Below are positions 1-64,000 of a DNA stretch of 64,000 nt, in pieces (positions within the stretch are counted from its first letter, which is position 1; each line of letters starts with the position of its first letter). The notes beneath the pieces were generated by a model, which saw only the letters and a list, made by a program, of their open reading frames with translations, had not been told where the DNA came from and did no database searches. Made by a program: the position numbers and the translations under genes. Source of the stretch: an uncultured Sunxiuqinia sp. (GTDB lineage: Bacteria; Bacteroidota; Bacteroidia; Bacteroidales; Prolixibacteraceae); NCBI RefSeq assembly GCF_963678245.1, contig NZ_OY782767.1, positions 1 through 64,000 of the forward strand, given 5' to 3'.

Positions 1-72
1 GATGAAGTTGAAGCGGGCTGTAACCGTTGAATTTACTACTATTCCGCCTATTTGCTATATACACTGTTACCA
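1..72. repeat. attC-like cassette junction site 0 (partial)
   Basis: Right part of a palindromic cassette junction of the same subfamily as the sites at 2954 and 4560 (shared GAAGCGGGCT, TTTACTACT, CGCCTATTT, TATATACA). It ends in the core GTTACCA at 66-72. The following bases, TTACCAGC, are the reverse complement of GCTGGTAA at 816-823, at the other end of the first cassette. The left half lies outside the window. Confidence 0.75.
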
Positions 73-83
73 GCTGCTTTTTA

Positions 84-809
84 TTATTTATAGTCTGAAC
101 GAATGTTTCCATTTATCATCCAATATTCATAAACTTCTTTATTTCTGTCTAATAAAAGGTGTCTTGCTATTCGATTACATTTTTTATCAGCATAAAGTCC
201 TTCGTAAATCCCAACAATAAGTAAATTATCTATATCAGAGTCATTCCTATTGCCAAGTTTATTAAAAAACTGAAAAGCCTTTTTAGTAAAGTCCGTAATT
301 TCTGAATTCTTTTTTATGTTCTCAAATAGTTTTAGACTTAATTCTCCATACACTATATATGGTTGGTCATCATTCGAATGGTCTGCTGATTTTTCAAATT
401 CTGGAATATTGTCATAAAGGTCTTTTACCAAATTGTCTTTAAGCGATTCAAGTTCTCTTGATTCCTTATTAATCGAAACCAATTGTCCGTAACAATGGCA
501 ATTAGTCATAACTATTCCCTCAATCAGTGCATTTTTAAAATCTGTGCTTTCGAGTGAGCAATTTTCAAATCTTGAATTAGTCAGGTTACAGTTTATAAAA
601 TCACAACATTTTAAATTACAGTTAGTAAACTTTGCATTTGAAAAGTCCGTTTGAGAAAAGTCAACCGAGAAGCAAGAGTTATCAAATGTCGAATCAGCAA
701 GTATTTGTCCAGTCAATTTTTCACCTTTATCAAAGTCAAGGTTTATAAAGTGACGGTGTCCTTCTTTATATTTTTCAATGATATTTTGTATGTTAGTTGC
801 TGTCTTCAT
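84..809 (-). CDS. Pentapeptide-repeat protein with a C-terminal domain of unknown function (cassette A)
   Basis: A 241-residue protein. Residues about 35-105 form pentapeptide repeats of the A(D/N)LXX type (for example FSQTDFSNAKFTNCNL), which fold as a right-handed quadrilateral beta-helix in known members. Residues about 120-241 are a separate acidic alpha-helical domain; it resembles DUF7674-type domains, but I recall that only weakly. There is no signal peptide, so it is probably cytoplasmic. It is the only gene of its cassette: the start codon is 9 bases from the junction core on its 5' side and the stop codon 12 bases from the core on its 3' side. Some pentapeptide-repeat proteins mimic DNA or act as immunity or toxin modules; no specific role can be assigned here. 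Confidence 0.8.
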   Translation of the reverse strand: MKTATNIQNIIEKYKEGHRHFINLDFDKGEKLTGQILADSTFDNSCFSVDFSQTDFSNAKFTNCNLKCCDFINCNLTNSRFENCSLESTDFKNALIEGIVMTNCHCYGQLVSINKESRELESLKDNLVKDLYDNIPEFEKSADHSNDDQPYIVYGELSLKLFENIKKNSEITDFTKKAFQFFNKLGNRNDSDIDNLLIVGIYEGLYADKKCNRIARHLLLDRNKEVYEYWMINGNIRSDYK

Positions 810-817
810 AAAGTTGC

Positions 818-948
818 TGGTAACGTTTGGTGTAAGTTTTTGTAGCGGATTTTCGGTGCGATTTCCAGTCCGGCAGGACGGAAATTGATGCGAGAATCTG
901 CACCCCGCACACCACCGAACCCGCTATAAAATTTACACATTGTTATGC
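818..948. repeat. attC-like cassette junction site 1
   Basis: A 131-bp imperfect palindrome from TGGTAAC (818-824) to GTTATGC (942-948). The arms GTGTAAGTTTTTGTAGCGG and CCGCTATAAAATTTACAC pair, with a G in the left arm where perfect pairing needs A, and an extra base a few positions further. The centre holds GTCCGGCAGGAC. The first bases to the right (TTATGCCTT) are complementary to AAGGCATAA at 1655-1663. Confidence 0.8.
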
Positions 949-957
949 CTTGTTTTT

Positions 958-1191
958 TTATTCAAAACTTTCCACGAATATTTGTGCATCCTCTTCTGTT
1001 CGGAATATCGCTCTCATTTTTTCTACAGGTTCATTGATTGTGGGGTCGTAGACAACTTTACACATTAGGGGAAAACATTCGTTCTTAATATTACAAATAA
1101 TGAATTGTTCTTTGTCACGTGCTTCTTTGATATCTTCGGTTGAGATATCATTATAGTATTTATCAAATACAACGTATTTTTTGTTTGTCAT
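958..1191 (-). CDS. Small hypothetical protein (cassette B, second gene)
   Basis: A 77-residue protein from the ATG at 1191 (MTNKKYVVFDKYY). A longer version of 90 residues starts at 1230 and overlaps the upstream gene by 25 bases; I prefer the shorter start because it leaves a 14-base gap, as expected for a two-gene unit. It is acidic, with no membrane segment. It contains a short mixed alpha/beta pattern ending in FRTEEDAQIFVESFE. I do not recognise the family. It shares cassette B with the 134-residue gene upstream, so the two may act together; a toxin-antitoxin or immunity pair is possible but unproven. The stop codon lies 10 bases from the junction core. Confidence 0.6.
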   Translation of the reverse strand: MTNKKYVVFDKYYNDISTEDIKEARDKEQFIICNIKNECFPLMCKVVYDPTINEPVEKMRAIFRTEEDAQIFVESFE

Positions 1192-1205
1192 AAATTTTGT
1201 TTTTG

Positions 1206-1610
1206 TTATTGTTTTGAAAACAATTGACACTCAATGTCATGATTCATTATGGAAATTAGAAGCGAAAAAGTGTCCTGATTTAATAGTTTATTGCTGTAAT
1301 CCCTAGCCTTGTCAAGTCTTTTAAATGGTTTTAAAATTTCCTTGGAAATGCCATTCTCGTAAAATACCACAAATGGGAATTCATAAATGTCAAAGTTATA
1401 TTTTGAATAAATATTATCTCTAATTAGTTCTCGTTCAATAATCTTCCGCACTTCTGGGTTTGAAGTGTCTTCAATTAGAGATTTGGGAGGTCTCCTTTTT
1501 TCATATTCAGACGGATAATCCATCTTGTCAATTGGATTTTTGAAACGGCTATTTATGAACAAGGAAAAGTCTGAATCAGAATTCAACGATTTTAATATTT
1601 TATTTCTCAT
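1206..1610 (-). CDS. Hypothetical protein (cassette B, first gene)
   Basis: A 134-residue soluble protein beginning MRNKILKSLNSDSDF. It is rich in Lys, Asp and Asn, with no signal peptide or membrane span. The middle part (YEKRRPPKSLIEDTSNPEVRK) is charged; the C-terminal part alternates aromatic strands and helices. I do not recognise a family. It is the promoter-proximal gene of a two-gene cassette bounded by complementary ends at 942-951 and 1655-1664. The start is about 48 bases from the junction core, leaving little room for an independent promoter unless the junction supplies one. Confidence 0.6.
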   Translation of the reverse strand: MRNKILKSLNSDSDFSLFINSRFKNPIDKMDYPSEYEKRRPPKSLIEDTSNPEVRKIIERELIRDNIYSKYNFDIYEFPFVVFYENGISKEILKPFKRLDKARDYSNKLLNQDTFSLLISIMNHDIECQLFSKQ

Positions 1611-1657
1611 AACAAATGATTTGAATTAGCTGCATTTTTCGGTCTTTTTAAAATAAG

Positions 1658-1791
1658 GCATAACGGTCACTTGTAAGTTGTCGTTGCGGATTTCGAAGAG
1701 CGTTCCTGTCCGAAGGACACGGAACTGTGAAACGAAAATCCAGCGTACGACACGCCACGAACCCCGCAATGCAATTTACAATTTGTTAGGC
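1658..1791. repeat. attC-like cassette junction site 2
   Basis: 134 bp from GCATAAC (1658-1664) to GTTAGGC (1785-1791). Outer arms TTGTAAGTTGTCGTTGCGG and CCGCAATGCAATTTACAA pair except for a G/T position and an extra base in the left arm. The centre is a smaller hairpin, GTTCCTGTCC GAA GGACACGGAAC. GTTAGGC fits the integron core consensus GTTRRRY exactly. Same subfamily as the sites at 3807, 6161, 7269, 13398 and 15675. Confidence 0.85.
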
Positions 1792-1805
1792 GTTCGTAAT
1801 TTATT

Positions 1806-2933
1806 TCACTTTTCACCATCCGAATCATTATCTTTTTTCTTGTTACTTTTTTTCTTTTTGGGAGTATCTTTCTTCTCTCTCTCATCTGAATTATCAGGAA
1901 GTTCAGTCTTTGGTGCACTCAAATTTGACTGGTCAGGTATCACAACTTTGGGGGGCACTAAGTTTGATAAATCAGGAATTTCAACTTTTGGCGGCATCAA
2001 GGTCGACAAATCAGGAATTACGACCTTTGGTGGAATAAATGTAGATAAATCGGGAATATCCATTTTAGGTAATGCGAAATCAAGATTTTGAAGATTTAAT
2101 AATTTCTCTATATCAGTCTCAAATGCCGTGAATTGCTGTGGTTCCAACTCTAAGTCTTTTATCTTCTCTTTTAACTTTTCTATCAATTGAGTTTTCTCCT
2201 CAAGTAATTCCAAATGTTTTTTCTCTCTTAAATAAAGTTCTCTTTTAAGATATTGAACGTAAGACCCCATTTCATCCGCGCTCCCGGCAAGTCGATTGAA
2301 TACAACGAGAAATTGGCTTAAAAGCCTATTGTCTAAGTCATAAGGATACCTGATTTTATGGTCTATCTCGCTCCAAGCTTCTTCAAAAATTGTCCTAACT
2401 TGAACTTCTGCGATATAAACGGTTTTACTTGGTTTTGTTTCTACAAGATAGTGAACAGAGCGATATCCAAATGGATGTTCTTTTACTTGGCATTTATGGT
2501 CAATAAATTTTTCAATGTATTCAGGAGAGTCACCGGTTCGATAATATGCAGTAGGTTCCTCATGTAATCCCCAATTTTCAAGAATAAAATCGTGTATTAA
2601 ATGCCAGTCTTCTTTGAAAAGATGTAAAATTCTTAATCCAATTAAATCAGTAATCTCGCTTTTGTAATTTTCTATATTAATTACTCTCTCAGGTTCATCA
2701 ATTCTCTTTCTTATAATTTTAGCTATTAAATGGTCGGGGTTTTTAATTCTATACCTTACAGAATGTACTTTGTTGACATCATGAAATCTTTCTACTAAGT
2801 ATTTAGCAGGAGCAATAAGTTCAGGTCTAAATGCAATAAAGTCTTCTCTGATTGCAAGTAAGTCTTCCCAGACAAGCCCTGTCTTAAGATACTTTTCTTC
2901 TGTGATGTTAAATCTATTTAGAAATTCATTCAT
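1806..2933 (-). CDS. RelA/SpoT-domain nucleotide (pp)pGpp-type synthetase with C-terminal 13-residue repeats (cassette C)
   Basis: A 375-residue protein from the ATG at 2933 (MNEFLNRFNITEEKY). Upstream in-frame ATGs at 2957 and 2975 lie in or beyond the junction core and are less likely. Residues about 60-215 match the RelA/SpoT synthetase fold: YRIKNPDHLIAKIIRK, DLIGLRI, YRSVHYLVE, AEVQVRTIFEEAWSEIDHK. There is no HD hydrolase, TGS or ACT domain, so it is a stand-alone small synthetase-like enzyme expected to transfer pyrophosphate to a nucleotide or, as in toxic relatives, tRNA. A coiled coil follows (about 225-270). Then come four copies of IPDLSTxxPPKV and a very basic Lys-rich tail. It is the sole gene of its cassette; no antitoxin is adjacent. 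Confidence 0.8.
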   Translation of the reverse strand: MNEFLNRFNITEEKYLKTGLVWEDLLAIREDFIAFRPELIAPAKYLVERFHDVNKVHSVRYRIKNPDHLIAKIIRKRIDEPERVINIENYKSEITDLIGLRILHLFKEDWHLIHDFILENWGLHEEPTAYYRTGDSPEYIEKFIDHKCQVKEHPFGYRSVHYLVETKPSKTVYIAEVQVRTIFEEAWSEIDHKIRYPYDLDNRLLSQFLVVFNRLAGSADEMGSYVQYLKRELYLREKKHLELLEEKTQLIEKLKEKIKDLELEPQQFTAFETDIEKLLNLQNLDFALPKMDIPDLSTFIPPKVVIPDLSTLMPPKVEIPDLSNLVPPKVVIPDQSNLSAPKTELPDNSDEREKKDTPKKKKSNKKKDNDSDGEK

Positions 2934-2953
2934 TTTGTTTGGTTTATTATGAC

Positions 2954-3083
2954 GCATAACGGTAAGTATATGCAAGGTTGGCGATTGCGGGCTTTAAACC
3001 TATCAAACCGTTAAGAAGTTGAAACGGGCTACAATCCTTAAATTTACTACTGTCACGCCTATTTTGTATATACATTGTTGGCA
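2954..3083. repeat. attC-like cassette junction site 3
   Basis: 130 bp from GCATAAC (2954-2960) to GTTGGCA (3077-3083). Second subfamily: GTATATGCAAGGTTGGCG on the left pairs with CGCCTATTTTGTATATAC on the right, with G opposite T at two positions five bases apart. The interior is shared with the sites at 1 and 4560 (GATTGCGGGCTT, AACCTATCAA, CGGGCTACAA). Confidence 0.8.
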
Positions 3084-3091
3084 ACTGGCTT

Positions 3092-3784
3092 TTATTTTTT
3101 TAGTTTCTCAATTATTCTCTCGTCTTGAAATGTCCTAATTCCATTTTGATAATTAGTCAAAAAATACGTATTATAACCCGTTTCATTAATTTTGTCAGCG
3201 ATTGTTTGTGCATCCAAAAATTTCTTTGGGTCAGGAACGGTCAATGTTGCGATTAAAAAATCGAAATCATTCATTTCTTCAGTCCATTCGATATTTAGAA
3301 ATCCATTTTTGTCAATTAATTCGGGTTCATTTTCTATTTGATAATCCAATTTATCCCAATCGTATTCGCTGTATAATTTAGTCCATCGTTCCCTTATAGT
3401 TTCAAGACTTCTGCTTTTCTCTAATTTTGGATTTATTAAAAGTCCTACAGTTCCCCAATTTTTATTCAACGAAGGTTCGGATTTTTTCCAGAATCCTTCG
3501 GCTCCAGCCATTGCAAAAGCCTGGCTTTCCAAATTTCGGGCGTTTTTTATATTTTCTTTGAATGGTAGGATATAAGCAATTCCAAATTCCGTATTTGGAT
3601 GATTAGAAACAATCATTGTGAAAGTATCTTGTCTGGTACTTGATTTTCTACCATAACGAATTCTTATGCGAACAGGTATTTTCTTTTCAATTGTCTCAAG
3701 ATAAACTTGTCGCCACTTCATTCGTTTTGGAGTTTCTTCCCAAAATAAAGAACCAATAATTATTGCTCCACCTTTAAAGTCCAT
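3092..3784 (-). CDS. Hypothetical protein, 230 residues (cassette D)
   Basis: A soluble, mixed alpha/beta protein beginning MDFKGGAIIIGSLFWEE. The first 60 residues are strand-rich with basic patches (RIRIRYGRKSSTRQDTF). The rest contains GAEGFWKKSEPSLNKNWGTVGLLINP and a C-terminal part with NDFDFLIATLTVPDPKKF. There is no signal peptide or membrane span. I do not recognise the family and assign no function. It fills its cassette completely: the start is 23 bases from one core and the stop 9 bases from the other. The cassette ends GTTGGCAAC (3077-3085) and GTTGCCAAC (3805-3813) are exact reverse complements. Confidence 0.65.
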   Translation of the reverse strand: MDFKGGAIIIGSLFWEETPKRMKWRQVYLETIEKKIPVRIRIRYGRKSSTRQDTFTMIVSNHPNTEFGIAYILPFKENIKNARNLESQAFAMAGAEGFWKKSEPSLNKNWGTVGLLINPKLEKSRSLETIRERWTKLYSEYDWDKLDYQIENEPELIDKNGFLNIEWTEEMNDFDFLIATLTVPDPKKFLDAQTIADKINETGYNTYFLTNYQNGIRTFQDERIIEKLKK

Positions 3785-3806
3785 ATTTTTCTGTTTTCAA
3801 GCTTGT

Positions 3807-3939
3807 TGCCAACGGTCACTTGCAAGTTGTCGTTGCGGAATTCGAAGAGCGTCAGTGTCCGACAGGACATGACGGTCAAGAAAGGAGCAGAGACAACGCA
3901 CTCCACTGCACCCGCAATGCAATTTGCAAATTGTTATGC
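3807..3939. repeat. attC-like cassette junction site 4
   Basis: 133 bp from TGCCAAC (3807-3813) to GTTATGC (3933-3939). Arms TTGCAAGTTGTCGTTGCGG and CCGCAATGCAATTTGCAA, with the conserved G/T position and an extra base in the left arm. The interior differs from site 2 (GTCAGTGTCC, GACATGACGG) and matches the site at 13398. Confidence 0.8.
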
Positions 3940-3946
3940 TTAGGCT

Positions 3947-4519
3947 TTATTTTTTGTCATTGTATTCTTTAACTATGTCAGGTAATTTCCAGACCCTAAA
4001 ATCTTCTGATAATATCTGATTGTAAATTCTTTCATTGTCTTTAAATAGGATAGAAATCTCATCTCTAGCTTTTTCTCTTGAATGAGGAACTCTTAAATAA
4101 TTTTCCATTGTGTCTAACTTTATAAAATAATAACTTGTCAGACTTGTCGCAGTTGCTCCTGCAAGTCCTCCGTTATATCCATTAGGATTTGTATCATAAT
4201 AGCATAAGTTCATTTTGCCATTTGCAACTCTTTCTGCAAATACATTTCCATGCGAGTTATAAGGGACGCTTGCAAAATATCTTTCTCCAGATTTAAATCC
4301 AATTACTTTATTTGGGGCGTATTTCATTTTCTCATTGTTTACAATGATTTTAGCTTTTGTAATTATTCCGTTTTTAGGAAAAATAATTTCACCAAATATT
4401 GTATCAATCTTGGACGAGTTGTTTTGTGGTCTCAAAACCACATAGTCTTTTTTTATATCTTGACCAAAAAGAATCAAAGAATTAAAAATTAATAGAAGTA
4501 TCAAAAAATGTTTTCTCAT
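3947..4519 (-). CDS. Secreted hypothetical protein (cassette E)
   Basis: A 190-residue protein with a clear signal peptide (MRKHFLILLLIFNSLILFGQ; predicted cleavage after about residue 20), so it is exported. The mature part is mostly beta (YVVLRPQNNSSKIDTIFGEIIF, TKAKIIVNNEKMKYAPNKVIGFKSGERYF), a pattern common in Bacteroidota envelope proteins of unknown function. There is no lipobox cysteine. The stop codon is 8 bases from the junction core. The cassette ends, GTTATGCTTAGGCT at 3933-3946 and AGCTTAAGCATAAC ending at 4566, match in 13 of 14 positions when paired. I cannot assign a function. Confidence 0.7.
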   Translation of the reverse strand: MRKHFLILLLIFNSLILFGQDIKKDYVVLRPQNNSSKIDTIFGEIIFPKNGIITKAKIIVNNEKMKYAPNKVIGFKSGERYFASVPYNSHGNVFAERVANGKMNLCYYDTNPNGYNGGLAGATATSLTSYYFIKLDTMENYLRVPHSREKARDEISILFKDNERIYNQILSEDFRVWKLPDIVKEYNDKK

Positions 4520-4559
4520 TGTCTATTTGTTAATGAATTTGCGGTTTCTTTTAGCTTAA

Positions 4560-4689
4560 GCATAACGTTTCGTATATGCAAAGTAGGCGATTGCGGGCTT
4601 CAAACCTATCAAGGCGTTACAATTTTGAAGCGGGCTACAACCCTTTAATTTACTACTATCTCGCCTATTTTGTATATACATTGTTACCA
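4560..4689. repeat. attC-like cassette junction site 5
   Basis: 130 bp from GCATAAC (4560-4566) to GTTACCA (4683-4689). GTATATGCAAAGTAGGCG pairs with CGCCTATTTTGTATATAC in 16 of 18 positions; both exceptions are G opposite T, five bases apart. Same subfamily as the sites at 1 and 2954. Confidence 0.85.
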
Positions 4690-4708
4690 CACGTATTTTT
4701 TTAATCCT

Positions 4709-6118
4709 TCAATTAGCAAAAATTGTTTTCTTGTCATAAAAATCTACAACTCTTGGGTCTACAATTATGTCGTTATTTCCTATCGGATTATTTAGAATTA
4801 TCCCAGAAAGCGATTTACATCTACTTAGCGCAACATAAACTTGTCCATGAGCAAAAGCCCCAGTTCCAACATCGACTGTAATTTTGTCAAATGTTTTTCC
4901 TTGACTTTTATGAATAGTCATTGCATATGATAACTGTATTGGATATTGTGTAAATCCTGCAATGATTTTTTCATCAAACTCTCCAGTCTCTCTATTCAAT
5001 ACATACTCAACTTCTTTCCAACTTTCCTTTTCCACTTGATACTTATGCCCATCAATATTTACAACTATCTTTTCATTGTCTAATTTTTCAATTTTTCCAA
5101 TGCTTCCATTAACCCATCTTCTCCCAGAATCATTTTTAAGCATCATAATTTGGGCACTTTTCTTTAGTTTCAATTTGTAAGGGGCAGGAAGTTTATTTTC
5201 TAAATCTTCTTCGCTTTTATCGCGTAATTTTAAATACTTGCCAGATAGTTCTCCAATAAACATAAACTCTTCACTTGGCAACGATTCTAGTTTTTCTTTA
5301 TTAATATTTCTTGCAATATCTCTTCGTGTTGTTAGAAAAATTGAATTGTCTTGCTCCCCAGCATTGTCCTTATGTCTTGAATTTAGCAATACCATATCCT
5401 CAAATTGAACTTTATTGCTTCTAACATTATTCAGTAATTTTTTAAATTTTTCTTCTTCCTCTGATTGTCTGAAAATTCTAGTTAGTAGCTTAAAATGATA
5501 ATTAAATTCACTGAAAACAGGAGCATCAAAAAAATATTGTCCAGAATATTTTGTCAGTATAGTATTTCTATCAGTAGAGGTCAAGACTGGTGGAAGTTGA
5601 AATAAATCACCTATCAAGACCATTTGAACTCCTCCAAATGGTTCGTTTAAACGATTTCTGTTTTTTCTTAATGCTATATCGATACCGTGCATTAAGTCTG
5701 ACCTAACCATAGAAATCTCATCAATTATTACCATTTCTAACTTTTTAAATAATTCAGCTCGGACATAGTCAGGTTGAATTTCTGTAGGGTCAATAATACT
5801 TGGTCTAAAGCGAAAAAATGAATGTATTGTCTGACCGCTTACATTTAAAGCAGCAATTCCAGTTGGTGCTAAAACAATATATTTTTTATTTGTTTTCTTT
5901 ATGAAGTGATTGAGCAAGGATGATTTTCCTGTTCCTGCTTTTCCTGTAATAAATACACTGTCATTTGAATTATTCAAAATCCCAATAATTTCCTTGAATT
6001 CATCCGTTAGAATAAATTGAGGTTTTGGCGTAGGTTTAGAAATTGGTGTTTCCTTTCTATTTCCATTAACCAAGAATATAACTAAAATAATAAATCCAAA
6101 TACTATTAAATATCCCAT
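4709..6118 (-). CDS. PIF1-like DNA helicase with an N-terminal membrane anchor (cassette F)
   Basis: A 469-residue SF1B helicase of the PIF1/RecD family. The P-loop GKAGTGKSS is at residues 59-67, followed by APTGIAALNVSGQTIHSFF (motif Ia and the PIF1 signature). Walker B is IIDEISMVRSDL, then IGDLFQLPPV (motif III), and the C-terminal motif is YAMTIHKSQGKTFD. Such enzymes unwind DNA 5' to 3' using ATP. Unusually, residues 3-17 are a hydrophobic helix (LIVFGFIILVIFLVN) that would tether it to the inner membrane. It is the only gene of its cassette; ends at 4683-4697 and about 6153-6167 pair in 14 of 15 positions. A role in defence or plasmid/phage processing is inference from context only. 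Confidence 0.88.
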   Translation of the reverse strand: MGYLIVFGFIILVIFLVNGNRKETPISKPTPKPQFILTDEFKEIIGILNNSNDSVFITGKAGTGKSSLLNHFIKKTNKKYIVLAPTGIAALNVSGQTIHSFFRFRPSIIDPTEIQPDYVRAELFKKLEMVIIDEISMVRSDLMHGIDIALRKNRNRLNEPFGGVQMVLIGDLFQLPPVLTSTDRNTILTKYSGQYFFDAPVFSEFNYHFKLLTRIFRQSEEEEKFKKLLNNVRSNKVQFEDMVLLNSRHKDNAGEQDNSIFLTTRRDIARNINKEKLESLPSEEFMFIGELSGKYLKLRDKSEEDLENKLPAPYKLKLKKSAQIMMLKNDSGRRWVNGSIGKIEKLDNEKIVVNIDGHKYQVEKESWKEVEYVLNRETGEFDEKIIAGFTQYPIQLSYAMTIHKSQGKTFDKITVDVGTGAFAHGQVYVALSRCKSLSGIILNNPIGNNDIIVDPRVVDFYDKKTIFAN

Positions 6119-6160
6119 CGTTTTATTTTTCTATGCGACTTCAGTGTCTTTGAATATGTG

Positions 6161-6293
6161 TGGTAACGGTTGGTACATGTTGTCGGGGCGGATTTCGGAG
6201 CGCGTTCCTGTCCGAAGGACACGGAACAGGGATGCGAGAATCCGCAGTTGGCGTACCACCGAACCCCGCCCTGCAATATGTATTGTGTTAGCG
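6161..6293. repeat. attC-like cassette junction site 6
   Basis: 133 bp from TGGTAAC (6161-6167) to GTTAGCG (6287-6293). TACATGTTGTCGGGGCGG pairs with CCGCCCTGCAATATGTA, again with G opposite T and an extra left-arm base. It is almost identical over its length to the site at 15675. The TTA of the right core supplies the stop codon of the next gene. Confidence 0.85.
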
Positions 6294-7238
6294 GCTGGCA
6301 TTTTTGTTTTTCCAATCATGTTTTAAAAAATCTTCCTTTTCACTTTCCCTTACAAATGGCAATAATCTCTTTTTAATTGTAACGAATAAACATACAGTCA
6401 TTGCAATAAATGCCAAGGAGAAGAAAGACCTGTCATTAAAAATATTTCGATTTCTGTCTTTGTCAACAGCGTGAGACAATTCATCTCTAAACCGAGTTAG
6501 TACAAATAATAATCCCTCTTCATTATATTCTTTATTTCTCCTTTTTAGTTCATCAATAAGCCATAAATGATGGCGCTCATGGTTTGGAAGATTATCAAGT
6601 GTCGTTTTTAGACAAGTATTTAAACAAGCGTCTCTTTTAAACGCATCTTTTTCTATTCCCCACTGTTTTTCATGGAAAAAGTACTCTAGCATCATATAAA
6701 AAGAGCAAAAAGCAGATTGGTAACGGGCATCATGAAATAAAATAGTTGCGTCTCTATAAAATGCAAATGGGATAAATAAATCTCCTAATTGTCTCTCATG
6801 GAGCACTGTACTTTGAAGCCAATTTTTCGTGATTGTTTTAAGTTGTCGGTTACGCTCTCTGTTTCGGGTGATTTCCGTAAAAGGAGAGATGTGTTCATTC
6901 TCATTTTCTGGAATCCATTTTAAAGTCAAATTTTCAAGGTCAATTCGTTCGAGTCTGTTGTCTAATGCTCCAAAAGATTCAACGTGTTGAATTAAGTGGA
7001 TTATATCTTGGTAAAAATCGTTTTGAGGAAGTGTAATTTCAGATATATTATTTTTTCCAGGCAACCAGGTCGGGACACACCCGTCTGTATTCATAAGTTT
7101 TTTTTGAAAAGAAATAAAACATCTTTTTTCTTTCCAAAATACTCGAATTGTAAAAGGATATTTTTTAAATTCTAAATTGTCCTCGATGGATAAATTATCT
7201 CCAATTATTTCAGCTTGAACTTCAAATATCATTCTCAA
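6288..7238 (-). CDS. Hypothetical protein with a possible HEPN-like motif and C-terminal membrane helix (cassette G)
   Basis: A 316-residue protein. The N-terminal half is strand-rich. Residues about 165-275 are helical and contain ARYQSAFCSFYMMLEYFF followed later by FRDELSHAVDK. The RDELSH segment fits the R-x4-H pattern of HEPN ribonucleases, but I see only this motif, so the assignment is tentative. A hydrophobic helix, FFSLAFIAMTVCLFVTI, lies near the C-terminus (about 272-288). The stop codon TAA sits inside the junction core at 6287-6293, so gene and site overlap. Cassette ends at 6287-6300 and 7262-7275 pair in 12 of 14 positions. HEPN proteins are common in defence systems, which would suit the array; this remains inference. 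Confidence 0.65.
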   Translation of the reverse strand: MRMIFEVQAEIIGDNLSIEDNLEFKKYPFTIRVFWKEKRCFISFQKKLMNTDGCVPTWLPGKNNISEITLPQNDFYQDIIHLIQHVESFGALDNRLERIDLENLTLKWIPENENEHISPFTEITRNRERNRQLKTITKNWLQSTVLHERQLGDLFIPFAFYRDATILFHDARYQSAFCSFYMMLEYFFHEKQWGIEKDAFKRDACLNTCLKTTLDNLPNHERHHLWLIDELKRRNKEYNEEGLLFVLTRFRDELSHAVDKDRNRNIFNDRSFFSLAFIAMTVCLFVTIKKRLLPFVRESEKEDFLKHDWKNKNASR

Positions 7239-7268
7239 ATTACATTTTTATTCTTGATTCATGCTTGC

Positions 7269-7401
7269 CGCTAACGGTCACTTGTAAGTTGTCGTTGCGG
7301 ATTTCGGAGCTCGTTCCTGTCCGGTAGGACGGAACGATGTTGCGAGAATCCAGCGTACGACACACTACGAACCCCGCAATGCAATTTACAATTTGTTATC
7401 G
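7269..7401. repeat. attC-like cassette junction site 7
   Basis: 133 bp from CGCTAAC (7269-7275) to GTTATCG (7395-7401). Arms TTGTAAGTTGTCGTTGCGG and CCGCAATGCAATTTACAA, the same as in site 2. The stop codon of the ABC-3C ATPase (7386-7388) lies inside the right arm. Confidence 0.85.
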
Positions 7402-9323
7402 GCTGTATTTCTTTCTTTCAGTATAAAATCTTTGTTCTTTTCACTAAATCGTAGTTTTATTTTGTCTTTATAATGTTCAGGATATTTTTCCTCTCCAGTT
7501 GTTAGTAGAATTTGGAATTTACCTAATTCATCAGATTCTTTATTTTTAGATAGCTTAAGAGCCAACTCTAATAATTCAAGGTCATGTTTAAGGTTGTCAT
7601 CGTCAATTCCTGCTGTTTCAGGGGTGTCAAGTAAAAGAAATCCTGGATGTTTTACGGATTTCAATTTTAAGGATAAACTAAGAATTGTGTAATAATACAT
7701 CATTCGTTTAGGAACATCTGCACTCTTATTTTTGTATTCACCTTCATCAATGAAGGGCATATATTCTTCATCAATTTGTGCACTATTACAATTACATGAT
7801 GATTTTTGCATCAATTCGTTGTAAATTATATTGAATTCCTTAATGGTCTTTTCATTTCCTTTTTCAAATCTAAATTTCAATTGATTAAATTCTTGGTTTA
7901 CTTTCTTGTAATCGCGATTTTTGCTTTCGAAATCATTATTTAATTGGCGCTTTCTTTTAGTCAATTCTAGCTCATTCTCATTTTCTAAAATTTCTTTTTT
8001 TACTTCATTTATTTTTTCATTTAAAGAATCTACAAACTGAGAATTTCCAGAATATTCAATTGCATTTATTACTGAACGTAGCTTCTGTTTTAAATCGTTT
8101 GAATATGAAGTGTTTTTATCAATTGAGTATCTAAGTTTTTTAATTTCTTCGTCATATGATGTCAAAGCAACCTGAATTGTTGCCAAACTTTTTTCTTTAT
8201 GTTTCAAAATCTCAGTATACTCAGATGCGCTATAGACAAATTTCTCATATTTATCTTTACTAAACTCTTCTCCGCATATACAAAAACCTTCCTTTTTGGG
8301 CTTTTTTGTCATGCAGAATGGGCAAACCTCCATTGAGAATAGATTTAATTTCTCGTGCGTAAATATTGTCTTTTTTATCTCAGATATCTCTTCTGTGAGG
8401 TTTGTATGTAGCTTTCTAATTTTTGAAACTTCAGATTGATATGTTTCCATTTGTACAGTATCTTCAGATACTTTTAAATCAAGATTTATTAGGTCTGACT
8501 GTATTTGAGCTAAGTGTTCCGTTTTTTCATCAACCTTTGTATTTGTCTTTTGATATAAATCTCTTTCTGCTATAAGCTTTTCAAGTTGGCGGTTAAATTC
8601 ATCAATCTTATCTTCAAGTTCATCTCTATCATCTGATACTCTTGGATACATTTCGATGAAGTCTGTTAATCTTGATTTTGATGCATCCTTTAATTTTTGA
8701 AATTTCTTTAGTTCATCCAGTTTTTTGTAATATTCAATTGATGAAATACCCAACATTATTTCAAAAGTTGACTTTCTAATTATTGATGAATCTGCTATAA
8801 AATTATCTGCTGGTGGAGATTTAAATATTCTGCGTGGTTCAGTGTCTTGGTCATAACAAAGCAGCCTGTATAAATCACTAAAATTAAAGTACCACGTATT
8901 GACCCCCAAGTTTAATTCGAAAACCGGTATCGAAAGTTTTTTTAATAACCAATCAGAAAATATAAATGGAGCATGTTCTTTATGCCTGTTTATAGGAAAT
9001 TTATTTACCGTTTCCCCATCTGATATGAAAATTTCATTTTGATTAATAAACCTTTTTATAGAATACTCAACTGCATTAATTTGAATATCTATCTCAACAA
9101 AGTTATTTTTGTCATCAAGTATTTTTGAATACTTTTCTCTTTTCTCATTATCATTAAAAGGCTTTACTGTTCCGCCTAACCCATACTCTATAAAATAGGA
9201 AAATGTACTTTTCCCTGAACCATTGTCGCCAACTATGATGTTTACACCTTCATCAAATTCTGGTGATTCAAAATAATATTGCTCACCATAATACCGTACT
9301 TGTTTTATTATTAAATTTCCCAC
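7386..9323 (-). CDS. ABC/Rad50-type ATPase of an ABC-three-component (ABC-3C) conflict system (cassette H)
   Basis: A 645-residue SMC/Rad50-like ATPase. The N-terminus reads MGNLIIKQVRYYGEQYYF with Walker A GDNGSGKST at residues 32-40. A long coiled coil follows (about 195-500), interrupted near residues 334-352 by CPFC and CICG pairs, a zinc-ribbon-like or zinc-hook-like insertion. The C-terminal nucleotide-binding half contains GFLLLDTPE (Walker B). It is the last gene of a three-gene unit, overlapping the preceding gene by 13 bases. In ABC-3C systems this ATPase is thought to sense invasive nucleic acid and drive an effector; that is family-level knowledge. It ends inside the junction site. 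Confidence 0.85.
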   Translation of the reverse strand: MGNLIIKQVRYYGEQYYFESPEFDEGVNIIVGDNGSGKSTFSYFIEYGLGGTVKPFNDNEKREKYSKILDDKNNFVEIDIQINAVEYSIKRFINQNEIFISDGETVNKFPINRHKEHAPFIFSDWLLKKLSIPVFELNLGVNTWYFNFSDLYRLLCYDQDTEPRRIFKSPPADNFIADSSIIRKSTFEIMLGISSIEYYKKLDELKKFQKLKDASKSRLTDFIEMYPRVSDDRDELEDKIDEFNRQLEKLIAERDLYQKTNTKVDEKTEHLAQIQSDLINLDLKVSEDTVQMETYQSEVSKIRKLHTNLTEEISEIKKTIFTHEKLNLFSMEVCPFCMTKKPKKEGFCICGEEFSKDKYEKFVYSASEYTEILKHKEKSLATIQVALTSYDEEIKKLRYSIDKNTSYSNDLKQKLRSVINAIEYSGNSQFVDSLNEKINEVKKEILENENELELTKRKRQLNNDFESKNRDYKKVNQEFNQLKFRFEKGNEKTIKEFNIIYNELMQKSSCNCNSAQIDEEYMPFIDEGEYKNKSADVPKRMMYYYTILSLSLKLKSVKHPGFLLLDTPETAGIDDDNLKHDLELLELALKLSKNKESDELGKFQILLTTGEEKYPEHYKDKIKLRFSEKNKDFILKERNTADNKL

Positions 9324-9811
9324 GTGAGTATATTATTTGAGGTAAATAACTTGTCAACTAATGTTTTTACAGTTAAAATATTTAAATGACTTGCATGTTT
9401 TTTTATCATTTTAATATTGTCAATTTCCTTTTTAAACATCTTCTTATCGAAGAACTCCGATGGAATCTCTTCTAAATTTAGCCAGATGTCAAATGAATTA
9501 CTCACGGAATTTATAGAAACATCAATAAAATTGTGATTTCTGAGTACAACCAAAAGATGTGATATAAGCTGTTTTTTTAGTTGCGCCTTGGAGTATATGC
9601 TTGCCAATTCATCTCTTGTATATTCGGTAATATTTCCACCCGAGTTAATAAATTCAATCAAATATGCTACTTTCCTGAAATCCTTAAACTTTCGGTCAGG
9701 GGATGTGCATTTTAATGAATACAGAAGAATTATTAGATTATAAGTAAGGAAATTATAATCTTCCTTCTGAATAAACATCATACGCTTTTTTGCAAATGCC
9801 TTATTTTTCAT
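9311..9811 (-). CDS. Middle component of the ABC-3C system (cassette H)
   Basis: A 166-residue helical protein (MKNKAFAKKRMMFIQKEDYNFLTYNLIILLYSL), compatible with a winged-helix-like fold. It has the size and position of the 'middle component' proteins that link the ATPase to the third component in ABC-3C loci. Sequence alone would not identify it; the call rests on its place between a SMEK-type gene and a Rad50-like ATPase and on tight coupling (4-base ATGA overlap upstream at 9808-9811, 13-base overlap downstream). It contains NIIDVSINSVSNSFDIWLNLEEIPSEFF-like strand/helix alternation. Confidence 0.65.
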   Translation of the reverse strand: MKNKAFAKKRMMFIQKEDYNFLTYNLIILLYSLKCTSPDRKFKDFRKVAYLIEFINSGGNITEYTRDELASIYSKAQLKKQLISHLLVVLRNHNFIDVSINSVSNSFDIWLNLEEIPSEFFDKKMFKKEIDNIKMIKKHASHLNILTVKTLVDKLFTSNNILTWEI

Positions 9812-10758
9812 GTGTAAATTCCTTCTTCATCAAATGATAAATAACACTCATCGATTAATGCTAATACAACTTTTCTTAAAATATCTCTATTTCTTAAAGG
9901 ATAAATATAGTCTTGAGATTTGTCCTCAATTATTTTAAATGCTCTTTCGGTGTATCTTTCAATTAATGCAGTTAGTTCGATAGTTGATAATTCGCCGTCG
10001 TCTTGATTCTCAACGAAATCAATAAGCTCATCTTGACATACTTCAAAGATTCGATATTTCATTGCACTTATTACCCTTTCTGAGTGTCGGGAAAGCTCAA
10101 CCTTCCCTGATGCAATATCCCGGCAATATTTTTTTATTCGTACTTCTTTGACAGTTGAACTTGCAGATTTTAATTTGTCAGTAATATTTCTAATATCGGT
10201 TGGATTTGTTTTTTCCCATTCTTCGATAGCAGTTAAATCATCTTTTTTAATTATGTCTGGAATATTAGATATAATATCACGATTTAAAAGTTCTGAAATT
10301 TCACCAAGACGATTAAGATTTGAAAATGGCATGATATTCAACAATTTTGATAAATCCCATTCTTCAAATTCAAACTTGTCTTTTATTATTTCCTCAAAGC
10401 CAGTATTTCTTTTTGGTTTCTTTATTCGGCAATACAGAATTACAACTTTAGCGTAATCCTCGTTTTTATATTTATTAAGAGTTTCGACAACTTTTTTTCT
10501 TTTTATAGTGGATGTTACCTGAATTGCAATATCATTTTTATCATCACCTAAATCAATTGCAGTATAGTTGCCTTCAAGTTCTGAATTAAGGTTCTTGAAT
10601 TTTCTGTCCGTGTATATAAAATTCAGAAGTTCACAGAACGTATCTTCAGTATTTATATTGATGTCGTGCAAATTTAAACTGCTAGATAATTCAACCTTTT
10701 TCACTAAATGCGTAAATGCATCAAGTATTATTTTTTTATGATAATCTCTCTCTGACAT
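9808..10758 (-). CDS. SMEK-domain component of the ABC-3C system (cassette H)
   Basis: A 316-residue protein. The N-terminal 130 residues match the SMEK domain seen in conflict systems: LHDININTEDTFCELLNFIY, then AIDLGDDKNDIAIQVTSTIKRKKVVETL. This looks like a nuclease-fold core (D...QVTS) related to restriction-endonuclease-like sensors/effectors. The C-terminal half is helical (about 165-310) and resembles the ABC-3C C-terminal module. It is the first gene of the three-gene unit and overlaps the next by 4 bases. The start ATG is about 41 bases from the junction core at 10799. It is probably the effector or target-recognition subunit; the specific activity is not known. Confidence 0.75.
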   Translation of the reverse strand: MSERDYHKKIILDAFTHLVKKVELSSSLNLHDININTEDTFCELLNFIYTDRKFKNLNSELEGNYTAIDLGDDKNDIAIQVTSTIKRKKVVETLNKYKNEDYAKVVILYCRIKKPKRNTGFEEIIKDKFEFEEWDLSKLLNIMPFSNLNRLGEISELLNRDIISNIPDIIKKDDLTAIEEWEKTNPTDIRNITDKLKSASSTVKEVRIKKYCRDIASGKVELSRHSERVISAMKYRIFEVCQDELIDFVENQDDGELSTIELTALIERYTERAFKIIEDKSQDYIYPLRNRDILRKVVLALIDECYLSFDEEGIYT

Positions 10759-10798
10759 TATTTATTGAATTTATGCATTAGGTCGTTTTTAATATTGC

Positions 10799-10988
10799 CG
10801 ATAACGGTTGGTGTATGTGGAATGCGGGATTAAAAGTGATGAACTTTCAAAACCGCACGGAGCCAATTCGTTTATTCAGTATTTCAAATTTTCCGTCAAT
10901 CGTCAAAGACGAATTGGCGGTGTTGCAACAACGAGCCGCAGCCGCAAAAACCGCTGAAACCCGCATTACATATGACACTTTGTTACCA
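10799..10988. repeat. Enlarged attC-like cassette junction site 8
   Basis: 190 bp from CGATAAC (10799-10805) to GTTACCA (10982-10988), about 55 bp longer than every other site. GTGTATGTGGAATGCGGG pairs imperfectly with CCCGCATTACATATGACAC. An additional internal hairpin is made by GCCAATTCGT (about 10862-10871) and ACGAATTGGC (about 10910-10919). It has no coding sequence. Confidence 0.75.
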
Positions 10989-11006
10989 AACGTATTTTTC
11001 TTTTTA

Positions 11007-11288
11007 TCATTTATTATCTTGATTTAAATAGAAATATTTTAATCTGATTTTATTAAGAAGAATAACATAAATAATTGTCAGAGGAATAGAAAAGATAATA
11101 TTTGAAAGGATATCTGCCGGAGTAAATAGTCCACAAATAATTACAATAATTGCTGTGCCATAAACATTAAAACACCAATTGATTTGTTTTTTCTTTTCCA
11201 CATTGTTGAAATACAATTTTATATTTCGAATTATTCCAATTGCAATTATCATTAACGATAGAAAAATCTCAGCTCCACTTAGTAACAT
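11007..11288 (-). CDS. Small membrane protein (cassette I, third gene)
   Basis: A 93-residue protein with three likely membrane helices (LSLMIIAIGIIRNIKLYF, YGTAIIVIICGLFT, NIIFSIPLTIIYVILLN). No motif identifies a family. It ends 19 bases from the junction core. With two more small membrane proteins in the same orientation it forms a three-gene cassette whose ends (10982-10996 and about 11928-11942) pair in 14 of 15 positions. Confidence 0.6.
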   Translation of the reverse strand: MLLSGAEIFLSLMIIAIGIIRNIKLYFNNVEKKKQINWCFNVYGTAIIVIICGLFTPADILSNIIFSIPLTIIYVILLNKIRLKYFYLNQDNK

Positions 11289-11321
11289 ATTTTAAATTTA
11301 GATTCTTTATTCTAATATTTC

Positions 11322-11552
11322 CTAAATATCTAATACAATAAATAAAATTAGGTATAATACCATTAATACAGATGCTGCTATACGTATAGTATTAAAAAGC
11401 CGTTTAGAAATCAATTCTTTAATACAAAAAGGTATAAATAGCACTGCCATTAAAGCATAAAAGATAAAATCACCATTTTTAAAATATGCAACAATTGCAA
11501 GTGAAATTAATATTGCTGATAGTGCAACCCAATAAAAATCAATCTTTTTCAT
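11322..11552 (-). CDS. Small membrane protein (cassette I, second gene)
   Basis: A 76-residue protein with three hydrophobic stretches (FYWVALSAILISLAIVAYF, FIFYALMAVLFIPFCI, IRIAASVLMVLYLILFIV) and only short loops. The family is not recognised. It lies 33 bases from its downstream neighbour; its size and hydrophobicity resemble the two flanking genes, so the three may be diverged copies or subunits of one membrane complex. That is inference. Confidence 0.6.
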   Translation of the reverse strand: MKKIDFYWVALSAILISLAIVAYFKNGDFIFYALMAVLFIPFCIKELISKRLFNTIRIAASVLMVLYLILFIVLDI

Positions 11553-11629
11553 ATTGTTTGTTTTGCAATAAAACCGTTAAATCTTATTGAATTCTTAATT
11601 CGCAAATTATGTTTCAAATTATCATTATT

Positions 11630-11881
11630 TTAAATTAACCATTTCACAGCACTATAAATCACAAAACAAATTGGTATGATATAGGACAAATAATTCAAAG
11701 ATTTTTTTAGTTTCCGATTCTTTATTTGCAATGCAACAAAAGTCAATAAATATCCAAATGATATTGATAAAATAATCAATCCAAGAAGATATTTGCTTTC
11801 TTGTTTTATTATTATCGAGATGCCAAATAGTAAAGTGGCAAGTGAATAAATTAAATGTTTGTACTTTAAATAAAATTTCAT
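11630..11881 (-). CDS. Small membrane protein (cassette I, first gene)
   Basis: An 83-residue protein with three predicted membrane helices (HLIYSLATLLFGISIII, YLLGLIILSISFGYLLTFVAL, LNYLSYIIPICFVIYSAVKWLI). The family is not recognised. It is the most upstream gene of the cassette, 55 bases from the junction core at 11936. The gap of 77 bases to the next gene holds no obvious hairpin. Confidence 0.6.
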   Translation of the reverse strand: MKFYLKYKHLIYSLATLLFGISIIIKQESKYLLGLIILSISFGYLLTFVALQIKNRKLKKSLNYLSYIIPICFVIYSAVKWLI

Positions 11882-11935
11882 TTCAGTTATAATTTCATTG
11901 TTAATTTGTCATGAGCAACTCTTTTTCAATATGTT

Positions 11936-12067
11936 TGGTAACGGAAAATTGTATGAGTAGTGGCAGATTGCGTGATAGTTTCCTGTCAAACCGCTACGCA
12001 GTTTGAGCGGGATACAAACCTTGATATTTAGCACTTCCCCTGCCATTACTTATACAAAATGTTATGA
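11936..12067. repeat. attC-like cassette junction site 9
   Basis: 132 bp from TGGTAAC (11936-11942) to GTTATGA (12061-12067). TTGTATGAGTAGTGGCAG pairs with CTGCCATTACTTATACAA; the two exceptions are G opposite T, five bases apart, exactly as in sites 5, 11 and 13. The centre holds CAAACCGC TACGCA GTTTGAGCGG. Confidence 0.85.
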
Positions 12068-13371
12068 GCTGCCTTTTCTATTTTTATATATTTTATTTCT
12101 CCTTTTCTCTTCACTAAACTTAATCCATTTTCATTTAATAACTCAATCCATTTATCTACACTTGAGCTTTCATCGTTAATTGAAATGTTTAATGCAAACT
12201 CTCCTTTAATATTAGTCGTAACTGGAAAGTAGATTTTTTTATCTTGCTGATTCCAATATTTATTGTCCTGCAAAAAAACAATTTGCTTCTCAATCAATGC
12301 AGCGATTGATTCAGCAGTATAAATATTGCTGGTTGTAAGTTCCTTAAACGATTGTGATGTACTTCCCGTTATCTTGATTGTTGAATTTGGTACGGTAACA
12401 ATCTTATTTTCCTTTAAATCAATGTCTATAAGTTCATAATAGGTAATTTCTTTTTCGATAATCTCTGTTTTTAGCCCCCAAACACTATTTAGTTGATTGA
12501 TAAGTATTTCTTTAAAATCACCTACCAAATTTGAACAAGAGAAATTCATTTTATAGCGGTAGTTAGGAAGACTTGAATTTAAATAATTCAAATTTCTATC
12601 ATAAATAAACCGTGATGTCGGAATATTGTCGAATGCATACTGATATATCTGCAACGCATTTTTTCCTGCAATTACACAACCATTAATTGTTTCTATAGTA
12701 TCAAAATATGCTTTTCCGGTGTAGCCTGTTATTATTTGGAGAGGTATGTCCTTATTGCAAGTTTCTTCAATATAGTTTCTTTCGCCTAGTTCATGTCTCT
12801 GTAGTTCAAATGTTATTAAGGAATTTTTATTATTGTCTTTTCTTAATTGAGAAGGGACAAAATTCTTTTTTGTTGGTAAATTGACCTGATGGTCATTATT
12901 TAGTTCGGTAAGGATTTGTTCAGTTACATAACCAGGATATGTTTGGGCATTGATTTGTCCTTTTTTATCAATTAGTATTGTATGTGGAATCCCAGAGTGC
13001 GGAAATATCTCCGACAGTAACTTCTCTCCGTCATAAATAAAGTCAAAAGGGAAGTCATTTCTTGTGATAAATTCAACTGTTTTGTCAAATCGATCACTAG
13101 AGACACAAACAACCTTTAGTGAATTCGGAAATTTACTTTGTAACGCTTTCAGATGCCCCATTCCTTCAATACAAGGACCGCACCAAGTCTCCCAGAATTC
13201 AATTATAGTAATCTTGCCTTTTGTTTGGTCTATAAAATCATAATTGACACACACGCCATTCTTGATTTGTTTGAATTCCGTGCTCCCAACTTTGTTTCCA
13301 ATTTCGGTTTTTTGTCCAAATGTTAATAGAATTGAAAAAAATAATAAGGAAATGGTTGTGATTATTTTCAT
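12046..13371 (-). CDS. TlpA-like thioredoxin-fold periplasmic protein with an extra C-terminal region (cassette J)
   Basis: A 441-residue protein from the ATG at 13371 (MKIITTISLLFFSILLTFGQ), which gives a signal peptide; the longer in-frame start at 13509 lies within a junction site and is rejected. Residues about 50-160 are a TlpA/ResA-type thioredoxin domain with the redox pair C64-x-x-C67 in ETWCGPC and a GIPHTILIDKKG loop with cis-proline. It is likely a periplasmic thiol-disulfide reductant or thiol peroxidase-like protein. The rest (about 200-441) resembles the TIGR03435/DUF3738 type that sometimes follows TlpA domains in Bacteroidota; I am not certain. The reading frame runs about 20 bases past the core into the junction site. 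Confidence 0.8.
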   Translation of the reverse strand: MKIITTISLLFFSILLTFGQKTEIGNKVGSTEFKQIKNGVCVNYDFIDQTKGKITIIEFWETWCGPCIEGMGHLKALQSKFPNSLKVVCVSSDRFDKTVEFITRNDFPFDFIYDGEKLLSEIFPHSGIPHTILIDKKGQINAQTYPGYVTEQILTELNNDHQVNLPTKKNFVPSQLRKDNNKNSLITFELQRHELGERNYIEETCNKDIPLQIITGYTGKAYFDTIETINGCVIAGKNALQIYQYAFDNIPTSRFIYDRNLNYLNSSLPNYRYKMNFSCSNLVGDFKEILINQLNSVWGLKTEIIEKEITYYELIDIDLKENKIVTVPNSTIKITGSTSQSFKELTTSNIYTAESIAALIEKQIVFLQDNKYWNQQDKKIYFPVTTNIKGEFALNISINDESSSVDKWIELLNENGLSLVKRKGEIKYIKIEKAAHNILYK

Positions 13372-13397
13372 AGTTTGCTGTTTTGTTTTAAGGTTGC

Positions 13398-13533
13398 CCA
13401 TAACGGTAAATTGTAAGTTGTCGGTGTGGATTTCGCAGAGCGTCAGCGTCCGTTTACGGACATGACGGTCAAGAAAGGTGCAGCGACGATGGCGTATTAC
13501 AAACACCACACTGCAATTTACAAAATGTTGTGG
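13398..13533. repeat. attC-like cassette junction site 10
   Basis: 136 bp from CCATAAC (13398-13404) to GTTGTGG (13527-13533). TTGTAAGTTGTCGGTGTGG pairs with CCACACTGCAATTTACAA with the conserved G/T position and the extra left-arm base. The interior (GCGTCAGCGTCC, GACATGACGGTC) is shared with site 4. Confidence 0.85.
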
Positions 13534-13539
13534 GTAGTT

Positions 13540-14112
13540 TTATAATCCTTTTATTTTGTAAATAGTTGAATTATTACTAATTAATTTATAGACACCTATA
13601 CCTTTAATTAGTATAATTTCTTGAAATCTATTGTTTTCTAAACTATTAATTGAAATAACATTATCATAAGCAATTCCGTCAATTAAGACAGAGTTTTTAA
13701 AAGTTGAAAAGTCCGATTTTGGACTGCCATAAAAAGTGTCTGCTAATTTGCCAATCAAAATATCAAAATCCATAAGTGAATCAGGCATATTTTCACTGGT
13801 TAAAATATCTATGCTAAGATTAACATATTTTGAAGAATCAGTCTCAGTTTTAATATACTTGTTTGAGTGACAATATGAATAGTCATCGGACCAGCTTGTA
13901 TAATAACTATCTGAAGTTGAAATCTCAACAATAGGTAAAACAATTGTGTCTATCTGCGAGATAAGAAATAAAGTATCGCCATAATTATATGGAAGCCAAC
14001 TTTCTTTGTTTTCAGGAAAAGAGGCACATTCAATTCTTGCGCATCCAGATGAAATTATTAGATATGGAAGTATTAAAATGAATGTGATTTTGAAAATGTC
14101 TTTTCGAATCAT
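13540..14112 (-). CDS. Hypothetical lipoprotein (cassette K)
   Basis: A 190-residue protein with a lipoprotein signal peptide: hydrophobic FILILPYLIISSG followed by Cys in a lipobox-like SSGC at about residues 21-24. It should be lipid-anchored. The mature region is strand-rich and Ser/Asp/Tyr-rich, ending IKGIGVYKLISNNSTIYKIKGL, as in many Bacteroidota outer-surface lipoproteins. I do not recognise the family. The stop is 7 bases from the junction core; the 123 bases upstream of the start are larger than usual for the array and could hold a promoter. Confidence 0.65.
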   Translation of the reverse strand: MIRKDIFKITFILILPYLIISSGCARIECASFPENKESWLPYNYGDTLFLISQIDTIVLPIVEISTSDSYYTSWSDDYSYCHSNKYIKTETDSSKYVNLSIDILTSENMPDSLMDFDILIGKLADTFYGSPKSDFSTFKNSVLIDGIAYDNVISINSLENNRFQEIILIKGIGVYKLISNNSTIYKIKGL

Positions 14113-14235
14113 TTTATCAATAGTCGTTTTAGAAATTATACTTCATAAAAGCTTTGCTACTGTTAAAGATATTTAATTTTAATAATTATAAATCTAGAAA
14201 ATAACCTTTGTTGGTAGTAGGTTCGCAAAAATTAC

Positions 14236-14366
14236 CCACAACGGCATCGGCTATGAGTAGTTGCGTGGGTTAGCAATTAACTTTGCAAGTACACACCAAA
14301 CTGAAAATCCGCGAGGATTTTCAGAAGTAGGCGAGAACAAGCAATTACTTATAGCCATTGTTGTGG
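14236..14366. repeat. attC-like cassette junction site 11
   Basis: 131 bp from CCACAAC (14236-14242) to GTTGTGG (14360-14366); the two cores are exact reverse complements. GGCTATGAGTAGTTGC pairs with GCAATTACTTATAGCC, with two G/T positions five bases apart. The centre is a strong hairpin, CTGAAAATCC GCGA GGATTTTCAG. Confidence 0.85.
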
Positions 14367-15568
14367 TGCGTTTTTAACACTCCTCCCCATTCCGATTTAT
14401 TTTTTAATAATAACAGACTTGGATAAATACAACTTAATAAATATTCTTCCATACAAATCTTAAATGAAGTTTGAAAAACTGCAATTGCAACTGGCAAATT
14501 CCCCATTACAACTCCTGCAACTCCTCCTTGAAGAGCTGATACTATAGCGCACTTTTCTAGTGCGGAACGGATTATTAGCCCCAAATTAGTTGGAACTACA
14601 TAATGTGCATAAAGTACTAAAGAAACTGTTCGAGTATAAAGTTTAGGGTAAACTATTGTAATTTTTGAGCATCCAATTTTAATGGTTTTTCTTTTCCATT
14701 CTATTTTAAATTCTGGCCATCTTAATAAGGTTAATATCTTCTTAGTATAAGGTTTGACACCTGGGTCTTTTTTACAATCTAAATCTATGATTACATCAGT
14801 TATTTCTTGTCCAATCTGTCTTGCAACATTAATATCTTCAGGGTCATCAACGTCTTGAACATTCGAATTTTCTTCAGGTTCAATATAAATTTTGGAATCT
14901 AATTCGATTAATCCTAAACGTGAATCTTTTACCCAATCTGAATATGGTATTCTCGTGTTGTCATTATTTATATCAACTTCAACTGATCGAGTTTCACGAT
15001 CACGACAATATTTTTCATACAAAGCCTCTTCTTGAGCTTTATTCCTTGATGTTGGAATATCTCCAACTTTTTCCAAAGTCATTGTTGAAATGACTTTGAA
15101 CATAGAAGAATTTATTTCTTGATTAGCATTGTTTAGAATCCAGTCCTCAATATTTGGGTTGTCAGTAGCATTGTAAAGATTAAAAAGGCGTCGGCATTCA
15201 TCAATTACACTTTGGTTTAAATCACTTTTGAGAAGCAAATAATAGCTACAATTTAAATTTAGTATCTGTGTTCTGGCTTCTTGTATCTTTATTATTCCTT
15301 TTCTTGTTTTTGGCGAATTGACTTCGCAATCGTGGTGGTCATAATCCCCAAGTGCTTGTTCTACTGCAAATCGTTTCGTAACAAGGAAAGGTATTTCTTC
15401 TGTTTGAGAGGGATTTGGATTAATACGAGAATCAAGTTCTTCGTCTTTTAATTCAAATCCACTTGGGATGTCAAAATTTTGCTGATAGTTTCTATTTGAA
15501 TCCTTTTCATCAATGAGAAATTTTTGAATTTCTTTTTTTCGGAAATCTATTGAAATGTCTAAATTCAT
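14345..15568 (-). CDS. Hypothetical protein, 407 residues (cassette L)
   Basis: A mostly acidic, helical protein. The N-terminal three quarters are soluble and charged. The C-terminal 100 residues contain hydrophobic, Ala/Gly-rich segments (LEKCAIVSALQGGVAGVVMG, LPVAIAVFQTSFKICMEE, YLLSCIYPSLLLLKN) that could insert in a membrane. That layout resembles some bacterial toxins or effectors, but no catalytic motif is visible and I do not recognise the family. The reading frame runs through the junction core, the stop codon lying 15 bases inside the site. Confidence 0.6.
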   Translation of the reverse strand: MNLDISIDFRKKEIQKFLIDEKDSNRNYQQNFDIPSGFELKDEELDSRINPNPSQTEEIPFLVTKRFAVEQALGDYDHHDCEVNSPKTRKGIIKIQEARTQILNLNCSYYLLLKSDLNQSVIDECRRLFNLYNATDNPNIEDWILNNANQEINSSMFKVISTMTLEKVGDIPTSRNKAQEEALYEKYCRDRETRSVEVDINNDNTRIPYSDWVKDSRLGLIELDSKIYIEPEENSNVQDVDDPEDINVARQIGQEITDVIIDLDCKKDPGVKPYTKKILTLLRWPEFKIEWKRKTIKIGCSKITIVYPKLYTRTVSLVLYAHYVVPTNLGLIIRSALEKCAIVSALQGGVAGVVMGNLPVAIAVFQTSFKICMEEYLLSCIYPSLLLLKNKSEWGGVLKTHHNNGYK

Positions 15569-15674
15569 AATTTGTGATTTTAAATTGGTTAATAAAATTA
15601 GCTATAATCGATTATAGTTCAAATACCTAATTAGGGGTAAATTATTTAGCGCAAGATGCTTTTTTTCAAATGCA

Positions 15675-15807
15675 CCACAACGGTTGGTACATGTTGTCGG
15701 GGCGGATTTCGGGGAGCGTTCCTGTCCGAAGGACACGGAACTGCGATGCGAGAATCCGCAGTTGGCGCACCACCAAACCCCGCCCTGCAATATGTACTGT
15801 GTTATGG
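15675..15807. repeat. attC-like cassette junction site 12
   Basis: 133 bp from CCACAAC (15675-15681) to GTTATGG (15801-15807). Nearly identical in its interior to site 6 (TGTTGTCGGGGCGGATTTC, TGTCCGAAGGACA, CGCCCTGCAATATGTA). The left and right cores belong to different cassettes (CCACAAC against GTTATGG), as expected if cores travel with cassettes. Confidence 0.85.
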
Positions 15808-15822
15808 GCTGCCTTTTATTTA

Positions 15823-16231
15823 TTATTCTTGGTATTTGCATTTATTAAAGTTCTCTAAGTCAAAAATTTCATCCTTGATTTCGCTCAGGTTTTCTTTTAT
15901 TAGTTCTTGCATTTGTAGGTAATATTCTTTGTTATTATCCCAAAACTCAGTCCTAATTGAGAGTACATTTTAATAGGTCACCTTCATAAAAGTCTCCTTC
16001 CGCGAATATGTTAACAGAGAGAGTTTCAATAGCTAAAGTAATTAGATAGTCTAAACTGAACTGTTGTCCAATCATAATTCGCAAATCTTCTGTTGTAAAC
16101 TTATTTAATGGTACTTTTCGTAATTCTTTTGTCCTTTTGATAAGCCTACTGTCACTGTCAAAATGCTGCCAATCATCTTTTTCTAAGTTTGTCAGTGTTT
16201 TTTGACGCCAATTATTTTCAAGTTTTGTCAT
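15823..16231 (-). pseudogene. CdiI-type contact-dependent-inhibition immunity protein, frameshifted (cassette M)
   Basis: The first reading frame (15953-16231, 92 residues) matches CdiI-family immunity proteins: LTNLEKDDW, ELRKVPLNKFTTEDLRIMIGQQFSLDYLITLAIETL, FAEGDFYEGDLLK. It then stops prematurely. In the next frame the match continues without a gap as VLSIRTEFWDNNKEYYLQM and ends in a natural stop at 15823-15825, 16 bases from the junction core like other genes of the array. One extra base at about 15967 explains the break. The repaired protein would have about 135 residues. Either it is a recent pseudogene, an assembly indel, or (least likely) needs frameshifting. Such proteins neutralise contact-delivered toxins; no toxin is adjacent. 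Confidence 0.75.
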
Positions 16232-16246
16232 TATAATTTTACGTTT

Positions 16247-16762
16247 CTATTCTCCATAAATTTCATAAAGTCGATTTAGTCGTAATCCTTCCTTGTCGTG
16301 TTTCGCCCAAAAGTCACGTATTGTATAAATTATTTCCTTACTTCCATTTTCTGGTCCGAACTGATAATCTGTAAGAAAAAAGATTCTCTTAATAGGCGAT
16401 TTTTCGAGTGCTACTTTTAATATTTTATCAATGTCTGCTTTATACTTTTCTAAAAATTGAAATAGAAACTGTTGGTTCGCACCCAAGGTGTCTGTCGGGT
16501 CATTTAAATTTACTTTCGGAATTTCCACATTTCTCGGGTCAAAATCCCAGTTAATAATTTTACCTGCAAAAAATCCAAATTCCTCATTTTTTAAATCTGG
16601 ATTTCCAATATGCACAATCGTTCCAGATTGTTTTATTAAAAAGTCATGAAACAGCCCTCTATGACTTATCAATTTATTTTCTTCAATTATCGCAACATCA
16701 AAATCATTTTGATTAAGATTCAGACTATTTGATTCTATTGAAGCAATTTCTATAGTTGGCAT
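16247..16762 (-). CDS. Hypothetical protein, 171 residues (cassette M, first gene)
   Basis: A soluble alpha/beta protein beginning MPTIEIASIESNSLNLNQNDFDVAIIEENKL. It contains IVHIGNPDLKNEEFGFFAGKIINWDFD and ends near RDFWAKHDKEGLRLNRLYEIYGE. It has no signal peptide. I believe similar proteins occur in other Bacteroidota, often in small accessory cassettes, but I cannot name the family. It lies 15 bases upstream of the broken CdiI-type gene in the same orientation and cassette, so the two were probably co-transcribed. The start is 21 bases from the junction core. Confidence 0.65.
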   Translation of the reverse strand: MPTIEIASIESNSLNLNQNDFDVAIIEENKLISHRGLFHDFLIKQSGTIVHIGNPDLKNEEFGFFAGKIINWDFDPRNVEIPKVNLNDPTDTLGANQQFLFQFLEKYKADIDKILKVALEKSPIKRIFFLTDYQFGPENGSKEIIYTIRDFWAKHDKEGLRLNRLYEIYGE

Positions 16763-16782
16763 TGTCTTTTTTTAAGGTTGCC

Positions 16783-16912
16783 CATAACGTTTAATTGTAT
16801 GTTTCGTACCGGTTTGCGGGATGGCCCCTTTTCATAAAAAAGGGAAAAAATGCGCGGGAAACCGGCTCCGGGGAATTCCTGTCCCCGGTATGAAATATAC
16901 AAGTTGTTATGG
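16783..16912. repeat. attC-like cassette junction site 13
   Basis: 130 bp from CCATAAC (16783-16789) to GTTATGG (16906-16912). TTGTATGTTTCGTACCGG pairs with CCGGTATGAAATATACAA in 16 of 18 positions, the two exceptions being G opposite T five bases apart. It is the last complete site at the right edge of the array. Confidence 0.85.
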
Positions 16913-16921
16913 TTACGTATT

Positions 16922-17041
16922 TTATTTTTGTTTTTCTTCTTCTTCCAATAAAATACGGGCGTTTTGAATCCAGCCCGCTGCCCCTAAAAGCCACTTTAAA
17001 ATACAGGGTATTAACTTTATATTCGTATAAGGATAGTTCAC
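16922..17041 (-). CDS. Possible 39-residue protein of a 14th cassette
   Basis: An open frame from a GTG at 17041 ends ARILLEEEEKQK with its stop 10 bases from the core of site 13, the same spacing as real genes of the array. It carries LIPCILKWLLGAAGWI, a possible membrane helix. It is short, has a non-ATG start and no family match, so this may be chance or the end of a decayed gene. Confidence 0.25.
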   Translation of the reverse strand: MNYPYTNIKLIPCILKWLLGAAGWIQNARILLEEEEKQK

Positions 17042-17329
17042 TGTATTGTCGGGTTTTTAAGCGGCTTATCCGTTTAAAATTTATTTTTTCTTTTTGCCCG
17101 TATAATATTTTAAACGGTTCGTTGATTCAAAATTTCCTTTAAAACTAATTATTTATTTTGAATTTATGTAAAATGTTCTCCCTGCTCATTCATTGAAAAT
17201 CAGAAAGCTCGCGAAATAAAAGACTTGACTTTGTCATTTTTTTTCCCGAACTTCGCTTCAGTCGTTGCAGACGTTACTTACGTCAAGAAGCCAGCTTCAA
17301 CGGTAACCGACCGTTACAACGACTGGGAC

Positions 17330-17353
17330 AAATGCCTAAACCGGCATTTTTTT
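17330..17353 (+). terminator. Rho-independent terminator-like hairpin
   Basis: AAATGCC, six-base loop, GGCATTT followed directly by further T residues. No gene ends just upstream on this strand, so its role is unclear; it could belong to a decayed gene or a small RNA. Confidence 0.45.
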
Positions 17354-17438
17354 CTGTTTTCAATTCCTTCCCTAAGAACATTTTTAGCTTAAAAATCCCG
17401 TAATCGTGGCTTTTTTTGCTTCCTGGGTTCAATATGAA

Positions 17439-17445
17439 CCATAAC
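17439..17445. repeat. Candidate left core (CCATAAC) of a degenerate 15th junction site
   Basis: AATATGAACCATAAC ending at 17445 is, with one base missing, the reverse complement of GTTATGGTTACGTATT at 16906-16921. That is the relation seen between the two ends of every other cassette, so a 14th cassette may have spanned 16913-17439. No full-length palindrome follows. Confidence 0.4.
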
Positions 17446-17493
17446 TAGTGTGTATCAACACCAGTGTTGTTATATTTCTTATATCAATTTTTG

Positions 17494-17535
17494 AGGTGTT
17501 GTTATACCCCCAATTTTAGAGGTATAACAACACCT
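17494..17535. repeat. Perfect 15-bp inverted repeat
   Basis: AGGTGTTGTTATACC (17494-17508) and GGTATAACAACACCT (17521-17535) are exact reverse complements separated by 12 bases. A third half-copy, GTGTTGTTATA, lies at 17464-17474 in direct orientation. A degraded relative (TTGTTATCCC, AAATTTAGAG, GATGACAA) lies at about 21518-21546. Confidence 0.8.
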
Positions 17536-17763
17536 ATTATGTTGAGTCGTTAAAAATGTCATCAAACCGGCTTCTTCATGTTTTCCCAATCCAATCATCC
17601 TGATACTTGACCAATCTCTCTGCTTATTTCAATCTGCGGTAAGCATTTTGAAAAAGGATGCGATCATTAGTTTATTTTTTTCCGTTGCACAAGTTAACGA
17701 ATTTTACAGTATAAATTATTTGAGCAGGCAGATTTTCGCGAGCTTGATTGGTTTAGTTGACCA

Positions 17764-17935
17764 GGTGCTCCTTATTGGGGGGAGATCTTGCTTATTGATG
17801 ATGACGTGCCCCCAGTTCGGAGCAACGTTTTGTTTGATGATGATGATGATGTGCCCCCAGTTCGGGGCAATGTTTTGTTTATTGCTGAAGATGCAGCCCT
17901 TAGTTCGGGTAAGGTACTGCTTACTGTTGACGATA
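17764..17935. repeat. Degenerate 42-45 bp tandem repeat
   Basis: About four units. The clearest pair shares GTGCCCCCAGTTCGG at 17806 and 17851 (period 45), followed by GCAA(C/T)GTTTTGTTT. Flanking units near 17765 and 17893 are more diverged. Length differences are multiples of three, from a varying run of GAT triplets, and the period keeps frame: on the minus strand it would read KQNxAPNWGH repeated. No start or longer gene supports translation. Confidence 0.7.
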
Positions 17936-18219
17936 TTGTCTTCCGGAAATAAATTCCCGGGTGGGGGGAAGGGCTGTGATCTAAGTGGTAAGTTTGTTCT
18001 AGTAATGTTTTCCAGCAAACTTCGTAAAAATATTCAGTTTTTTTTGCCTGAAATACCCATTGATTTTTATACTTTTAAATCCAGAAAATGCTAAAAGATT
18101 CATGTTTATAAACCAATTTGATAACTTCTGTTAAAGTTGGGTAAAGTTTATTTGAGTTGTTGTGAAAGTTATGTCGGTTTGATTGTTGTAGTAAATAGCG
18201 AACTTCAAATAGAAAATCT

Positions 18220-18638
18220 ATGAATCACAAAAACACCCTTAGGGTTTTCAGCTACAAAATCGGTTTCATTCTTTTTATGCTAGTCTTTTTTGTTGGCTGT
18301 CAGTCCTTACAGCGGGTTGATCGCTCGGATACAGAATATGTAGAATCGATGCGAGCCCGGAAACTGAGTTGGTGTGGGTGTATCATCCGGCAGGCATTCA
18401 ATGCGAGAAAGCATATTATAATAATATCACCGAGGCAGTCGATGATATGAGATCGCATGACATTGAGGTGTTCGACTCGTTTAAATTCAGTGTGATGGTC
18501 GCTACTGTTTGTGGAAATCCTTCCAGCGACCGGTTTGCAACTCAAATCAGATGGGGGGATCTCGATCGGGCCCGACGAGAGGGGTGGCAATTTCTGAAAG
18601 ATGAGTCAATCATCAAAAACAATACACCGGTTTATTAG
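18220..18638 (+). pseudogene. Small lipoprotein gene broken by a frameshift
   Basis: The first frame (from 18220) encodes a lipoprotein signal, IGFILFMLVFFVGCQSLQR, with Cys at about residue 27, then about 25 plausible residues. It then degenerates. From about 18369 the -1 frame reads VWVYHPAGIQCEKAYYNN and continues to a stop at 18636-18638 with protein-like composition (about 85 residues, including CGNPSSDRFATQI). A single-base deletion near 18365 explains both halves; the intact product would have about 139 residues. Similar short proteins with WVYHPA and a C-x2-SS motif occur in other Bacteroidota, to my recollection, with unknown function. It could be a real pseudogene or an assembly indel. 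Confidence 0.6.
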
Positions 18639-18887
18639 TTAAAATCAGGCGCTGGCGCTTTGAAATTTCACCAGATAATGATTTTGCATTTGTCAATACC
18701 CTGAAGATATTGGTTACACTCATTAATAAACAACGAAAATGGTTGGAACAGGAGCGTTTGTTGACTTAGAATGAATTTGCATGATCGTGTTGGGGATCTT
18801 AAGGTGGTATTCATTTTTTCGTTAATGGATTGCCAAGGGACTATGAAATACGAAGGACAACAATTGCACTAAAAGTGAACGGCTTGG
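18639..18887. other. Intergenic region with a possible gene fragment
   Basis: A 46-codon frame without a start (18629-18769, plus strand) reads protein-like, ending LVTLINKQRKWLEQERLLT before a stop. It may be a remnant of a longer gene. Otherwise nothing is recognised. Confidence 0.3.
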
Positions 18888-20363
18888 CTATTCTTGCTTG
18901 GCCGAAGTTTGCAGTTTTTCATGGACTTCATTCATCGCTTGCTTATTATCTGCCAAAATAATGAGGGTGTCGTTGGGTTCAATGATTGTTGATCCGTTAG
19001 GAGTCAGGTATTCTTTGTTTCGGTTAATCATTGAAATCAGGGCGGTTCTTGGAAAGTGCAAGTCTACAATTTTTTTGCCGCTGGCAAAACCATCTTCAGG
19101 AATCGTGATCTCTTGCATAATTTTTTTAGCTTGTTCCGACAGGAAGTTGTCGAGTGCAGCCTCTGGTTTGATCGTTTCGGGCAATGACAGTTGTAGCCAT
19201 TTGGCAACCAGATTGAGCGTAGTTCCCTGAAATAGTACCGACGTTAAGGAGATGAAAAAAACGATGTTGAAGATCATATCGGCTTTTTCAATTCCGGCAA
19301 GCAGCGGATAGGTTGCAAAAACAATTGGAACGGCTCCCCTTAGTCCGACCCAGGAAATGTAGAATCGCCTGCGGGGCTCCATCCTGAAGGGGAGTAGGGT
19401 AATCAGCACACTTATTGGTCGGGCAATCAATATCAAAAATAAAGAAATTACCAGTCCGATACCGATGACCGGAAGAATGTGCGATGGGAAAACCAGTAGT
19501 CCCAAGGTGAGGAAAAGCACAATCTGCATCAGCCACGCCAGGCTATCAAACATTTTAATGATGGTTCTCTTGTGGATGAAGTCGTGGTTGGCCAGGTAAA
19601 CGGCACAAATGTAAATGGCCAGAAAACCATTTCCCCCAATAAAATCAGAAGCCGAGAATGTAATAAACATCAGGGCAATGGCCAACACCGGATAGATTCC
19701 TTCGTACGTTAATTGAATCTTATTGATTGTAAATTTCGACAGCTTTCCAAAAACAAAGCCAGCCAAAGCTCCCAACACCATTTGTTTGAGAAAGACGGGA
19801 ATAATAGAAGCCAAGCTTAGTTCGGGATTGACAACCAAAGCTAAAAAAGCGATGGTTAGTACGTAAGCCATTGGGTCGTTACTTCCGCTTTCGAGCTCCA
19901 GCGTGGGTCTTAATTGGCTTTTTAGTGCAAGATTTTTTGAGCGCAGTATCGAAAATACGGCAGCTGCGTCGGTTGATGAAACAATAGCTCCAAGAAGCAA
20001 TCCTTCATATATGGTGAAGTCGGTGATCAGCCAGACGAAAGTTCCCAGTGAAACAGCGGTAAGTAAAACGCCCAGCGTGGAGAGCGAGAGCCCTTGCCAC
20101 AAAACAGGTTTGATGGCTTTCCAATTCGTATCCAATCCGCCTGAAAATAGGATGAAATTCAGTGAAACAACACCAATAAACTGGGCGAGCCTGGGGTTAT
20201 CGAAGTAGATTTTGCCAATTCCTTCCGAACCAGCCAAAATTCCTACAAACAAAAACAGAACGAGGGTAGGAATTCCAAAACGGTAGGAGGTTTTTCCAAT
20301 CAGAATGCTGATTAGAAGTAGTAGCGATCCGACCAGTAGTATATTTTCGATGGTGATGTTCAT
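18888..20363 (-). CDS. Potassium/proton antiporter, CvrA/NhaP2 type (CPA1 family)
   Basis: A 491-residue inner-membrane protein with about 12-13 transmembrane helices over the first 385 residues, including the CPA signature region SSTDAAAVFSILRSK and LELESGSNDPMAYVLT, where the paired acidic residues carry ions. The C-terminal 90 residues (TIPEDGFASGKKIVDLHFPRTALISMINRNKEYLTPNGSTII) form a TrkA-C/RCK-C regulatory domain. This layout matches NhaP2/CvrA, which exports K+ (or Na+) in exchange for H+. It stands alone, with more than 200 bases on each side. Full length for the family. Confidence 0.9.
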   Translation of the reverse strand: MNITIENILLVGSLLLLISILIGKTSYRFGIPTLVLFLFVGILAGSEGIGKIYFDNPRLAQFIGVVSLNFILFSGGLDTNWKAIKPVLWQGLSLSTLGVLLTAVSLGTFVWLITDFTIYEGLLLGAIVSSTDAAAVFSILRSKNLALKSQLRPTLELESGSNDPMAYVLTIAFLALVVNPELSLASIIPVFLKQMVLGALAGFVFGKLSKFTINKIQLTYEGIYPVLAIALMFITFSASDFIGGNGFLAIYICAVYLANHDFIHKRTIIKMFDSLAWLMQIVLFLTLGLLVFPSHILPVIGIGLVISLFLILIARPISVLITLLPFRMEPRRRFYISWVGLRGAVPIVFATYPLLAGIEKADMIFNIVFFISLTSVLFQGTTLNLVAKWLQLSLPETIKPEAALDNFLSEQAKKIMQEITIPEDGFASGKKIVDLHFPRTALISMINRNKEYLTPNGSTIIEPNDTLIILADNKQAMNEVHEKLQTSAKQE

Positions 20364-20628
20364 TCAGTAAATAGCTTTGTTTTATTGCTAAACACAAAGA
20401 TGCCGTTTTAGTTGGATGCGTTGTGACGGGTTCGGTTAAATTTTGTGTTTTTTCATTCATGTCACACGAGATAGGACTCAAATAGCGGGTAAGAAATGGA
20501 ATGCCGTCAGTCGTTTTGAGCCGAAATCCCCGGCCTGCCAATTGTCTCCGCTGGCACTAAGAAGAGGGACAGTGGAAGTTGCTCGCGGGCCGGGCTGTTT
20601 TGCCAGCGGTATGCTGTTTCTATTTCTG

Positions 20629-21420
20629 TCATTTTATGGCTTTTAATGAGTAAGTCATCGGTATTTTATTTTCCAATCCTTTAATTTTAAATTTCTGGTC
20701 GTCGGTCTTTACGGTGTTCTCAAAACAATCATACGGTGAATAATTGTATTCTCTGAAATCTGTAATTTTTAATCCTGTTTTTATAACTGAATTGATGACC
20801 GTACTCAATCCATGATTCCAACTAACTGATTTGTCTTTAATCCTGGCGTTTTTGTCCGTATAGGTTCCTTCTAATTCTTCAATTATGGGATCAGAATCCA
20901 TATAGTCAAATTCAATTTTTTTAAAGTCGTAGCTAAACATCCACACAATCGGATGAAACTCAACCAGTATAAATTCTCCCTTCGGTTTCAAAAAATGATC
21001 GATGACTTTTGCCCACTCTTTCATGTCTGGCAACCAACCAATCACTCCGTAAGATGTATATACAAGATCAAATTTTTCGTCCAGAACCTCTGGAAGTTTG
21101 TAAACATCAGATTGAATGAATTTTGCATTTGTTCCTACTTGATCATTAAGTTGTTGAGCTTTTTCAATTGCTTTTTCCGAGAAATCAACTCCTGTCGCGA
21201 ATGCCCCGTGCCTTGAAAGAGAAATTGTGTCTTGTCCGAAGTGACATTGTAAATGTAAAATCTTTTTGCCTTTAATATTTCCAAGCAGTTCAAGTTCAAT
21301 TTGATTTAACGAGTCTTTTCCTCTGATAAAGGAATCCACATCATAAAATTCAGAATCGTAATGAATTTCTGTTTTATGATTCCAAAGTCGTTTATTGATG
21401 TCGATATAATTTAAGTCCAT
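20629..21420 (-). CDS. Class I SAM-dependent methyltransferase
   Basis: A 263-residue soluble enzyme. Motif I is KKILHLQCHFGQDTISLSRHG, motif II GVDFSEKAIEKAQ, then FIQSDVYKLPEVLDEKFDLVYTSYGVIGWLPD (motif III/IV) and FLKPKGEFILVEFHP (motif VI). The HLQCHFGQDT form is typical of small Bacteroidota and Firmicutes methyltransferases of unknown substrate. It ends TYSLKAIK. It is a single gene, divergent from guaA, with no neighbour to suggest a substrate. Confidence 0.85.
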   Translation of the reverse strand: MDLNYIDINKRLWNHKTEIHYDSEFYDVDSFIRGKDSLNQIELELLGNIKGKKILHLQCHFGQDTISLSRHGAFATGVDFSEKAIEKAQQLNDQVGTNAKFIQSDVYKLPEVLDEKFDLVYTSYGVIGWLPDMKEWAKVIDHFLKPKGEFILVEFHPIVWMFSYDFKKIEFDYMDSDPIIEELEGTYTDKNARIKDKSVSWNHGLSTVINSVIKTGLKITDFREYNYSPYDCFENTVKTDDQKFKIKGLENKIPMTYSLKAIK

Positions 21421-21826
21421 TTAATTGTTGATTTTGTGTTTGTTAGCAATTGCCAAAACTTTAAAATTAAAATATATTATTTAAATCTTGACTCCCGATA
21501 ATCGCCATAATCTCTATTTGTTATCCCAAATTTAGAGCGATGACAACAGCTATATTTGTACACGCTCAACTCCCGAATTTACAAAAAAATAGATCCTGTA
21601 GCGATTACTTGTTGAAAACTTACGATAAATAATGATGAGCATTTGTGCGAAGCGATTTGGACAATAAGTGGACTTGCTCGCTGGACATCTGATCTTGAAC
21701 CAGCGACACTTGGCATTCTTAAATAGCAGCTAGTTCCTTATTTGTTAAATGAACCTTCTTGTTTAAAAACTTTTTAAGGAGCATTGCAGGATTTGTTTAT
21801 CTTTGCCCCATCCAAAAAACAGATTC
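21421..21826. other. Intergenic region upstream of guaA
   Basis: No gene. It contains a degraded copy of the 17494 hairpin element (about 21518-21546), an inverted repeat CGCTGG/CCAGCG at about 21680-21706, and the guaA promoter box. No guanine riboswitch was recognised. Confidence 0.5.
21798..21805 (+). promoter_or_regulatory. Bacteroidota-type -7 promoter box of guaA
   Basis: TATCTTTG fits the TAnnTTTG consensus of the Bacteroidota primary sigma factor and lies 21 bases before the guaA ATG. A clear -33 TTTG is not seen at the usual distance. Confidence 0.55.
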
Positions 21827-23356
21827 ATGCAAGAGAAAATTTTAATCCTCGATTTTGGTTCGCAGTACACCCAATTAATCGGCCGGAGAGTACGCGAGCT
21901 CAACATCTATTGTGAGATTTATCCTTACAACAAATACCCTGAGATTGATGAAAGTGTGAAAGGAGTGATCTTGAGTGGAAGCCCTTTTTCTGTACGCGAT
22001 GAGAAAGGACCGAAACCCGATCTTTCGAAAATAAAAGGAAAAGTGCCTTTGTTGGGCGTTTGTTATGGCGCACAGTATATGGTTCATTATTTTGGTGGCG
22101 AAGTACAACCTTCCAACTCACGCGAGTATGGTCGAGCCAATCTAGGTTTTATCGATTCGAAAAATGATCTGTTTAAAGAGGTAACTTTAGGAAGCCAGGT
22201 TTGGATGTCGCATGGCGATACCATTGAATATTTACCCGAATCGTATAAAATTATTGCATCGACAGGCGATGTGAAAAATGCCGCTTATAAAATTGACGGC
22301 GAAACAACTTATGGTATTCAGTTTCACCCCGAAGTGTACCATACCACCGAAGGAAAACAAATGCTACAAAATTTTGCGGTCGATATTTGCGGATGTAAGC
22401 AGGACTGGACTCCTGATTCGTTTATTGAAACTACGGTTGCTCAGCTGAAAGAAAAACTGGGGAATGATAAAGTGGTTTTGGGATTGTCGGGAGGAGTAGA
22501 TTCGACCGTTGCCGGAGTGTTGTTGCATCAGGCAATTGGTAAAAATTTGACCTGTATTTTTGTGGATAACGGTTTGTTGCGTAAAGATGAATTTGAATCG
22601 GTTTTGGATTCGTACAAAGATATGGGGCTGAACGTGATTGGTGTTGATGCCAAACAAAAATTTTGGGACGACCTGGAAGGAATTACTGATCCGGAAGGAA
22701 AACGCAAAGTGATTGGCCGCGACTTTATTGAAGTATTCGATGTTGAAGCACACAAAATAAAAGATGTGAAGTGGCTGGCACAAGGAACGATTTATCCTGA
22801 TGTGATTGAATCGGTGTCGGTGAATGGCCCTTCGGCAACCATTAAATCGCACCACAACGTAGGTGGCTTACCCGAGAAAATGCACCTGAAAGTGGTTGAG
22901 CCGCTTAACTTACTTTTTAAAGACGAGGTTCGCCGTGTTGGAAAAGCGTTGGACATTCGAAAAGAATTGTTGGGACGTCATCCGTTTCCCGGTCCGGGAT
23001 TGGGAATTCGTATTTTAAGTGATGTAACTCCTGAAAAAGTCCGCATGCTTCAAGAAGCCGATGCCATTTTTATCAACGGTTTACGCGAATGGAATTTGTA
23101 CGACGATGTTTGGCAGGCAGGCGTAATGCTGTTGCCGGTTCAGTCGGTTGGAGTAATGGGCGATGAGCGCACCTACGAAAATGTGGTGGCGCTTCGGGCG
23201 GTAATGTCCACCGATGGGATGACAGCCGATTGGGTACATTTACCTTACGATTTTCTGGCCAAAACATCGAATGACATTATCAACAAAGTTCGCGGAATTA
23301 ACCGGGTTGTTTACGATATCAGTTCTAAACCACCGGCAACCATCGAGTGGGAATAA
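21827..23356 (+). CDS. guaA: GMP synthase (glutamine-hydrolysing)
   Basis: A 509-residue enzyme converting XMP, glutamine and ATP to GMP, the last step of de novo guanine nucleotide synthesis. The ATG at 21827 ([20 protein letters not shown]) is preferred over an upstream TTG that overlaps the promoter box. The N-terminal class I glutamine amidotransferase has Cys79 in GVCYGAQY and the His-x-Glu in FHPEVYHT. The ATP-pyrophosphatase P-loop is [11 protein letters not shown] (about residue 225). The C-terminal dimerisation domain has [14 protein letters not shown] and ends KPPATIEWE, as in all GuaA. Full length, monocistronic, followed by a terminator. Confidence 0.98.
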
Positions 23357-23378
23357 AACGATATCAAATGATATAGAT

Positions 23379-23404
23379 AAAAGCAGACTTTGGTCTGCTT
23401 TTTT
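23379..23404 (+). terminator. Rho-independent terminator of guaA
   Basis: AAAAGCAGAC, loop TTTG, GTCTGCTTTT and more T residues: a perfect 10-bp stem 22 bases after the guaA stop codon. Confidence 0.85.
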
Positions 23405-23615
23405 GTTGAGTAGATTCAATTTTGAACATCCATTATTCATCACCTCTTCTTAATCTTTAACACTTATTAATTCGAAGATTTTGTTCTACGGGCGATAATC
23501 TTCTATCTTTAACGGTTCAAAATTCCTACGGTAATAAAACAAAGACAATAACAACGCGTTAATTGTCTGTAAACTAATAGCAGAATTTGATCGTTTGGGG
23601 AAAAGATAAAACAGC

Positions 23616-25244
23616 ATGAAAGCAATAAAAATGATTAGAATTAGAAAAGCAATCGCATTGGGAATCATACTGGCATTAGGCCTGATTTCCGTAAATCATA
23701 CCGCACAGGCACAAGATGTTCAAACCAACATGATGAAGTTTGGACGACTGCTGCAACTCGTACAAAGTTATTATGTCGACACAACTAATATTGATGAGTT
23801 AACAGAAAAAGCGGTGGTTGAGGTTTTGAAACAGCTGGATCCTCACTCGGTTTATATTTCGAAAGAAGAGGTCGAAAAAATGAACGAGCCCTTGAAAGGT
23901 AGCTTTGAGGGAGTGGGAATCTCATTCAGTATTTTTAAAGATACCTTGTTGGTTGTGTCAACGATTCCAGGCGGGCCTTCCGAAAAAGTCGGGCTTCAGG
24001 CCGGCGACCGTATTGTTGATATTGATGACAAAAATATAGCCGGTATTGGCTTGGAAAACAGCGATGTGTTTGATCTGCTTCGTGGTGACAAAGGCACGGA
24101 GGTAAATCTAAAAGTCCTTCGCCATAGTGAAGATGGTTTGTTGGATTTCCGTATTATCCGGGATAAAATTCCGATTCATAGTTTGGACGCTTCTTACATG
24201 ATTAATGATGAAACCGGATATATTAAGTTGAATCGTTTTTCGGCAACCACAACCGAAGAATTTTCCACCGCGATTAAAGAGTTGGAGCAGAAGCCAAATT
24301 TTAAAAATATGGTACTCGATCTCCGTGGCAATGGTGGCGGCTATCTAAAAGCAGCTATTGAGTTGGCCGACCAGTTCTTGGGGGCGTTTAAAATGGTTGT
24401 TTATACGGAAGGTACCAACAACAAACGAAAAGAATATAAAGCATCGGCGCTAGGCGAGTTCGAGCAAGGCAAGCTGGTTGTGTTGATCGACGAAGGATCG
24501 GCTTCTGCCAGTGAAATTGTGTCGGGCGCAATTCAGGATTGGGATCGTGGAGTTGTAATCGGACGCCGTTCGTTCGGTAAAGGTTTGGTGCAGCAGCCTT
24601 TCTTTTTAAATGATGGGTCTATGGTTCGCTTAACCACAGCACATTATTACACGCCAAGCGGACGATGTATTCAGAAACCCTATGATGAAGGGGTAGAGGC
24701 CTATCGAAAAGACTATAAAAAGAGGTTCGAGACCGGTGAGTTTTTCTCAGCCGACAGCATTCATTTTGATGATGAGCTGATTTATGAAACCTTGAATAAT
24801 AAACGGACTGTTTATGGCGGTGGTGGCGTTATGCCTGATATCTTCGTTCCAATGGATACGTCGGTTTACTATGGCTACTTCAACCAAATGGCACGTAAAA
24901 ATATTATATACACTACCGCCTTGGATTACATGGACATAAATCGGGAAGAGTTTACCAAAAAGTACAGTTCGTTTGAGGTTTACAAAAAGAGTTTTGAAGT
25001 TGATGAAGAACTGGTGGATAAAATGATCGCCAAAGCGGATGAAGAAGGAATTGAAAAGAAAGAAGGCAGTGTTGAATTTGCCCGCCCGTTAATTCGTCAA
25101 CACATTAAAGCATTAATTGCCCGCGATTTATTTGGCTTGAGCGAGTACTATCAGATTATGAATTCCGATAGCGATGTGATCAGGGAAGCGATTCGAGTTC
25201 TGGAAAATAGTACGGAGTACAATAATCTGTTGGTAGAGAAATAA
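23616..25244 (+). CDS. S41-family C-terminal processing protease (CtpA/Prc type)
   Basis: A 542-residue exported serine protease. Residues 1-33 form a signal peptide (IALGIILALGLISVNHTAQA). A PDZ domain spans about 80-165 (GVGISFSIFKDTLLVVSTIPGGPSEKVGLQAGDRIV). The S41 catalytic core follows: NGGGYLKAAIELADQFL, nucleophile region DEGSASASEIVSG and the general-base lysine in RRSFGKGLVQQ. Such Ser-Lys proteases trim or degrade periplasmic proteins from their C-termini. Its downstream neighbour pnuC begins 4 bases after the stop, so they are probably co-transcribed, though the functions are unrelated. Confidence 0.95.
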   Translation: MKAIKMIRIRKAIALGIILALGLISVNHTAQAQDVQTNMMKFGRLLQLVQSYYVDTTNIDELTEKAVVEVLKQLDPHSVYISKEEVEKMNEPLKGSFEGVGISFSIFKDTLLVVSTIPGGPSEKVGLQAGDRIVDIDDKNIAGIGLENSDVFDLLRGDKGTEVNLKVLRHSEDGLLDFRIIRDKIPIHSLDASYMINDETGYIKLNRFSATTTEEFSTAIKELEQKPNFKNMVLDLRGNGGGYLKAAIELADQFLGAFKMVVYTEGTNNKRKEYKASALGEFEQGKLVVLIDEGSASASEIVSGAIQDWDRGVVIGRRSFGKGLVQQPFFLNDGSMVRLTTAHYYTPSGRCIQKPYDEGVEAYRKDYKKRFETGEFFSADSIHFDDELIYETLNNKRTVYGGGGVMPDIFVPMDTSVYYGYFNQMARKNIIYTTALDYMDINREEFTKKYSSFEVYKKSFEVDEELVDKMIAKADEEGIEKKEGSVEFARPLIRQHIKALIARDLFGLSEYYQIMNSDSDVIREAIRVLENSTEYNNLLVEK

Positions 25245-25248
25245 GCTG

Positions 25249-25848
25249 ATGGCCAATACTGTTTATGCTTGGCTGGCAACACACTATGTAGAAGTATTAG
25301 GAAGTGTGCTTGGTCTTGTCTACATTTTTCTATCCATTAAGCAGCACATTTTCACCTGGCCTGTTGGGTTGATAACCTCGGCTTTGTATGTGTATGTTTT
25401 TCTGGAATCAAAGTTTTATGCCGATATGCTCCTACAGGTGTATTATGTGGGGGTCAGCATTTATGGTTGGTATCATTGGTTGAAAGGAAATCCGAATTCA
25501 ACCGGGCAGCTCAAGGTTATGCGCACTCCAAAAGAACTATACCTGCCATTAGTTTTAGTGACTACGGCTTTGTTTGCAATCTTTCTTTTTGGGTTGAAGT
25601 ATTACACCGACTCACCTGTTCCTTATGGCGATTCACTAACAACGGCAATGAGTATTGTAGCTACCTGGATGCTCGCACGTAAATATATTGAACACTGGCT
25701 GATTTGGATTTTTGTTGATGCTTTTTCAGCTGTTTTATACGGCTTTAAAGACTTATGGCCAACGGTTATTTTGTTCGTTGTCTATACCGTGATGGCTGCT
25801 ATGGGGTATCGGAGTTGGAAAAACGATTTAATAAAACAACATGGCTGA
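25249..25848 (+). CDS. pnuC: Nicotinamide riboside transporter
   Basis: A 199-residue inner-membrane protein with about seven hydrophobic helices. The PnuC pattern is visible: EVLGSVLGLVYIFLSIKQHIFTWPVGLI, then YADMLLQVYYVGVSIYGWYHW, and WIFVDAFSAVLYGFKDLWPT near the end. PnuC imports nicotinamide riboside by facilitated diffusion; phosphorylation inside the cell traps the substrate. It starts 4 bases after the S41 protease gene and overlaps the NadR-like kinase gene by 8 bases, supporting joint NAD+ salvage. Confidence 0.93.
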   Translation: MANTVYAWLATHYVEVLGSVLGLVYIFLSIKQHIFTWPVGLITSALYVYVFLESKFYADMLLQVYYVGVSIYGWYHWLKGNPNSTGQLKVMRTPKELYLPLVLVTTALFAIFLFGLKYYTDSPVPYGDSLTTAMSIVATWMLARKYIEHWLIWIFVDAFSAVLYGFKDLWPTVILFVVYTVMAAMGYRSWKNDLIKQHG

Positions 25849-26368
25849 ACAAATACGCGTGGTGTTGACGGGGCCTGAATCAACAGCAAAAAGTACATTA
25901 GCCAAAGAATTGGCCGCCTATTTCAAAGGAACCTTTTATCCTGAATATGCACGCGAATATTTCCGCGAACATTCAACCGAATATTCTTATGAAGATTTAG
26001 AATTAATCACCCGAAAGCAACTAGAGCAGTACCAGCATTCTGGGGAAAGTAAAACTAAAATAGTATTTTTTGATACCTGGTTGATTATTACGAAAATATG
26101 GTTTCAGTGGGTTTTTAAAAAGGAACCGGATTGGCTTGAGTCTGAAATTTCGAACCTCTCCATTGATTTATATCTGCTGTGTTTGCCTGATATTCCCTGG
26201 GAAGCTGATCCGCTGAGGGAGCATGGAGGTGAAGATCGCCTGAAGTTATTCCATGATTATAAACAGGAATTGGAGAACCGGAACCTTCGATATGTTGAAA
26301 TTGGAGGAATAGGTGAGGAACGAATTCAAAATGCCATATGTGCTGTCCGCAATTTTGTTGAAACCTGA
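25841..26368 (+). CDS. NadR-type ribosylnicotinamide kinase
   Basis: A 175-residue P-loop kinase. The P-loop is GPESTAKSTLAKELA (residues about 11-25), followed by YPEYAREYFREH, the AAA_28/NadR signature. It corresponds to the C-terminal kinase domain of NadR without the nicotinamide-mononucleotide adenylyltransferase and repressor domains, so it should phosphorylate nicotinamide riboside to NMN only. Position directly behind pnuC, with translational overlap, fits uptake-coupled trapping. Confidence 0.88.
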   Translation: MAEQIRVVLTGPESTAKSTLAKELAAYFKGTFYPEYAREYFREHSTEYSYEDLELITRKQLEQYQHSGESKTKIVFFDTWLIITKIWFQWVFKKEPDWLESEISNLSIDLYLLCLPDIPWEADPLREHGGEDRLKLFHDYKQELENRNLRYVEIGGIGEERIQNAICAVRNFVET

Positions 26369-26516
26369 TTTATATCAAGACTTTCCTTGTTTTTCAGCTA
26401 GAAAAGAAAGACTTTTGTGATGAAAAGACTACTGTTAAGATCGTTCATCCATTCCCATTCTGGATTAGAAATGTAGGCCGTAGGATATATTTACAACACT
26501 CAAAAATGTATTAGGG

Positions 26517-27455
26517 ATGAAAATCGCAAAAGATATCACTCAACTGATTGCCAATACGCCAATGGTTGAGTTAAATAAGCTTACCAAGGATTGTCACGCA
26601 CGGGTTTTTGCTAAACTGGAATCACAAAATCCGGGAGGGTCAGTAAAAGATCGTTTAGCCCTGGCAATGATTGAGCAAGCTGAAAGAGATGGAAAGATTA
26701 CAGACTTGACAACTATAATAGAACCAACAAGTGGCAATACAGGAATTGGGCTGGCTATGGTATGCGCGGTAAAAGGGTATCAATTGAAAATTGTAATGCC
26801 CGAAAGTGTTTCGCTGGAACGCAGACTGGTCTTGAAAGCATACGGAGCAGAGTTGATTCTGACTTCAGCAAAAGGCGGTATGCGAGAAGCAATTGAGACA
26901 ACGGAACGAATGGCACGTGAAACTGAAAACGCATTTATCCCCATGCAATTTGCCAATCCGGCCAATGTAGAGATGCACCGCCGGACAACAGCACATGAGA
27001 TTTGGAATGATACCGAAGGAGAAGTGGATGTTTTTGTTGCCGGAGCAGGTACGGGAGGTACAATTACGGGTGTATCCGAAATATTGAAAAAGAAGAAGTC
27101 TTCGGTTCATTGTGTGGTTGTTGAACCTAGCAATTCAGCCGTTTTGTCCGGCAAATCTCCGGGATCACATAAAATTCAGGGAATTGGAGCCGGATTTATT
27201 CCTAAAGTCTTGAATACAGAGATTTACAATGAAATTTTCACGGTCTCAGATGATGTCGCTTTTGATACTGCGCGCGCTTTAGCTGAGCAAGAAGGTATAT
27301 TTAGTGGAATTTCATCAGGAGCGAATGTGTATGCAGCACTTGAAATTGCAAAAAGAAAAGAAAACAAAGGGAAAAACATTGTTGTTATAGTTTGCGATAC
27401 AGGAGAACGATATTTGAGTACCACACTTTTTAATCCAGAAAAAGATGCAATCTGA
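26517..27455 (+). CDS. cysK: Cysteine synthase (O-acetylserine sulfhydrylase)
   Basis: A 312-residue PLP enzyme making cysteine from O-acetylserine and sulfide. The PLP lysine lies in NPGGSVKDRLALAM (about residue 44), the substrate loop is PTSGNTGIGLAMV, and the phosphate loop is GAGTGGTITGVSEIL. CysK and CysM are hard to separate by sequence; length and the sulfide-using operon context favour CysK. It overlaps cysE by 11 bases, so the two enzymes of cysteine synthesis are translated together and may form the cysteine synthase complex. Confidence 0.95.
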   Translation: MKIAKDITQLIANTPMVELNKLTKDCHARVFAKLESQNPGGSVKDRLALAMIEQAERDGKITDLTTIIEPTSGNTGIGLAMVCAVKGYQLKIVMPESVSLERRLVLKAYGAELILTSAKGGMREAIETTERMARETENAFIPMQFANPANVEMHRRTTAHEIWNDTEGEVDVFVAGAGTGGTITGVSEILKKKKSSVHCVVVEPSNSAVLSGKSPGSHKIQGIGAGFIPKVLNTEIYNEIFTVSDDVAFDTARALAEQEGIFSGISSGANVYAALEIAKRKENKGKNIVVIVCDTGERYLSTTLFNPEKDAI

Positions 27456-28374
27456 TTTAAATATACTAGAGAGAATTAATAAAACCGTCGATCAGTTATC
27501 TGAGCCTCAAAGTTACGATCAGGTATGCCATGAACATCGTTTGGGCGAGCCTTTACCGTCAACTGAGAAGTTGGCACAGATTGTCAACATGCTTCGGGAA
27601 ATTCTTTTTCCTGGCTATTTCGGAAATACAAGTTTGCGCCCGAATACCATTAAACATTACATGGGGGTATATGTCGACGAGCTTTTTGAGTTGCTTTCGG
27701 AGCAAATTTTGGCAGGCTTGTGCTTTACTTGCGAAAACCCGGAGGACGTAGATTTTCAGGAACGCAGTAGGTACGCTCAAAGTGTTGCAAGTGACTTTAT
27801 TTCCTACTTGCCTGAAATTCGAAGAAAGCTGGTTGGTGACGTTGAAACCGCTTTTGTTGGTGACCCCGCTGCAAAAAATCCGAGTGAAGTTATTTTCTGC
27901 TATCCTGCTATTCGGGCAATTTCCAATTACCGGATTGCCAATAAGTTGTTGAAATTAGATGTGCCTTTGATACCACGTATTATTGCTGAAATGGCGCATT
28001 CTGAAACAGGAATTGATATTCACCCAAAGGCTGAAATCGGCGAAGGATTTACGATTGATCATGGAACCGGTGTTGTTATTGGATCAACTTGTATTATCGG
28101 AAATAATGTTAAACTTTATCAGGGAGTTACATTGGGTGCTAAAAGCTTTTCATTGGATGAAAATGGTAATCCTATTAAAGGTGTTCCTCGTCATCCAATT
28201 GTTGAAGACAATGTAATTATCTACGCTCAAGCGACTATTCTGGGGCGAATTACTGTTGGCGAAAATTCAATTATTGGTGGTAACGTATGGGTAACCAATA
28301 ATGTAGCACCAAATTCTAAAATTGTTCAATTTAAAGCCCGAGAAACCGCGTTCAGCGATGGAGCTGGCATCTAA
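27445..28374 (+). CDS. cysE: Serine O-acetyltransferase
   Basis: A 309-residue enzyme that acetylates serine with acetyl-CoA, the committed step of cysteine synthesis. The N-terminal 150 residues are helical. The C-terminal half is a left-handed beta-helix built of hexapeptides, with the catalytic stretch IDIHPKAEIGEGFTIDHGTGVVIG and YQGVTLGA. The tail (NVWVTNNVAPNSKIVQFKAR) lacks the classic C-terminal Ile that enters the CysK active site, but ends GAGI. Overlap with cysK supports an operon. An RNA methyltransferase follows after 9 bases. Confidence 0.95.
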   Translation: MQSDLNILERINKTVDQLSEPQSYDQVCHEHRLGEPLPSTEKLAQIVNMLREILFPGYFGNTSLRPNTIKHYMGVYVDELFELLSEQILAGLCFTCENPEDVDFQERSRYAQSVASDFISYLPEIRRKLVGDVETAFVGDPAAKNPSEVIFCYPAIRAISNYRIANKLLKLDVPLIPRIIAEMAHSETGIDIHPKAEIGEGFTIDHGTGVVIGSTCIIGNNVKLYQGVTLGAKSFSLDENGNPIKGVPRHPIVEDNVIIYAQATILGRITVGENSIIGGNVWVTNNVAPNSKIVQFKARETAFSDGAGI

Positions 28375-28383
28375 TATCAAAAT

Positions 28384-29523
28384 ATGACAAATAAATTGCG
28401 TTTTGTTGCTACTACTTATGCCGGATTGGAGCAAGTTTTAGCAGAAGAACTTATTGGCTTGGGAGCTGATGATGTTGAAGAAGGTAGGCGTTCCGTTTAT
28501 TTTGAAGGAAACCTGGCCTTGATGTATAAAGCAAATTATTCATTAAGGACAGCTTTGAAAATATTAATGCCATTGCGGTCTTTCCGAATTAAGCGGGTTG
28601 ATGATCTTTATCATCAGGTGTCAAAAATAAAATGGGAAGAGTATTTTGGTGTGAATCAAACCTTTGCTATACAGAGCAAAGTGTTTAGTGAGTTATTCAG
28701 TAATTCGATGTTTGCTTCACTAAAGGCAAAGGATGCCATTGTTGATCGGTTTAGAAGGATTGATGGGAAGCGGCCTTCAATCAGCATCAATAATCCTGAG
28801 ATCCTAATTAATCTCCATATTTCAAACAGTAATAATTGCACAATCTCACTGGATAGTAGTGGTGACTCCCTGCATAAGCGCGGTTACCGTACTGGAAGTC
28901 ATGAAGCTCCAATTAGTGAGGTGCTTGCTGCCGGTATGATTAAATTATCTGGGTGGAGTGGGGAAGAGCCTTTGAGAGATCCAATGTGCGGATCGGGTAC
29001 GATTGTTATCGAAGCAGCCATGATGGCTAAAAATGTTTTGCCGGGAGAAAGTCGTCAGAATTATAGTTTTCAGAAATGGAAAGGTTATGATCCTGAACTA
29101 TTTAAAATGATGAAGTCCCAAAATGAACATACTCAACTTGGATATACAATTTTTGGATCTGATATTTCCAGAGAAAACATCGATTTGGCGTATAAAAATG
29201 CCGAAAAGGCGAATGTGTTAGATGTTGTTCAGCTTGAAATTGCTGATTTTCGTCGACTGGAAAAGAAAGAATCATCTTTTCTTTTGTTTAATCCCCCTTA
29301 TGGTGAGCGAATTAAATCTGGTGATCAGGCTTTTTACTCGATGGTTGGTGAACGTTTAAAACATCACTTTCCAAATACAACTTCCTGGTTAATCAGTACG
29401 AACGAATGTTTAAAATCGATAGGGTTGAAACCCGAGGTTAAAATTCCGCTTTACAACGGTTCGCTATCATGTAGCTTCAGAGAATATAAACTTTATAAAG
29501 GGTCTAAAAAATCTTCTAATTAA
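28384..29523 (+). CDS. THUMP-domain class I RNA methyltransferase (RlmL N-terminal-half type)
   Basis: A 379-residue enzyme. Residues about 1-160 comprise an N-terminal ferredoxin-like region and a THUMP RNA-binding domain. From about 165 comes the Rossmann methyltransferase: LRDPMCGSGTIVIEAAMMAKN (motif I), FGSDISRENIDLAYKNAEKA, and the catalytic FNPPYGERI. This corresponds to the first half of E. coli RlmL, which makes N2-methylguanosine in 23S rRNA; Bacteroidota have this single-domain form. It follows cysE by 9 bases, so it is probably transcribed with the cysteine genes. Confidence 0.9.
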   Translation: MTNKLRFVATTYAGLEQVLAEELIGLGADDVEEGRRSVYFEGNLALMYKANYSLRTALKILMPLRSFRIKRVDDLYHQVSKIKWEEYFGVNQTFAIQSKVFSELFSNSMFASLKAKDAIVDRFRRIDGKRPSISINNPEILINLHISNSNNCTISLDSSGDSLHKRGYRTGSHEAPISEVLAAGMIKLSGWSGEEPLRDPMCGSGTIVIEAAMMAKNVLPGESRQNYSFQKWKGYDPELFKMMKSQNEHTQLGYTIFGSDISRENIDLAYKNAEKANVLDVVQLEIADFRRLEKKESSFLLFNPPYGERIKSGDQAFYSMVGERLKHHFPNTTSWLISTNECLKSIGLKPEVKIPLYNGSLSCSFREYKLYKGSKKSSN

Positions 29524-29709
29524 TTTATAGTTTTATTATCTTAATTAATTTACGCTTTGTTTTTTGCCTGTTCAAATCTTGATTACAAGAACGCTGCTCT
29601 AAGAACGTTTGAAAATGATAAAAAGACACAGAGACTAATAATGCCTGATTCTATTGGGCTTTTAAAACAAATAAGTGCAGTGATTAATTTTCGATAACTT
29701 TAATAATGA

Positions 29710-29841
29710 TTAGTCAAGGTCTTCTACGATCATATCTAGGTCCCGAGACACTCCACCTTTTACTTCGTTTAATTCTTCTTTTGTTAAAGTTTCGAATGAG
29801 TCAAAAATGTTGTTTTCGTTGTTAGCAAATAAAGTTTTCAT
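29710..29841 (-). CDS. 43-residue peptide with a double-glycine leader (putative exported or modified peptide precursor)
   Basis: An ATG at 29841 opens a 43-codon frame: MKTLFANNENNIFDSF, then ETLTKEELNEVKGG, then VSRDLDMIVEDLD and a stop at 29710. The L-x3-E-L-x3-KGG pattern is the hallmark of leaders cleaved after Gly-Gly by peptidase-containing ABC exporters, common in Bacteroidota peptide precursors. The core after GG would be only 13 residues, acidic, without Cys, Ser-rich or Thr-rich character. An A/T-rich region precedes the start. It is divergent from the CHAT protease gene, whose start is 107 bases away. No exporter or modifying enzyme is adjacent in the window. Coding status rests on composition and leader motif. 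Confidence 0.65.
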   Translation of the reverse strand: MKTLFANNENNIFDSFETLTKEELNEVKGGVSRDLDMIVEDLD

Positions 29842-29911
29842 TACTTTTAAATTTTAATGGTTAATACTTTTAATTCCTTAATTATCCTTTGTTCGCTTCT
29901 TTATTCCAATT

Positions 29912-29932
29912 AAGGGAAAAAGGTAACCCCTT
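29912..29932 (+). promoter_or_regulatory. Leader motif AAAGGTAACCCCTT, copy 1
   Basis: AAGGGAAAAAGGTAACCCCTT lies 15 bases before the CHAT gene ATG. AAGGG and CCCTT can pair as a small stem. Two more copies lie near 34969 and 35054. Function unknown: it is too close to the start codon for an ordinary -35 element, so an operator, an RNA element or a translation signal are alternatives. Confidence 0.6.
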
Positions 29933-29947
29933 CAGAATTAGAAAAAA

Positions 29948-32857
29948 ATGAAAGAAAAAAACACATATAGGTATAAGTTGTTGATAGGCAGACTGATGAT
30001 GGTGTGCGTTTTTTTTATTCTTTTTTCTTTTTTTTATGTTTCTTCTGCGTTTTCTCAGGACTTAGAACAATTTCAAAGAGATAGTTTGCTTGTCAGCGAG
30101 TTTAATCAAGAGGGTAGGCGAGCGTTACGATTTGGTGATTTTGAAAAAGCAGTAGTTTCTTATTCAAAAGCTATAAATTTAATTGATCAAATTTATAGGG
30201 AAGAAACTCTTCAAGCCTTTCTGCCGCTTGTTAATCTTGGTGTTGCACACAAGAACCAAGGAGAGTATGATAAGTCTATTGATATATATGTTGAAGCCGA
30301 AAGTTTAATTAAATCATTGTATGGTGATAAATATCCACGCATCGGCTTTGTTTATTCAAACTTAGGAACGGTCTATAAATTAAAGGGGGACTTTGTAAAG
30401 AATTTAGAATATCAGCAAGCTGCTTTAAGGGCCTTTCAATTAGAACCTAAAAAATATCAAAATCAAGTTATAAATGGGAAGTATCTAGTGTGTGAGGCTT
30501 TATACTTATTAGGTGAATATGATACGGCTATCAATGACGCAATTGAGAATTTAAATGAAGCTTCTGATAATGTTAAGACGTTTTATTATAGTCTGTTAGC
30601 TCGAATTTATGATAAGATTGGAGAGTCTGATTCGACAAAGGAATATTATCAGAAAACATTCAAAACATTAGTTAAAATAGCAGGAGAAAACTCATATGAT
30701 TTGGGATTGGAGTATACTGATTACACAGAGTTCCTTTTATCTATTGGAGAGTATGATGAAGCTTTTAAATACGCTCAATTGTCGGAAGACATTGTAAAAA
30801 AGTATTTTACCGAGAAGAGTCAGCAGTACAGTGATGTGATGCTGAATTATGCAGATTATTATTTCAACCGTAGTTCTTCTGCTAGCGTTATTGCTGATTT
30901 TTATAGCAAGCGAAAGGAAGATTTAGACGAGGCGCTAAAGTATTATCAAAAAGCTCTAATCGCAGGATCAGAAGGATTTAACTCTCTTCTAGTCAGTGAT
31001 AATCCAGAGTTAGGGCAGGAGGTTTCAGAGGTACAGGTGCTTAAGGCTTTAAAGAAGAAAGCGAATTGCCTGGAGACAATTGCTGATTTGAATGTTTCTT
31101 CATCAAACAGGCAGGATGCAATTTCAAATTATAACCTGGCATTAAATACCATAGAGCGTGCTACAGAACTGATTCATCAAATTAGAACCGGCTACGTTTC
31201 AGAGGATAGCCAGTTTTTCTTGGCTGAAAATCAGGAGTCTACATTTATTGATGCTGTGGGGCTTAGTTATAAATTATTTCAACAAACGAATGATTTCAGC
31301 TACGCCGAAAGAGGGTTTGAATTTGCAGAGAAGAGCAAGTCGGCCAGCTTTTTAGCAGCTGTTAAAGATACAAAAGCCAAGGAGTTTGGTGGCATTCCAG
31401 ATCGTTTGATAAATCGGGAGAATTATTTAAAAATGAATATCTCTAATTATAAGGAGATGTTGTTTGAAGAAAAGCAAAATTCAGATCCCGATTCAGCGAG
31501 AATCGAATTGTTCAATTCAAAGATATTTCAACTGGGTGAGCAGTATGGGCAGTTAGTGCAAGTCTTGGAAGATTCTTTCCCTAATTACTATTCGTTTAAG
31601 TATCAGAATGATGTGGTTGGGGTTGCTGAGGTTCAGAAGAGGATTGACGAAAAAACAGCTCTTGTTGAATACTTGATTGAAGAGCCAACCACAAGTTTAC
31701 CTGAAGGGCAGGTTTTTAAATTTGTTATTACTTCGGATGAGCTTCGTTTTTCAAGAGAACTTGTAGATTCAAGCTTTGTCGAAAATATAGAATCTGTCTA
31801 CCAGTTTTTAACGAGTTCGGCTTATTTATTTACTGGTTTAGAGGAGTTTAAAGGTTACGCAGTATCGGCATTTCAACTGTACGATGTGTTGTTGGATAAT
31901 GAAAGTATGTTTCTGGATGGCAAAGACTTAGTGATTGTTCCTGACGATAAGCTTGCTTATATTCCTTTTGACGCTTTGCTTTCGGAATTCCCGGATACTA
32001 CCAAAATGAACTTTAGGGTATTGCCATACCTGGTTAGGGATTACTCAATCAGCTACACTTATTCAGCAACCCTTTTGTACGATTATTTTGAGAATGATAA
32101 AACTGCAAAATATGATCTGTTAGCATTTGCTCCAAGTTATGAAGGAGATAGCAGGGATTATACAGCTAATGCGGAGTATCGAGCTGGCTTGCTACCTTTG
32201 CTTGCTGTAAAAAAAGAAGTCGAATTCATTCATAAGTATGTGAATGGCGATGTTTTTGAAGATTCGCTGGCACAGGAAGGTCGATTTAAGGAAATGGCTT
32301 CTGATTATGATATTCTTCATTTAGCGATGCATACCATTGTCAATGATACGTTGCCGATGTATTCAAAATTGGCCTTTTCGAAGCCATATTTGGAAGAAAA
32401 GGATGATGGATGGCTGAATACCAATGAAATTTACACAATGGATTTAAAGGCTCGTATGGCGGTTTTGAGTGCCTGCAATACCGGTAGTGGTAAATTGCAA
32501 AAGGGAGAAGGGGTAATGAGTCTTGCCCGTGGTTTTCTTTATGCCGGGTGTCCGTCTATTGTGATGACTTTGTGGGAAGTGGAGGATGAATCCGGCGCTC
32601 ACATCATGAAAGACTTTTACAAGTTCCTATCAAAAGGGAAAAGTAAGAATGAATCTTTACGTTCAGCCAAGTTAGTCCATATTGAAAATGCTGATCCGCT
32701 GAAGGCTCATCCTCATTATTGGCTTGGTTATGTGGTTGTTGGTAATGCTGATCCTCTTTTTGGGAGCAAAGACTTCTATTTTATTCTTGTCATTTTTGGG
32801 GTTATTGTATTACTATTTATCGATCAAGTTTACCGCAAAAGGAAAGCCCGGGATTAA
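29948..32857 (+). CDS. Membrane-anchored TPR-CHAT caspase-like protease
   Basis: A 969-residue protein. Residues about 12-36 are a signal/anchor (LLIGRLMMVCVFFILFSFFYV). About 45-480 are tetratricopeptide repeats (FGDFEKAVVSYSKAINLI, QGEYDKSIDIYVEAESLI and others). About 640-940 is a CHAT domain with the caspase-type dyad His795 (LHLAMHT) and Cys843 (LSACNTGSG), then a C-terminal membrane helix (FYFILVIFGVIVLLFIDQ) with a basic tail, VYRKRKARD. Topology predicts a periplasmic CHAT domain. CHAT enzymes are cysteine proteases of clan CD, some acting in defence or regulated cell death. Here a sigma/anti-sigma pair lies downstream and a GG-leader peptide is divergent, so peptide or envelope signalling is possible. 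Confidence 0.9.
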   Translation: MKEKNTYRYKLLIGRLMMVCVFFILFSFFYVSSAFSQDLEQFQRDSLLVSEFNQEGRRALRFGDFEKAVVSYSKAINLIDQIYREETLQAFLPLVNLGVAHKNQGEYDKSIDIYVEAESLIKSLYGDKYPRIGFVYSNLGTVYKLKGDFVKNLEYQQAALRAFQLEPKKYQNQVINGKYLVCEALYLLGEYDTAINDAIENLNEASDNVKTFYYSLLARIYDKIGESDSTKEYYQKTFKTLVKIAGENSYDLGLEYTDYTEFLLSIGEYDEAFKYAQLSEDIVKKYFTEKSQQYSDVMLNYADYYFNRSSSASVIADFYSKRKEDLDEALKYYQKALIAGSEGFNSLLVSDNPELGQEVSEVQVLKALKKKANCLETIADLNVSSSNRQDAISNYNLALNTIERATELIHQIRTGYVSEDSQFFLAENQESTFIDAVGLSYKLFQQTNDFSYAERGFEFAEKSKSASFLAAVKDTKAKEFGGIPDRLINRENYLKMNISNYKEMLFEEKQNSDPDSARIELFNSKIFQLGEQYGQLVQVLEDSFPNYYSFKYQNDVVGVAEVQKRIDEKTALVEYLIEEPTTSLPEGQVFKFVITSDELRFSRELVDSSFVENIESVYQFLTSSAYLFTGLEEFKGYAVSAFQLYDVLLDNESMFLDGKDLVIVPDDKLAYIPFDALLSEFPDTTKMNFRVLPYLVRDYSISYTYSATLLYDYFENDKTAKYDLLAFAPSYEGDSRDYTANAEYRAGLLPLLAVKKEVEFIHKYVNGDVFEDSLAQEGRFKEMASDYDILHLAMHTIVNDTLPMYSKLAFSKPYLEEKDDGWLNTNEIYTMDLKARMAVLSACNTGSGKLQKGEGVMSLARGFLYAGCPSIVMTLWEVEDESGAHIMKDFYKFLSKGKSKNESLRSAKLVHIENADPLKAHPHYWLGYVVVGNADPLFGSKDFYFILVIFGVIVLLFIDQVYRKRKARD

Positions 32858-32871
32858 CCAATCCGGGCTTT
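32843..32871 (+). terminator. Terminator overlapping the CHAT gene stop codon
   Basis: AAAGCCCGGGATT, loop AACC, AATCCGGGCTTT: a 12-bp stem with one bulged G. The stop codon TAA (32855-32857) sits at the loop, so the stem's left arm is coding. The T-run is short. Confidence 0.65.
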
Positions 32872-33103
32872 GTATAACCATTATTTAAAAACTTTATTTG
32901 CGAAAGGAAGGTATTCGTAATTACTCTTCATGAACGTTTTAGGATAATTAGGAATTTCATCAGGAATACCGAAAAAAATGAACTTTTGAACTAAGGATAT
33001 TGAACTGAACTAAGGAATGATTGAACAAAGGATTTTAAGTATTAACGGTTCATTTTTTCTATTTGCTAACGTTGTATCTTTTGTTATTTGCGTATTTAAT
33101 TTG

Positions 33104-34639
33104 TTATTCGATGTATTTTATTTTTCTCAAGACAGCACTTGCTTTCTCCTGGTAATAGCCTTGGTTTGCAGCTATTCGCTTAAATTGCTTATAAGCTTTT
33201 TCCCTGTTTTCAGTTTGCAGATAGCACAATCCGATGTACCACTGAGCTTGTTCAATAAACAGGTTATCTCTGTCGAGTATTACTCTTTGGTATGATTCCA
33301 GAGCCATTTTAACTTGTCCTGTTTCTTGATATGAAATTCCTGAGTAGAAGTTACTCACCGGATTGTTTTTGTCGATTTTCAGTACTTCACTGAATAGGTT
33401 GATTGCTCCCCGGTACTCTTGTTTGTTGAACTTGTGCAGTGCCTTGGTTAGCTTGCTGTCGATCAACGCGTCACCAGAACGGAATATACCGGTTGTTTCG
33501 TAAGGCTGATAAAACTGGCTGTAAAGTTGGGCGTCGCTCGAGTTCGAGTGCCTGTTTATGAGTCCACTAATGCTTAATATTAATATCAGCGAGGCTGCAA
33601 TTGATGCGATGGCAACTCTTGATGTTGCTATTTTGGTTGCGAATGAACGCTTTTGTTTTTCTTCCTGGTTTACCTGGTCAATGATGGTTCCCAGTTTAGC
33701 CCGGAGATCCATAACCCCTGTTTCCTGAACTGCCTGATCGATTTCTTCGAATAATTCCAGTTCGGCTGCCAAATCCTGATTACTTTCCAGTTCAGCTTCA
33801 AAAGAGGCCAATGCTTCTTCGTTCAACTCATTATTCAGGTATTGATCTATTTCTTCAACCTTGCGGGCTGTTGAAGCTTCAGTTTGCTGTATGGATTGCA
33901 GGCTGGCCCGAAGATTCATGATATCGCTTTCAGAAGCTGCTGTGTCGATATCATTGTGTAACTCAAAATCATTTTTCAGATCTTTACTTAGTATTATTTC
34001 TTGTTCGAAATCAGCTAGTTGTTGTTCGCTAAGTTCGTTGTTGATGTATTGATCAATTTCCTGAGTTGTTCTTTTGTGTGCCGGGACACTCGCTGCAATT
34101 TGCTGTAAGTTTGCCCTTAAATCATGGATGTCAGTTTCGTTTAGTGCATTTTGTAGATCCTCAAAAATAGCTTCATCCATTGGGGTGAGAGTAAATTCGT
34201 CATCAGAAGCAGCCTCCTGTGCTTGTTGTTCTTTATAAAAGTGGTGGATATTTTCTTTGGAAGCGATGTTGTGCTGAGCCAGATGAATTTTAGGCAGGCT
34301 CTGTCCCATGCTAACTATATCGTTGATACTGACCGGTTGATTAAATTCTTTGAAAGATGATAGGTCTTCAGAAAGTTCGAAGCTGAAAAATTCATCTTCA
34401 CAATCTATAATATTTTCATTTTTAGCCTCTTGTTCCTGCGAAACAATATTTTGCAGATTTTTTCTCAGGCTTTGGATGTCCGTTTCGCTAACAGCGTCCT
34501 GTATTTCCAGTTGAAGCTTCAATTCTTCTTTTAATTCTGAATCGTAGCTCAGTTGTATATTGAATTCACTTAGCGCTTCGCCGGTCAACTCCCCACTAAG
34601 GTACTTATCAATTAGTTCAATTTTATTTTTACGTATCAT
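33104..34639 (-). CDS. Anti-sigma-like membrane protein with repeated N-terminal modules and a periplasmic TPR tail
   Basis: A 511-residue protein. Three copies of a module of about 60 residues (IDxYLxxELxxEAL...DLxxELEL...DAVSETDIxxLRxxL) start near residues 8, 195 and 262. A partial copy (LNETDIHDLRANLQQI) precedes residue 190. Each resembles a zinc-free anti-sigma N-terminal helical bundle. A single membrane helix follows (VAIASIAASLILILSISGLI, about 345-365), then two or more TPR units (EYRGAINLFSEVLKIDKNNPVSNFYSGISYQETGQ). The layout suggests sequestering several sigma molecules at the membrane while the TPRs sense periplasmic signals. It is convergent with the CHAT gene and about 600 bases from the sigma gene on the same strand. 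Confidence 0.75.
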   Translation of the reverse strand: MIRKNKIELIDKYLSGELTGEALSEFNIQLSYDSELKEELKLQLEIQDAVSETDIQSLRKNLQNIVSQEQEAKNENIIDCEDEFFSFELSEDLSSFKEFNQPVSINDIVSMGQSLPKIHLAQHNIASKENIHHFYKEQQAQEAASDDEFTLTPMDEAIFEDLQNALNETDIHDLRANLQQIAASVPAHKRTTQEIDQYINNELSEQQLADFEQEIILSKDLKNDFELHNDIDTAASESDIMNLRASLQSIQQTEASTARKVEEIDQYLNNELNEEALASFEAELESNQDLAAELELFEEIDQAVQETGVMDLRAKLGTIIDQVNQEEKQKRSFATKIATSRVAIASIAASLILILSISGLINRHSNSSDAQLYSQFYQPYETTGIFRSGDALIDSKLTKALHKFNKQEYRGAINLFSEVLKIDKNNPVSNFYSGISYQETGQVKMALESYQRVILDRDNLFIEQAQWYIGLCYLQTENREKAYKQFKRIAANQGYYQEKASAVLRKIKYIE

Positions 34640-34968
34640 CTTTCCAAAATTTTAATTTTCAATATCCTCTTCTGTTTCTTTCTGGATTTATTTGAGAAGT
34701 TTATACAAATTTCCCGTAGCACAAGCATTAATGGCTATTGTCTTTAGATGTTCTTTGATTTTTACAGTCAAATCATACAGTTTGTTTAAAAAGGCGAGCA
34801 AAAATTATACTTGAGAAGTTCGGTTGGTTAGTAACAATCATAAAAAAAAACGGATTGTTGTTACCGAAATCTTTGGGTAAACGTTCTTGTAGAATTAGAA
34901 ATTAACTCGGAATCTACTGGGAAACTCTTCGTTAGTGTATTTTATCATTTTCACTCTTTTATTCCTAG

Positions 34969-34990
34969 AAGGGACAAAAGGTAACCCCTT
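34969..34990 (+). promoter_or_regulatory. Leader motif AAAGGTAACCCCTT, copy 2
   Basis: AAGGGACAAAAGGTAACCCCTT, 13 bases before the ATG at 35004. The flanks also match copy 1 (ATTCC upstream, AAATT-rich stretch before the ATG). Confidence 0.6.
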
Positions 34991-35003
34991 AAATTTAATT
35001 TTT

Positions 35004-35207
35004 ATGAGAAAATTGATGGGGGGGTGGTTTTTTCGGAGAGTTTACCGTAAAAGAAAGGTAACCCCTTACGACGTAATGTTAATTAAAAGTTTGTGTATTT
35101 TTCTTCAAAAATATATTCTTAGTAGTGACTTCTTGTGCCATTACGACAATGATCTTTTTCAGAAAAATCAATCAGAAAAACTGTTGCTTAGTGGTAATAG
35201 AAAATAA
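35004..35207 (+). pseudogene. 67-codon frame resembling a deletion relic of a second CHAT gene
   Basis: The frame starts MRKLMGGWFFRRVYRKRK and continues VTPYDVMLIKSLC to a stop at 35205-35207. VYRKRK and its DNA (GTTTACCGTAAAAGAAAG at 35040-35057) match the 3' end of the CHAT gene (GTTTACCGCAAAAGGAAAG at 32828-32846). The leader motif and ATG in front match the CHAT gene's 5' end. The simplest reading is that the beginning and end of a second CHAT gene were joined by a large deletion. It could instead be a genuine small basic membrane peptide. Confidence 0.45.
35054..35067 (+). promoter_or_regulatory. Leader motif AAAGGTAACCCCTT, copy 3
   Basis: AAAGGTAACCCCTT directly after the CHAT-3'-like segment, 7 bases before another ATG (35075) in the same frame as the relic. 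It lacks the AAGGG that could pair in copies 1 and 2. Confidence 0.55.
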
Positions 35208-35236
35208 AATGTATTTGGGTATAAAAAAATATAGAG

Positions 35237-35821
35237 TTAAGCGTTGTCTTCCAATATTTTTTTATACTCAATATCCTGTTTGATACTTTTTACCAGATAT
35301 TCTTTGCATTTATATTTTCTCTTTTTTGCGTACTTTTCGCTTTGGTAGCCCATTACCTGAGCTATTTGTTTAAGGGGAACCTTATCAAAAAAGAGTTGTA
35401 GAATCTTTTGGCAGTCTTTACCTAGATTTTTAAAATGTTTTTGGTAGAGTTTGTATTTTTCATTTAAATCTGCTGTTTCTTCAAAACTATTATCATAAAT
35501 ATCTTCATTGAAATCATGATTGTCTTGAATTTTTTCACGCTCGTTTTTTCTCTTTTCAAGCTGTTTCAACCATAGAAACCTGCACACAGAGTACAGATAA
35601 GTTTCGAATGAGCAGTCAAGGACAAGATCATTGGCTTTCAACTTACGATAGATAATAATAATTGCTTCCTGGAAAATATCATTCGAATCCTCATCATCTC
35701 CGCTATTCTTTTTTATGAAGAAGTTAATCTTATAAAAGAAGTTCTTGTAGATGTACTGGAGAATTAAATTATCATTTCTCAGAATTCCATTGAGAAGCTC
35801 TTCATTCGTATAGTTAACCAT
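35237..35821 (-). CDS. ECF-like RNA polymerase sigma factor
   Basis: A 194-residue sigma-70-family protein. Region 2 is about residues 25-95 (DSNDIFQEAIIIIYRKLKAN, then CSFETYLYSVCRFLWLKQLEKR). The linker is acidic. Region 4 is about 130-185 with helix-turn-helix FDKVPLKQIAQVMGYQSEKYAKKRKYKCKEYL. There is no region 1 or 3, as in group 4 (ECF) factors. Upstream of an anti-sigma-like gene on the same strand, it is probably released by that protein on an envelope signal. The targets may be the genes carrying the AAAGGTAACCCCTT motif, but this is a guess. Confidence 0.85.
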   Translation of the reverse strand: MVNYTNEELLNGILRNDNLILQYIYKNFFYKINFFIKKNSGDDEDSNDIFQEAIIIIYRKLKANDLVLDCSFETYLYSVCRFLWLKQLEKRKNEREKIQDNHDFNEDIYDNSFEETADLNEKYKLYQKHFKNLGKDCQKILQLFFDKVPLKQIAQVMGYQSEKYAKKRKYKCKEYLVKSIKQDIEYKKILEDNA

Positions 35822-36366
35822 TTTCTCTATTTAATTCTTTTATGTCTGGAGTAGGTTGATTCTCTGACTCTAAAGCTAAAAAACAAACGATATTGTCAAT
35901 ACCTCTGTTTTCCGCATTAAATATCCCTATAAAATGTTTAAAAAGCAAATGAAAGGGCGTATTCAAGGGAGTTTATTGCTTTGTGTAATTTACCAATCAT
36001 TCAGTATTTTCTTAAGTAATTAAATAACTGCTAAAGCTCTTGAAGTCTAAATTAATGAAGAACTAGAAAGATAAATTAAAATTCTGGGGTGTTCTAAAAA
36101 TGAGTGTAATTTACTAACGTTGGAAATAAGAAATAGATCTTAAAGCTGCTGTCGAATCTGAGATCCTGTGAAGTATGTCGGTTGAGATTGTATTTGAAAA
36201 TAAAAAGGTAGACCCTCTGGCCTACCTTTTCTCACTAAACTAACTAACCTAACTAAACCTAAACTTATGAAAAAAAACGTACTACAAAGATATGCTCTAA
36301 AGCATTAATTTGAGTTAAAAATTTGTTAATTGATGTTAAATATTTGTTTTTTCTTCATATAGGCCT
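35822..36366. other. Intergenic region between sigma factor and TonB-like genes
   Basis: No convincing gene. Tiny frames at 35934 (29 codons) and 36267 (13 codons, after an ACTAAACCTAAACTT leader-like run) are too short to judge. A terminator hairpin lies at 36203-36230. Confidence 0.5.
36203..36230 (-). terminator. Terminator downstream of the TonB-like gene
   Basis: AAAAGGTAG, ten-base loop, CTACCTTTT; read on the minus strand it is followed by further T residues. A 9-bp stem that could work in both directions. Confidence 0.65.
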
Positions 36367-37104
36367 TTATTGTGCTACAAATGTGTAGGAAATTGTACCT
36401 TTTTGTTGGGGTGGCGCCGTGTTGTCTGAATTAAAAACAGTGCGATCTGCAGCTTGTTTTGCATAAATGGCTAACATTGGATCTTGTAAATCCCTTTCTT
36501 TTCTAACATTTGATTCAATAACTCGCCCTCGCCGGTTTACAACAATATCTACAACAACCAGACCGCCACCCTGAGCCAGATACACAGGTATCGGAAGTCG
36601 GCGATGATACCGATTCTCTATAAAATAGTGAATGTTGCTTTCTCCCGAATAAATCGTATTTTTTATTGAATCCGGGTTCATTCCGTCTGTGGTTTCTTCA
36701 GGCATTGTAAATTCTTCAATGTCTTTTACCTCTTTTGAAAGTTGTTTGTTCACATCCGAAACAAGCTTTTGGGCTTCGGCAATTTCTCGCTGATAATCTT
36801 CATCGAAAAATGGATCCTTTATAGGCGCATCATTTACGGCCCGATTACTTCTGGATGTTAATTGCTCCAATTCATTGGGTGTTGAAGGGGTGTTTTCGTC
36901 TTGTTTTTTTTCTTGTAGCTCTTCAGGCTTCGGTTCTTCCAATTCTTTGATGTTAGAAAAGTCAATAATGATTGGTTCTTCTCTCACCTCGTCTTCGGGT
37001 TTAATGTTGACAAGTAAGAAACTACTAAATAATAGTATGTGGAAAAGCAAGGTTCCTATTATTCCATATATATTTTCTTTATATATTTTCTTGAATTTTG
37101 ACAT
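36367..37104 (-). CDS. TonB-like energy transducer
   Basis: A 245-residue protein from the ATG at 37104 (MSKFKKIYKENIYGIIG); a longer in-frame start at 37182 lacks a good context. One N-terminal membrane helix (GIIGTLLFHILLFSSFLLV). A Pro/Glu/Lys-rich linker follows (ELEEPKPEELQEKKQDE). The C-terminal TonB-like fold reads PVYLAQGGGLVVVDIVVNRRGRVIESNVRKERD. TonB couples the inner-membrane proton gradient to outer-membrane transporters; many Bacteroidota paralogues exist. No ExbB/ExbD or receptor genes are adjacent. Confidence 0.8.
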   Translation of the reverse strand: MSKFKKIYKENIYGIIGTLLFHILLFSSFLLVNIKPEDEVREEPIIIDFSNIKELEEPKPEELQEKKQDENTPSTPNELEQLTSRSNRAVNDAPIKDPFFDEDYQREIAEAQKLVSDVNKQLSKEVKDIEEFTMPEETTDGMNPDSIKNTIYSGESNIHYFIENRYHRRLPIPVYLAQGGGLVVVDIVVNRRGRVIESNVRKERDLQDPMLAIYAKQAADRTVFNSDNTAPPQQKGTISYTFVAQ

Positions 37105-37313
37105 GTTCGGCAAAGTTAATAACAAAATGCCCTCAATCTGATGATTCAATACAAAATTGCTAATCGTTTTTTTCATCAACAATATTTATTGAATTATCTT
37201 CAGATTTCGATTTTTAGAGTAATTTAAACGAATTAATAAAGCGATTTGTGTAGATGTTAAAACTAGTTAAAATGATAATTCGACTAAGGTTTGAACGTTT
37301 ATAAAAGATAATA

Positions 37314-39176
37314 TTGTGTAAAAAAGCTACTGTGATTAGGGCGGTTAATTTAATAGTGATTTTTTGTTTCGGATTGTTTTTGAGCAGTAAAGTTGTGGTG
37401 GCTCAAGAACAAATTGAAGACTCCGTGGATGTTGATAGTAGCACCGAGCTATTTTACGACTCCTTAAAAAACAAGGCCTATCGACATCAGATTACGCGAT
37501 TAGTATACAATAACCTCGTATCTAAAAAAGGGAAAAGGAATCAAAACCAACTTGAAGTAGAATTTTTTCAAATGAGCCTTCTTGAAGGGAAGACCATTGC
37601 ATCAATTCAGATTCAACAGTTAGATATTATTGGCCCCTCGTTTAGGGATACCGCACGAACAAGTCACACCTGGCTTGGACAAACAGCCAATAAATTGCAT
37701 ACCCAAACAAATGAGCGAATTATTCGGAAAAATATTCTGGTGCAAAAAGGTGATACATTAAATGTTGAGCAGGTGCTGGACAATGAACGAATAATAAGAC
37801 GCTTACCATTTATAAAAGATGTGCGTTTTTTGGTGCGGCAAGATTCTTTAAATACAGAGCAGGTTCATCTCACCGTTCTTACGAAAGACGTCTTTGCATT
37901 TGGAATTGGAGGAAGTGTCAATGGATTGCAGGGTGCGAACCTAGAAATGTATAACAAAAATATTTGGGGGGCTGGACACCAGATTTCTGCAAAAATAGTT
38001 GGGCATGTTGATCGGGAGCCATACGTGGGGTTCGAAACGTTCTATAAAGTCAATAATATCGGAGGTAATTTTTTAAACATCTCATTGGTATATGCCAATA
38101 CATATAAGCGAAAAGGAGTAGGTTTCGAATTTGAGAAGGAATTTCTACGATCGTCAACTGAATGGGGAGGTGGATTGAAGTTGCTTCGATGGAAGCGAGC
38201 GGATCGCTTGTTTGAAGATTCCCCGATTATTCTCGATGAATTGGAATTGGATTATCGGCACTATGACTTATGGGGTGGTTATGCTTTTCAACTAAATGAA
38301 GGAATGTCGAATAAAAGCAGTCAGTTGGTTGCAGCCGGACGGGTGCGTTATTATCATTTTTTTGAACGTCCGGAGCCCGACCCGATGAATAATCAGTATT
38401 TCGCCAATTCAAAATTCTATCTCGCCAGTATTAGTTTATCAAAACGAAGCTATTACAGAGACTACTTAATCTATAGCTACGGTATTACCGAAGATATTCC
38501 AAAGGGATACCTACATGAATGGGTAGTTGGGTTCGACGACAATGAATTCGTCAATCGCTGGTATTCTCATTTGTATTTTTCTTCAGGAAACTTTATAAAA
38601 TATCGTCCGTCGTTTTTATTCGCTTCGGCGGGTATTGGCGGTTTTTTTAATTCCTATAAATTCGAACAAGGGCAGATTGATCTAACCGGAAGTTACATTT
38701 CGCGTTTATACACAATTGGAAGAAAGAACTTTAGGCAATTTGTAAAGTTAAATTATATAATTGGTTTAAAACGATTCGATTTAGAACAATTGTATTTGTC
38801 TCGTGAACGAGGGATTCGAGGCTTTGATAGTAAATCGGCCATTGGGAAGCAACGATTGAGCCTAAATGTCGAGTCGGTTTTGTTTACTCCGAAACGTGTT
38901 TTGGATTTCAATTTTGCTTTTTTTGGATTTGTTGATCTTGGAATAATTGGCTCTAGTAAAAGTCTGATTTTTGATCAGAAATATTATGCCGGAATTGGGG
39001 CTGGCGTTCGAATAAGAAACGAAAATCTGGTGTTTAGAACAATACAGCTGCGTTTGTCTTATTTCCCAAATCATCCGGCAGACATTGGAGCTTTTGGTGG
39101 AGTGTTAAATGAACGTTCAAAAGCACAATTTTATAGCTTTCAACCACGCAAACCTCAGGTACTACGGTTCGAATAG
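37314..39176 (+). CDS. Omp85/BamA-like outer membrane protein
   Basis: A 620-residue protein. The assigned start is a TTG at 37314; a GTG at 37332 is an alternative, since no ATG fits. A signal peptide (LIVIFCFGLFLSSKVVVAQ) is followed by a POTRA-like region (VQKGDTLNVEQVLDNERIIRRLPFIKDVRF). From about residue 195 a beta-barrel alternates aromatic strands, with RERGIRGFDSKSAIGKQRLSLNVE (an Omp85 surface-antigen-like motif) near 500. It resembles TamA/BamA-type proteins with few POTRA domains. It may insert or export outer-membrane proteins; the substrate is unknown. Confidence 0.75.
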   Translation: MCKKATVIRAVNLIVIFCFGLFLSSKVVVAQEQIEDSVDVDSSTELFYDSLKNKAYRHQITRLVYNNLVSKKGKRNQNQLEVEFFQMSLLEGKTIASIQIQQLDIIGPSFRDTARTSHTWLGQTANKLHTQTNERIIRKNILVQKGDTLNVEQVLDNERIIRRLPFIKDVRFLVRQDSLNTEQVHLTVLTKDVFAFGIGGSVNGLQGANLEMYNKNIWGAGHQISAKIVGHVDREPYVGFETFYKVNNIGGNFLNISLVYANTYKRKGVGFEFEKEFLRSSTEWGGGLKLLRWKRADRLFEDSPIILDELELDYRHYDLWGGYAFQLNEGMSNKSSQLVAAGRVRYYHFFERPEPDPMNNQYFANSKFYLASISLSKRSYYRDYLIYSYGITEDIPKGYLHEWVVGFDDNEFVNRWYSHLYFSSGNFIKYRPSFLFASAGIGGFFNSYKFEQGQIDLTGSYISRLYTIGRKNFRQFVKLNYIIGLKRFDLEQLYLSRERGIRGFDSKSAIGKQRLSLNVESVLFTPKRVLDFNFAFFGFVDLGIIGSSKSLIFDQKYYAGIGAGVRIRNENLVFRTIQLRLSYFPNHPADIGAFGGVLNERSKAQFYSFQPRKPQVLRFE

Positions 39177-39221
39177 AATATAAAATGAATCGATTGGTGG
39201 GCAACTATTGTTGTTCATCTG

Positions 39222-41330
39222 CTACAGATAGTCTAAAAAGTACTGACTAACTTTATCCATTAAATGAACACGGTCTTTTCCGCGCACGTTATGAGGATGA
39301 GTGGGATAGGTGAAAAAGTCGACGGGTTTATTTTGTCTTACACATTCTCTTAAAAACTTCATACTATGTTGCATCACTACCGTCGAGTCCTGAGCACCAT
39401 GAACGAGCATTAACTTCCCTTGTAAGTTATTCACATGGTTGGTCATATTTGCTTCCTGATATCCTGTCGGATTTTCCTGTGGCGTATCCATGTAGCGTTC
39501 TCCGTACATAATTTCGTACATGCTCCAGTCAACTACCGGTCCACCGGCAACCCCCACCTTAAAAGTTTCGGGGTGGCGCAACATTAAGTTAAGTGTCATA
39601 AAACCACCATAGCTCCAGCCATGAACCCCTATGCGATTTGCATCAACATACGGCAGACTTTTTAAATATTCGATCCCACGCATTTGGTCGGCTGTTTCAG
39701 CGATGCCTAAATTTTGGTGAATTACATTTTCAAATGCTGCACCTCTATTTCCTGATCCGCGGCTGTCTACAGTAAATAAAATAAAACCATGCGATGTCAT
39801 GTAGTATTGCCACCATCTCACATCATTGTGCCAAGTATTATTCACTAGTTGTGTATGTGGACCTCCGTATACATATATGATCGTTGGATATTTTTTTGTT
39901 TGATTAAAATTTGCTGGAAGAATCATTCGACCGTATAAAGTCGTTGAATCATCGTCAGCTTTAATTGTAACGATTTTATTTTCACCAAATTGAAAATCAG
40001 CAACTGGATTATCTGCTTTGTTAATGGTGCGAACTAGCTTCCCAGCAGATGTCGACAAATCCGTTTGCCTCGGAATATTGAAGGCTTCCCATTGATCAAG
40101 TAGATAATTGAAGTCGGACGAAAAATTGGCCTGATGTGTTCCCGCTGTTCGATCTAAACGAGTGATTTCTCCATTTGTAATTTTCACCTTGTACAAATGT
40201 CTTTCAATCGGCGATTCTTTGGTTGATTGAATGTAAACGTACTTTTTGTCTGCGCCATAAAAGTTTGTGACTTCCCAGTTCCCCTTTGTTATTTGCCTGA
40301 TTTGCTTACCCGAAGTATCGTACAGGTAGAGATGAAACCACCCATCCTTGCGCGTCCAATAGTAGAATTGCTCTGGGTCTGAAGATGAAAAAATAATGGG
40401 GTGTTGCGGTTCAACATAGGTGTTGCTTGTTTCTTCAAACAAGGTCTTTACTTTTTCACCGGATGAAACTTCGTACTTGTTCATTTGCATATGATCCTGT
40501 CCACGGTTCAGTTCAGCCATGTAAACAAACTGGTCGTTTGGTCCCCAGCTTATATTTGTGAGGTAATGTTCATCGGGTTTACCTGTGTTTAAGAAAATGG
40601 TTTTGCGGCTTTCCAAATCATAGATACCAACGGTAACCTGGTGACTTTTCATCCCAGCCATCGGATACTTTATTGGCGTGTACTCCGCTTCGCGAGCCAT
40701 AAAGTCAACCAGAGGATAATCGTTTACCATGCTTTCATCTTTATGGTAAAAGGCAACTTGTTTTCCTGTTGAAGACCAAAAAATCCCTTTGGTAATACCG
40801 AATTCACGACGATGAACGTAATGTCCATTCAAAATTCCTTTTTCGGAATCAAATGTAATTTGCATTTCTCCGTCCTTATTCAAAACAAACAGGTTTTGCC
40901 CTTTGGTGTATGCAAGTGTTTTTGATGTTTCACAAAAAGACAGGTTTTCGGCATTCTCTGGGATGGATAATTGTAAGGACACAGTTTTCTTCTCAATATT
41001 AAAAAGAACCAGATGTTGATTGTGCCGAAACTGAATGGTTTGTGAATCAACAAACTTAAACGCAGGGAATCTGGAAAGTGAGAGCTTCTGGAAGTCGGAT
41101 AAAGTCAATAGGGCATCTGAATTATTCTTAATACAAGAATACTGTAACAGTGTATCTTCTTTCACAAAAACGAAGTGTTCGTTGTCTCTCCATTGCAGCG
41201 ATTTTAGTTGTTCGGGGCGCAAATAACTTCGGCTGCCGACAATGGCATCTTTAAGTGTTAGCTCTTTCTTTTGTGCAAAAGTAAAGGATGAAATCAAGAT
41301 GATCAACAGGAACGAATAGGCAATTTTCAT
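39222..41330 (-). CDS. S9-family dipeptidyl peptidase (DPP-IV type)
   Basis: A 702-residue exported serine peptidase. Signal peptide residues 1-19 (IAYSFLLIILISSFTFA). Residues about 40-440 are the beta-propeller (DPPIV_N). The C-terminal alpha/beta hydrolase has the nucleophile in GVHGWSYGGFM, Asp in VHGAQDSTV and His in YPTHPHNV near the end. It releases N-terminal dipeptides, typically after Pro, from peptides in the periplasm, feeding amino-acid catabolism. A stand-alone gene. Confidence 0.93.
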   Translation of the reverse strand: MKIAYSFLLIILISSFTFAQKKELTLKDAIVGSRSYLRPEQLKSLQWRDNEHFVFVKEDTLLQYSCIKNNSDALLTLSDFQKLSLSRFPAFKFVDSQTIQFRHNQHLVLFNIEKKTVSLQLSIPENAENLSFCETSKTLAYTKGQNLFVLNKDGEMQITFDSEKGILNGHYVHRREFGITKGIFWSSTGKQVAFYHKDESMVNDYPLVDFMAREAEYTPIKYPMAGMKSHQVTVGIYDLESRKTIFLNTGKPDEHYLTNISWGPNDQFVYMAELNRGQDHMQMNKYEVSSGEKVKTLFEETSNTYVEPQHPIIFSSSDPEQFYYWTRKDGWFHLYLYDTSGKQIRQITKGNWEVTNFYGADKKYVYIQSTKESPIERHLYKVKITNGEITRLDRTAGTHQANFSSDFNYLLDQWEAFNIPRQTDLSTSAGKLVRTINKADNPVADFQFGENKIVTIKADDDSTTLYGRMILPANFNQTKKYPTIIYVYGGPHTQLVNNTWHNDVRWWQYYMTSHGFILFTVDSRGSGNRGAAFENVIHQNLGIAETADQMRGIEYLKSLPYVDANRIGVHGWSYGGFMTLNLMLRHPETFKVGVAGGPVVDWSMYEIMYGERYMDTPQENPTGYQEANMTNHVNNLQGKLMLVHGAQDSTVVMQHSMKFLRECVRQNKPVDFFTYPTHPHNVRGKDRVHLMDKVSQYFLDYL

Positions 41331-41422
41331 GACGAATATTTTCTTGTTTTGATGCTACGAAACTAAAACTTTTTCTGATTGTGAGGAATGAGTTTCTTCA
41401 GTCCTTCTTTTATTATAACTTT

Positions 41423-44356
41423 TTAATTGAAAAGGTTGATGATTTCCTTTTGAGTGACTGCCTGAAATGGGTTGTTGGAGTTGACAAATTTTTCGGCAAG
41501 TGACGATTTTCGTTCTTTCAGCAGTTGTATTTTTTCTTCGATGGAGCCTTCGGTAATGAAGCGGTAAACAAATACTTTTTTGTCTTGACCAATGCGGTGT
41601 GCCCGGTTGATGGCCTGGTTTTCAGCAGCCGGATTCCACCAGGGGTCGATAATAAAAACATAGTCAGCCGATGTGAGGTTGAGTCCAACTCCACCTGCTT
41701 TCAGCGATATCAGGAAAATTCGGTTCGCGGGATCTTCCTGAAAATTTCTAATAACCTGACTCCGGTTAGTCGTCCGTCCGGTGAGCAAGGAGTATTTCCA
41801 GTTTTCCGATTCAATTTTTTCTTTGATTAATTCTAAGTGCTTAACAAATGAGGAAAAAATCAGCACCTTGTGGTTTTCGGCCATCAAACTTTTCAAGCTT
41901 TTGTAAATTTCATCAAATTTGCCCGACTCCGCTTCACTGTCATCGTTCAGCATCGAAGGGTGGTTGGCAAGCTGGCGAAGCTTCGTCAGCCCTTGTAATA
42001 TAACAATGGCCGATTTATCCATGCCGTCCTTTTCAATGTTTTGCAGAATGTTATTTCGAATGATGGATTTTTCTTTTTCGTACGATGTTTTTTGCTCTTT
42101 CGACATCCCGCAATATCGAATTTGCTCTGTCAGCGCTGGCAGGTCGCGGGCTACTTGTTCTTTTTTGCGACGCAAAACAAAGGGGCGGATCAACGTTTGC
42201 AATTTTTCCTGTTTTTCCTGGTCGTTTTTCTTTTCGATAGGCGTTATAAACTCGCGCTTAAAATAGGCTTGGTTGCCAAGCAGCCCTTTGTTCAGAAAGT
42301 TGATTTGAGACCACAAATCTGACAGAGAGTTTTCAATAGGGGTTCCGGTCAGAACAAGTCGGTGTTTTGCCTTCAGTTTGCTGATTGTTTGGTACGTTTT
42401 TGAACCGGAGTTTTTGATGTTTTGGCTTTCGTCCAGGATAAGGTAAAAAAACTCCTGTTCTTTTAAGATTTCGTAGTCATTTCGAACCGTTCCATAGGTA
42501 GTCAGAACAATATCGTAGTACGAAAGTATTCCTTTTAAATTGAGCGATTTCTTCCGCTGAATACCAGCGTATTTATAGACTTTTAGTGACGGAGTGAACT
42601 TCTTGACCTCATTTTCCCAGTTGTGAATCAGTGAGGTTGGCATAACAATCAGCGAGGCTGCTTGCCCGTGTTCCTTTTCACTTTTTTCCTCTGAAAAGAT
42701 GTTTAATTGGTCGTCCGGTTCAGTTGGGTCAGCCACCATGATCTGCCTTTTCATGCGCTTCAGTTTTAAAAGAAGCGTTAATGTTTGAAGCGTTTTTCCA
42801 AGGCCCATGTCATCAGCGAGACAGCCGCCAAATTGATGTTCATATAAATGATACATCCATGAAAAGCCTTCTTCCTGGTAGGCGCGGAGCTTGGCTTGTA
42901 TATTGGCAGGAACACTTATTGGTTCCGAGGCTGTTTTGCCAATCTTTTCCAAGTGCTCAAAAAAACTTTTATCAATTCCTTTCAGTCTTTTCTGGAGCAG
43001 CTGGTAGTGGTATTTTTTTAGTTTTAAAGCTTGCCCATCTTGCTTCGCAAAAGGTAGTATATCTTCATATTGGGTGAACCATTCTTTTGGTAGTATTGCT
43101 ATTTCACCATTTGGTAATTCGAACTCTCGAATTCCGCTAAGAATATTTCGTTTCAGCTTAATAAATGGAATTTTGTATTCCCCAAAACGAACTTTGGCGT
43201 AAATATCAAACCAATCTTCACTGGTTTTTATCTCTACCTGTAAATCCTGCGTGTCGGTTGAGTAGCGTTTTTCAAACTGGTTTTGCTGTAGCTCAAATCC
43301 GTGCTCGGTAAGTTTTTCTTTGTTTTTATTTAGCCAAGTCAGCATTTCAAATAGACGATCGGTGTCATCTAGCAGCTCAATCTGTTTTGGGTAAAAGCAA
43401 CCATCTTTTTCCTTCAACCCCAATTGTTTTAAAAGCTGAATTTGTTGCTTTTCCCAATTTTCGTCGCGGTTATATTTCTGAAATGAATACTGGTTGTTTG
43501 CTTTTGTGAGATGAACAAATACCGAGGATTTGCTATTGGCCAAATATTCCGTGTCGCCATATTTAAACTTGGGGATGAAAACAGGTTCAAGCTTTAAATT
43601 GGGTTCCAAAGAAAGCAGCGGATGTTTGTCGCTGTCGTGTTCTTCAATCGAAAAGCCGGTCGCACGCACCGGATACTCTCTTATGGTACTGAGGATAAAT
43701 GTTTCAAAGTATTTCTCTTCTACGGCCTTTGGAATAGTGATAAATTCTTTTGTTAAAAATGGAACCAGCTTTTTAGCGCTAATATGCCGGAACAGGTATA
43801 GCCGGTTTTGCCACACAAAGCTGCATGGCTGACTGGTGACTACCGTTAGGTTTTTATGCAGAATATTGATTTTACTCTGGCTATGTTTAATCTTCAGCGA
43901 ATACCGTGTGCCTTCCTCATCTTTTTCGAAACAAAAAGTCGCACGCGAAAATTGCTCGGGGACAACAATCAGGTCCTCGTCGTATAGGTTCGAATACTTA
44001 GCCTGCTTGAAAAATAAACGGGTCTTTTGCTGCATCAGCAAAACAGCAATTTGTCGCATGTGCTTATCAATGTACGGACTGATATGATCCTGAAAGAGTC
44101 GTTGATCCAGTTGCTGAAAAAATTTGCTCGATTCTTTTTGCTTCGAAAATTTCTTAAACAACATTTCATCGCTGTACTGATTGGTTAGCTTAACCAATCC
44201 TTCTTCAAATGAATTGAGGTTCAGTTCAGGTAGGTCATGCATTCTTACCAGCTTTATGATACTGTAAAAGGAGATCTTCTTTTCAATTAAAAAAGCCTGA
44301 AAAATATTGCCAAAAGTTCGGTGTTCGGTAAGTCCGATTATAAGTTCCTGAGCCAT
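41423..44356 (-). CDS. SNF2/Rad54-family DNA translocase (HepA-like helicase)
   Basis: A 977-residue protein. The N-terminal 480 residues are a bacterial extension including a bacterial SNF2-associated domain. Motif I is LADDMGLGKTLQTL, motif Ia VMPTSLIHNW, motif II is DESQNIKN in place of DEAH, motif III LVLTGTPIENSL; the C-terminal helicase has LIFSSFVKHLELI and INRAHRIGQDKKV. It uses ATP to move along double-stranded DNA and may remodel stalled polymerases or nucleoprotein. No SWIM zinc-finger pattern was found at the N-terminus. Single gene with its own -7 box. Confidence 0.9.
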   Translation of the reverse strand: MAQELIIGLTEHRTFGNIFQAFLIEKKISFYSIIKLVRMHDLPELNLNSFEEGLVKLTNQYSDEMLFKKFSKQKESSKFFQQLDQRLFQDHISPYIDKHMRQIAVLLMQQKTRLFFKQAKYSNLYDEDLIVVPEQFSRATFCFEKDEEGTRYSLKIKHSQSKINILHKNLTVVTSQPCSFVWQNRLYLFRHISAKKLVPFLTKEFITIPKAVEEKYFETFILSTIREYPVRATGFSIEEHDSDKHPLLSLEPNLKLEPVFIPKFKYGDTEYLANSKSSVFVHLTKANNQYSFQKYNRDENWEKQQIQLLKQLGLKEKDGCFYPKQIELLDDTDRLFEMLTWLNKNKEKLTEHGFELQQNQFEKRYSTDTQDLQVEIKTSEDWFDIYAKVRFGEYKIPFIKLKRNILSGIREFELPNGEIAILPKEWFTQYEDILPFAKQDGQALKLKKYHYQLLQKRLKGIDKSFFEHLEKIGKTASEPISVPANIQAKLRAYQEEGFSWMYHLYEHQFGGCLADDMGLGKTLQTLTLLLKLKRMKRQIMVADPTEPDDQLNIFSEEKSEKEHGQAASLIVMPTSLIHNWENEVKKFTPSLKVYKYAGIQRKKSLNLKGILSYYDIVLTTYGTVRNDYEILKEQEFFYLILDESQNIKNSGSKTYQTISKLKAKHRLVLTGTPIENSLSDLWSQINFLNKGLLGNQAYFKREFITPIEKKNDQEKQEKLQTLIRPFVLRRKKEQVARDLPALTEQIRYCGMSKEQKTSYEKEKSIIRNNILQNIEKDGMDKSAIVILQGLTKLRQLANHPSMLNDDSEAESGKFDEIYKSLKSLMAENHKVLIFSSFVKHLELIKEKIESENWKYSLLTGRTTNRSQVIRNFQEDPANRIFLISLKAGGVGLNLTSADYVFIIDPWWNPAAENQAINRAHRIGQDKKVFVYRFITEGSIEEKIQLLKERKSSLAEKFVNSNNPFQAVTQKEIINLFN

Positions 44357-44419
44357 ATTGAAAAAACTGCGTTATAAATCGAGTAATGTTTAAACTGCAT
44401 GTTAAAAAAAATCGAACCT

Positions 44420-44427
44420 CAAATATA
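44420..44427 (-). promoter_or_regulatory. -7 promoter box of the SNF2 helicase gene
   Basis: On the minus strand TATATTTG fits TAnnTTTG and lies 63 bases before the ATG at 44356. No obvious -33 TTTG at the usual spacing. Confidence 0.4.
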
Positions 44428-44572
44428 AGCGAATTCTGCTATAGGCTGCTTTTTTCGTCGCATTTTGACGAATAATTAGTGTGAGTTTAATGTGAAATCA
44501 AAATTCAATGATTAAAATCAATAAAGTTTCGTAAAAAACACGCACAATGCCTGTAGAGTTGTTTCACATTAT

Positions 44573-44580
44573 TATTTTTG
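44573..44580 (+). promoter_or_regulatory. -7 promoter box of the nfn operon
   Basis: TATTTTTG fits TAnnTTTG, 31 bases before the nfnA ATG. The -33 element is weak. Confidence 0.45.
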
Positions 44581-44611
44581 CAGAGCAAGAAAATAACGAG
44601 GCGAAATAAAC

Positions 44612-45430
44612 ATGTATAAAATAGTTCAAAAAGAACAATTCTCTGAAAAGGTTGTCAAGCTGGTGGTTTACGCTCCGCGAATTGCTCGTTCACGAAAGCC
44701 CGGACACTTTATTATTTTACGGATTGATGAACATGGCGAACGAATTCCGCTTACCATTGCAGAAGCCGACACATTGGCCGGGACAATTACTTTGGTGGTA
44801 CAGAAGGTTGGCGTAAGTTCAACCCGTTTGTGCAACATGTCTCCGGGAGATACCATCCTTGATTTGGTGGGGCCGTTGGGGAAAGCAACCCATATTGATA
44901 AAGTTGGCACCGTATTGGCTTGTGGTGGTGGTGTTGGAATTGCTCCGCTATTGCCTATTGTTGAAGGATTTAAAAAAGCAGGAAACCGTGTTATTACTGT
45001 TTTGGCAGCCCGAAATAAAGACTTAATTATTTTAGAAGAGGAGATTCGTCAATGGTCGGATGAAGTTATTATAATGACCGATGATGGATCGTATGGCGAG
45101 AAAGGACTGGTGACCACTGGAGCTGAAAAAGTTATCAAACGAGAGAATGTGGATGAGTGCATTGCAATTGGTCCTGCCGTGATGATGAAATTTACAGCTC
45201 TGCTTACCCAAAAATACCAACTTCCAACTCAGGCTAGCTTAAATGCCATTATGGTTGACGGAACAGGAATGTGCGGAGCATGCCGTGCTAATGTTGGTGG
45301 TCAAACAAAGTTTACCTGCATTGACGGGCCGGAATTTGATGCGCACAAAATTGATTTTGACGAATTGATTTCACGACTTGGCGGATATAAAGAGCAGGAA
45401 AAAGAGGCTTGGGAGAAAGTCGTTGAATAA
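44612..45430 (+). CDS. nfnA: NADH-dependent ferredoxin:NADP+ oxidoreductase, small subunit (NfnA/SudB-like)
   Basis: A 272-residue FAD- and NAD-binding flavoprotein. The FAD domain reads KPGHFIILRIDEHGERIPLTIAEAD; the NAD domain has LACGGGVGIAPLLPIVEGF. The C-terminal [2Fe-2S] ligands are in GTGMCGACRANVGGQ and FTCIDGPEFDAH. With the large subunit it forms an electron-bifurcating transhydrogenase that moves electrons between NADH, ferredoxin and NADPH in anaerobes. The order nfnA-nfnB with a 40-base gap supports this over sulfide dehydrogenase, although SudB has the same fold. Confidence 0.88.
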   Translation: MYKIVQKEQFSEKVVKLVVYAPRIARSRKPGHFIILRIDEHGERIPLTIAEADTLAGTITLVVQKVGVSSTRLCNMSPGDTILDLVGPLGKATHIDKVGTVLACGGGVGIAPLLPIVEGFKKAGNRVITVLAARNKDLIILEEEIRQWSDEVIIMTDDGSYGEKGLVTTGAEKVIKRENVDECIAIGPAVMMKFTALLTQKYQLPTQASLNAIMVDGTGMCGACRANVGGQTKFTCIDGPEFDAHKIDFDELISRLGGYKEQEKEAWEKVVE

Positions 45431-45470
45431 TTTTTATTGAAAGACTGCAAACAAACAACTGACAACTTGA

Positions 45471-46979
45471 ATGGAAGAATACCTGAAGATAGAACGCGAA
45501 AAACAGTGGCGGGCAGATTTACGCAAAACCATTAAAAATAAGGAACGGATTGAACTAGAAAGAGTAAAGATGCCTTCGCTTAATCCGATGGAACGGACTA
45601 AACACCAGGATCGGGAAGTTAATCTTGGTCTCGATATGCAAAGTGCCAAAGCTGAGGCTGCAAGATGTATGGATTGTGTGAATCCAACTTGTATTGAAGG
45701 ATGTCCGGTTAGCATCAATATTCCAAAATTCATTAAAAATATTGAGAGAGGAGAAGTTCTCGAAGCTGCAAAAACACTGAAAGAAACTTCTGCGCTGCCT
45801 GCCGTTTGCGGTCGGGTTTGTCCACAGGAGAAGCAATGCGAAGCGAACTGTTTTTATACGTTGAAACTAAAAAAGGAGCCAGTTGCTATCGGATTTCTGG
45901 AGCGTTTTGCTGCTGATTTTGAGCAAAACAGCGATACGATTTCCGTTCCTGAAACAGCTCCTGAAAATAACATTAAAGTGGCTGCTATTGGTTCCGGTCC
46001 GGCATCATTGTCGTTTGCCGGCGATATGGTTAAGCTTGGCTATGATGTCACCGTATTTGAAGCGCTACATGAAATTGGTGGAGTGCTGAAATATGGTATT
46101 CCTGAATTTCGCTTGCCTAATAAAGTTGTTGATATTGAGCTGGAAAGCCTACATAAAATGGGCGTGAAATTTGAACGCAATTTTATTGTTGGTCGCACGG
46201 CTTCTTTTAACGATTTGAAAAAAGAAGGATTTCAAGCATTTTTTGTGGCCAGCGGAGCCGGGCTACCACGTTTTATGAATCTTCCCGGAGAGAATTACAA
46301 CGGTATTTTATCATCGAACGAATATTTGACGCGTGTAAATCTAATGCATGCCGCTCAGGATAATTATGATACACCAGTGCTAAGAGGCAAAAATATAGCC
46401 GTAATTGGAGGAGGAAATACAGCAATGGACTCCGTTCGTACAGCTAAGCGGCTGGGAGCCGAGCGGGCTATGATTGTTTACCGTCGTTCGCGTGAGGAAA
46501 TGCCTGCCAGGGTGGAAGAGGTTCATCATGCAAAAGAGGAAGGAATTGAGTTTCTGAATTTGAATAACCCAGTCGAATATTTTGCCGATGAAAACGGACG
46601 GGTAAATCGCATGCGGGTGCAAAAAATGGAGCTAGGAGAACCCGATGCTTCAGGACGGCGACGTCCGGTGGTGATTGAAGGTTCAGAGTATGACATTCCC
46701 GTTGATGTTGTGGTAGTTGCTATTGGTGTGTCGCCAAATCCGCTTGTGCCGTCGGAGCTGCCGGAATTGAAGGTCAGTCGTTGGGGAACGATTGACGTTG
46801 ACCCGGAGACCATGCAGAGTTCGATGCCGGAGTTATTTGCTGGAGGTGATATCGTTCGGGGAGGAGCTACCGTTATTTTGGCGATGGGCGACGGACGAAA
46901 AGCAGCTGCTGGAATGCATCAGTATTTATTGACAGCAAGCGAAACCAACAAAGAGAACATAAAGGCAAAAGCAAAGTAA
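45471..46979 (+). CDS. nfnB: Ferredoxin:NADP+ oxidoreductase, large subunit (NfnB; glutamate-synthase-small-subunit-like)
   Basis: A 502-residue flavoprotein. N-terminal [4Fe-4S] motifs are ARCMDCVNPTCIEGCPV and CGRVCPQEKQCEANC. FAD binding: AAIGSGPASLSFAGDMVKLG. NADPH binding: AVIGGGNTAMDSVRTAKRLGAE. The C-terminal FAD loop is LFAGGDIVRGGATVILAMGDGRKAA. The family is also annotated as GltD or homotetrameric NADPH glutamate synthase; the partner gene upstream, with which it would form NfnAB, makes bifurcation the likelier role. The next gene, dihydroorotate-dehydrogenase-like, starts 42 bases later. Confidence 0.9.
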   Translation: MEEYLKIEREKQWRADLRKTIKNKERIELERVKMPSLNPMERTKHQDREVNLGLDMQSAKAEAARCMDCVNPTCIEGCPVSINIPKFIKNIERGEVLEAAKTLKETSALPAVCGRVCPQEKQCEANCFYTLKLKKEPVAIGFLERFAADFEQNSDTISVPETAPENNIKVAAIGSGPASLSFAGDMVKLGYDVTVFEALHEIGGVLKYGIPEFRLPNKVVDIELESLHKMGVKFERNFIVGRTASFNDLKKEGFQAFFVASGAGLPRFMNLPGENYNGILSSNEYLTRVNLMHAAQDNYDTPVLRGKNIAVIGGGNTAMDSVRTAKRLGAERAMIVYRRSREEMPARVEEVHHAKEEGIEFLNLNNPVEYFADENGRVNRMRVQKMELGEPDASGRRRPVVIEGSEYDIPVDVVVVAIGVSPNPLVPSELPELKVSRWGTIDVDPETMQSSMPELFAGGDIVRGGATVILAMGDGRKAAAGMHQYLLTASETNKENIKAKAK

Positions 46980-47021
46980 GGCGAATCCATTTTCATAAAA
47001 AAAATCAAAACAAACAAAGCT

Positions 47022-48008
47022 ATGGCAAATCTTAAAACTCAATTTTTTGGTTTAGAATTGAAAAGCCCTGTAATTGCTTCAAGCAGCAGTATGACTGCCG
47101 ATTTGAACCAAATAAAAAAGCTCGCCAAAGCTGGTGCTGGAGCAATTGTCTTAAAATCGATTTTTGAAGAAGAGATTGATACTCAACTACAAGAAGAGCT
47201 GACAAAAAGCAGAGATTTGGAGCCCGATGCTGAATACCTGGATTACTTTGATTACATCATAAAGGACGAGAACCTGAAGGATTATACCAATCTGATAAAG
47301 CAGGCCAAGGACGCTGTTGATGTGCCTATTGTAGCGAGTGTGAGCTGCATTAGTGCTTCGGATTGGGTTTTGTTTGTTCAAAAGCTTGCCGAAGCAGGAG
47401 CCGATGCGTTGGAACTAAACTTGTTTTTATTGCCTGCCGATGTGTACAAAACCAGTTTCCAGAACGAACAGTTTTATTTTGAAACCATTAAAAAGGTACT
47501 GGAAGTCGTTTCAATTCCGGTGAGTATCAAGATCAGTCATTATTTTTCCAATCTTAGCAATGTGGTGAAAAAACTATCGGAAACCGGGGTAGCTGGAATT
47601 ACATTATTCAATCGGTTTTATTCTCCAGATATTGATATCAGAAACGAAATGGTGATTGGCGCTGATGTGTTGAGCCACGACAATGATTATTTATTGCCAT
47701 TAAGGTGGACAGGTATTTTGTCGTCGAAAATTAGTTGTCCATTGTCGGCAACAACAGGCATACATGCTGGCGAAACAGTTATTAAATTTTTATTGGCCGG
47801 AGCCAGCGCGGTTCAGGTTGCATCGGTTTTGTATAATGGAGGAGCCGAAATGATTACTCAGTTCAATGAACAGCTTGCAGAGTGGATGGATGATAAAGCT
47901 TATACTAAAATCAACGACTTTAAAGGTAAATTGGCTATCTCACCCAAACATGTAGCAGTTTATGAACGGGCGCAATTCATGAAATACTTTTCTGTAAAAA
48001 GACACTAA
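47022..48008 (+). CDS. Dihydroorotate-dehydrogenase-like FMN protein
   Basis: A 328-residue TIM-barrel flavoprotein beginning MANLKTQFFGLELKSPVIASSSSMTADLNQIKKLAKAG-type (class 1 DHOD fold). FMN contacts are visible in SIKISHYFSN, TTGIHAGETVIKFLLAGASAVQVAS. The usual DHOD pattern with catalytic Cys in a flexible loop is not clear, and Bacteroidota carry this paralogue next to nfnAB, so the substrate may not be dihydroorotate. It is probably co-transcribed with nfnAB. Confidence 0.85.
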   Translation: MANLKTQFFGLELKSPVIASSSSMTADLNQIKKLAKAGAGAIVLKSIFEEEIDTQLQEELTKSRDLEPDAEYLDYFDYIIKDENLKDYTNLIKQAKDAVDVPIVASVSCISASDWVLFVQKLAEAGADALELNLFLLPADVYKTSFQNEQFYFETIKKVLEVVSIPVSIKISHYFSNLSNVVKKLSETGVAGITLFNRFYSPDIDIRNEMVIGADVLSHDNDYLLPLRWTGILSSKISCPLSATTGIHAGETVIKFLLAGASAVQVASVLYNGGAEMITQFNEQLAEWMDDKAYTKINDFKGKLAISPKHVAVYERAQFMKYFSVKRH

Positions 48009-48078
48009 TTATCGAAAATCAAATACAATTTAAACTTTTTTAATCCGTTTTTTGTCTGAAACATCGGACTTAATATCT

Positions 48079-48086
48079 TATTTTTG
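48079..48086 (+). promoter_or_regulatory. -7 promoter box of the LysM-PBP1 gene
   Basis: TATTTTTG fits TAnnTTTG, 53 bases before the ATG. TTTG at 48051-48054 could serve as -33, spaced 24 bases, slightly long. Confidence 0.45.
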
Positions 48087-48139
48087 ATTACTTGTAGCGA
48101 GATCGGAAATATCTTCCGCCTCAACCAGAATTTAAACAC

Positions 48140-50557
48140 ATGAATATTCGCTTTTTTACATTCATATTGCTAGTTTTTATTAGTGTTCAGCTAAACGCGC
48201 AGGAACGTCGAATTCAAGAAGATGGAAAAACATATGTGATTCATGTTGTTGTAAAAGGCGAGACTATTTTTTCGCTGAGCGAAGCATACACTGTTGATAA
48301 AAAAGAACTGCTTGGGGCAAACCCTGATTTGATATTTGGCTTGAAAACGGGACAGGAATTAAAAATTCCGGTGGCCGAAACTTCCTTGGATAAGAATTTG
48401 TCTCCTGCGCAAAAGGAAGAACTGCCGTCGTTTCATACTTACCGCGTAAAACGCAAAGACGGACTGCATTTTATAGCCAATAAATATGATGTTGAAGTAG
48501 AAGATATATTGAAGTATAATCCGGATGTTGAGGAGGATGGGCTGCAGAAAAGAATGATTTTGCTAATTCCTGACGCAGCTGATTTGAAACGAATAAGGCA
48601 GGTTGCCAAAACGAAAAAGCGAGTTGCCGCCAGCAAAGATACATTTAGGGTTAAAACTCACGAGGTAAAAGGAGATGAGACGTTGTACTCGATTTCAAAG
48701 AAATACAATGTTTCTATTGCATCAATATTGGATGCTAATCCAAAAGCGAGCAATGGTTTGCCAATTGGCATGATGCTTACGATTCCCGAGAAGGAGATCC
48801 GTATGACTACTGAAACAGCTCCACAAAGTGGTTTCTTTACTCATTTAATTGAGTCGGGTGAAACATTCTGGAGTTTGGAGCGGAAATATCATGTTACGCG
48901 CGATGTGCTGGAAAAATACAATCCTGCTCTTGAAAATGGCTTGCTTGCCGGATTAAAAATTAAAATTCCAGTTTCGGAAAAGCTACCTGAATTTGACGTA
49001 AAACCTATAAGTGATGGCCAGTTTCAGAAACATCATGTATTGCGTGGCGAAACTCTTTACAGTATTTCCAATAAGTATGGTGTAAAGATTAGTGAAATCA
49101 AAAAAATAAATCCGGTACTCAACTACCGAGGCTTGATGGCCGCAGAAACCATATTGATTCCGGATGTTGTCGCTCAGGAACCATTGGTGGTTGATAAGCA
49201 AGATACTCCCGATAAAGAAGTTTTTATAGAACGATCAGAGAGTAAGGTAGCAGTGTCAAAGCAGACTGTAAGAATCATCCCGAGAATCGTGCCTGAAAGT
49301 TGTAAGCCTGATTTGATGGCTGCCTATGACGAATATGATGTGGCTTTGCTTTTGCCACTTTATCTTGCTGCAAACGATACGGTGAATCGTGTGCCAATGA
49401 CCAAAGAGGAAATGCTACTGGATGAGACATTTATGAGTCAGGTTGAAGATCCGGATGAATTACCGGAGGATACATTTAAAATTAGGGATGAGGAGATTAT
49501 TTATCCGCGCTCAGAGAACTTTGTTCATTTTTATGAAGGCGTACTTTTGGCTGTTGATAGCCTACAGAAAGCTGGTATGAAGATCCAATTACATGTTTTT
49601 GATACCAATCAGGAGAAAGCAGTTGTTGATTCTCTGGTGCAGCTGGATGTGTTTCGAGAGCTCGACCTGATTATTGGTCCCGTTTTTCCTAATCTTCAAC
49701 AACCGGTTGCCGATTTTGCATATAAAAACCATATTCCGATGGTTTCGCCTTTGTCTTCGTCGGGTAACTTTGAAGACAATAATCCCTACTATTTTAAGGT
49801 AAATCCAACCAAAGACTATCTGGTTCGGGAAACGGCTGATTTTATAGGCGAAGAATATTTCAATAAAAACTTAATTGTGCTCGAAATGGGAGAGTACAAA
49901 CATTTGCCCGAAGCTACTTTGGTTGACCTTTGCCGCGAGAAATTTTTCTCTAGCGGCTTCCTAAATGCTGATCGCGAGGTGCACTTTCACGAGTATAATT
50001 TCAATCGGGAAGGCTATTGGGGATTGCGACGAATATTAAGTAAGGACCGTGAAAACGTATTTATTATCCCCTCAGAAACAGAGGCTCAGATAAGTGTGGC
50101 TATTTCCAATGTCAATTCGTTATCGGAGGATTTCCCGGTTACCTTGGTTGGAATGTCGAATTTTCAGCGATACCACAGTATTCAGCCGGAATATCTTCAT
50201 CACACCAAGTTACATTTATTGAGTCCTTATTTTGTCGATTACAGTTCTAATTTGACAAACCGATTCATTGAAGATTTCAGGAGTAATTTTTCTGCTGAAC
50301 CAAACCAATTTAGCTTCCAAGGATACGATATCGCCTTTTATTTTATGTCGGCATTGTTTAACTATGGAAAAGATTTTAATGAGTGTTTGGCGTACCACCG
50401 AGTGAAACTCAATCAAGGGGAGTTTTATTTCGATAGAGTAAGCCGTTTTGGAGGCTATATGAATCGTGGCTTATTTGTGGTAAACTACACGAAAAATTTC
50501 AAGGTCGCTATTGGTGGAGTTGCAGGTGTTCCCGGCTTGATGTTTGCCGAAGATTAA
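48140..50557 (+). CDS. LysM-repeat protein with periplasmic-binding-protein-like C-terminal domain
   Basis: An 805-residue exported protein (signal peptide FFTFILLVFISVQLNA). Five LysM domains fill residues about 25-345; typical stretches are VVKGETIFSLSEAYTVDKKELL, EVKGDETLYSISKKYNVSIAS and HVLRGETLYSISNKYGVKISE. They should bind peptidoglycan glycan. Residues about 390-800 form a type 1 periplasmic-binding fold (NFVHFYEGVLLAVDSLQKAG, LIIGPVFPNLQQPVADFAY, HIPMVSPLSSSGNF). The pair is common in Bacteroidota and may sense or organise cell-wall metabolism, comparable to LpoA-type regulators; that function is inference. Confidence 0.88.
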   Translation: MNIRFFTFILLVFISVQLNAQERRIQEDGKTYVIHVVVKGETIFSLSEAYTVDKKELLGANPDLIFGLKTGQELKIPVAETSLDKNLSPAQKEELPSFHTYRVKRKDGLHFIANKYDVEVEDILKYNPDVEEDGLQKRMILLIPDAADLKRIRQVAKTKKRVAASKDTFRVKTHEVKGDETLYSISKKYNVSIASILDANPKASNGLPIGMMLTIPEKEIRMTTETAPQSGFFTHLIESGETFWSLERKYHVTRDVLEKYNPALENGLLAGLKIKIPVSEKLPEFDVKPISDGQFQKHHVLRGETLYSISNKYGVKISEIKKINPVLNYRGLMAAETILIPDVVAQEPLVVDKQDTPDKEVFIERSESKVAVSKQTVRIIPRIVPESCKPDLMAAYDEYDVALLLPLYLAANDTVNRVPMTKEEMLLDETFMSQVEDPDELPEDTFKIRDEEIIYPRSENFVHFYEGVLLAVDSLQKAGMKIQLHVFDTNQEKAVVDSLVQLDVFRELDLIIGPVFPNLQQPVADFAYKNHIPMVSPLSSSGNFEDNNPYYFKVNPTKDYLVRETADFIGEEYFNKNLIVLEMGEYKHLPEATLVDLCREKFFSSGFLNADREVHFHEYNFNREGYWGLRRILSKDRENVFIIPSETEAQISVAISNVNSLSEDFPVTLVGMSNFQRYHSIQPEYLHHTKLHLLSPYFVDYSSNLTNRFIEDFRSNFSAEPNQFSFQGYDIAFYFMSALFNYGKDFNECLAYHRVKLNQGEFYFDRVSRFGGYMNRGLFVVNYTKNFKVAIGGVAGVPGLMFAED

Positions 50558-50741
50558 AACACGAACACAGAAACCAAAAGCTTATAATCGTCACTAACGA
50601 TGCTGTCTGGAAAAGTGTAAATGGGGGCTTTTTTCCTGGATTAATCTAATGTCATGTCATTCATCAAATATCGGATAAAGTCGTTTCTGCTTTATTCTTG
50701 CATCATCGGAAGTTAATTACCAATTAATTTTAGCGTTTTTA

Positions 50742-52292
50742 TTATTCCTTGCTCCACGGAACGAGTTTAGATCGATAATAATTGATTCCCCAAGTGTCGT
50801 ATTGCTTGCCATGTGAGGCCAGTCGATGCTTATATTCGTTCCAGCTTTTTCCGTCGGTTGGTGACCATCCAATTTCTGCGTAGCCGGCCAATCTCGGAAA
50901 TACCAAGTATTCCATATCAGCACGATTGGTAACAGTCTCGGTCCACAGTGGCGCTTCGATCCCGAGAATATGTTCTCGGCCAATTTCTTTTTCCAGATTT
51001 GTCGGGTCCCAGTTGTAGCCGGTGTCTACTTCTATGTATCCGGCCCAATGCAAACCTAATGTCGAAATAGAATCGTATTGCATATCTAAATAAGCTTTTC
51101 TTGCAGGTGACATGATTACTTTTACTCCTTGCTCAACAGCATTTTTAGCATTCTCTGCACTAGCCCAATATTGCGCAATACTCCGTTTATCCAATCGAGA
51201 CAAGGTGATTTCATCCCATCCAATCATGGTTTTATTGTGCTTGTAGACGATATCTTGAACGCGCTCTATAAATGAAATGTAGTCTTCTTTTTTAGTCACA
51301 TGCGACTCGTCACCACCAATGTGAAAGTATGGCCCGGGAGTTAGCTCTGCCAGTTCGCTAATCACGTCATCAATAAATTTATAGGTAATTTCTTTATTTG
51401 TGCAGAGTGTGCTGAAACCGACTTTTGTGCCTGTATATAAGTCCGTTGCTTGTCCGTCGCAATTTAGTTCGGGGTACGAAGCAAGTGCCGCATTCGTATG
51501 CCCGGGCATGTCAATTTCAGGAATAATTGTGATGTAACGGTCTGCAGCATAATTCACAATGTCGGCATATTGTTCCTGAGTGAAAAATCCTCCTTTGCCG
51601 CCTCCAACCTCGGTGCTTCCTCCAATTTCAGTTAATTTAGGCCACGATTTAATTTCAATTCGCCATCCTTGGTCATCTGATAAGTGCAGGTGCATAGCAT
51701 TGAATTTGTAATAAGCCATTAGGTCAAGGTAGTGTTTGACATCTTCAACATCCAGAAAGTGGCGGGCAACGTCGAGCATGGTTCCCCGATATTCGTACTC
51801 CGGGAAATCACGAATGGTTCCGGTAGGAATACTCCATGCTATTTTTTGAACCGAAGGTTTTTCAATTGCAGCAGGCAAGAGTTGACGAATTGTTTGGATT
51901 CCTCTGAAAATTCCCCCGGCATCATTGGCTTTTAAAGTAAGTAACTTCGTTTCAATAAGTAATTCATAACCTTCACTTCCCAGCTCTCCATCATTAACTG
52001 TAGTAAGATAAATGCCGGCTGAAGGAGCTTCTTTAGTTGGGATTATTTTGAATTCATATCCCGTTGCAACTTGTAGCTTTTCTCGCAGGTAGTTAGCTGA
52101 TCGGGTTAGCTCTGGCAAGATGTCTGATACATAAATTGAAGTATTCCCATTTAAATGAAATGTATTTCCGGTAGCTGAGATGGCCACTGGCCTTGGAATA
52201 AGGTTGTGTTTGGATAGGTCGGTTGCTGGCTCTTGCTTGGCACCAACAAAAGCTATCAGCAGACTTAAAGTGATTAAAATTGTTTTGCTCAT
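50742..52292 (-). CDS. Beta-N-acetylhexosaminidase (GH20)
   Basis: A 516-residue exported glycosidase. Signal-like residues 1-19 (ILITLSLLIAFVGA). A GH20b N-terminal domain (about 25-150) precedes the barrel. The catalytic pair Asp-Glu is in YFHIGGDESH, with HLHLSDDQGWRIEIKSWP and EIDMPGHTNAALASYPEL as further family motifs. It removes terminal GlcNAc or GalNAc from chitin fragments, glycans or peptidoglycan by substrate-assisted catalysis. Single gene, no carbohydrate-uptake genes adjacent. Confidence 0.95.
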   Translation of the reverse strand: MSKTILITLSLLIAFVGAKQEPATDLSKHNLIPRPVAISATGNTFHLNGNTSIYVSDILPELTRSANYLREKLQVATGYEFKIIPTKEAPSAGIYLTTVNDGELGSEGYELLIETKLLTLKANDAGGIFRGIQTIRQLLPAAIEKPSVQKIAWSIPTGTIRDFPEYEYRGTMLDVARHFLDVEDVKHYLDLMAYYKFNAMHLHLSDDQGWRIEIKSWPKLTEIGGSTEVGGGKGGFFTQEQYADIVNYAADRYITIIPEIDMPGHTNAALASYPELNCDGQATDLYTGTKVGFSTLCTNKEITYKFIDDVISELAELTPGPYFHIGGDESHVTKKEDYISFIERVQDIVYKHNKTMIGWDEITLSRLDKRSIAQYWASAENAKNAVEQGVKVIMSPARKAYLDMQYDSISTLGLHWAGYIEVDTGYNWDPTNLEKEIGREHILGIEAPLWTETVTNRADMEYLVFPRLAGYAEIGWSPTDGKSWNEYKHRLASHGKQYDTWGINYYRSKLVPWSKE

Positions 52293-52491
52293 CGTTGGGT
52301 TTATTTGCTATTCGGTATGGATTACAATATATCTAAAATAGTAATAAATATACGCTTTGTGAACAAATGTATCAGAATTTCGCTTCGGTCAAGTTGTTGG
52401 TAGTCAAATTTAGCTTAGAAACGATTAACCAATGAGCAAGTTGCTCGTAAATGAAACAGCATATCCGTTTTGTTTTAACAGAGTATTTAAT

Positions 52492-53541
52492 TTATTTCCG
52501 AAAGTAGCGAACTAAGTCAACTTCAGGATGAAGGCCGTCTGTTTTACCACAAAGATAATCGCAGAACTGTTTGGCGAAATAGGGACCGAGCATGGTTCCT
52601 TTTGAGCCCAGCCCATTAAAAATACCCACCCGGTTGTATTTAGGATGAATACCGATTACCGGCCGGCGGTCGTGAGTTGTTGGGCGAATACCTGCCTGCT
52701 GATCTAAAATCTGATAGCGATCGTTGAATACCTTGCTCAATTTTTCTTGCAATTCGTCTTTGGCCTGTTGCGTTGTTTCTAGCGATAAATTGTCCCAATC
52801 GTAAGTTGCTCCCAGTCGGTAAAACTGCCTCCCTTCGGGCATGAGAAAAATTGCTTTGTTCAATATGAAGTTGCAAGAGTAACGCTCTGTTTTTATACGG
52901 AGCACTTCCCCTTTGGTATGTTTAAATTTGATATCCTGAAAATAGGGATTGTCAGAAACGGCATGTCCTTCGCAAAAAATAATTTTGTCGGCCGAAATAT
53001 CGTGGTAACGAACTTGATCGTTCGTAAGTTTCAAATCCAAAAGGTTTACCTTTTCAAATCTTATACGTGCCTGTTTTTGGAGCAAATTTTTCATTTTTTC
53101 AATGAGAAGCTTTAAATCAACTCGGGCACTTTTATCAACCAATCCCATTCCAAAGCTACTGGAGATATATTGACTTTGATTGCTTTCAATGTTGGATTGA
53201 ATGTAATTGTGTAAACCATTATCGACGTATTTCTTTTGCCAGAAGTCGGCTTCGCCTTCTCCTAAAACTTTCTTTATTGGAATCGGGTAAAATAGCTTAA
53301 CGGCCAAGACAGTTTCCAATTCGGCATAAGTTTTTAGTAACTGCGGATATAGCTCATCAATGAGCCAGCTTTTGGTCATTCGTCTAAAAACAACAGGATT
53401 AATAATTCCGGCAGCAACGTCTGACGCTTTTTTTAGGTCTGGATTATCAAATACGAAGTAGCTTTTGCCGGCCTTGTTTAATTCGTGGATTAACAAACTT
53501 CCGGCCAATCCTTGTCCAATGATGAGGTAGTCAACTTTCAT
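52492..53541 (-). CDS. FAD-dependent oxidoreductase (DAO family)
   Basis: A 349-residue flavoprotein with the dinucleotide-binding start YLIIGQGLAGSLLIHELNKAG and the C-terminal FAD contact GIFNGLGSKGTMLGPYFAKQF. The D-amino-acid/glycine-oxidase-type fold includes QQAGIRPTTHDRRPVIGIHP, as in MnmC C-terminal domains and related oxidases. The substrate is unknown. It lies 39 bases from the next gene on the same strand. Confidence 0.85.
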   Translation of the reverse strand: MKVDYLIIGQGLAGSLLIHELNKAGKSYFVFDNPDLKKASDVAAGIINPVVFRRMTKSWLIDELYPQLLKTYAELETVLAVKLFYPIPIKKVLGEGEADFWQKKYVDNGLHNYIQSNIESNQSQYISSSFGMGLVDKSARVDLKLLIEKMKNLLQKQARIRFEKVNLLDLKLTNDQVRYHDISADKIIFCEGHAVSDNPYFQDIKFKHTKGEVLRIKTERYSCNFILNKAIFLMPEGRQFYRLGATYDWDNLSLETTQQAKDELQEKLSKVFNDRYQILDQQAGIRPTTHDRRPVIGIHPKYNRVGIFNGLGSKGTMLGPYFAKQFCDYLCGKTDGLHPEVDLVRYFRK

Positions 53542-53580
53542 TGGATATTTAGACAGAAAAACATGCGAAAGGTTCAGTAA

Positions 53581-54414
53581 TTACAGTTCAATTTCAACAA
53601 ATACGGGTAAATGATCCGAAGGATAGCGCTGTTCGTAGGAGTCGGTTAATACGCCATACTTCTTAACATCAACCTTTCCTTTTACAAAAATATAGTCGAT
53701 GCGTCGTTTTAATTCGCTGTTAAAATCGAACCCATTGAATGTTCCTTCCGGACCGTAGGGAACTTGCTCCGATACTTTTTTGCTATCGAAAAATTCCGTT
53801 TCAATGATCTCGATTGGCTTTTGGTTGGGAGTGAGATTTAAATCGCCCATTAAAATTACGGGATAGTTTTTCTCATTCAACCGATCTATTTTTTGTAGAA
53901 TGATTCGGACGGAGTTAAATTGGGCGATCTCTCCAACATGATCAAAATGAGTGTTAAACACCCAAACTGATTTCCGTTTATCGTAGTTCTCCAGTAAGGC
54001 GTAAGTGCAAATGCGCTTACAGGCAGCATCCCATCCTAAACTCGGGTATGTTGGTGTTTCGGAGAGCCAAAACCAACCATGGTCTTTAAGCTGATACTTT
54101 CTACTATCGTAAAAAATCGGGGAGTATTCGCCGCCAGCCTTTCCGTCGTCACGGCCAACACCTACATGGTCAAAGCCCGGCATTTGCAACGAAATATCAG
54201 TAACTTGTCCGTACAAAGCTTCCTGAAGACCAATAATATCTGCTTCATGAAACCGAAGTAAGTCGGTTACCTGGAATTTCCGATTTGGCCAGGCATTAAT
54301 ACCATCACCTTCATTATTATATCGGATATTGTAAGTAACCACCTTCGCTGTTTGCGAGAGTGCCGAATTTAGGATTATTAGTAAAAGCATGGCGAATACT
54401 AGTGAAGCTCTCAT
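53581..54414 (-). CDS. Exported endonuclease/exonuclease/phosphatase-family hydrolase
   Basis: A 277-residue protein with a signal peptide (SLVFAMLLLIILNSALS). EEP-fold motifs: VVTYNIRYNNEGDG (metal site Asn), IIGLQEALYGQV (metal-binding Glu), FNTHFDHVGEIA, VILMGDLNLTP (catalytic Asp-x-Asn) and the terminal SDHLPVFVEIEL. It is probably a metal-dependent phosphodiesterase acting on nucleic acid, a lipid or a sugar phosphate in the periplasm. It is 11 bases from the upstream esterase gene, so the two form an operon. Confidence 0.9.
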   Translation of the reverse strand: MRASLVFAMLLLIILNSALSQTAKVVTYNIRYNNEGDGINAWPNRKFQVTDLLRFHEADIIGLQEALYGQVTDISLQMPGFDHVGVGRDDGKAGGEYSPIFYDSRKYQLKDHGWFWLSETPTYPSLGWDAACKRICTYALLENYDKRKSVWVFNTHFDHVGEIAQFNSVRIILQKIDRLNEKNYPVILMGDLNLTPNQKPIEIIETEFFDSKKVSEQVPYGPEGTFNGFDFNSELKRRIDYIFVKGKVDVKKYGVLTDSYEQRYPSDHLPVFVEIEL

Positions 54415-54425
54415 TGATGTCAGGT

Positions 54426-55379
54426 TTATTTGTTACAGAAATCAAAAGTAGGATAGTCGCAGTTATGCTCTCCCGGAATAACTGTATGGATTTGGTCTTT
54501 CGAACCATGAAGCACAAAGTCGTAGCAAAATGTCATGATTTCTTCAAATTGGTTGGTCATTGGCGATCCGGCTACACCGTGATTTCCTCCACAAAATGTG
54601 TACAGCCAGTAAGGTTTGTTTAGTTGATGAAGTTTATCTGTAATGGTTTTAGCTCCATGTAAAATCAGATAACCGGCCTTGCTTTCATCGCAATAATGAT
54701 GTGGCGCTGTGGCATAGGGGACAAGATTGTCGCAGGTACCATGAAAAAGCAAGGATGGAACGGCTGATTCATCATAAATTCTGGCTGTATCGGCTATTGC
54801 TCCGGCCATGGAAACAACACCGGCATACGACACGGGGCCCGAATCTAAGCCGTAGCAATAAGGTGGTTCGTAGGCTGTCGCTAAGACAGTTTCTGCGCCA
54901 GCACTGCTACCTGCCAGAATAATGTTTTGAGGATCGATCCTAAATGTTTCTCTATTTTCAATGAGAAAAAAAGTGGCGTCCTGAACGTCTTCTACGGCAC
55001 TGGCTATTGTGCTCAACTTTTCGTTGGCGGGGCAGTCGCATCCGAAAGCGGTTTCAGTTCCTTTTCGGGTTAAGCGATAGCTCATTGAAACCACTACAAA
55101 GCCGCGTTCTGCAATTCGTTTACAAAAGGCAATTGTACTTTTCCCGTTTCGAGTGCCACCGGAAAAACCGCCTCCATGCACATAAATAATTACCGGACGT
55201 TCCAGCTCGCTGTCGAAAGCAGGTGTGTATATATCAAGGTCTAATTCTTCTCCATCTTTTTGGGAGTAGGTGTAGGTGTCGGTTTTTACCGAGTCGGTAA
55301 TTTGTTCTAGATAGCGTTCCTGGGCAATCCCAACTGAATTGAGCGAAAAAATGACCAGTATTAAAAGCAGGATTTTCAT
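54426..55379 (-). CDS. Exported alpha/beta-hydrolase (carboxylesterase-like)
   Basis: A 317-residue protein with a signal peptide (ILLLILVIFSLNSVGIAQ). The oxyanion-hole motif is YVHGGGFSGGTRNG, the nucleophile elbow AGSSAGAETVLA, and late Asp/His candidates are FHGTCDNLVPY and GGNHGVAG. Related enzymes deacylate sugars or small esters. Co-transcribed with the downstream EEP-type hydrolase. Confidence 0.88.
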   Translation of the reverse strand: MKILLLILVIFSLNSVGIAQERYLEQITDSVKTDTYTYSQKDGEELDLDIYTPAFDSELERPVIIYVHGGGFSGGTRNGKSTIAFCKRIAERGFVVVSMSYRLTRKGTETAFGCDCPANEKLSTIASAVEDVQDATFFLIENRETFRIDPQNIILAGSSAGAETVLATAYEPPYCYGLDSGPVSYAGVVSMAGAIADTARIYDESAVPSLLFHGTCDNLVPYATAPHHYCDESKAGYLILHGAKTITDKLHQLNKPYWLYTFCGGNHGVAGSPMTNQFEEIMTFCYDFVLHGSKDQIHTVIPGEHNCDYPTFDFCNK

Positions 55380-55523
55380 ATCGAATACGTGCTGTTGGTT
55401 GTTGATTCAGAATAAATATAGTGGTTGCTAAAATAAGCAAAAAAAAGCCATTTACTAAAAGACAATCCTGCAAAACAAAACCCTTATGGTTAAGGGGGGA
55501 TTTAATTTCGATGATTTTTCTTG

Positions 55524-55531
55524 TAGTTTTG
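55524..55531 (+). promoter_or_regulatory. -7 promoter box of the DUF5808-like gene
   Basis: TAGTTTTG fits TAnnTTTG and lies 47 bases before the ATG at 55579. Confidence 0.4.
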
Positions 55532-55578
55532 TGTTGTTTGCATGGTTGTAACTGCAATAAAAAGCGATAAGGTATTAA

Positions 55579-55794
55579 ATGAAGACTAAACAAGATTCCA
55601 GCTATTTGGATTCGATGAGCAAAAATCCGAACAACTGGCGAGGATCTTTTTACTTTAACCGAAAAGATCCAAGATTACTTGTTCCTAAGCTTTACCCGGC
55701 ATTTGGTGAAACATTGAACTTTGCAAGTTCCTATTCCTATGTATTCTTGATTGCTTTTATTTTGATTATCGTTTTGATTCAATTTTTTCTTTAA
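55579..55794 (+). CDS. Small membrane protein, DUF5808-like
   Basis: A 71-residue protein. Residues about 17-50 read NPNNWRGSFYFNRKDPRLLVPK and GETLNFA, the short conserved motif of DUF5808-type proteins. One C-terminal membrane helix follows (YSYVFLIAFILIIVLIQFFL). Function unknown. It is transcribed divergently from the esterase operon. Confidence 0.7.
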   Translation: MKTKQDSSYLDSMSKNPNNWRGSFYFNRKDPRLLVPKLYPAFGETLNFASSYSYVFLIAFILIIVLIQFFL

Positions 55795-56046
55795 TAAACT
55801 CGTTTGAGGTCGTGCCCCTTATGGTTTTAATTAAAAGAACAAGGTCAGAAATATAGAGTGAGATTGGAAACGAATAAATTAATGGTAATATTTTAAGGTA
55901 TGTTTTCATGTGTTTATAATTGTTTTTTTGCAATACATGGAACTCGCTTTAAATAATTATGCTTCTGCATGTGAATATTTTTACATGCTCGTTTCAACTA
56001 TGTCGTTGTGTCATTGTTTGCATGGTTAAGAGTTAAAGAAAATGAG

Positions 56047-56750
56047 ATGAATTGGGATTACTATATAAATTTCTTAGTTGCCATGTTCGCTATTGTAAAT
56101 CCAATTGGAATTTGGCCGGTATGGAGTGACCTGACTAATGATGCCGTTAGCTCTATTCGGCATCGGATTGCGTTTCTGTTGATTTTGTCAGCCGTAATGA
56201 TTTTGTCTGTTTTTTTTGGTCGCGGGCAGATTGTTGCTTGAGCTTTTTTTCCATCAATTTGCAGGTATTTAAGATCGCGGGTGGAATTTTACTGCTGTAC
56301 ACTGGTATTTCCATGGTTCAAGGATCTGCTTCGCAATTAACAGATAGAGATGAAGATGGAGAGAAAAATATGTCAATAGCCAAACAACGGTTTAAAAGGG
56401 TGTTTGTCCCTTTGGGGATTCCCATGCTTGCTGGCCCCGGCTCAATTACAACTGTGGTTTTATTTGGCACAAAAGCGGCATCTGCTACTGATTATGCTTT
56501 TTTTGTTGGCGTTGTTGTCGTCACCTTTTTAGCCTTGTTCCTGGTGTTTTTATCATCGCCGATTTTAGAGAAAAAGGTGGATACGCTGGTTTTTACAGTA
56601 TTTACACGGGTTTTCGGAATTATTGTAACAGCAATTGCAATTCAATTTATGGTTGAAGGATTGGGTGGAGTTTTTCCAAATTGGCTGAAAGGTGGATCCG
56701 TGCTGAAAGAAGCAAAGGAAGTTTCTTTTATTACAGGATTCTTTTGGTAA
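56047..56750 (+). pseudogene. MarC-family membrane protein gene split by a frameshift
   Basis: From the ATG at 56047 the frame reads MNWDYYINFLVAMFAIVNPIG, a MarC start, and stops at 56239-56241 after residue 64. The -1 frame then continues from 56238 as FFSINLQVFKIAGGILLLYTG and RVFVPLGIPMLAGPGSITTVVLFG, both typical of MarC, to a stop at 56748. Together they make a full-length protein of about 234 residues with six membrane helices. A one-base deletion near the seven-T run at 56243-56249 would explain it. MarC proteins are poorly understood inner-membrane proteins. Pseudogene or assembly indel cannot be told apart here. Confidence 0.8.
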
Positions 56751-56781
56751 TCGGTATTAGATCTCATTAATACGAGTTTGA

Positions 56782-57513
56782 ATGACAAAGAATAATCAGG
56801 AAAAGCAAGTGAGACAAAGTTTGTCGCAACTTTACATAATTTTGGGACTAATGCTTTCGATTTCATTACTCTATTTCACTGTGCCAGACATAAATAGATT
56901 TTTCACGGAGGCTTTTGAAACATTGACTAGCGATAATAATCAGCGAATATCAAACTGGGTTAGTAAGCTCGGTTTTTGGGGGCCGGTTTTTATCATATTG
57001 GCAATGGTGCTTCAGATGTTTTTGCTCATCATTCCATCTCCTTTGCTCATGGTTATTTCGGTACTGGCCTATGGCCCTTATTGGGGAACTTTAATCTCCG
57101 CGTTAGCCGTAGCAGTTGCTTCAAGTATTGGCTATCTGATCGGCCGCTACCTGGGCGAAATAGCAATTGCTCGTTTAATAGGAGACCAGAAAGAAAAACA
57201 ATTAAAATTTTACATTGAAAAATACGGAGTGTGGGCAGTTGTTATCCCCCGCTTGGCTCCTTTTCTGTCAAACGATGCCATTAGTTTTGTCGGTGGCATT
57301 TTGCAAATGGGATATTGGCGGTTTATCGGCGCAACATTGGCGGGAATCTTTCCTTTGGCTGCTTTGATTGGTTATTTTGGCGAAAATAACGATCGATTGA
57401 AAACAGGCTTAATTTGGGTTTCTGCTGTGAGTTTAATCTTGTTCGTTATCTATATCATTTACGACAGTAAAAGAAAGTCTCATAAGTCTAAATCGGGAAA
57501 AAATAGTTCTTAA
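56782..57513 (+). CDS. TVP38/TMEM64-family membrane protein
   Basis: A 243-residue inner-membrane protein with a VTT/SNARE-associated domain: LLIIPSPLLMVISVLAYGPYWG, IGYLIGRYLGEIAI and VIPRLAPFLSNDAISFVGG. Family members resemble DedA proteins and scramblase-like TMEM41B/VMP1 and may move lipids. It ends with a Lys/Ser-rich tail and overlaps the convergent hydF gene by 4 bases. Confidence 0.88.
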   Translation: MTKNNQEKQVRQSLSQLYIILGLMLSISLLYFTVPDINRFFTEAFETLTSDNNQRISNWVSKLGFWGPVFIILAMVLQMFLLIIPSPLLMVISVLAYGPYWGTLISALAVAVASSIGYLIGRYLGEIAIARLIGDQKEKQLKFYIEKYGVWAVVIPRLAPFLSNDAISFVGGILQMGYWRFIGATLAGIFPLAALIGYFGENNDRLKTGLIWVSAVSLILFVIYIIYDSKRKSHKSKSGKNSS

Positions 57514-58733
57514 CGTCCTTTCTTATATACTTCCAGTGCCGCAGGAAATGGCTGAAGCGCCCGTTCGAAAATACCCAACGAATAGGCAATGGTCAACCCA
57601 TAATTGGTTAGCGGTACTCCGGCTTGCCTAGCTTTCATGATGCGCGAAAGCATTGCGCGGCGGTTCCACATGCATGCTCCACAGTGAATAATGATTTTAT
57701 AGTCGGACAGGTTTGGAGGAAAGTCGTGTCCCCGCATATGTTCAATTTCCAATTTGCCACCAACATATTGAGTGAGCCAGCGTGGTATTTTTACCGTGCC
57801 AATATCTTCGCCAATCGGGTGGTGCGAGCAAGCTTCGGCAATCAGTACTTTGTCGCCTGCTTTTAACTGATCAATGGCCATTGCGCCCTTTACCATTTCA
57901 GACAAATCACCCTGATGTCGAGCAAATAAAATGGAGAAGCTGGTCAGTGGAATTTCGGGAGGCGTGTCGGCAGCTACTTTTAAAAAAGCCTGACTATCGG
58001 TCACTACCAGCTTGGGCGGCTTGTTAAACCTTGAAATGGCTTCGCGCAGTTCACGCTCCTTGACCACCATACAAAACGAATCACCATCCAGTAAGTCGCG
58101 AATGCTTTGAACCTGTGGAAGAATCAACCGTCCCTTGGGTGCTTCTTTGTCGATTGGAACAACCAGAATTGCAGCTTTTCCGGGGCCAACCAAATCGGCA
58201 ACAATACTTGGTCGGTTGATGAAATCTTCAGGTGCTTTTTTCAATATCGTTTGGCGCAATTCGGAAATTCCGGCCTTCGTTGCTGCCGATGTTTCAACAA
58301 CAGGTAGTTTCACACTTTCGAGGATATTAATGGTATCGAAAGCAGAGTCGTACAAGTCTGATTTGTTAAAAACGACAATGATTGGGATGTTCAGCTCTTT
58401 CAATTCCTGAAGCGTCTTTTCTTCAAACTCCCCCCAGTCGTTGCTATTCGAAATAAGGATAGCCAAATCAGTTCGGTCGAAAACCGCTCGCGTTTTCTGA
58501 ATTCGCTGTTCGCCCAGTGCCCCTTCGTCGTCAATTCCGGCCGTGTCGATAAATAGAACCGGACCGAGTGGCAGCAGTTCCATTGGTTTTTCAACCGGAT
58601 CGGTGGTTGTTCCGGCAACATCCGATACAATCGAAACATCTTGCTGGGTCAGAGCATTCAGTAAGGAAGATTTTCCTACGTTCCGACGGCCAAAAAGCCC
58701 GATGTGCAAGCGAAATGATTTGGGTGCTTTCAT
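57510..58733 (-). CDS. hydF: [FeFe]-hydrogenase maturation GTPase HydF
   Basis: A 407-residue scaffold and GTPase from the ATG at 58733 (MKAPKSFRLHIGLFGRRNVGKSS); an upstream in-frame ATG at 58781 is less likely. P-loop GRRNVGKSS at 15-23, switch VAGTTTDPVEK, G3 DTAGID, G4 FNKSDL. The C-terminal domain carries the cluster ligands EACSHHPIGED and IIHCGACMWNRR (C-x-H and HC-x-x-C). HydF assembles the 2Fe subcluster made by HydE and HydG and transfers it to the hydrogenase. It is about 2 kb from aspA and hydG on the same strand. Confidence 0.96.
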   Translation of the reverse strand: MKAPKSFRLHIGLFGRRNVGKSSLLNALTQQDVSIVSDVAGTTTDPVEKPMELLPLGPVLFIDTAGIDDEGALGEQRIQKTRAVFDRTDLAILISNSNDWGEFEEKTLQELKELNIPIIVVFNKSDLYDSAFDTINILESVKLPVVETSAATKAGISELRQTILKKAPEDFINRPSIVADLVGPGKAAILVVPIDKEAPKGRLILPQVQSIRDLLDGDSFCMVVKERELREAISRFNKPPKLVVTDSQAFLKVAADTPPEIPLTSFSILFARHQGDLSEMVKGAMAIDQLKAGDKVLIAEACSHHPIGEDIGTVKIPRWLTQYVGGKLEIEHMRGHDFPPNLSDYKIIIHCGACMWNRRAMLSRIMKARQAGVPLTNYGLTIAYSLGIFERALQPFPAALEVYKKGR

Positions 58734-58990
58734 GCAATTCAATTTTGCCCGAAAAGTACAAAGGATCGTGATGCTAATCAATGATTTTCAGAAAGAAAAT
58801 AGGGATTGAATAAAGGACTTTGTTTATCAAGCGGATAGTAATTGGTAAACGTGTTGACAACTTGAGAGAAAAAATTATTGTTTAGTAAATAAGTTATAGT
58901 TAAGTTCGTAAAGCTTTTTTCGGAGGTATAACACCTTTTTTGCGTGGATATTTGTATCGTAAATTCAATTTTGAATGTAAAATTAGCTTT

Positions 58991-59794
58991 ATGAAAAGAC
59001 TGATCAGTATAATCATTCTAATATTTGTATTTTACAATTTAGGACAGTCTGCTAGAGTTATTTCAAGCTTTGATATTGCAAGGTGGTATCTGGATGGCGA
59101 TGTGGTATTGATTTGTAGTGTAAATCATAACGATACATTAACGGTCGAAAAATATGACTCACTATTAACAGATGGCTTTCATCTCTGTTATAATATTTAT
59201 CGAGAGCAGTATCGTATATCAATAGATTCCATTATAAAAGGCGATCAAAATATAGCGGGAGCTATTAATACTATTTTTACACCTAAATTGTCGACTCAAG
59301 CAAGAAAGGAAAAATCTGAATTCACCGGATTAGATTCAAAAGGAGATTCCACTTTTATAAATACCGTTGAGTATAATGGCGACTTTTATTCTGATGATAG
59401 TTATTTCAGAATAGAATCTTCAGAAAAACGATTGGTGATTCTTCGAAAGAAAGAAATTGGCTATGTTATAGATTACCAGTCAAAATGCGATTCCATCACT
59501 TTGAATCTAATTCAAGAAGTCGAAAGGCAAGGCGAGGATTTTTTTAATTTGCTGTCTGCTGAAAATTTAAAATCTGAAAGCTTCAGGGTTTATCCCAATC
59601 CGTTTTTTGATACAATCGAAATAGAAGGTATTCAAGCAAAAAGAATAGAAATAACAGATATTGATGGAAATACCAATAAGATAAAGATGAATGACCCGAA
59701 TCATGTTGATTTAAGTTATTTAAATCCCGGAGTGTACGTTATTTCTATATACACCAATACTAAAAAGTGGACTCAAAAGATTGTTAAGAAATAA
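58991..59794 (+). CDS. Secreted protein with a type IX secretion sorting domain
   Basis: A 267-residue protein from the ATG at 58991 (MKRLISIIILIFVFYNLGQS), which gives a signal peptide. The C-terminal 70 residues are a T9SS type A sorting domain: FRVYPNPFFDTIEIEG, ITDIDGN, LNPGVYVISIYTNTKKWTQKIVKK. It should therefore cross the outer membrane by the type IX system. The central region (DGDVVLICSVNHNDTL, IYREQYRISIDSIIKG) is strand-rich and of unknown function. Confidence 0.85.
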   Translation: MKRLISIIILIFVFYNLGQSARVISSFDIARWYLDGDVVLICSVNHNDTLTVEKYDSLLTDGFHLCYNIYREQYRISIDSIIKGDQNIAGAINTIFTPKLSTQARKEKSEFTGLDSKGDSTFINTVEYNGDFYSDDSYFRIESSEKRLVILRKKEIGYVIDYQSKCDSITLNLIQEVERQGEDFFNLLSAENLKSESFRVYPNPFFDTIEIEGIQAKRIEITDIDGNTNKIKMNDPNHVDLSYLNPGVYVISIYTNTKKWTQKIVKK

Positions 59795-59802
59795 CTGCTC
59801 GC

Positions 59803-60015
59803 TTGATCATAGTAGAACTAATAATAGTTCTGTTTTTTCTTTTATTTATTTTAATTCTTCCGCTGATTGCACTTGTAGATATTTTTAAAAGCAATTTTGA
59901 AGGAAATAGTAAACTAATCTGGGTGATTGTTGTGATTTTTTTATCTGCAGTGGGAGCCCTTCTCTATTGGTTGATCGGCAGAAAACAAAAATTGGCAGAT
60001 GCGAATCCAGTTTGA
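59803..60015 (+). CDS. Small membrane protein with PLD-nuclease N-terminal domain (PLDc_N)
   Basis: A 70-residue protein starting at a TTG (no ATG fits). Two membrane helices (IIVELIIVLFFLLFILILPLIALVDIF and LIWVIVVIFLSAVGALLYWLIGR) flank a short NFEGNSK loop, the PLDc_N pattern. Found in many bacteria as stand-alone proteins of unknown function. It is 8 bases after the T9SS cargo gene. Confidence 0.65.
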   Translation: MIIVELIIVLFFLLFILILPLIALVDIFKSNFEGNSKLIWVIVVIFLSAVGALLYWLIGRKQKLADANPV

Positions 60016-60360
60016 CCCTCGCTGCTGAGGATTGAAAAGCTTCCTCTCCCAATATCAATAAGGCTTTTGTATGGTTTTGATGTTTGGAATAGCTCTTATT
60101 TCATCGCGCAGAGACCTTCAGACAAGGCGCAGCAAGGCTATTCCATTTTACAGAACGACTATTCCATAGGTCAGCAAGATTACTCGCTTTGGAACCATAA
60201 ATATTCTTTATGGAATTGTTGTTCTGACTTATATAATAGCTATGGTTCCGTGAGGCAGCAGCATGATTTGTTAGGGTTTGAGATGTGACAATTGGGGCTT
60301 TATAAGGAATGTAAATTTAACAATATAGATGAGACTTTTGACGACGAGAGGCTATAAAAA
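60016..60360. other. Intergenic region with tandem repeats
   Basis: No credible gene. Its main content is the 21-bp tandem repeat at 60136-60261. Confidence 0.6.
60136..60261. repeat. Six-unit, 21-bp degenerate tandem repeat
   Basis: Six consecutive 21-bp units (60136, 60157, 60178, 60199, 60220, 60241) with a common core TATTC(C/T)nTTnTGGAA. The period is a multiple of three; in one frame it reads DYSIGQQ, DYSLWNH, KYSLWNC. The first four are most alike and the last two degraded. There is no flanking coding context. Confidence 0.75.
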
Positions 60361-60382
60361 AAAGCCGGTTAACGCCGGCTTT
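60361..60382 (-). terminator. Terminator of the Lys/Cys-rich peptide gene
   Basis: AAAGCCGG, loop TTAACG, CCGGCTTT; on the minus strand it is followed by a run of T, 22 bases after the stop of the gene at 60404. Confidence 0.8.
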
Positions 60383-60403
60383 TTGAAGTATGTTATAAAA
60401 GTT

Positions 60404-60652
60404 TTATTCTTTGTCGCAGCTTGCTTTCTTATCGCAGCTTTTTTTCTTATCGCAGCTAGCTTTCTTCTTATCACAGCAAGCTTTTTTCTTTTCACATCCT
60501 TCTTTTTTGTCAGCAGTAGCTTCTTTCTTCACTTTATCATCCTTGCTCATTGTGCTCATTTGCTCAGTTTTTGTTTCCTGAACATTAACAGCGTAACTAG
60601 CTGATACACCAAAAGCGAAAACAATTGCCAACATTAAAATCAACTTTTTCAT
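60404..60652 (-). CDS. Secreted Lys/Cys-rich repeat peptide
   Basis: An 82-residue protein with a signal peptide (KKLILMLAIVFAFGVSASYA). After an acidic/basic linker, the last 32 residues consist of repeats of KKxxCDKK (for example EGCEKKKACCDKKKASC), giving six Cys and many Lys. Such tails may bind metals, heme or polyanions, or form disulfides; no family is recognised. It lies 109 bases downstream of aspA on the same strand, with its own terminator, so independent expression is likely. Confidence 0.75.
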   Translation of the reverse strand: MKKLILMLAIVFAFGVSASYAVNVQETKTEQMSTMSKDDKVKKEATADKKEGCEKKKACCDKKKASCDKKKSCDKKASCDKE

Positions 60653-60760
60653 AATTTCTCGTTTTTAAAGTTTATAACGGGAGCAATTTATTAAGAATAA
60701 TTCTAAATAAAAACAGATTTAACATTTATTTAGAATTATTTTTGTTTTTAACCAACTTAC

Positions 60761-62152
60761 TTAAAACCCTAATTTATTGATTGCTTCAGGAGTAATCAGC
60801 GCTTCAAATTCACTTTCTGAAAGTAATTTTTCAGTCAGAATAATTTGGTAAATACTTACTTTCTTTTCTTGAGACTGTTGAACAATTTGGCTGCATTTTT
60901 CATAACCCAGTGCTGGAATCATAGCTGTGATCATGGCTGTCGAATTCAATACTTGCTCTTTGCATTTTTCCGGATTAGCTGTAATTCCTTGTACGCATTT
61001 ACTGTTTAAGCTAATAACTGTCCGTTCTAATAACTGTAGATTTTCAAGTAAGTTATGAGCAATTACCGGCATAAACTGATTGAGTTCGAGCGTGCCATTT
61101 GATGCCGCTTGGGTAATTACCGCGTCGTTGCCAATCACCTGCATAGCAGCCTGAATGGTTGCTTCTGGTATTACGGGGTTTACTTTTCCGGGCATAATGG
61201 ATGAACCCGCCTGAACCGGGGGAAGGTTTATTTCTCCGAATCCTGCATCGGGGCCACTGGACAGCAAGCGTAGGTCGTTGGACACTTTAATCAGGTTGCT
61301 GGCACAGGCTTTTAAAATGCCTGATACTTCAACAAAAACGTCCGCATTTTGCGTGTTTTCAACCAGATTTTCGGCTCGCGCCAGCGATGTGTTTGTAAGC
61401 TCCCGTAGTCGGTCGGTTACCTGAAATATAAATTGACGTGGAGCACCCAGACCACTACCAATCGCTGTTCCGCCCAAATTGACTACACGTAATCGTTCTT
61501 CGCATTTGTAAATCCGCCATCGATCGCGGTTGAATGCCTCGGCATAGGCAGCTATTTCACGCCCCAGCGTGGTTAAAACGGCATCCTGTAGTTGTGTTCG
61601 CCCGAGCTTGACGACATTGGCAAACTCTTTTTCTTTTTTCTGGAAGGTTTCCTGTAACTCTAAAACCGCTTGTTCCAACCGGCGAAGCAGAAAGATAGCG
61701 GCAAGTTTTAAAGCGGTTGGATATGTGTCATTGGTAGATTGATGCAGGTTGATATCGTTGAGAGGGGAGATTGTTTGATAATCACCAAGCGGTTTTCCCA
61801 CCAGCTGCAGTGCGCGGTTGGCAAGCACCTCATTTACGTTCATATTGGTTGACGTTCCGGCGCCTCCTTGCAGCGCCTCCACAAGAACATGCTCTGTTAG
61901 CTGGCCGTTGCCCATTTCCTGACAAGCACGTTCAATGGCATTGGCATTTTCATCATCCGGGAAATAGCCCAGCTTTCGGTTGATTTGAGCACAAGCCAGT
62001 TTTACCCAGCCATAAGCTTTAACCAATTCCGGGTTGACAGGGCGCTGAGCCAGCTGAAAATTCTCCAATGCCCGTGTGGTATGGATGCCATAAAGCTTAT
62101 CGACAGGGATTTCCTTTGAACCTAAAAAATCAGTTTCAGTGCGTGTCGTCAT
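60761..62152 (-). CDS. aspA: Aspartate ammonia-lyase
   Basis: A 463-residue fumarase/aspartase-superfamily enzyme that converts aspartate to fumarate and ammonia. The signature GSSIMPGKVNPVIPE lies at about residues 315-330, with HQSTNDTYPTALK and ALQGGAGTSTNMNVNEV earlier. It is close in size to other AspA (about 470). It sits 32 bases after hydG, in the place where Bacteroidota often carry aspA among hydrogenase maturation genes, possibly because fumarate is an electron acceptor or because ammonia/fumarate links to HydG chemistry. Confidence 0.93.
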   Translation of the reverse strand: MTTRTETDFLGSKEIPVDKLYGIHTTRALENFQLAQRPVNPELVKAYGWVKLACAQINRKLGYFPDDENANAIERACQEMGNGQLTEHVLVEALQGGAGTSTNMNVNEVLANRALQLVGKPLGDYQTISPLNDINLHQSTNDTYPTALKLAAIFLLRRLEQAVLELQETFQKKEKEFANVVKLGRTQLQDAVLTTLGREIAAYAEAFNRDRWRIYKCEERLRVVNLGGTAIGSGLGAPRQFIFQVTDRLRELTNTSLARAENLVENTQNADVFVEVSGILKACASNLIKVSNDLRLLSSGPDAGFGEINLPPVQAGSSIMPGKVNPVIPEATIQAAMQVIGNDAVITQAASNGTLELNQFMPVIAHNLLENLQLLERTVISLNSKCVQGITANPEKCKEQVLNSTAMITAMIPALGYEKCSQIVQQSQEKKVSIYQIILTEKLLSESEFEALITPEAINKLGF

Positions 62153-62184
62153 GGTTTAAGTTTGTGATTTCAAGTTTCGGTTCA

Positions 62185-63576
62185 TTAACAAAACACATCG
62201 GACTGCCCTCGGTTGACCCGGTCGACCAATTTCCTGGCTCTTTCTGCTGGTAGTCCTTCCATATCGGCAATGGTGCTTTCTATCAATTGAATGCCTGTTT
62301 TTTTTGTTTCGGGCGACGCATAATTGTTGACGTACTCCATAAAACTCGACAAAGCGTTTGGACCGCAGTGTGCTTTTATTGTTCCGGGTTTAGCGATATC
62401 CATGAAATCTTGTCCTGTCCGGCCTAACCGATAACACCCTGTGCAAAACGAGGGGACATAGCCCATTTGTGCTACATCGCGGATAACTTCATCCAACGAG
62501 CGGTGATCACCCAGGCTAAATTGTCCGGAAATCTCATCGTCGTGTTCGTATCCTCCTGGGTTGGTTCGGCTGCCGGCAGATATTTGCGACACACCCAGTG
62601 AGAATGTCTCCGTTCGTGTTTTTGCATTTTCCCGTGTCGACATGATGATACCGGTGTAGGGAACAGCCAAACGGAGAATAGCTACTATTTTTCGAAATTC
62701 GAAGTCGCTAACAACATAGGGTGGATTTGAGGCCATGTCGGAACCGGTTGCCGGTTCTATACGCGGAACACTTATCGTATGTGGCCCAACTCCAAAGACC
62801 CTTTCCAACTCGCCGATGTGTTGCATCATTGCCAACAAGTCGAAGCGGTAATCATATAGTCCTAACAGAACGCCAATACCTAAATCATCGATACCTGCTT
62901 CCATCGCACGATGCAAGGCCGTTACACGCCAAGCGTAATTCATTTTAAGTCCACCGGTATGCACTTTTTTATAGGTTGGCTGGTGGTAGGTTTCCTGAAA
63001 AATTTGGTAAGTTCCTATCTTTTCGTTTTTAAGCAATTTGAACTCCTCGACAGTGAGCGGAGCGACATTCACATTCACCCGTCTGATTTCGGCATTGTTG
63101 TGCTTGGCTTCATAAACAGAACGAACAGAATCCAGTACATATTGAAAATCGTGGTTTGGATAGGATTCACCCGCTACCAGCAGCACTCGTTTGTGTCCCT
63201 GCTTGATCAGCATTTCTGTTTCTTTAACGATCTCCGGCTGAGTTAATGAGCGTCGAACAATTGCTTTATTTTTAGCCCTAAATGCACAGTAGGTGCATTC
63301 GTTAGCACATAGGTTCGAAATATAAAGAGGTGCAAAAATAACTAAGCGCTTTCCGTAAATAGTATCTTTAATATGATTTGCCGTTTGGAAAAGTTTTTCC
63401 AACTGCACCGGATCGGTCACACTGGTTAAGATGGCCACATCCTGTAAGTTTAAGCCTTTCATTTCTCTGGCTTTTACCAATACTTCGTTTACCTCTTCGG
63501 CAGAAGGGGTGCTGTGTTTATCAAGAGTTTTACTTATTTCTTGTTCGTTGATAAACGATTGTTTTGCTGTATGCAT
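62185..63576 (-). CDS. hydG: [FeFe]-hydrogenase maturase, radical SAM tyrosine lyase HydG
   Basis: A 463-residue radical SAM enzyme. The cluster motif is C90-x3-C94-x2-C97 in NLCANECTYCAFR. The C-terminal auxiliary cluster ligands are CTGCYRLGRTGQDFMD and AHCGPNAL. HydG splits tyrosine to CO and cyanide ligands of the H-cluster. It follows the TM1266-like gene by 6 bases and precedes aspA, forming an operon. HydE is not in the window. Confidence 0.97.
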   Translation of the reverse strand: MHTAKQSFINEQEISKTLDKHSTPSAEEVNEVLVKAREMKGLNLQDVAILTSVTDPVQLEKLFQTANHIKDTIYGKRLVIFAPLYISNLCANECTYCAFRAKNKAIVRRSLTQPEIVKETEMLIKQGHKRVLLVAGESYPNHDFQYVLDSVRSVYEAKHNNAEIRRVNVNVAPLTVEEFKLLKNEKIGTYQIFQETYHQPTYKKVHTGGLKMNYAWRVTALHRAMEAGIDDLGIGVLLGLYDYRFDLLAMMQHIGELERVFGVGPHTISVPRIEPATGSDMASNPPYVVSDFEFRKIVAILRLAVPYTGIIMSTRENAKTRTETFSLGVSQISAGSRTNPGGYEHDDEISGQFSLGDHRSLDEVIRDVAQMGYVPSFCTGCYRLGRTGQDFMDIAKPGTIKAHCGPNALSSFMEYVNNYASPETKKTGIQLIESTIADMEGLPAERARKLVDRVNRGQSDVFC

Positions 63577-63582
63577 GGTCTG

Positions 63583-63837
63583 TTATTTTTTTGCTAGTCC
63601 TGATTTTACTTTAACGCCATTGATGGCTCCAAGGCGACCGGTAAGTTTTCCTATTTCGTCGGTGTTGCTGTTTACAACTAATGTGATAACTGATGTATTG
63701 CCTTTTATTTTGGGAATGCCAGTTCTGGCAAGAATTAAGTCGGCATGCTCGCTAAGTATTTCGTTTACAACACCTGCTGACTGTTCACGATCTTCAATAA
63801 TTATTCCGACAAAACCTAGACGATTCTGTATATTCAT
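63583..63837 (-). CDS. TM1266-family putative regulator of the iron-only hydrogenase system
   Basis: An 84-residue ACT/NikR-like small protein: RLGFVGIIIEDREQSAGVVNEIL, ADLILARTGIPK, TLVVNSNTDEIGKLTGRLGAI. Such proteins are encoded next to hyd maturation genes and have been suggested to regulate them; mechanism unknown. It is the first gene of a TM1266-hydG-aspA unit, with a leader of about 130 bases upstream. Confidence 0.88.
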   Translation of the reverse strand: MNIQNRLGFVGIIIEDREQSAGVVNEILSEHADLILARTGIPKIKGNTSVITLVVNSNTDEIGKLTGRLGAINGVKVKSGLAKK

Positions 63838-63850
63838 GATCTTTTTTTTG

Positions 63851-63964
63851 TGCGGGAATAGGGGAGTAGCAATACAAAATACTGCTCATGAAAAAGAACA
63901 GTAGTTGTAACTGATGGATATTTCGTACTTTCCCCCTTGAAGTCAGTCCGTTGACCTTCCCGCA
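63851..63964 (-). promoter_or_regulatory. Structured 5' leader of the hyd operon
   Basis: TGCGGGAA (63851-63858 on the plus strand) and TTCCCGCA (63957-63964) are perfect 8-bp complements about 98 bases apart. Between them lie a second weak pair (AGGGG with CCCCT) and a local hairpin AGCAGTA TTTTG TATTGCT. The layout resembles a riboswitch or other structured leader. I do not recognise a known class. Confidence 0.45.
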
Positions 63965-63974
63965 GGTTTGGCCG

Positions 63975-63982
63975 CAAAACTA
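63975..63982 (-). promoter_or_regulatory. -7 promoter box of the TM1266-hydG-aspA operon
   Basis: On the minus strand TAGTTTTG fits TAnnTTTG. The start site would lie near 63968, just before the structured leader. The -33 element would fall at or beyond the window edge. Confidence 0.5.
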
Positions 63983-64000
63983 CAATAGTTTGGTCATATT

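Follow-up and report, generated by a model that had tools for sequence, protein, structure and literature searches.

Classical integrons are recognized by an integrase, IntI, that bears a specific additional domain (the I2 helix or patch), by an attI site beside the integrase gene, by tandem cassettes of one direction, each with a hairpin site at its 3' end whose stem bears extrahelical bases, and by integrase-dependent recombination at G|TT, on a folded bottom strand, that moves cassettes as units; the R'' box of these sites has the consensus RYYYAAC. A second kind of ordered array, the rAID clusters of Bacteroidales (Ross et al. 2019 is reportedly the original paper), combines a contiguous recombinase with an array of orphan immunity genes and a conserved intergenic motif. 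Passages of PMC7790495 describe I2 as necessary for cassette capture, as conferring single-strand recombination and as present in no other protein, so that a patchless enzyme should not capture cassettes by the known route. A 2021 'integron-like' subgroup of tyrosine recombinases (PMC8138268) differs from the system below as far as passages of that paper portray it: they call the insertion essential for integron function and mention no cassette arrays that have patchless members. For Bacteroidetes proper, the relevant section on IntegronFinder 2.0 (PMC9024848) gives one complete integron, in Salinibacter. The literature covered, which included few subscription papers and is weak evidence of absence, contained nothing on patchless integrons in Bacteroidia and nothing calling rAID an integron.

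The window is a stretch of 64,000 nucleotides from an uncultured Sunxiuqinia sp., at the start of contig C1. It very probably carries one of several arrays of a chromosomal integron-like system whose recombinase is patchless and whose cassettes move at G|TT, and we regard this system as a novel integron variant that does without the patch. As the earlier note had described, the array contains 13 complete palindromic sites of near-constant size (12 of 130-136 bp, one of 190 bp), all 13 with the pattern nnnnAAC...GTTnnnn; a 14th site is truncated by the contig edge, where the array runs off C1. All 13 complete sites were recognized by both the pattern and the site model:

1..72, minus strand: partial cassette site (the 14th), matched by cmsearch over positions 1-72 of the 134 in the model and truncated at 3'
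818..948, minus strand: cassette site 1, 131 bp, AAC at 822 and GTT at 942 (E 2.4e-23)
1658..1791, minus strand: cassette site 2, 134 bp
2954..3083, minus strand: cassette site 3, 130 bp
3807..3939, minus strand: cassette site 4, 133 bp
4560..4689, minus strand: cassette site 5, 130 bp
6161..6293, minus strand: cassette site 6, 133 bp
7269..7401, minus strand: cassette site 7, 133 bp
10799..10988, minus strand: cassette site 8, 190-bp subtype, 87% identical to a site on contig C10
11936..12067, minus strand: cassette site 9, 132 bp
13398..13533, minus strand: cassette site 10, 136 bp
14236..14366, minus strand: cassette site 11, 131 bp
15675..15807, minus strand: cassette site 12, 133 bp
16782..16912, minus strand: cassette site 13, 131 bp
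16788..17444, minus strand: first cassette, 657 bp with its site included and no convincing ORF; the same cassette stands in five arrays of the genome

This last element is a 14th cassette, coming after site 13. In the rest of the window (17,000-64,000) the site model found zero sites at E<=1, and a scan of positions 1-20000 against Rfam yielded nothing up to E 1. The start of contig C4 also lies near an array; an exact overlap of the C1 and C4 starts was sought and none was found.

In the 13 window cassettes the two ends match beyond TT/AA over a mean run of 5.85 bases, compared with 1.08 in the 156 other start/end pairings. Ends are clearly self-complementary in 11 of the 13 (6-7 bases beyond TT, 8-9 with TT); complementarity had been claimed for every cassette and is weaker than that in 1786-2959 and 12062-13403, where the runs beyond TT are 1 and 3 bases. 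The outer stem formed by TT/AA and the 6-7 further bases in these 11 cassettes is complementary only within the cassette's own circle. Run over the genome, as the earlier note had proposed, a covariance model of the window sites (R1) detected 109 sites in 18 clusters, each on one strand once an opposite-strand echo on C1 was set aside, and AAC...GTT ends were present in 94 of 119 own-genome matches. Own-end matching was also found in the 64 other cassettes of this genome (mean run 4.58; at least 4 in 45/64). Over all 76 own-genome cassettes, runs of at least 4 occurred in 55, compared with 282 of 5700 crosses, and the 22 cassettes from other genomes behaved similarly (mean run 4.91; at least 4 in 15/22, compared with 10/462 crosses).

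Four different cassettes recur in two to five arrays of the genome, with borders exactly at G|TT. The 657-bp first cassette is 657/657 identical on C10 and at two places on C6, and 98.8% identical on C7. Another case lies within the window:

10805..11941, minus strand: whole cassette of 1137 bp, recurring at C6:152338-153474 with 1136/1137 bases identical and boundaries exactly at G|TT

As whole cassettes with exact G|TT cuts are found again in other arrays, cassettes move, and on these comparisons they appear to do so as units by G|TT recombination. Homologous recombination at similar sites could instead have copied the cassettes without any site-specific enzyme, a view that could draw on one border at which neighbouring sites share 12 bases past G|TT. 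Borders would then be expected anywhere along the 130-bp repeat, yet in six pair comparisons of moved cassettes the shared stretch ends near G|TT (2-12 bases past it on the left, 2-6 on the right), and the copies of the array heads described below diverge at GTT; we consider this explanation extremely unlikely.

Genomes of the same genus were compared, much as had been suggested for close strains. One of them, whose flank is 92-95% identical, contains none of the window's cassettes in the adjoining 15 kb. In two more (G295 and G299) the flank gene is 72-82% identical, and on the array side their neighbourhoods (locus L112 over about 11 kb, locus L108 over about 2.6 kb) contain no R1 site, indicating that the array is not a constant feature of this locus. 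Integron-like cassettes that circularize through attC-like sites, as the earlier note had read them, are therefore well supported by sequence comparison, namely by identical G|TT-cut cassettes in several arrays and by the flank-sharing relative without window cassettes. Palindromic, intergenic and numerous as the sites are, there is next to no probability that they are plain intergenic repeats, of a REP/BIME-like or terminator kind, separating genes that do not travel as units: whole-cassette copies with exact borders, the cassette-free flank and the own-end complementarity all stand against it, and the moved cassettes rule it out.

No attI had been seen, but an attI-like head lies just past the span that had been described:

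17446..17600, minus strand: attI-like head, a conserved block ending CTAGTT with the palindrome AGGTGTTGTTATACC...GGTATAACAACACCT inside and the insertion point G|TT between 17445 and 17444
17540..17575, minus strand: possible decayed recombinase 3' end of about 12 codons (weak tblastn match, 8/12 residues, E 0.086)

Eight copies of the head exist in the genome (the window copy and seven elsewhere, whole or partial); all diverge at GTT and seven lead into an array. Three other heads bear clearer remnants of a recombinase gene, of 17, 17 and 28 codons. On C10 the conserved block stands behind a recombinase gene, with cassettes joined to it at G|TT, and the C10 and window heads differ by one extra cassette, which has the attI-like G|TT on one side and the cassette common to both on the other, a natural before and after.

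The C10 gene (C10:70129-71277) encodes a tyrosine recombinase of 383 aa and is the sole gene of the matching family in the genome; one C10 site cluster lies directly behind it. The window array had been called integrase-less, which holds for the array itself, with no recombinase beside it, and not for the genome. Since the window array starts with its own head, we infer that the C10 enzyme would serve it in trans. The system shares with integrons the attI-like head adjoining the recombinase gene (on C10), tandem one-direction cassettes with AAC...GTT hairpin sites and crossover at G|TT, ends complementary within a cassette, and whole cassettes that have moved. It differs in that the recombinase is transcribed toward the cassettes, in having eight attI-like heads for one recombinase gene of the family, and in an R'' box that fits RYYYAAC in 1 of 13 window sites. 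The recombinase itself lacks the I2/patch of about 40 residues that is specific to IntI and is extended at the N terminus by about 100 residues (matches over the full length of the family begin at about residue 104-112).

The search for an integron-integrase patch, another of the proposed checks, was negative: the patch is missing in 29/29 family members (fragment new_L058 was dropped before the count) and present in 21/21 IntI, the region measuring 66-71 residues in the family versus 108 in IntI. The recombinase reaches 204.6 bits with TIGR02249, for which the cut-off is 265, and exceeds the cut-off of the XerA-type NCBIfam NF040815 (225.8 vs 220). For the model of a relative, the best Foldseek match was VchIntIA 2a3v (E 1.1e-17), with XerA close behind (E 2.0e-15), at low TM-scores of 0.41 by query length for both. 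In the AF2 model, which was built on 3 sequences (mean pLDDT 66, pTM 0.44), no helix fills the place of the patch. Judged by sequence, the enzyme is related to integron integrases, lacks the patch and is not an IntI. The arrays could instead be ordinary CALINs, clusters of attC sites with no integrase nearby, served in trans by the I2-bearing IntI of a classical integron. Passages of PMC9668308 describe CALINs as common and their cassettes as potentially served in trans, and an IntI gene could be missing because the assembly is 97.8% complete. This is nevertheless very unlikely, as 0/17 TIGR02249 matches in this genome are over the cut-off, sites adjoin the patchless gene in relatives, and canonical IntI over the cut-off occurs in 105/395 genomes of the phylum, with one (G142) of the same class among the matches listed.

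In other genomes of the class, sites follow the recombinase on the same strand in 14/20 loci at E<=1e-3, the remaining 6/20 having no site at that threshold, and sites are present in 25/31 genomes (30 relatives and this one). By comparing sequences it was established where cassettes begin and end, that whole cassettes move, that sites are linked to the recombinase in several genomes, that attI-like heads exist and that the patch is lacking.

In the first tree IntI fell next to or within the new family, at weak support. When outgroups were added, the family formed one tentative group at 74/94, and a clade of the family plus IntI was absent from the best tree (p-AU 0.196); either the family or the IS91-side recombinases may be the nearer to IntI. 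Left out of the larger tree were new_L061, on account of its long branch, and ten IntI rows that were nearly identical. Xer/dif and XerA recombinases resemble the family in the catalytic domain and in a length without the patch; they differ in position, two Xer rows lying outside the group of IntI, the family and IS91-side recombinases (99/97). Two other recombinases (405 and 409 aa), similar in appearance to those of conjugative transposons, are encoded on the same strand 3-6 kb beyond the distal end of the C6:140-170k array. Scores of 43 and 36 bits with TIGR02249 set them well apart from the family, and they were put aside, although they may play a role in the system.

The arms of the sites covary, with standard pairs at 94.2% versus 73.7% after shuffling and a covariation score of 0.472 versus 0.137; further pair types, one of five structure measures, were not above the shuffles (20 vs 17.6, 90/500). 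On the coding strand the stems bear conserved A.C mismatches, which may stand in for the two known extrahelical bases of integron sites. These dominate and are one-sided (A.C 179, C.A 12), indicating that the two strands are not equivalent. Of 93 usable sites, 79 have two or more of them, and over the same 93 a bulged A was counted 46 times on the 3' arm. The non-coding strand folds more stably in 85/93 intact own sites and in 34/41 sites of relatives.

In the reading that we consider very probable, each cassette is a gene or small operon with a palindromic site of about 130 bp at its 3' end. The C10 recombinase would cut at G|TT and release cassettes, which would then enter attI-like heads or further cassette sites, again at G|TT. 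Its substrate would probably be a folded single strand, the better-pairing non-coding one, recognized through a stem with conserved T.G/A.C positions and not through extrahelical bases docked by the I2 helix. The same system might work on double-stranded DNA like Xer/dif, with the long hairpins serving another purpose, for instance transcription termination or mRNA-end protection. Such a recombinase without I2, which passages of PMC7790495 present as the known single-strand adaptation, would need no single-strand trick; 29/29 members lack the patch, and the stems are nearly perfect on one strand. We judge this rather unlikely, given the covarying arms, the inequivalent strands and an outer stem that pairs only within a cassette's own circle. 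A cassette system that works without the patch makes the printed account of I2 necessity testable, and a Bacteroidia cassette reservoir may have been missed owing to the absence of the patch from its integrase.

The cargo of the window cassettes is mixed, with an immunity-family match in 1 of 19 scanned proteins (CdiI_3):

84..809, minus strand: pentapeptide-repeat protein (Pfam Pentapeptide_4, E 5.3e-15)
1806..2975, minus strand: RelA/SpoT-domain protein (Pfam RelA_SpoT, E 1.4e-20)
4709..6118, minus strand: PIF1-like helicase (Pfam PIF1, E 3.8e-32)
7386..9323, minus strand: LmuB-like ATPase (PADLOC LmuB, E 1.2e-48; Pfam AAA_23)
9311..9811, minus strand: LmuC-like protein (PADLOC LmuC, E 1.4e-11)
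9808..10758, minus strand: SMEK-domain protein (Pfam SMEK_N, E 1.9e-30; PADLOC Aga_REase-PNTD1-PNTD2, E 1.5e-26)
12046..13371, minus strand: thioredoxin/redoxin-domain protein (Pfam Redoxin, E 5.5e-13)
15953..16231, minus strand: CDI-type immunity protein (Pfam CdiI_3, E 1.6e-24)

The genes at 7386..9323, 9311..9811 and 9808..10758 form a Lamassu-like three-gene set within one cassette; the PADLOC match of the SMEK-domain protein is to the Aga_REase model and not to LmuA.

Similarly to the C10 locus, a plasmid array of B. ovatus, which we read as a rAID cluster from its gene names and from passages on rAID in PMC12247911, is headed by a recombinase of the same clade (support 100/98) and consists of short one-direction genes with intergenic motifs. 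Its first 4 cassettes, picked by eye, have 8-base complementary ends in 4/4. It differs in its short sites (gene gaps of 38-82 bp in 12/13 intervals), in which R1 found no match at E<=10 (locus L134), and in that several of its genes are annotated as immunity genes, whereas the window holds mixed cargo and no array of orphan immunity genes. A recombinase contiguous with the array is found on C10 and not beside the window array. With a Lamassu-like three-gene set and a CDI immunity gene as cargo, the system is linked through its recombinase clade to the rAID-like array of a human gut bacterium. Chances are about even that a second, I2-independent integron lineage is widespread in Bacteroidia, with a patchless IntI-related recombinase acting on folded sites, strand identity given by A.C on the coding strand and T.G on the other, one gene serving many dispersed heads and rAID arrays as one specialised branch, and that it may preserve a state from or beside which I2-bearing IntI arose.

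A contig search with the C10 recombinase returned 6 loci, of which 3 were weaker and came from records titled Lachnospiraceae, Clostridia and Ruminococcus; R1 found no site in a tet(X3) plasmid locus. IS91-associated tyrosine recombinases of Proteobacteria are 34-37% identical to the family and likewise patchless (67-73 residues). They differ in adjoining an IS91 transposase in 3/5 plasmid loci (Proteobacteria, Thermus), which suggests that the wider recombinase family is not solely for cassettes.

The window array holds 13 complete palindromic sites, 130-136 bp in 12 cases and 190 bp in one, and all 13 carry the ends nnnnAAC…GTTnnnn, as first described. A 14th site is truncated at base 1, where the contig begins. 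The earlier note had also claimed self-complementary cassette ends. When the first bases after the TT of each cassette were compared with the bases just ahead of its AAC, reverse-complemented, own ends matched over a mean run of 5.85 bases versus 1.08 in the 156 other pairings, which bears the claim out for the array while in 2 of 13 cassettes the match is weak, at 1 and 3 bases. Within a single site the two sides, being the ends of different cassettes, match over 0-4 bases. This is the pattern that would be expected of cassettes that had once closed on themselves.

Seventeen sites went into a covariance model (R1): the complete window sites without the 190-bp one, twelve in number, and five from contig C10 of the same genome. 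Running such a custom model more widely had been proposed at the outset; it recovered at least 109 sites in this genome at E ≤ 1e-3 (150 of 888 candidates scored; 11 contigs, 97.8% complete) and sites in 25 of 31 genomes (30 relatives plus this one), including 7/7 within the genus. Clustering, at E ≤ 1, drew on the window plus 19 stretches fetched from the genome. One of the 119 hits is an echo on the opposite strand, which leaves 118 distinct sites; these fall into 18 clusters, some single-site, with uniform strand within each; AAC and GTT were both in register in 94 of the 119. No R1 hit was found at E ≤ 1 in window 17-64 kb.

Within the 17 sites, from which the stem structure was itself read so that the statistics are favoured, the named stem has standard pairs in 94.2% of pair cells versus 73.7% when shuffled, both-side changes in 12 of 19 pairs (shuffled mean 8.3, reached in 4/500) and a covariation score of 0.472 versus 0.137 shuffled, dropping to ≤0.10 with the arms slid; further pair types were unremarkable in number (20 versus 17.6 shuffled, 90/500). 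On the coding strand A·C oppositions outnumber C·A by 179 to 12 in this genome (93 usable of 119 hits) and by 63 to 5 in relatives (38 of 43 hits), part of the excess being selection because R1 contains A·C columns. These positions read T·G on the other strand. Folding energies with DNA parameters favoured the non-coding strand in 85 of 93 intact sites of the genome, 12 of 13 in the window and 34 of 41 in relatives, by a mean of -2.5 kcal/mol versus a mean absolute gap of 1.55 in 100 random window 132-mers, a modest margin. The predicted bias fits the classical bottom-strand rule, through another mark. The recombination substrate would be a hairpin, and recombination would presumably choose between strands.

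Seventy-six cassettes lying between intact neighbouring sites of the genome were cut out of the sequence, the TT start and G end following from the cutting; own-end runs of at least 4 were present in 55 of 76, versus 282 of 5700 crosses. Four different cassettes were found whole in more than one array of the genome:

Cassettes repeated between arrays (C4, C6, C7 and C10, contigs of the same genome)
Window 10805-11941: same as C6:152338-153474 (1136/1137)
C10:76249-76853: same as two places on C6 (605/605 each)
C4:1336264-1336891: same as C6:334750-335377 (627/628)
Window 16788-17444 (657 bp): identical on C10 and at two places on C6, 98.8% on C7; five arrays in all

In the six pairs compared, flank similarity past the crossover G|TT ends after 2-12 bases to the left and 2-6 to the right. 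In G298, a genome of the same genus, the flank 18037-20545 is kept at about 92% (95% over 1.66 kb), and the 15.4 kb to its left hold only site-sized window matches (81-156 nt) and three sites of its own. Two other genomes, G295 and G299, have the flank gene, more diverged than in G298, and no R1 site in the ~11 and ~2.6 kb examined on the array side. Since the 15.4 kb beside the G298 flank show no whole window cassette and the other two neighbourhoods lack sites, the fixed gene order in close strains that would have spoken against mobility does not occur in the neighbourhoods compared. These comparisons indicate that cassettes move as units.

Contrary to the initial report of no visible attI, an attI-like head block lies right of the first cassette (17446-17600), with seven further copies in the genome: on C10, C6 (two), C4 (three, one partial) and C7. 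Aligned, the eight are conserved up to …TAGTT and diverge from there, and the first cassette behind the head varies, being common to the window and C7 only. Seven of the eight lead into a site cluster; none is listed near C4:507 kb. The partial head there (C4:507362-507447, locus L137), with no R1 site listed nearby, is possibly an empty or dead attI. The C10 head follows a recombinase stop codon and has an extra cassette between itself and the 657-bp cassette, whereas in the window the 657-bp cassette joins the head directly; the pair reads as a before/after picture of insertion at attI. Because recombinase 3' remnants are present in heads (17 and 17 codons on C6, 28 at C4:1142k; 82-88% identity), heads have probably spread as fragments of once larger copies. 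The remnant in the window head is a weak match (E 0.086).

The recombinase heading the C10 array (C10:70129-71277) has 383 residues, with an N-terminal extension and SAM_4 and Phage_integrase domains, and its own gene is its sole match in the genome at E ≤ 1e-30. It scores above the cut-off of NCBIfam NF040815, described as 'site-specific tyrosine recombinase/integron integrase' (225.8, cut-off 220), and below that of the integron integrase model TIGR02249 (204.6, cut-off 265). Its alignment with VchIntIA is in two pieces, skipping VchIntIA 180-244 and query 280-302. The region of the IntI patch measures 66-71 residues in 29/29 family proteins, versus 108 in 21/21 IntI, a sample that includes several near copies; two Xer proteins have 71 and 74. 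The 29 comprise 19 from loci L042-L061 (without fragment L058), three from L006-L008, five from L100-L104, a rAID-like protein (recombinase-associated acquired interbacterial defence) and the C10 protein. Of the patched tyrosine recombinase that the earlier note had suggested seeking, the recombinase was found and the patch was not.

Twenty relatives' loci were selected by high score and contig room from 211 matching genomes of 295. R1 sites accompany the recombinase in 14 of the 20 at E ≤ 1e-3 (15 at E ≤ 1), downstream and on the same strand in every site-bearing locus, and 22 cassettes from these loci gave own-end runs with a mean of 4.91 versus 0.78 in crosses. Three family members (L007:9989-11137, L006:10001-11143, L005:8130-9281) have the motif WSQTMKCWY in common within the ~100-residue N-terminal extension.

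Units, borders, movement, heads, recombinase linkage and patch absence are established by sequence comparison, and their best explanation is very probably an integron-like cassette system with a patchless recombinase; the C10 enzyme would be the acting recombinase, serving the arrays in trans. That a classical integron is present instead, its I2-bearing IntI missed and acting in trans, seems highly improbable. It keeps some weight, and the patchless reading loses a little, because the neighbourhoods read were those of the C10 gene and two C6 genes among 14 Phage_integrase matches. The C6 pair (405 and 409 aa; C6:172653-175124, locus L145:3654-6125), in tandem beyond the C6:140-170k array, 3-6 kb from its far end, does not resemble the C10 family; the two look like conjugative-transposon integrases. 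A canonical IntI-type match in the same class (421.9 bits, patch region 108) lies in genome G142 (C40:3592-4530), the only same-class genome among the IntI-type matches listed.

The patchless system would work very like an integron, but its recombinase lacks the additional integrase domain that the definition demands in passages of PMC9668308 and PMC7790495, and under that definition it is not an integron. A passage of PMC8138268 describes the insertion as not fully conserved in the recombinase subgroup it terms integron-like. In the tree, IntI, the C10 family, IS91-side recombinases and a Lachnospiraceae row stand apart (99/97) from a Thermus row and two Xer rows, without a firm branching order among themselves; support is 100/99 for IntI and 74/94 for the C10 family, a candidate group only. 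A Bacteroides ovatus rAID-like recombinase and the C10 protein share a five-row clade (100/98). On B. ovatus plasmid NZ_CP081918.1 (L134:7848-16927), a 53% identical recombinase heads a rAID-like gene row with several annotated immunity proteins. The first four cassettes of this array have complementary 8-base ends (4/4), and from these ends and the recombinase identity rAID arrays may represent integrons of the C10 family that have short sites. A short relative (~52% identical over 200 residues) is found on Acinetobacter baylyi plasmid NZ_CP104737.1 (L133:5022-6971), directly upstream of tet(X3), which has the place of a first cassette, between IS26 and ISVsa3; no R1 site was found at this locus.

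A Pfam scan of 19 window proteins gave a family above cut-off in 7: pentapeptide repeat, RelA/SpoT, PIF1 helicase, AAA_23/AAA_15, SMEK, redoxin/thioredoxin and CdiI_3. The 3.4-kb cassette 7396-10804 carries LmuB-like and LmuC-like genes and the SMEK protein (PADLOC); two of the three match Lamassu models and the SMEK protein matches an Aga_REase model, which makes a three-gene Lamassu-like defence set within one cassette. No convincing ORF was found in the 657-bp first cassette.

One IS element, presumably of IS110 type, lies within cassettes at C6:340731-342879, C10:82828-84941, C4:1333273-1336263 and C6:157251-159901, and in the one copy with the far end read it sits inside the cassette site near AAC. 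IS1111-attC elements are reported to sit in this way in classical attC sites. A second element, which we take to be IS3-like, starts 13 bases into the cassette in 3/3 copies located by its first 30 bases (C10:86173, C4:1139262, C4:1133590).
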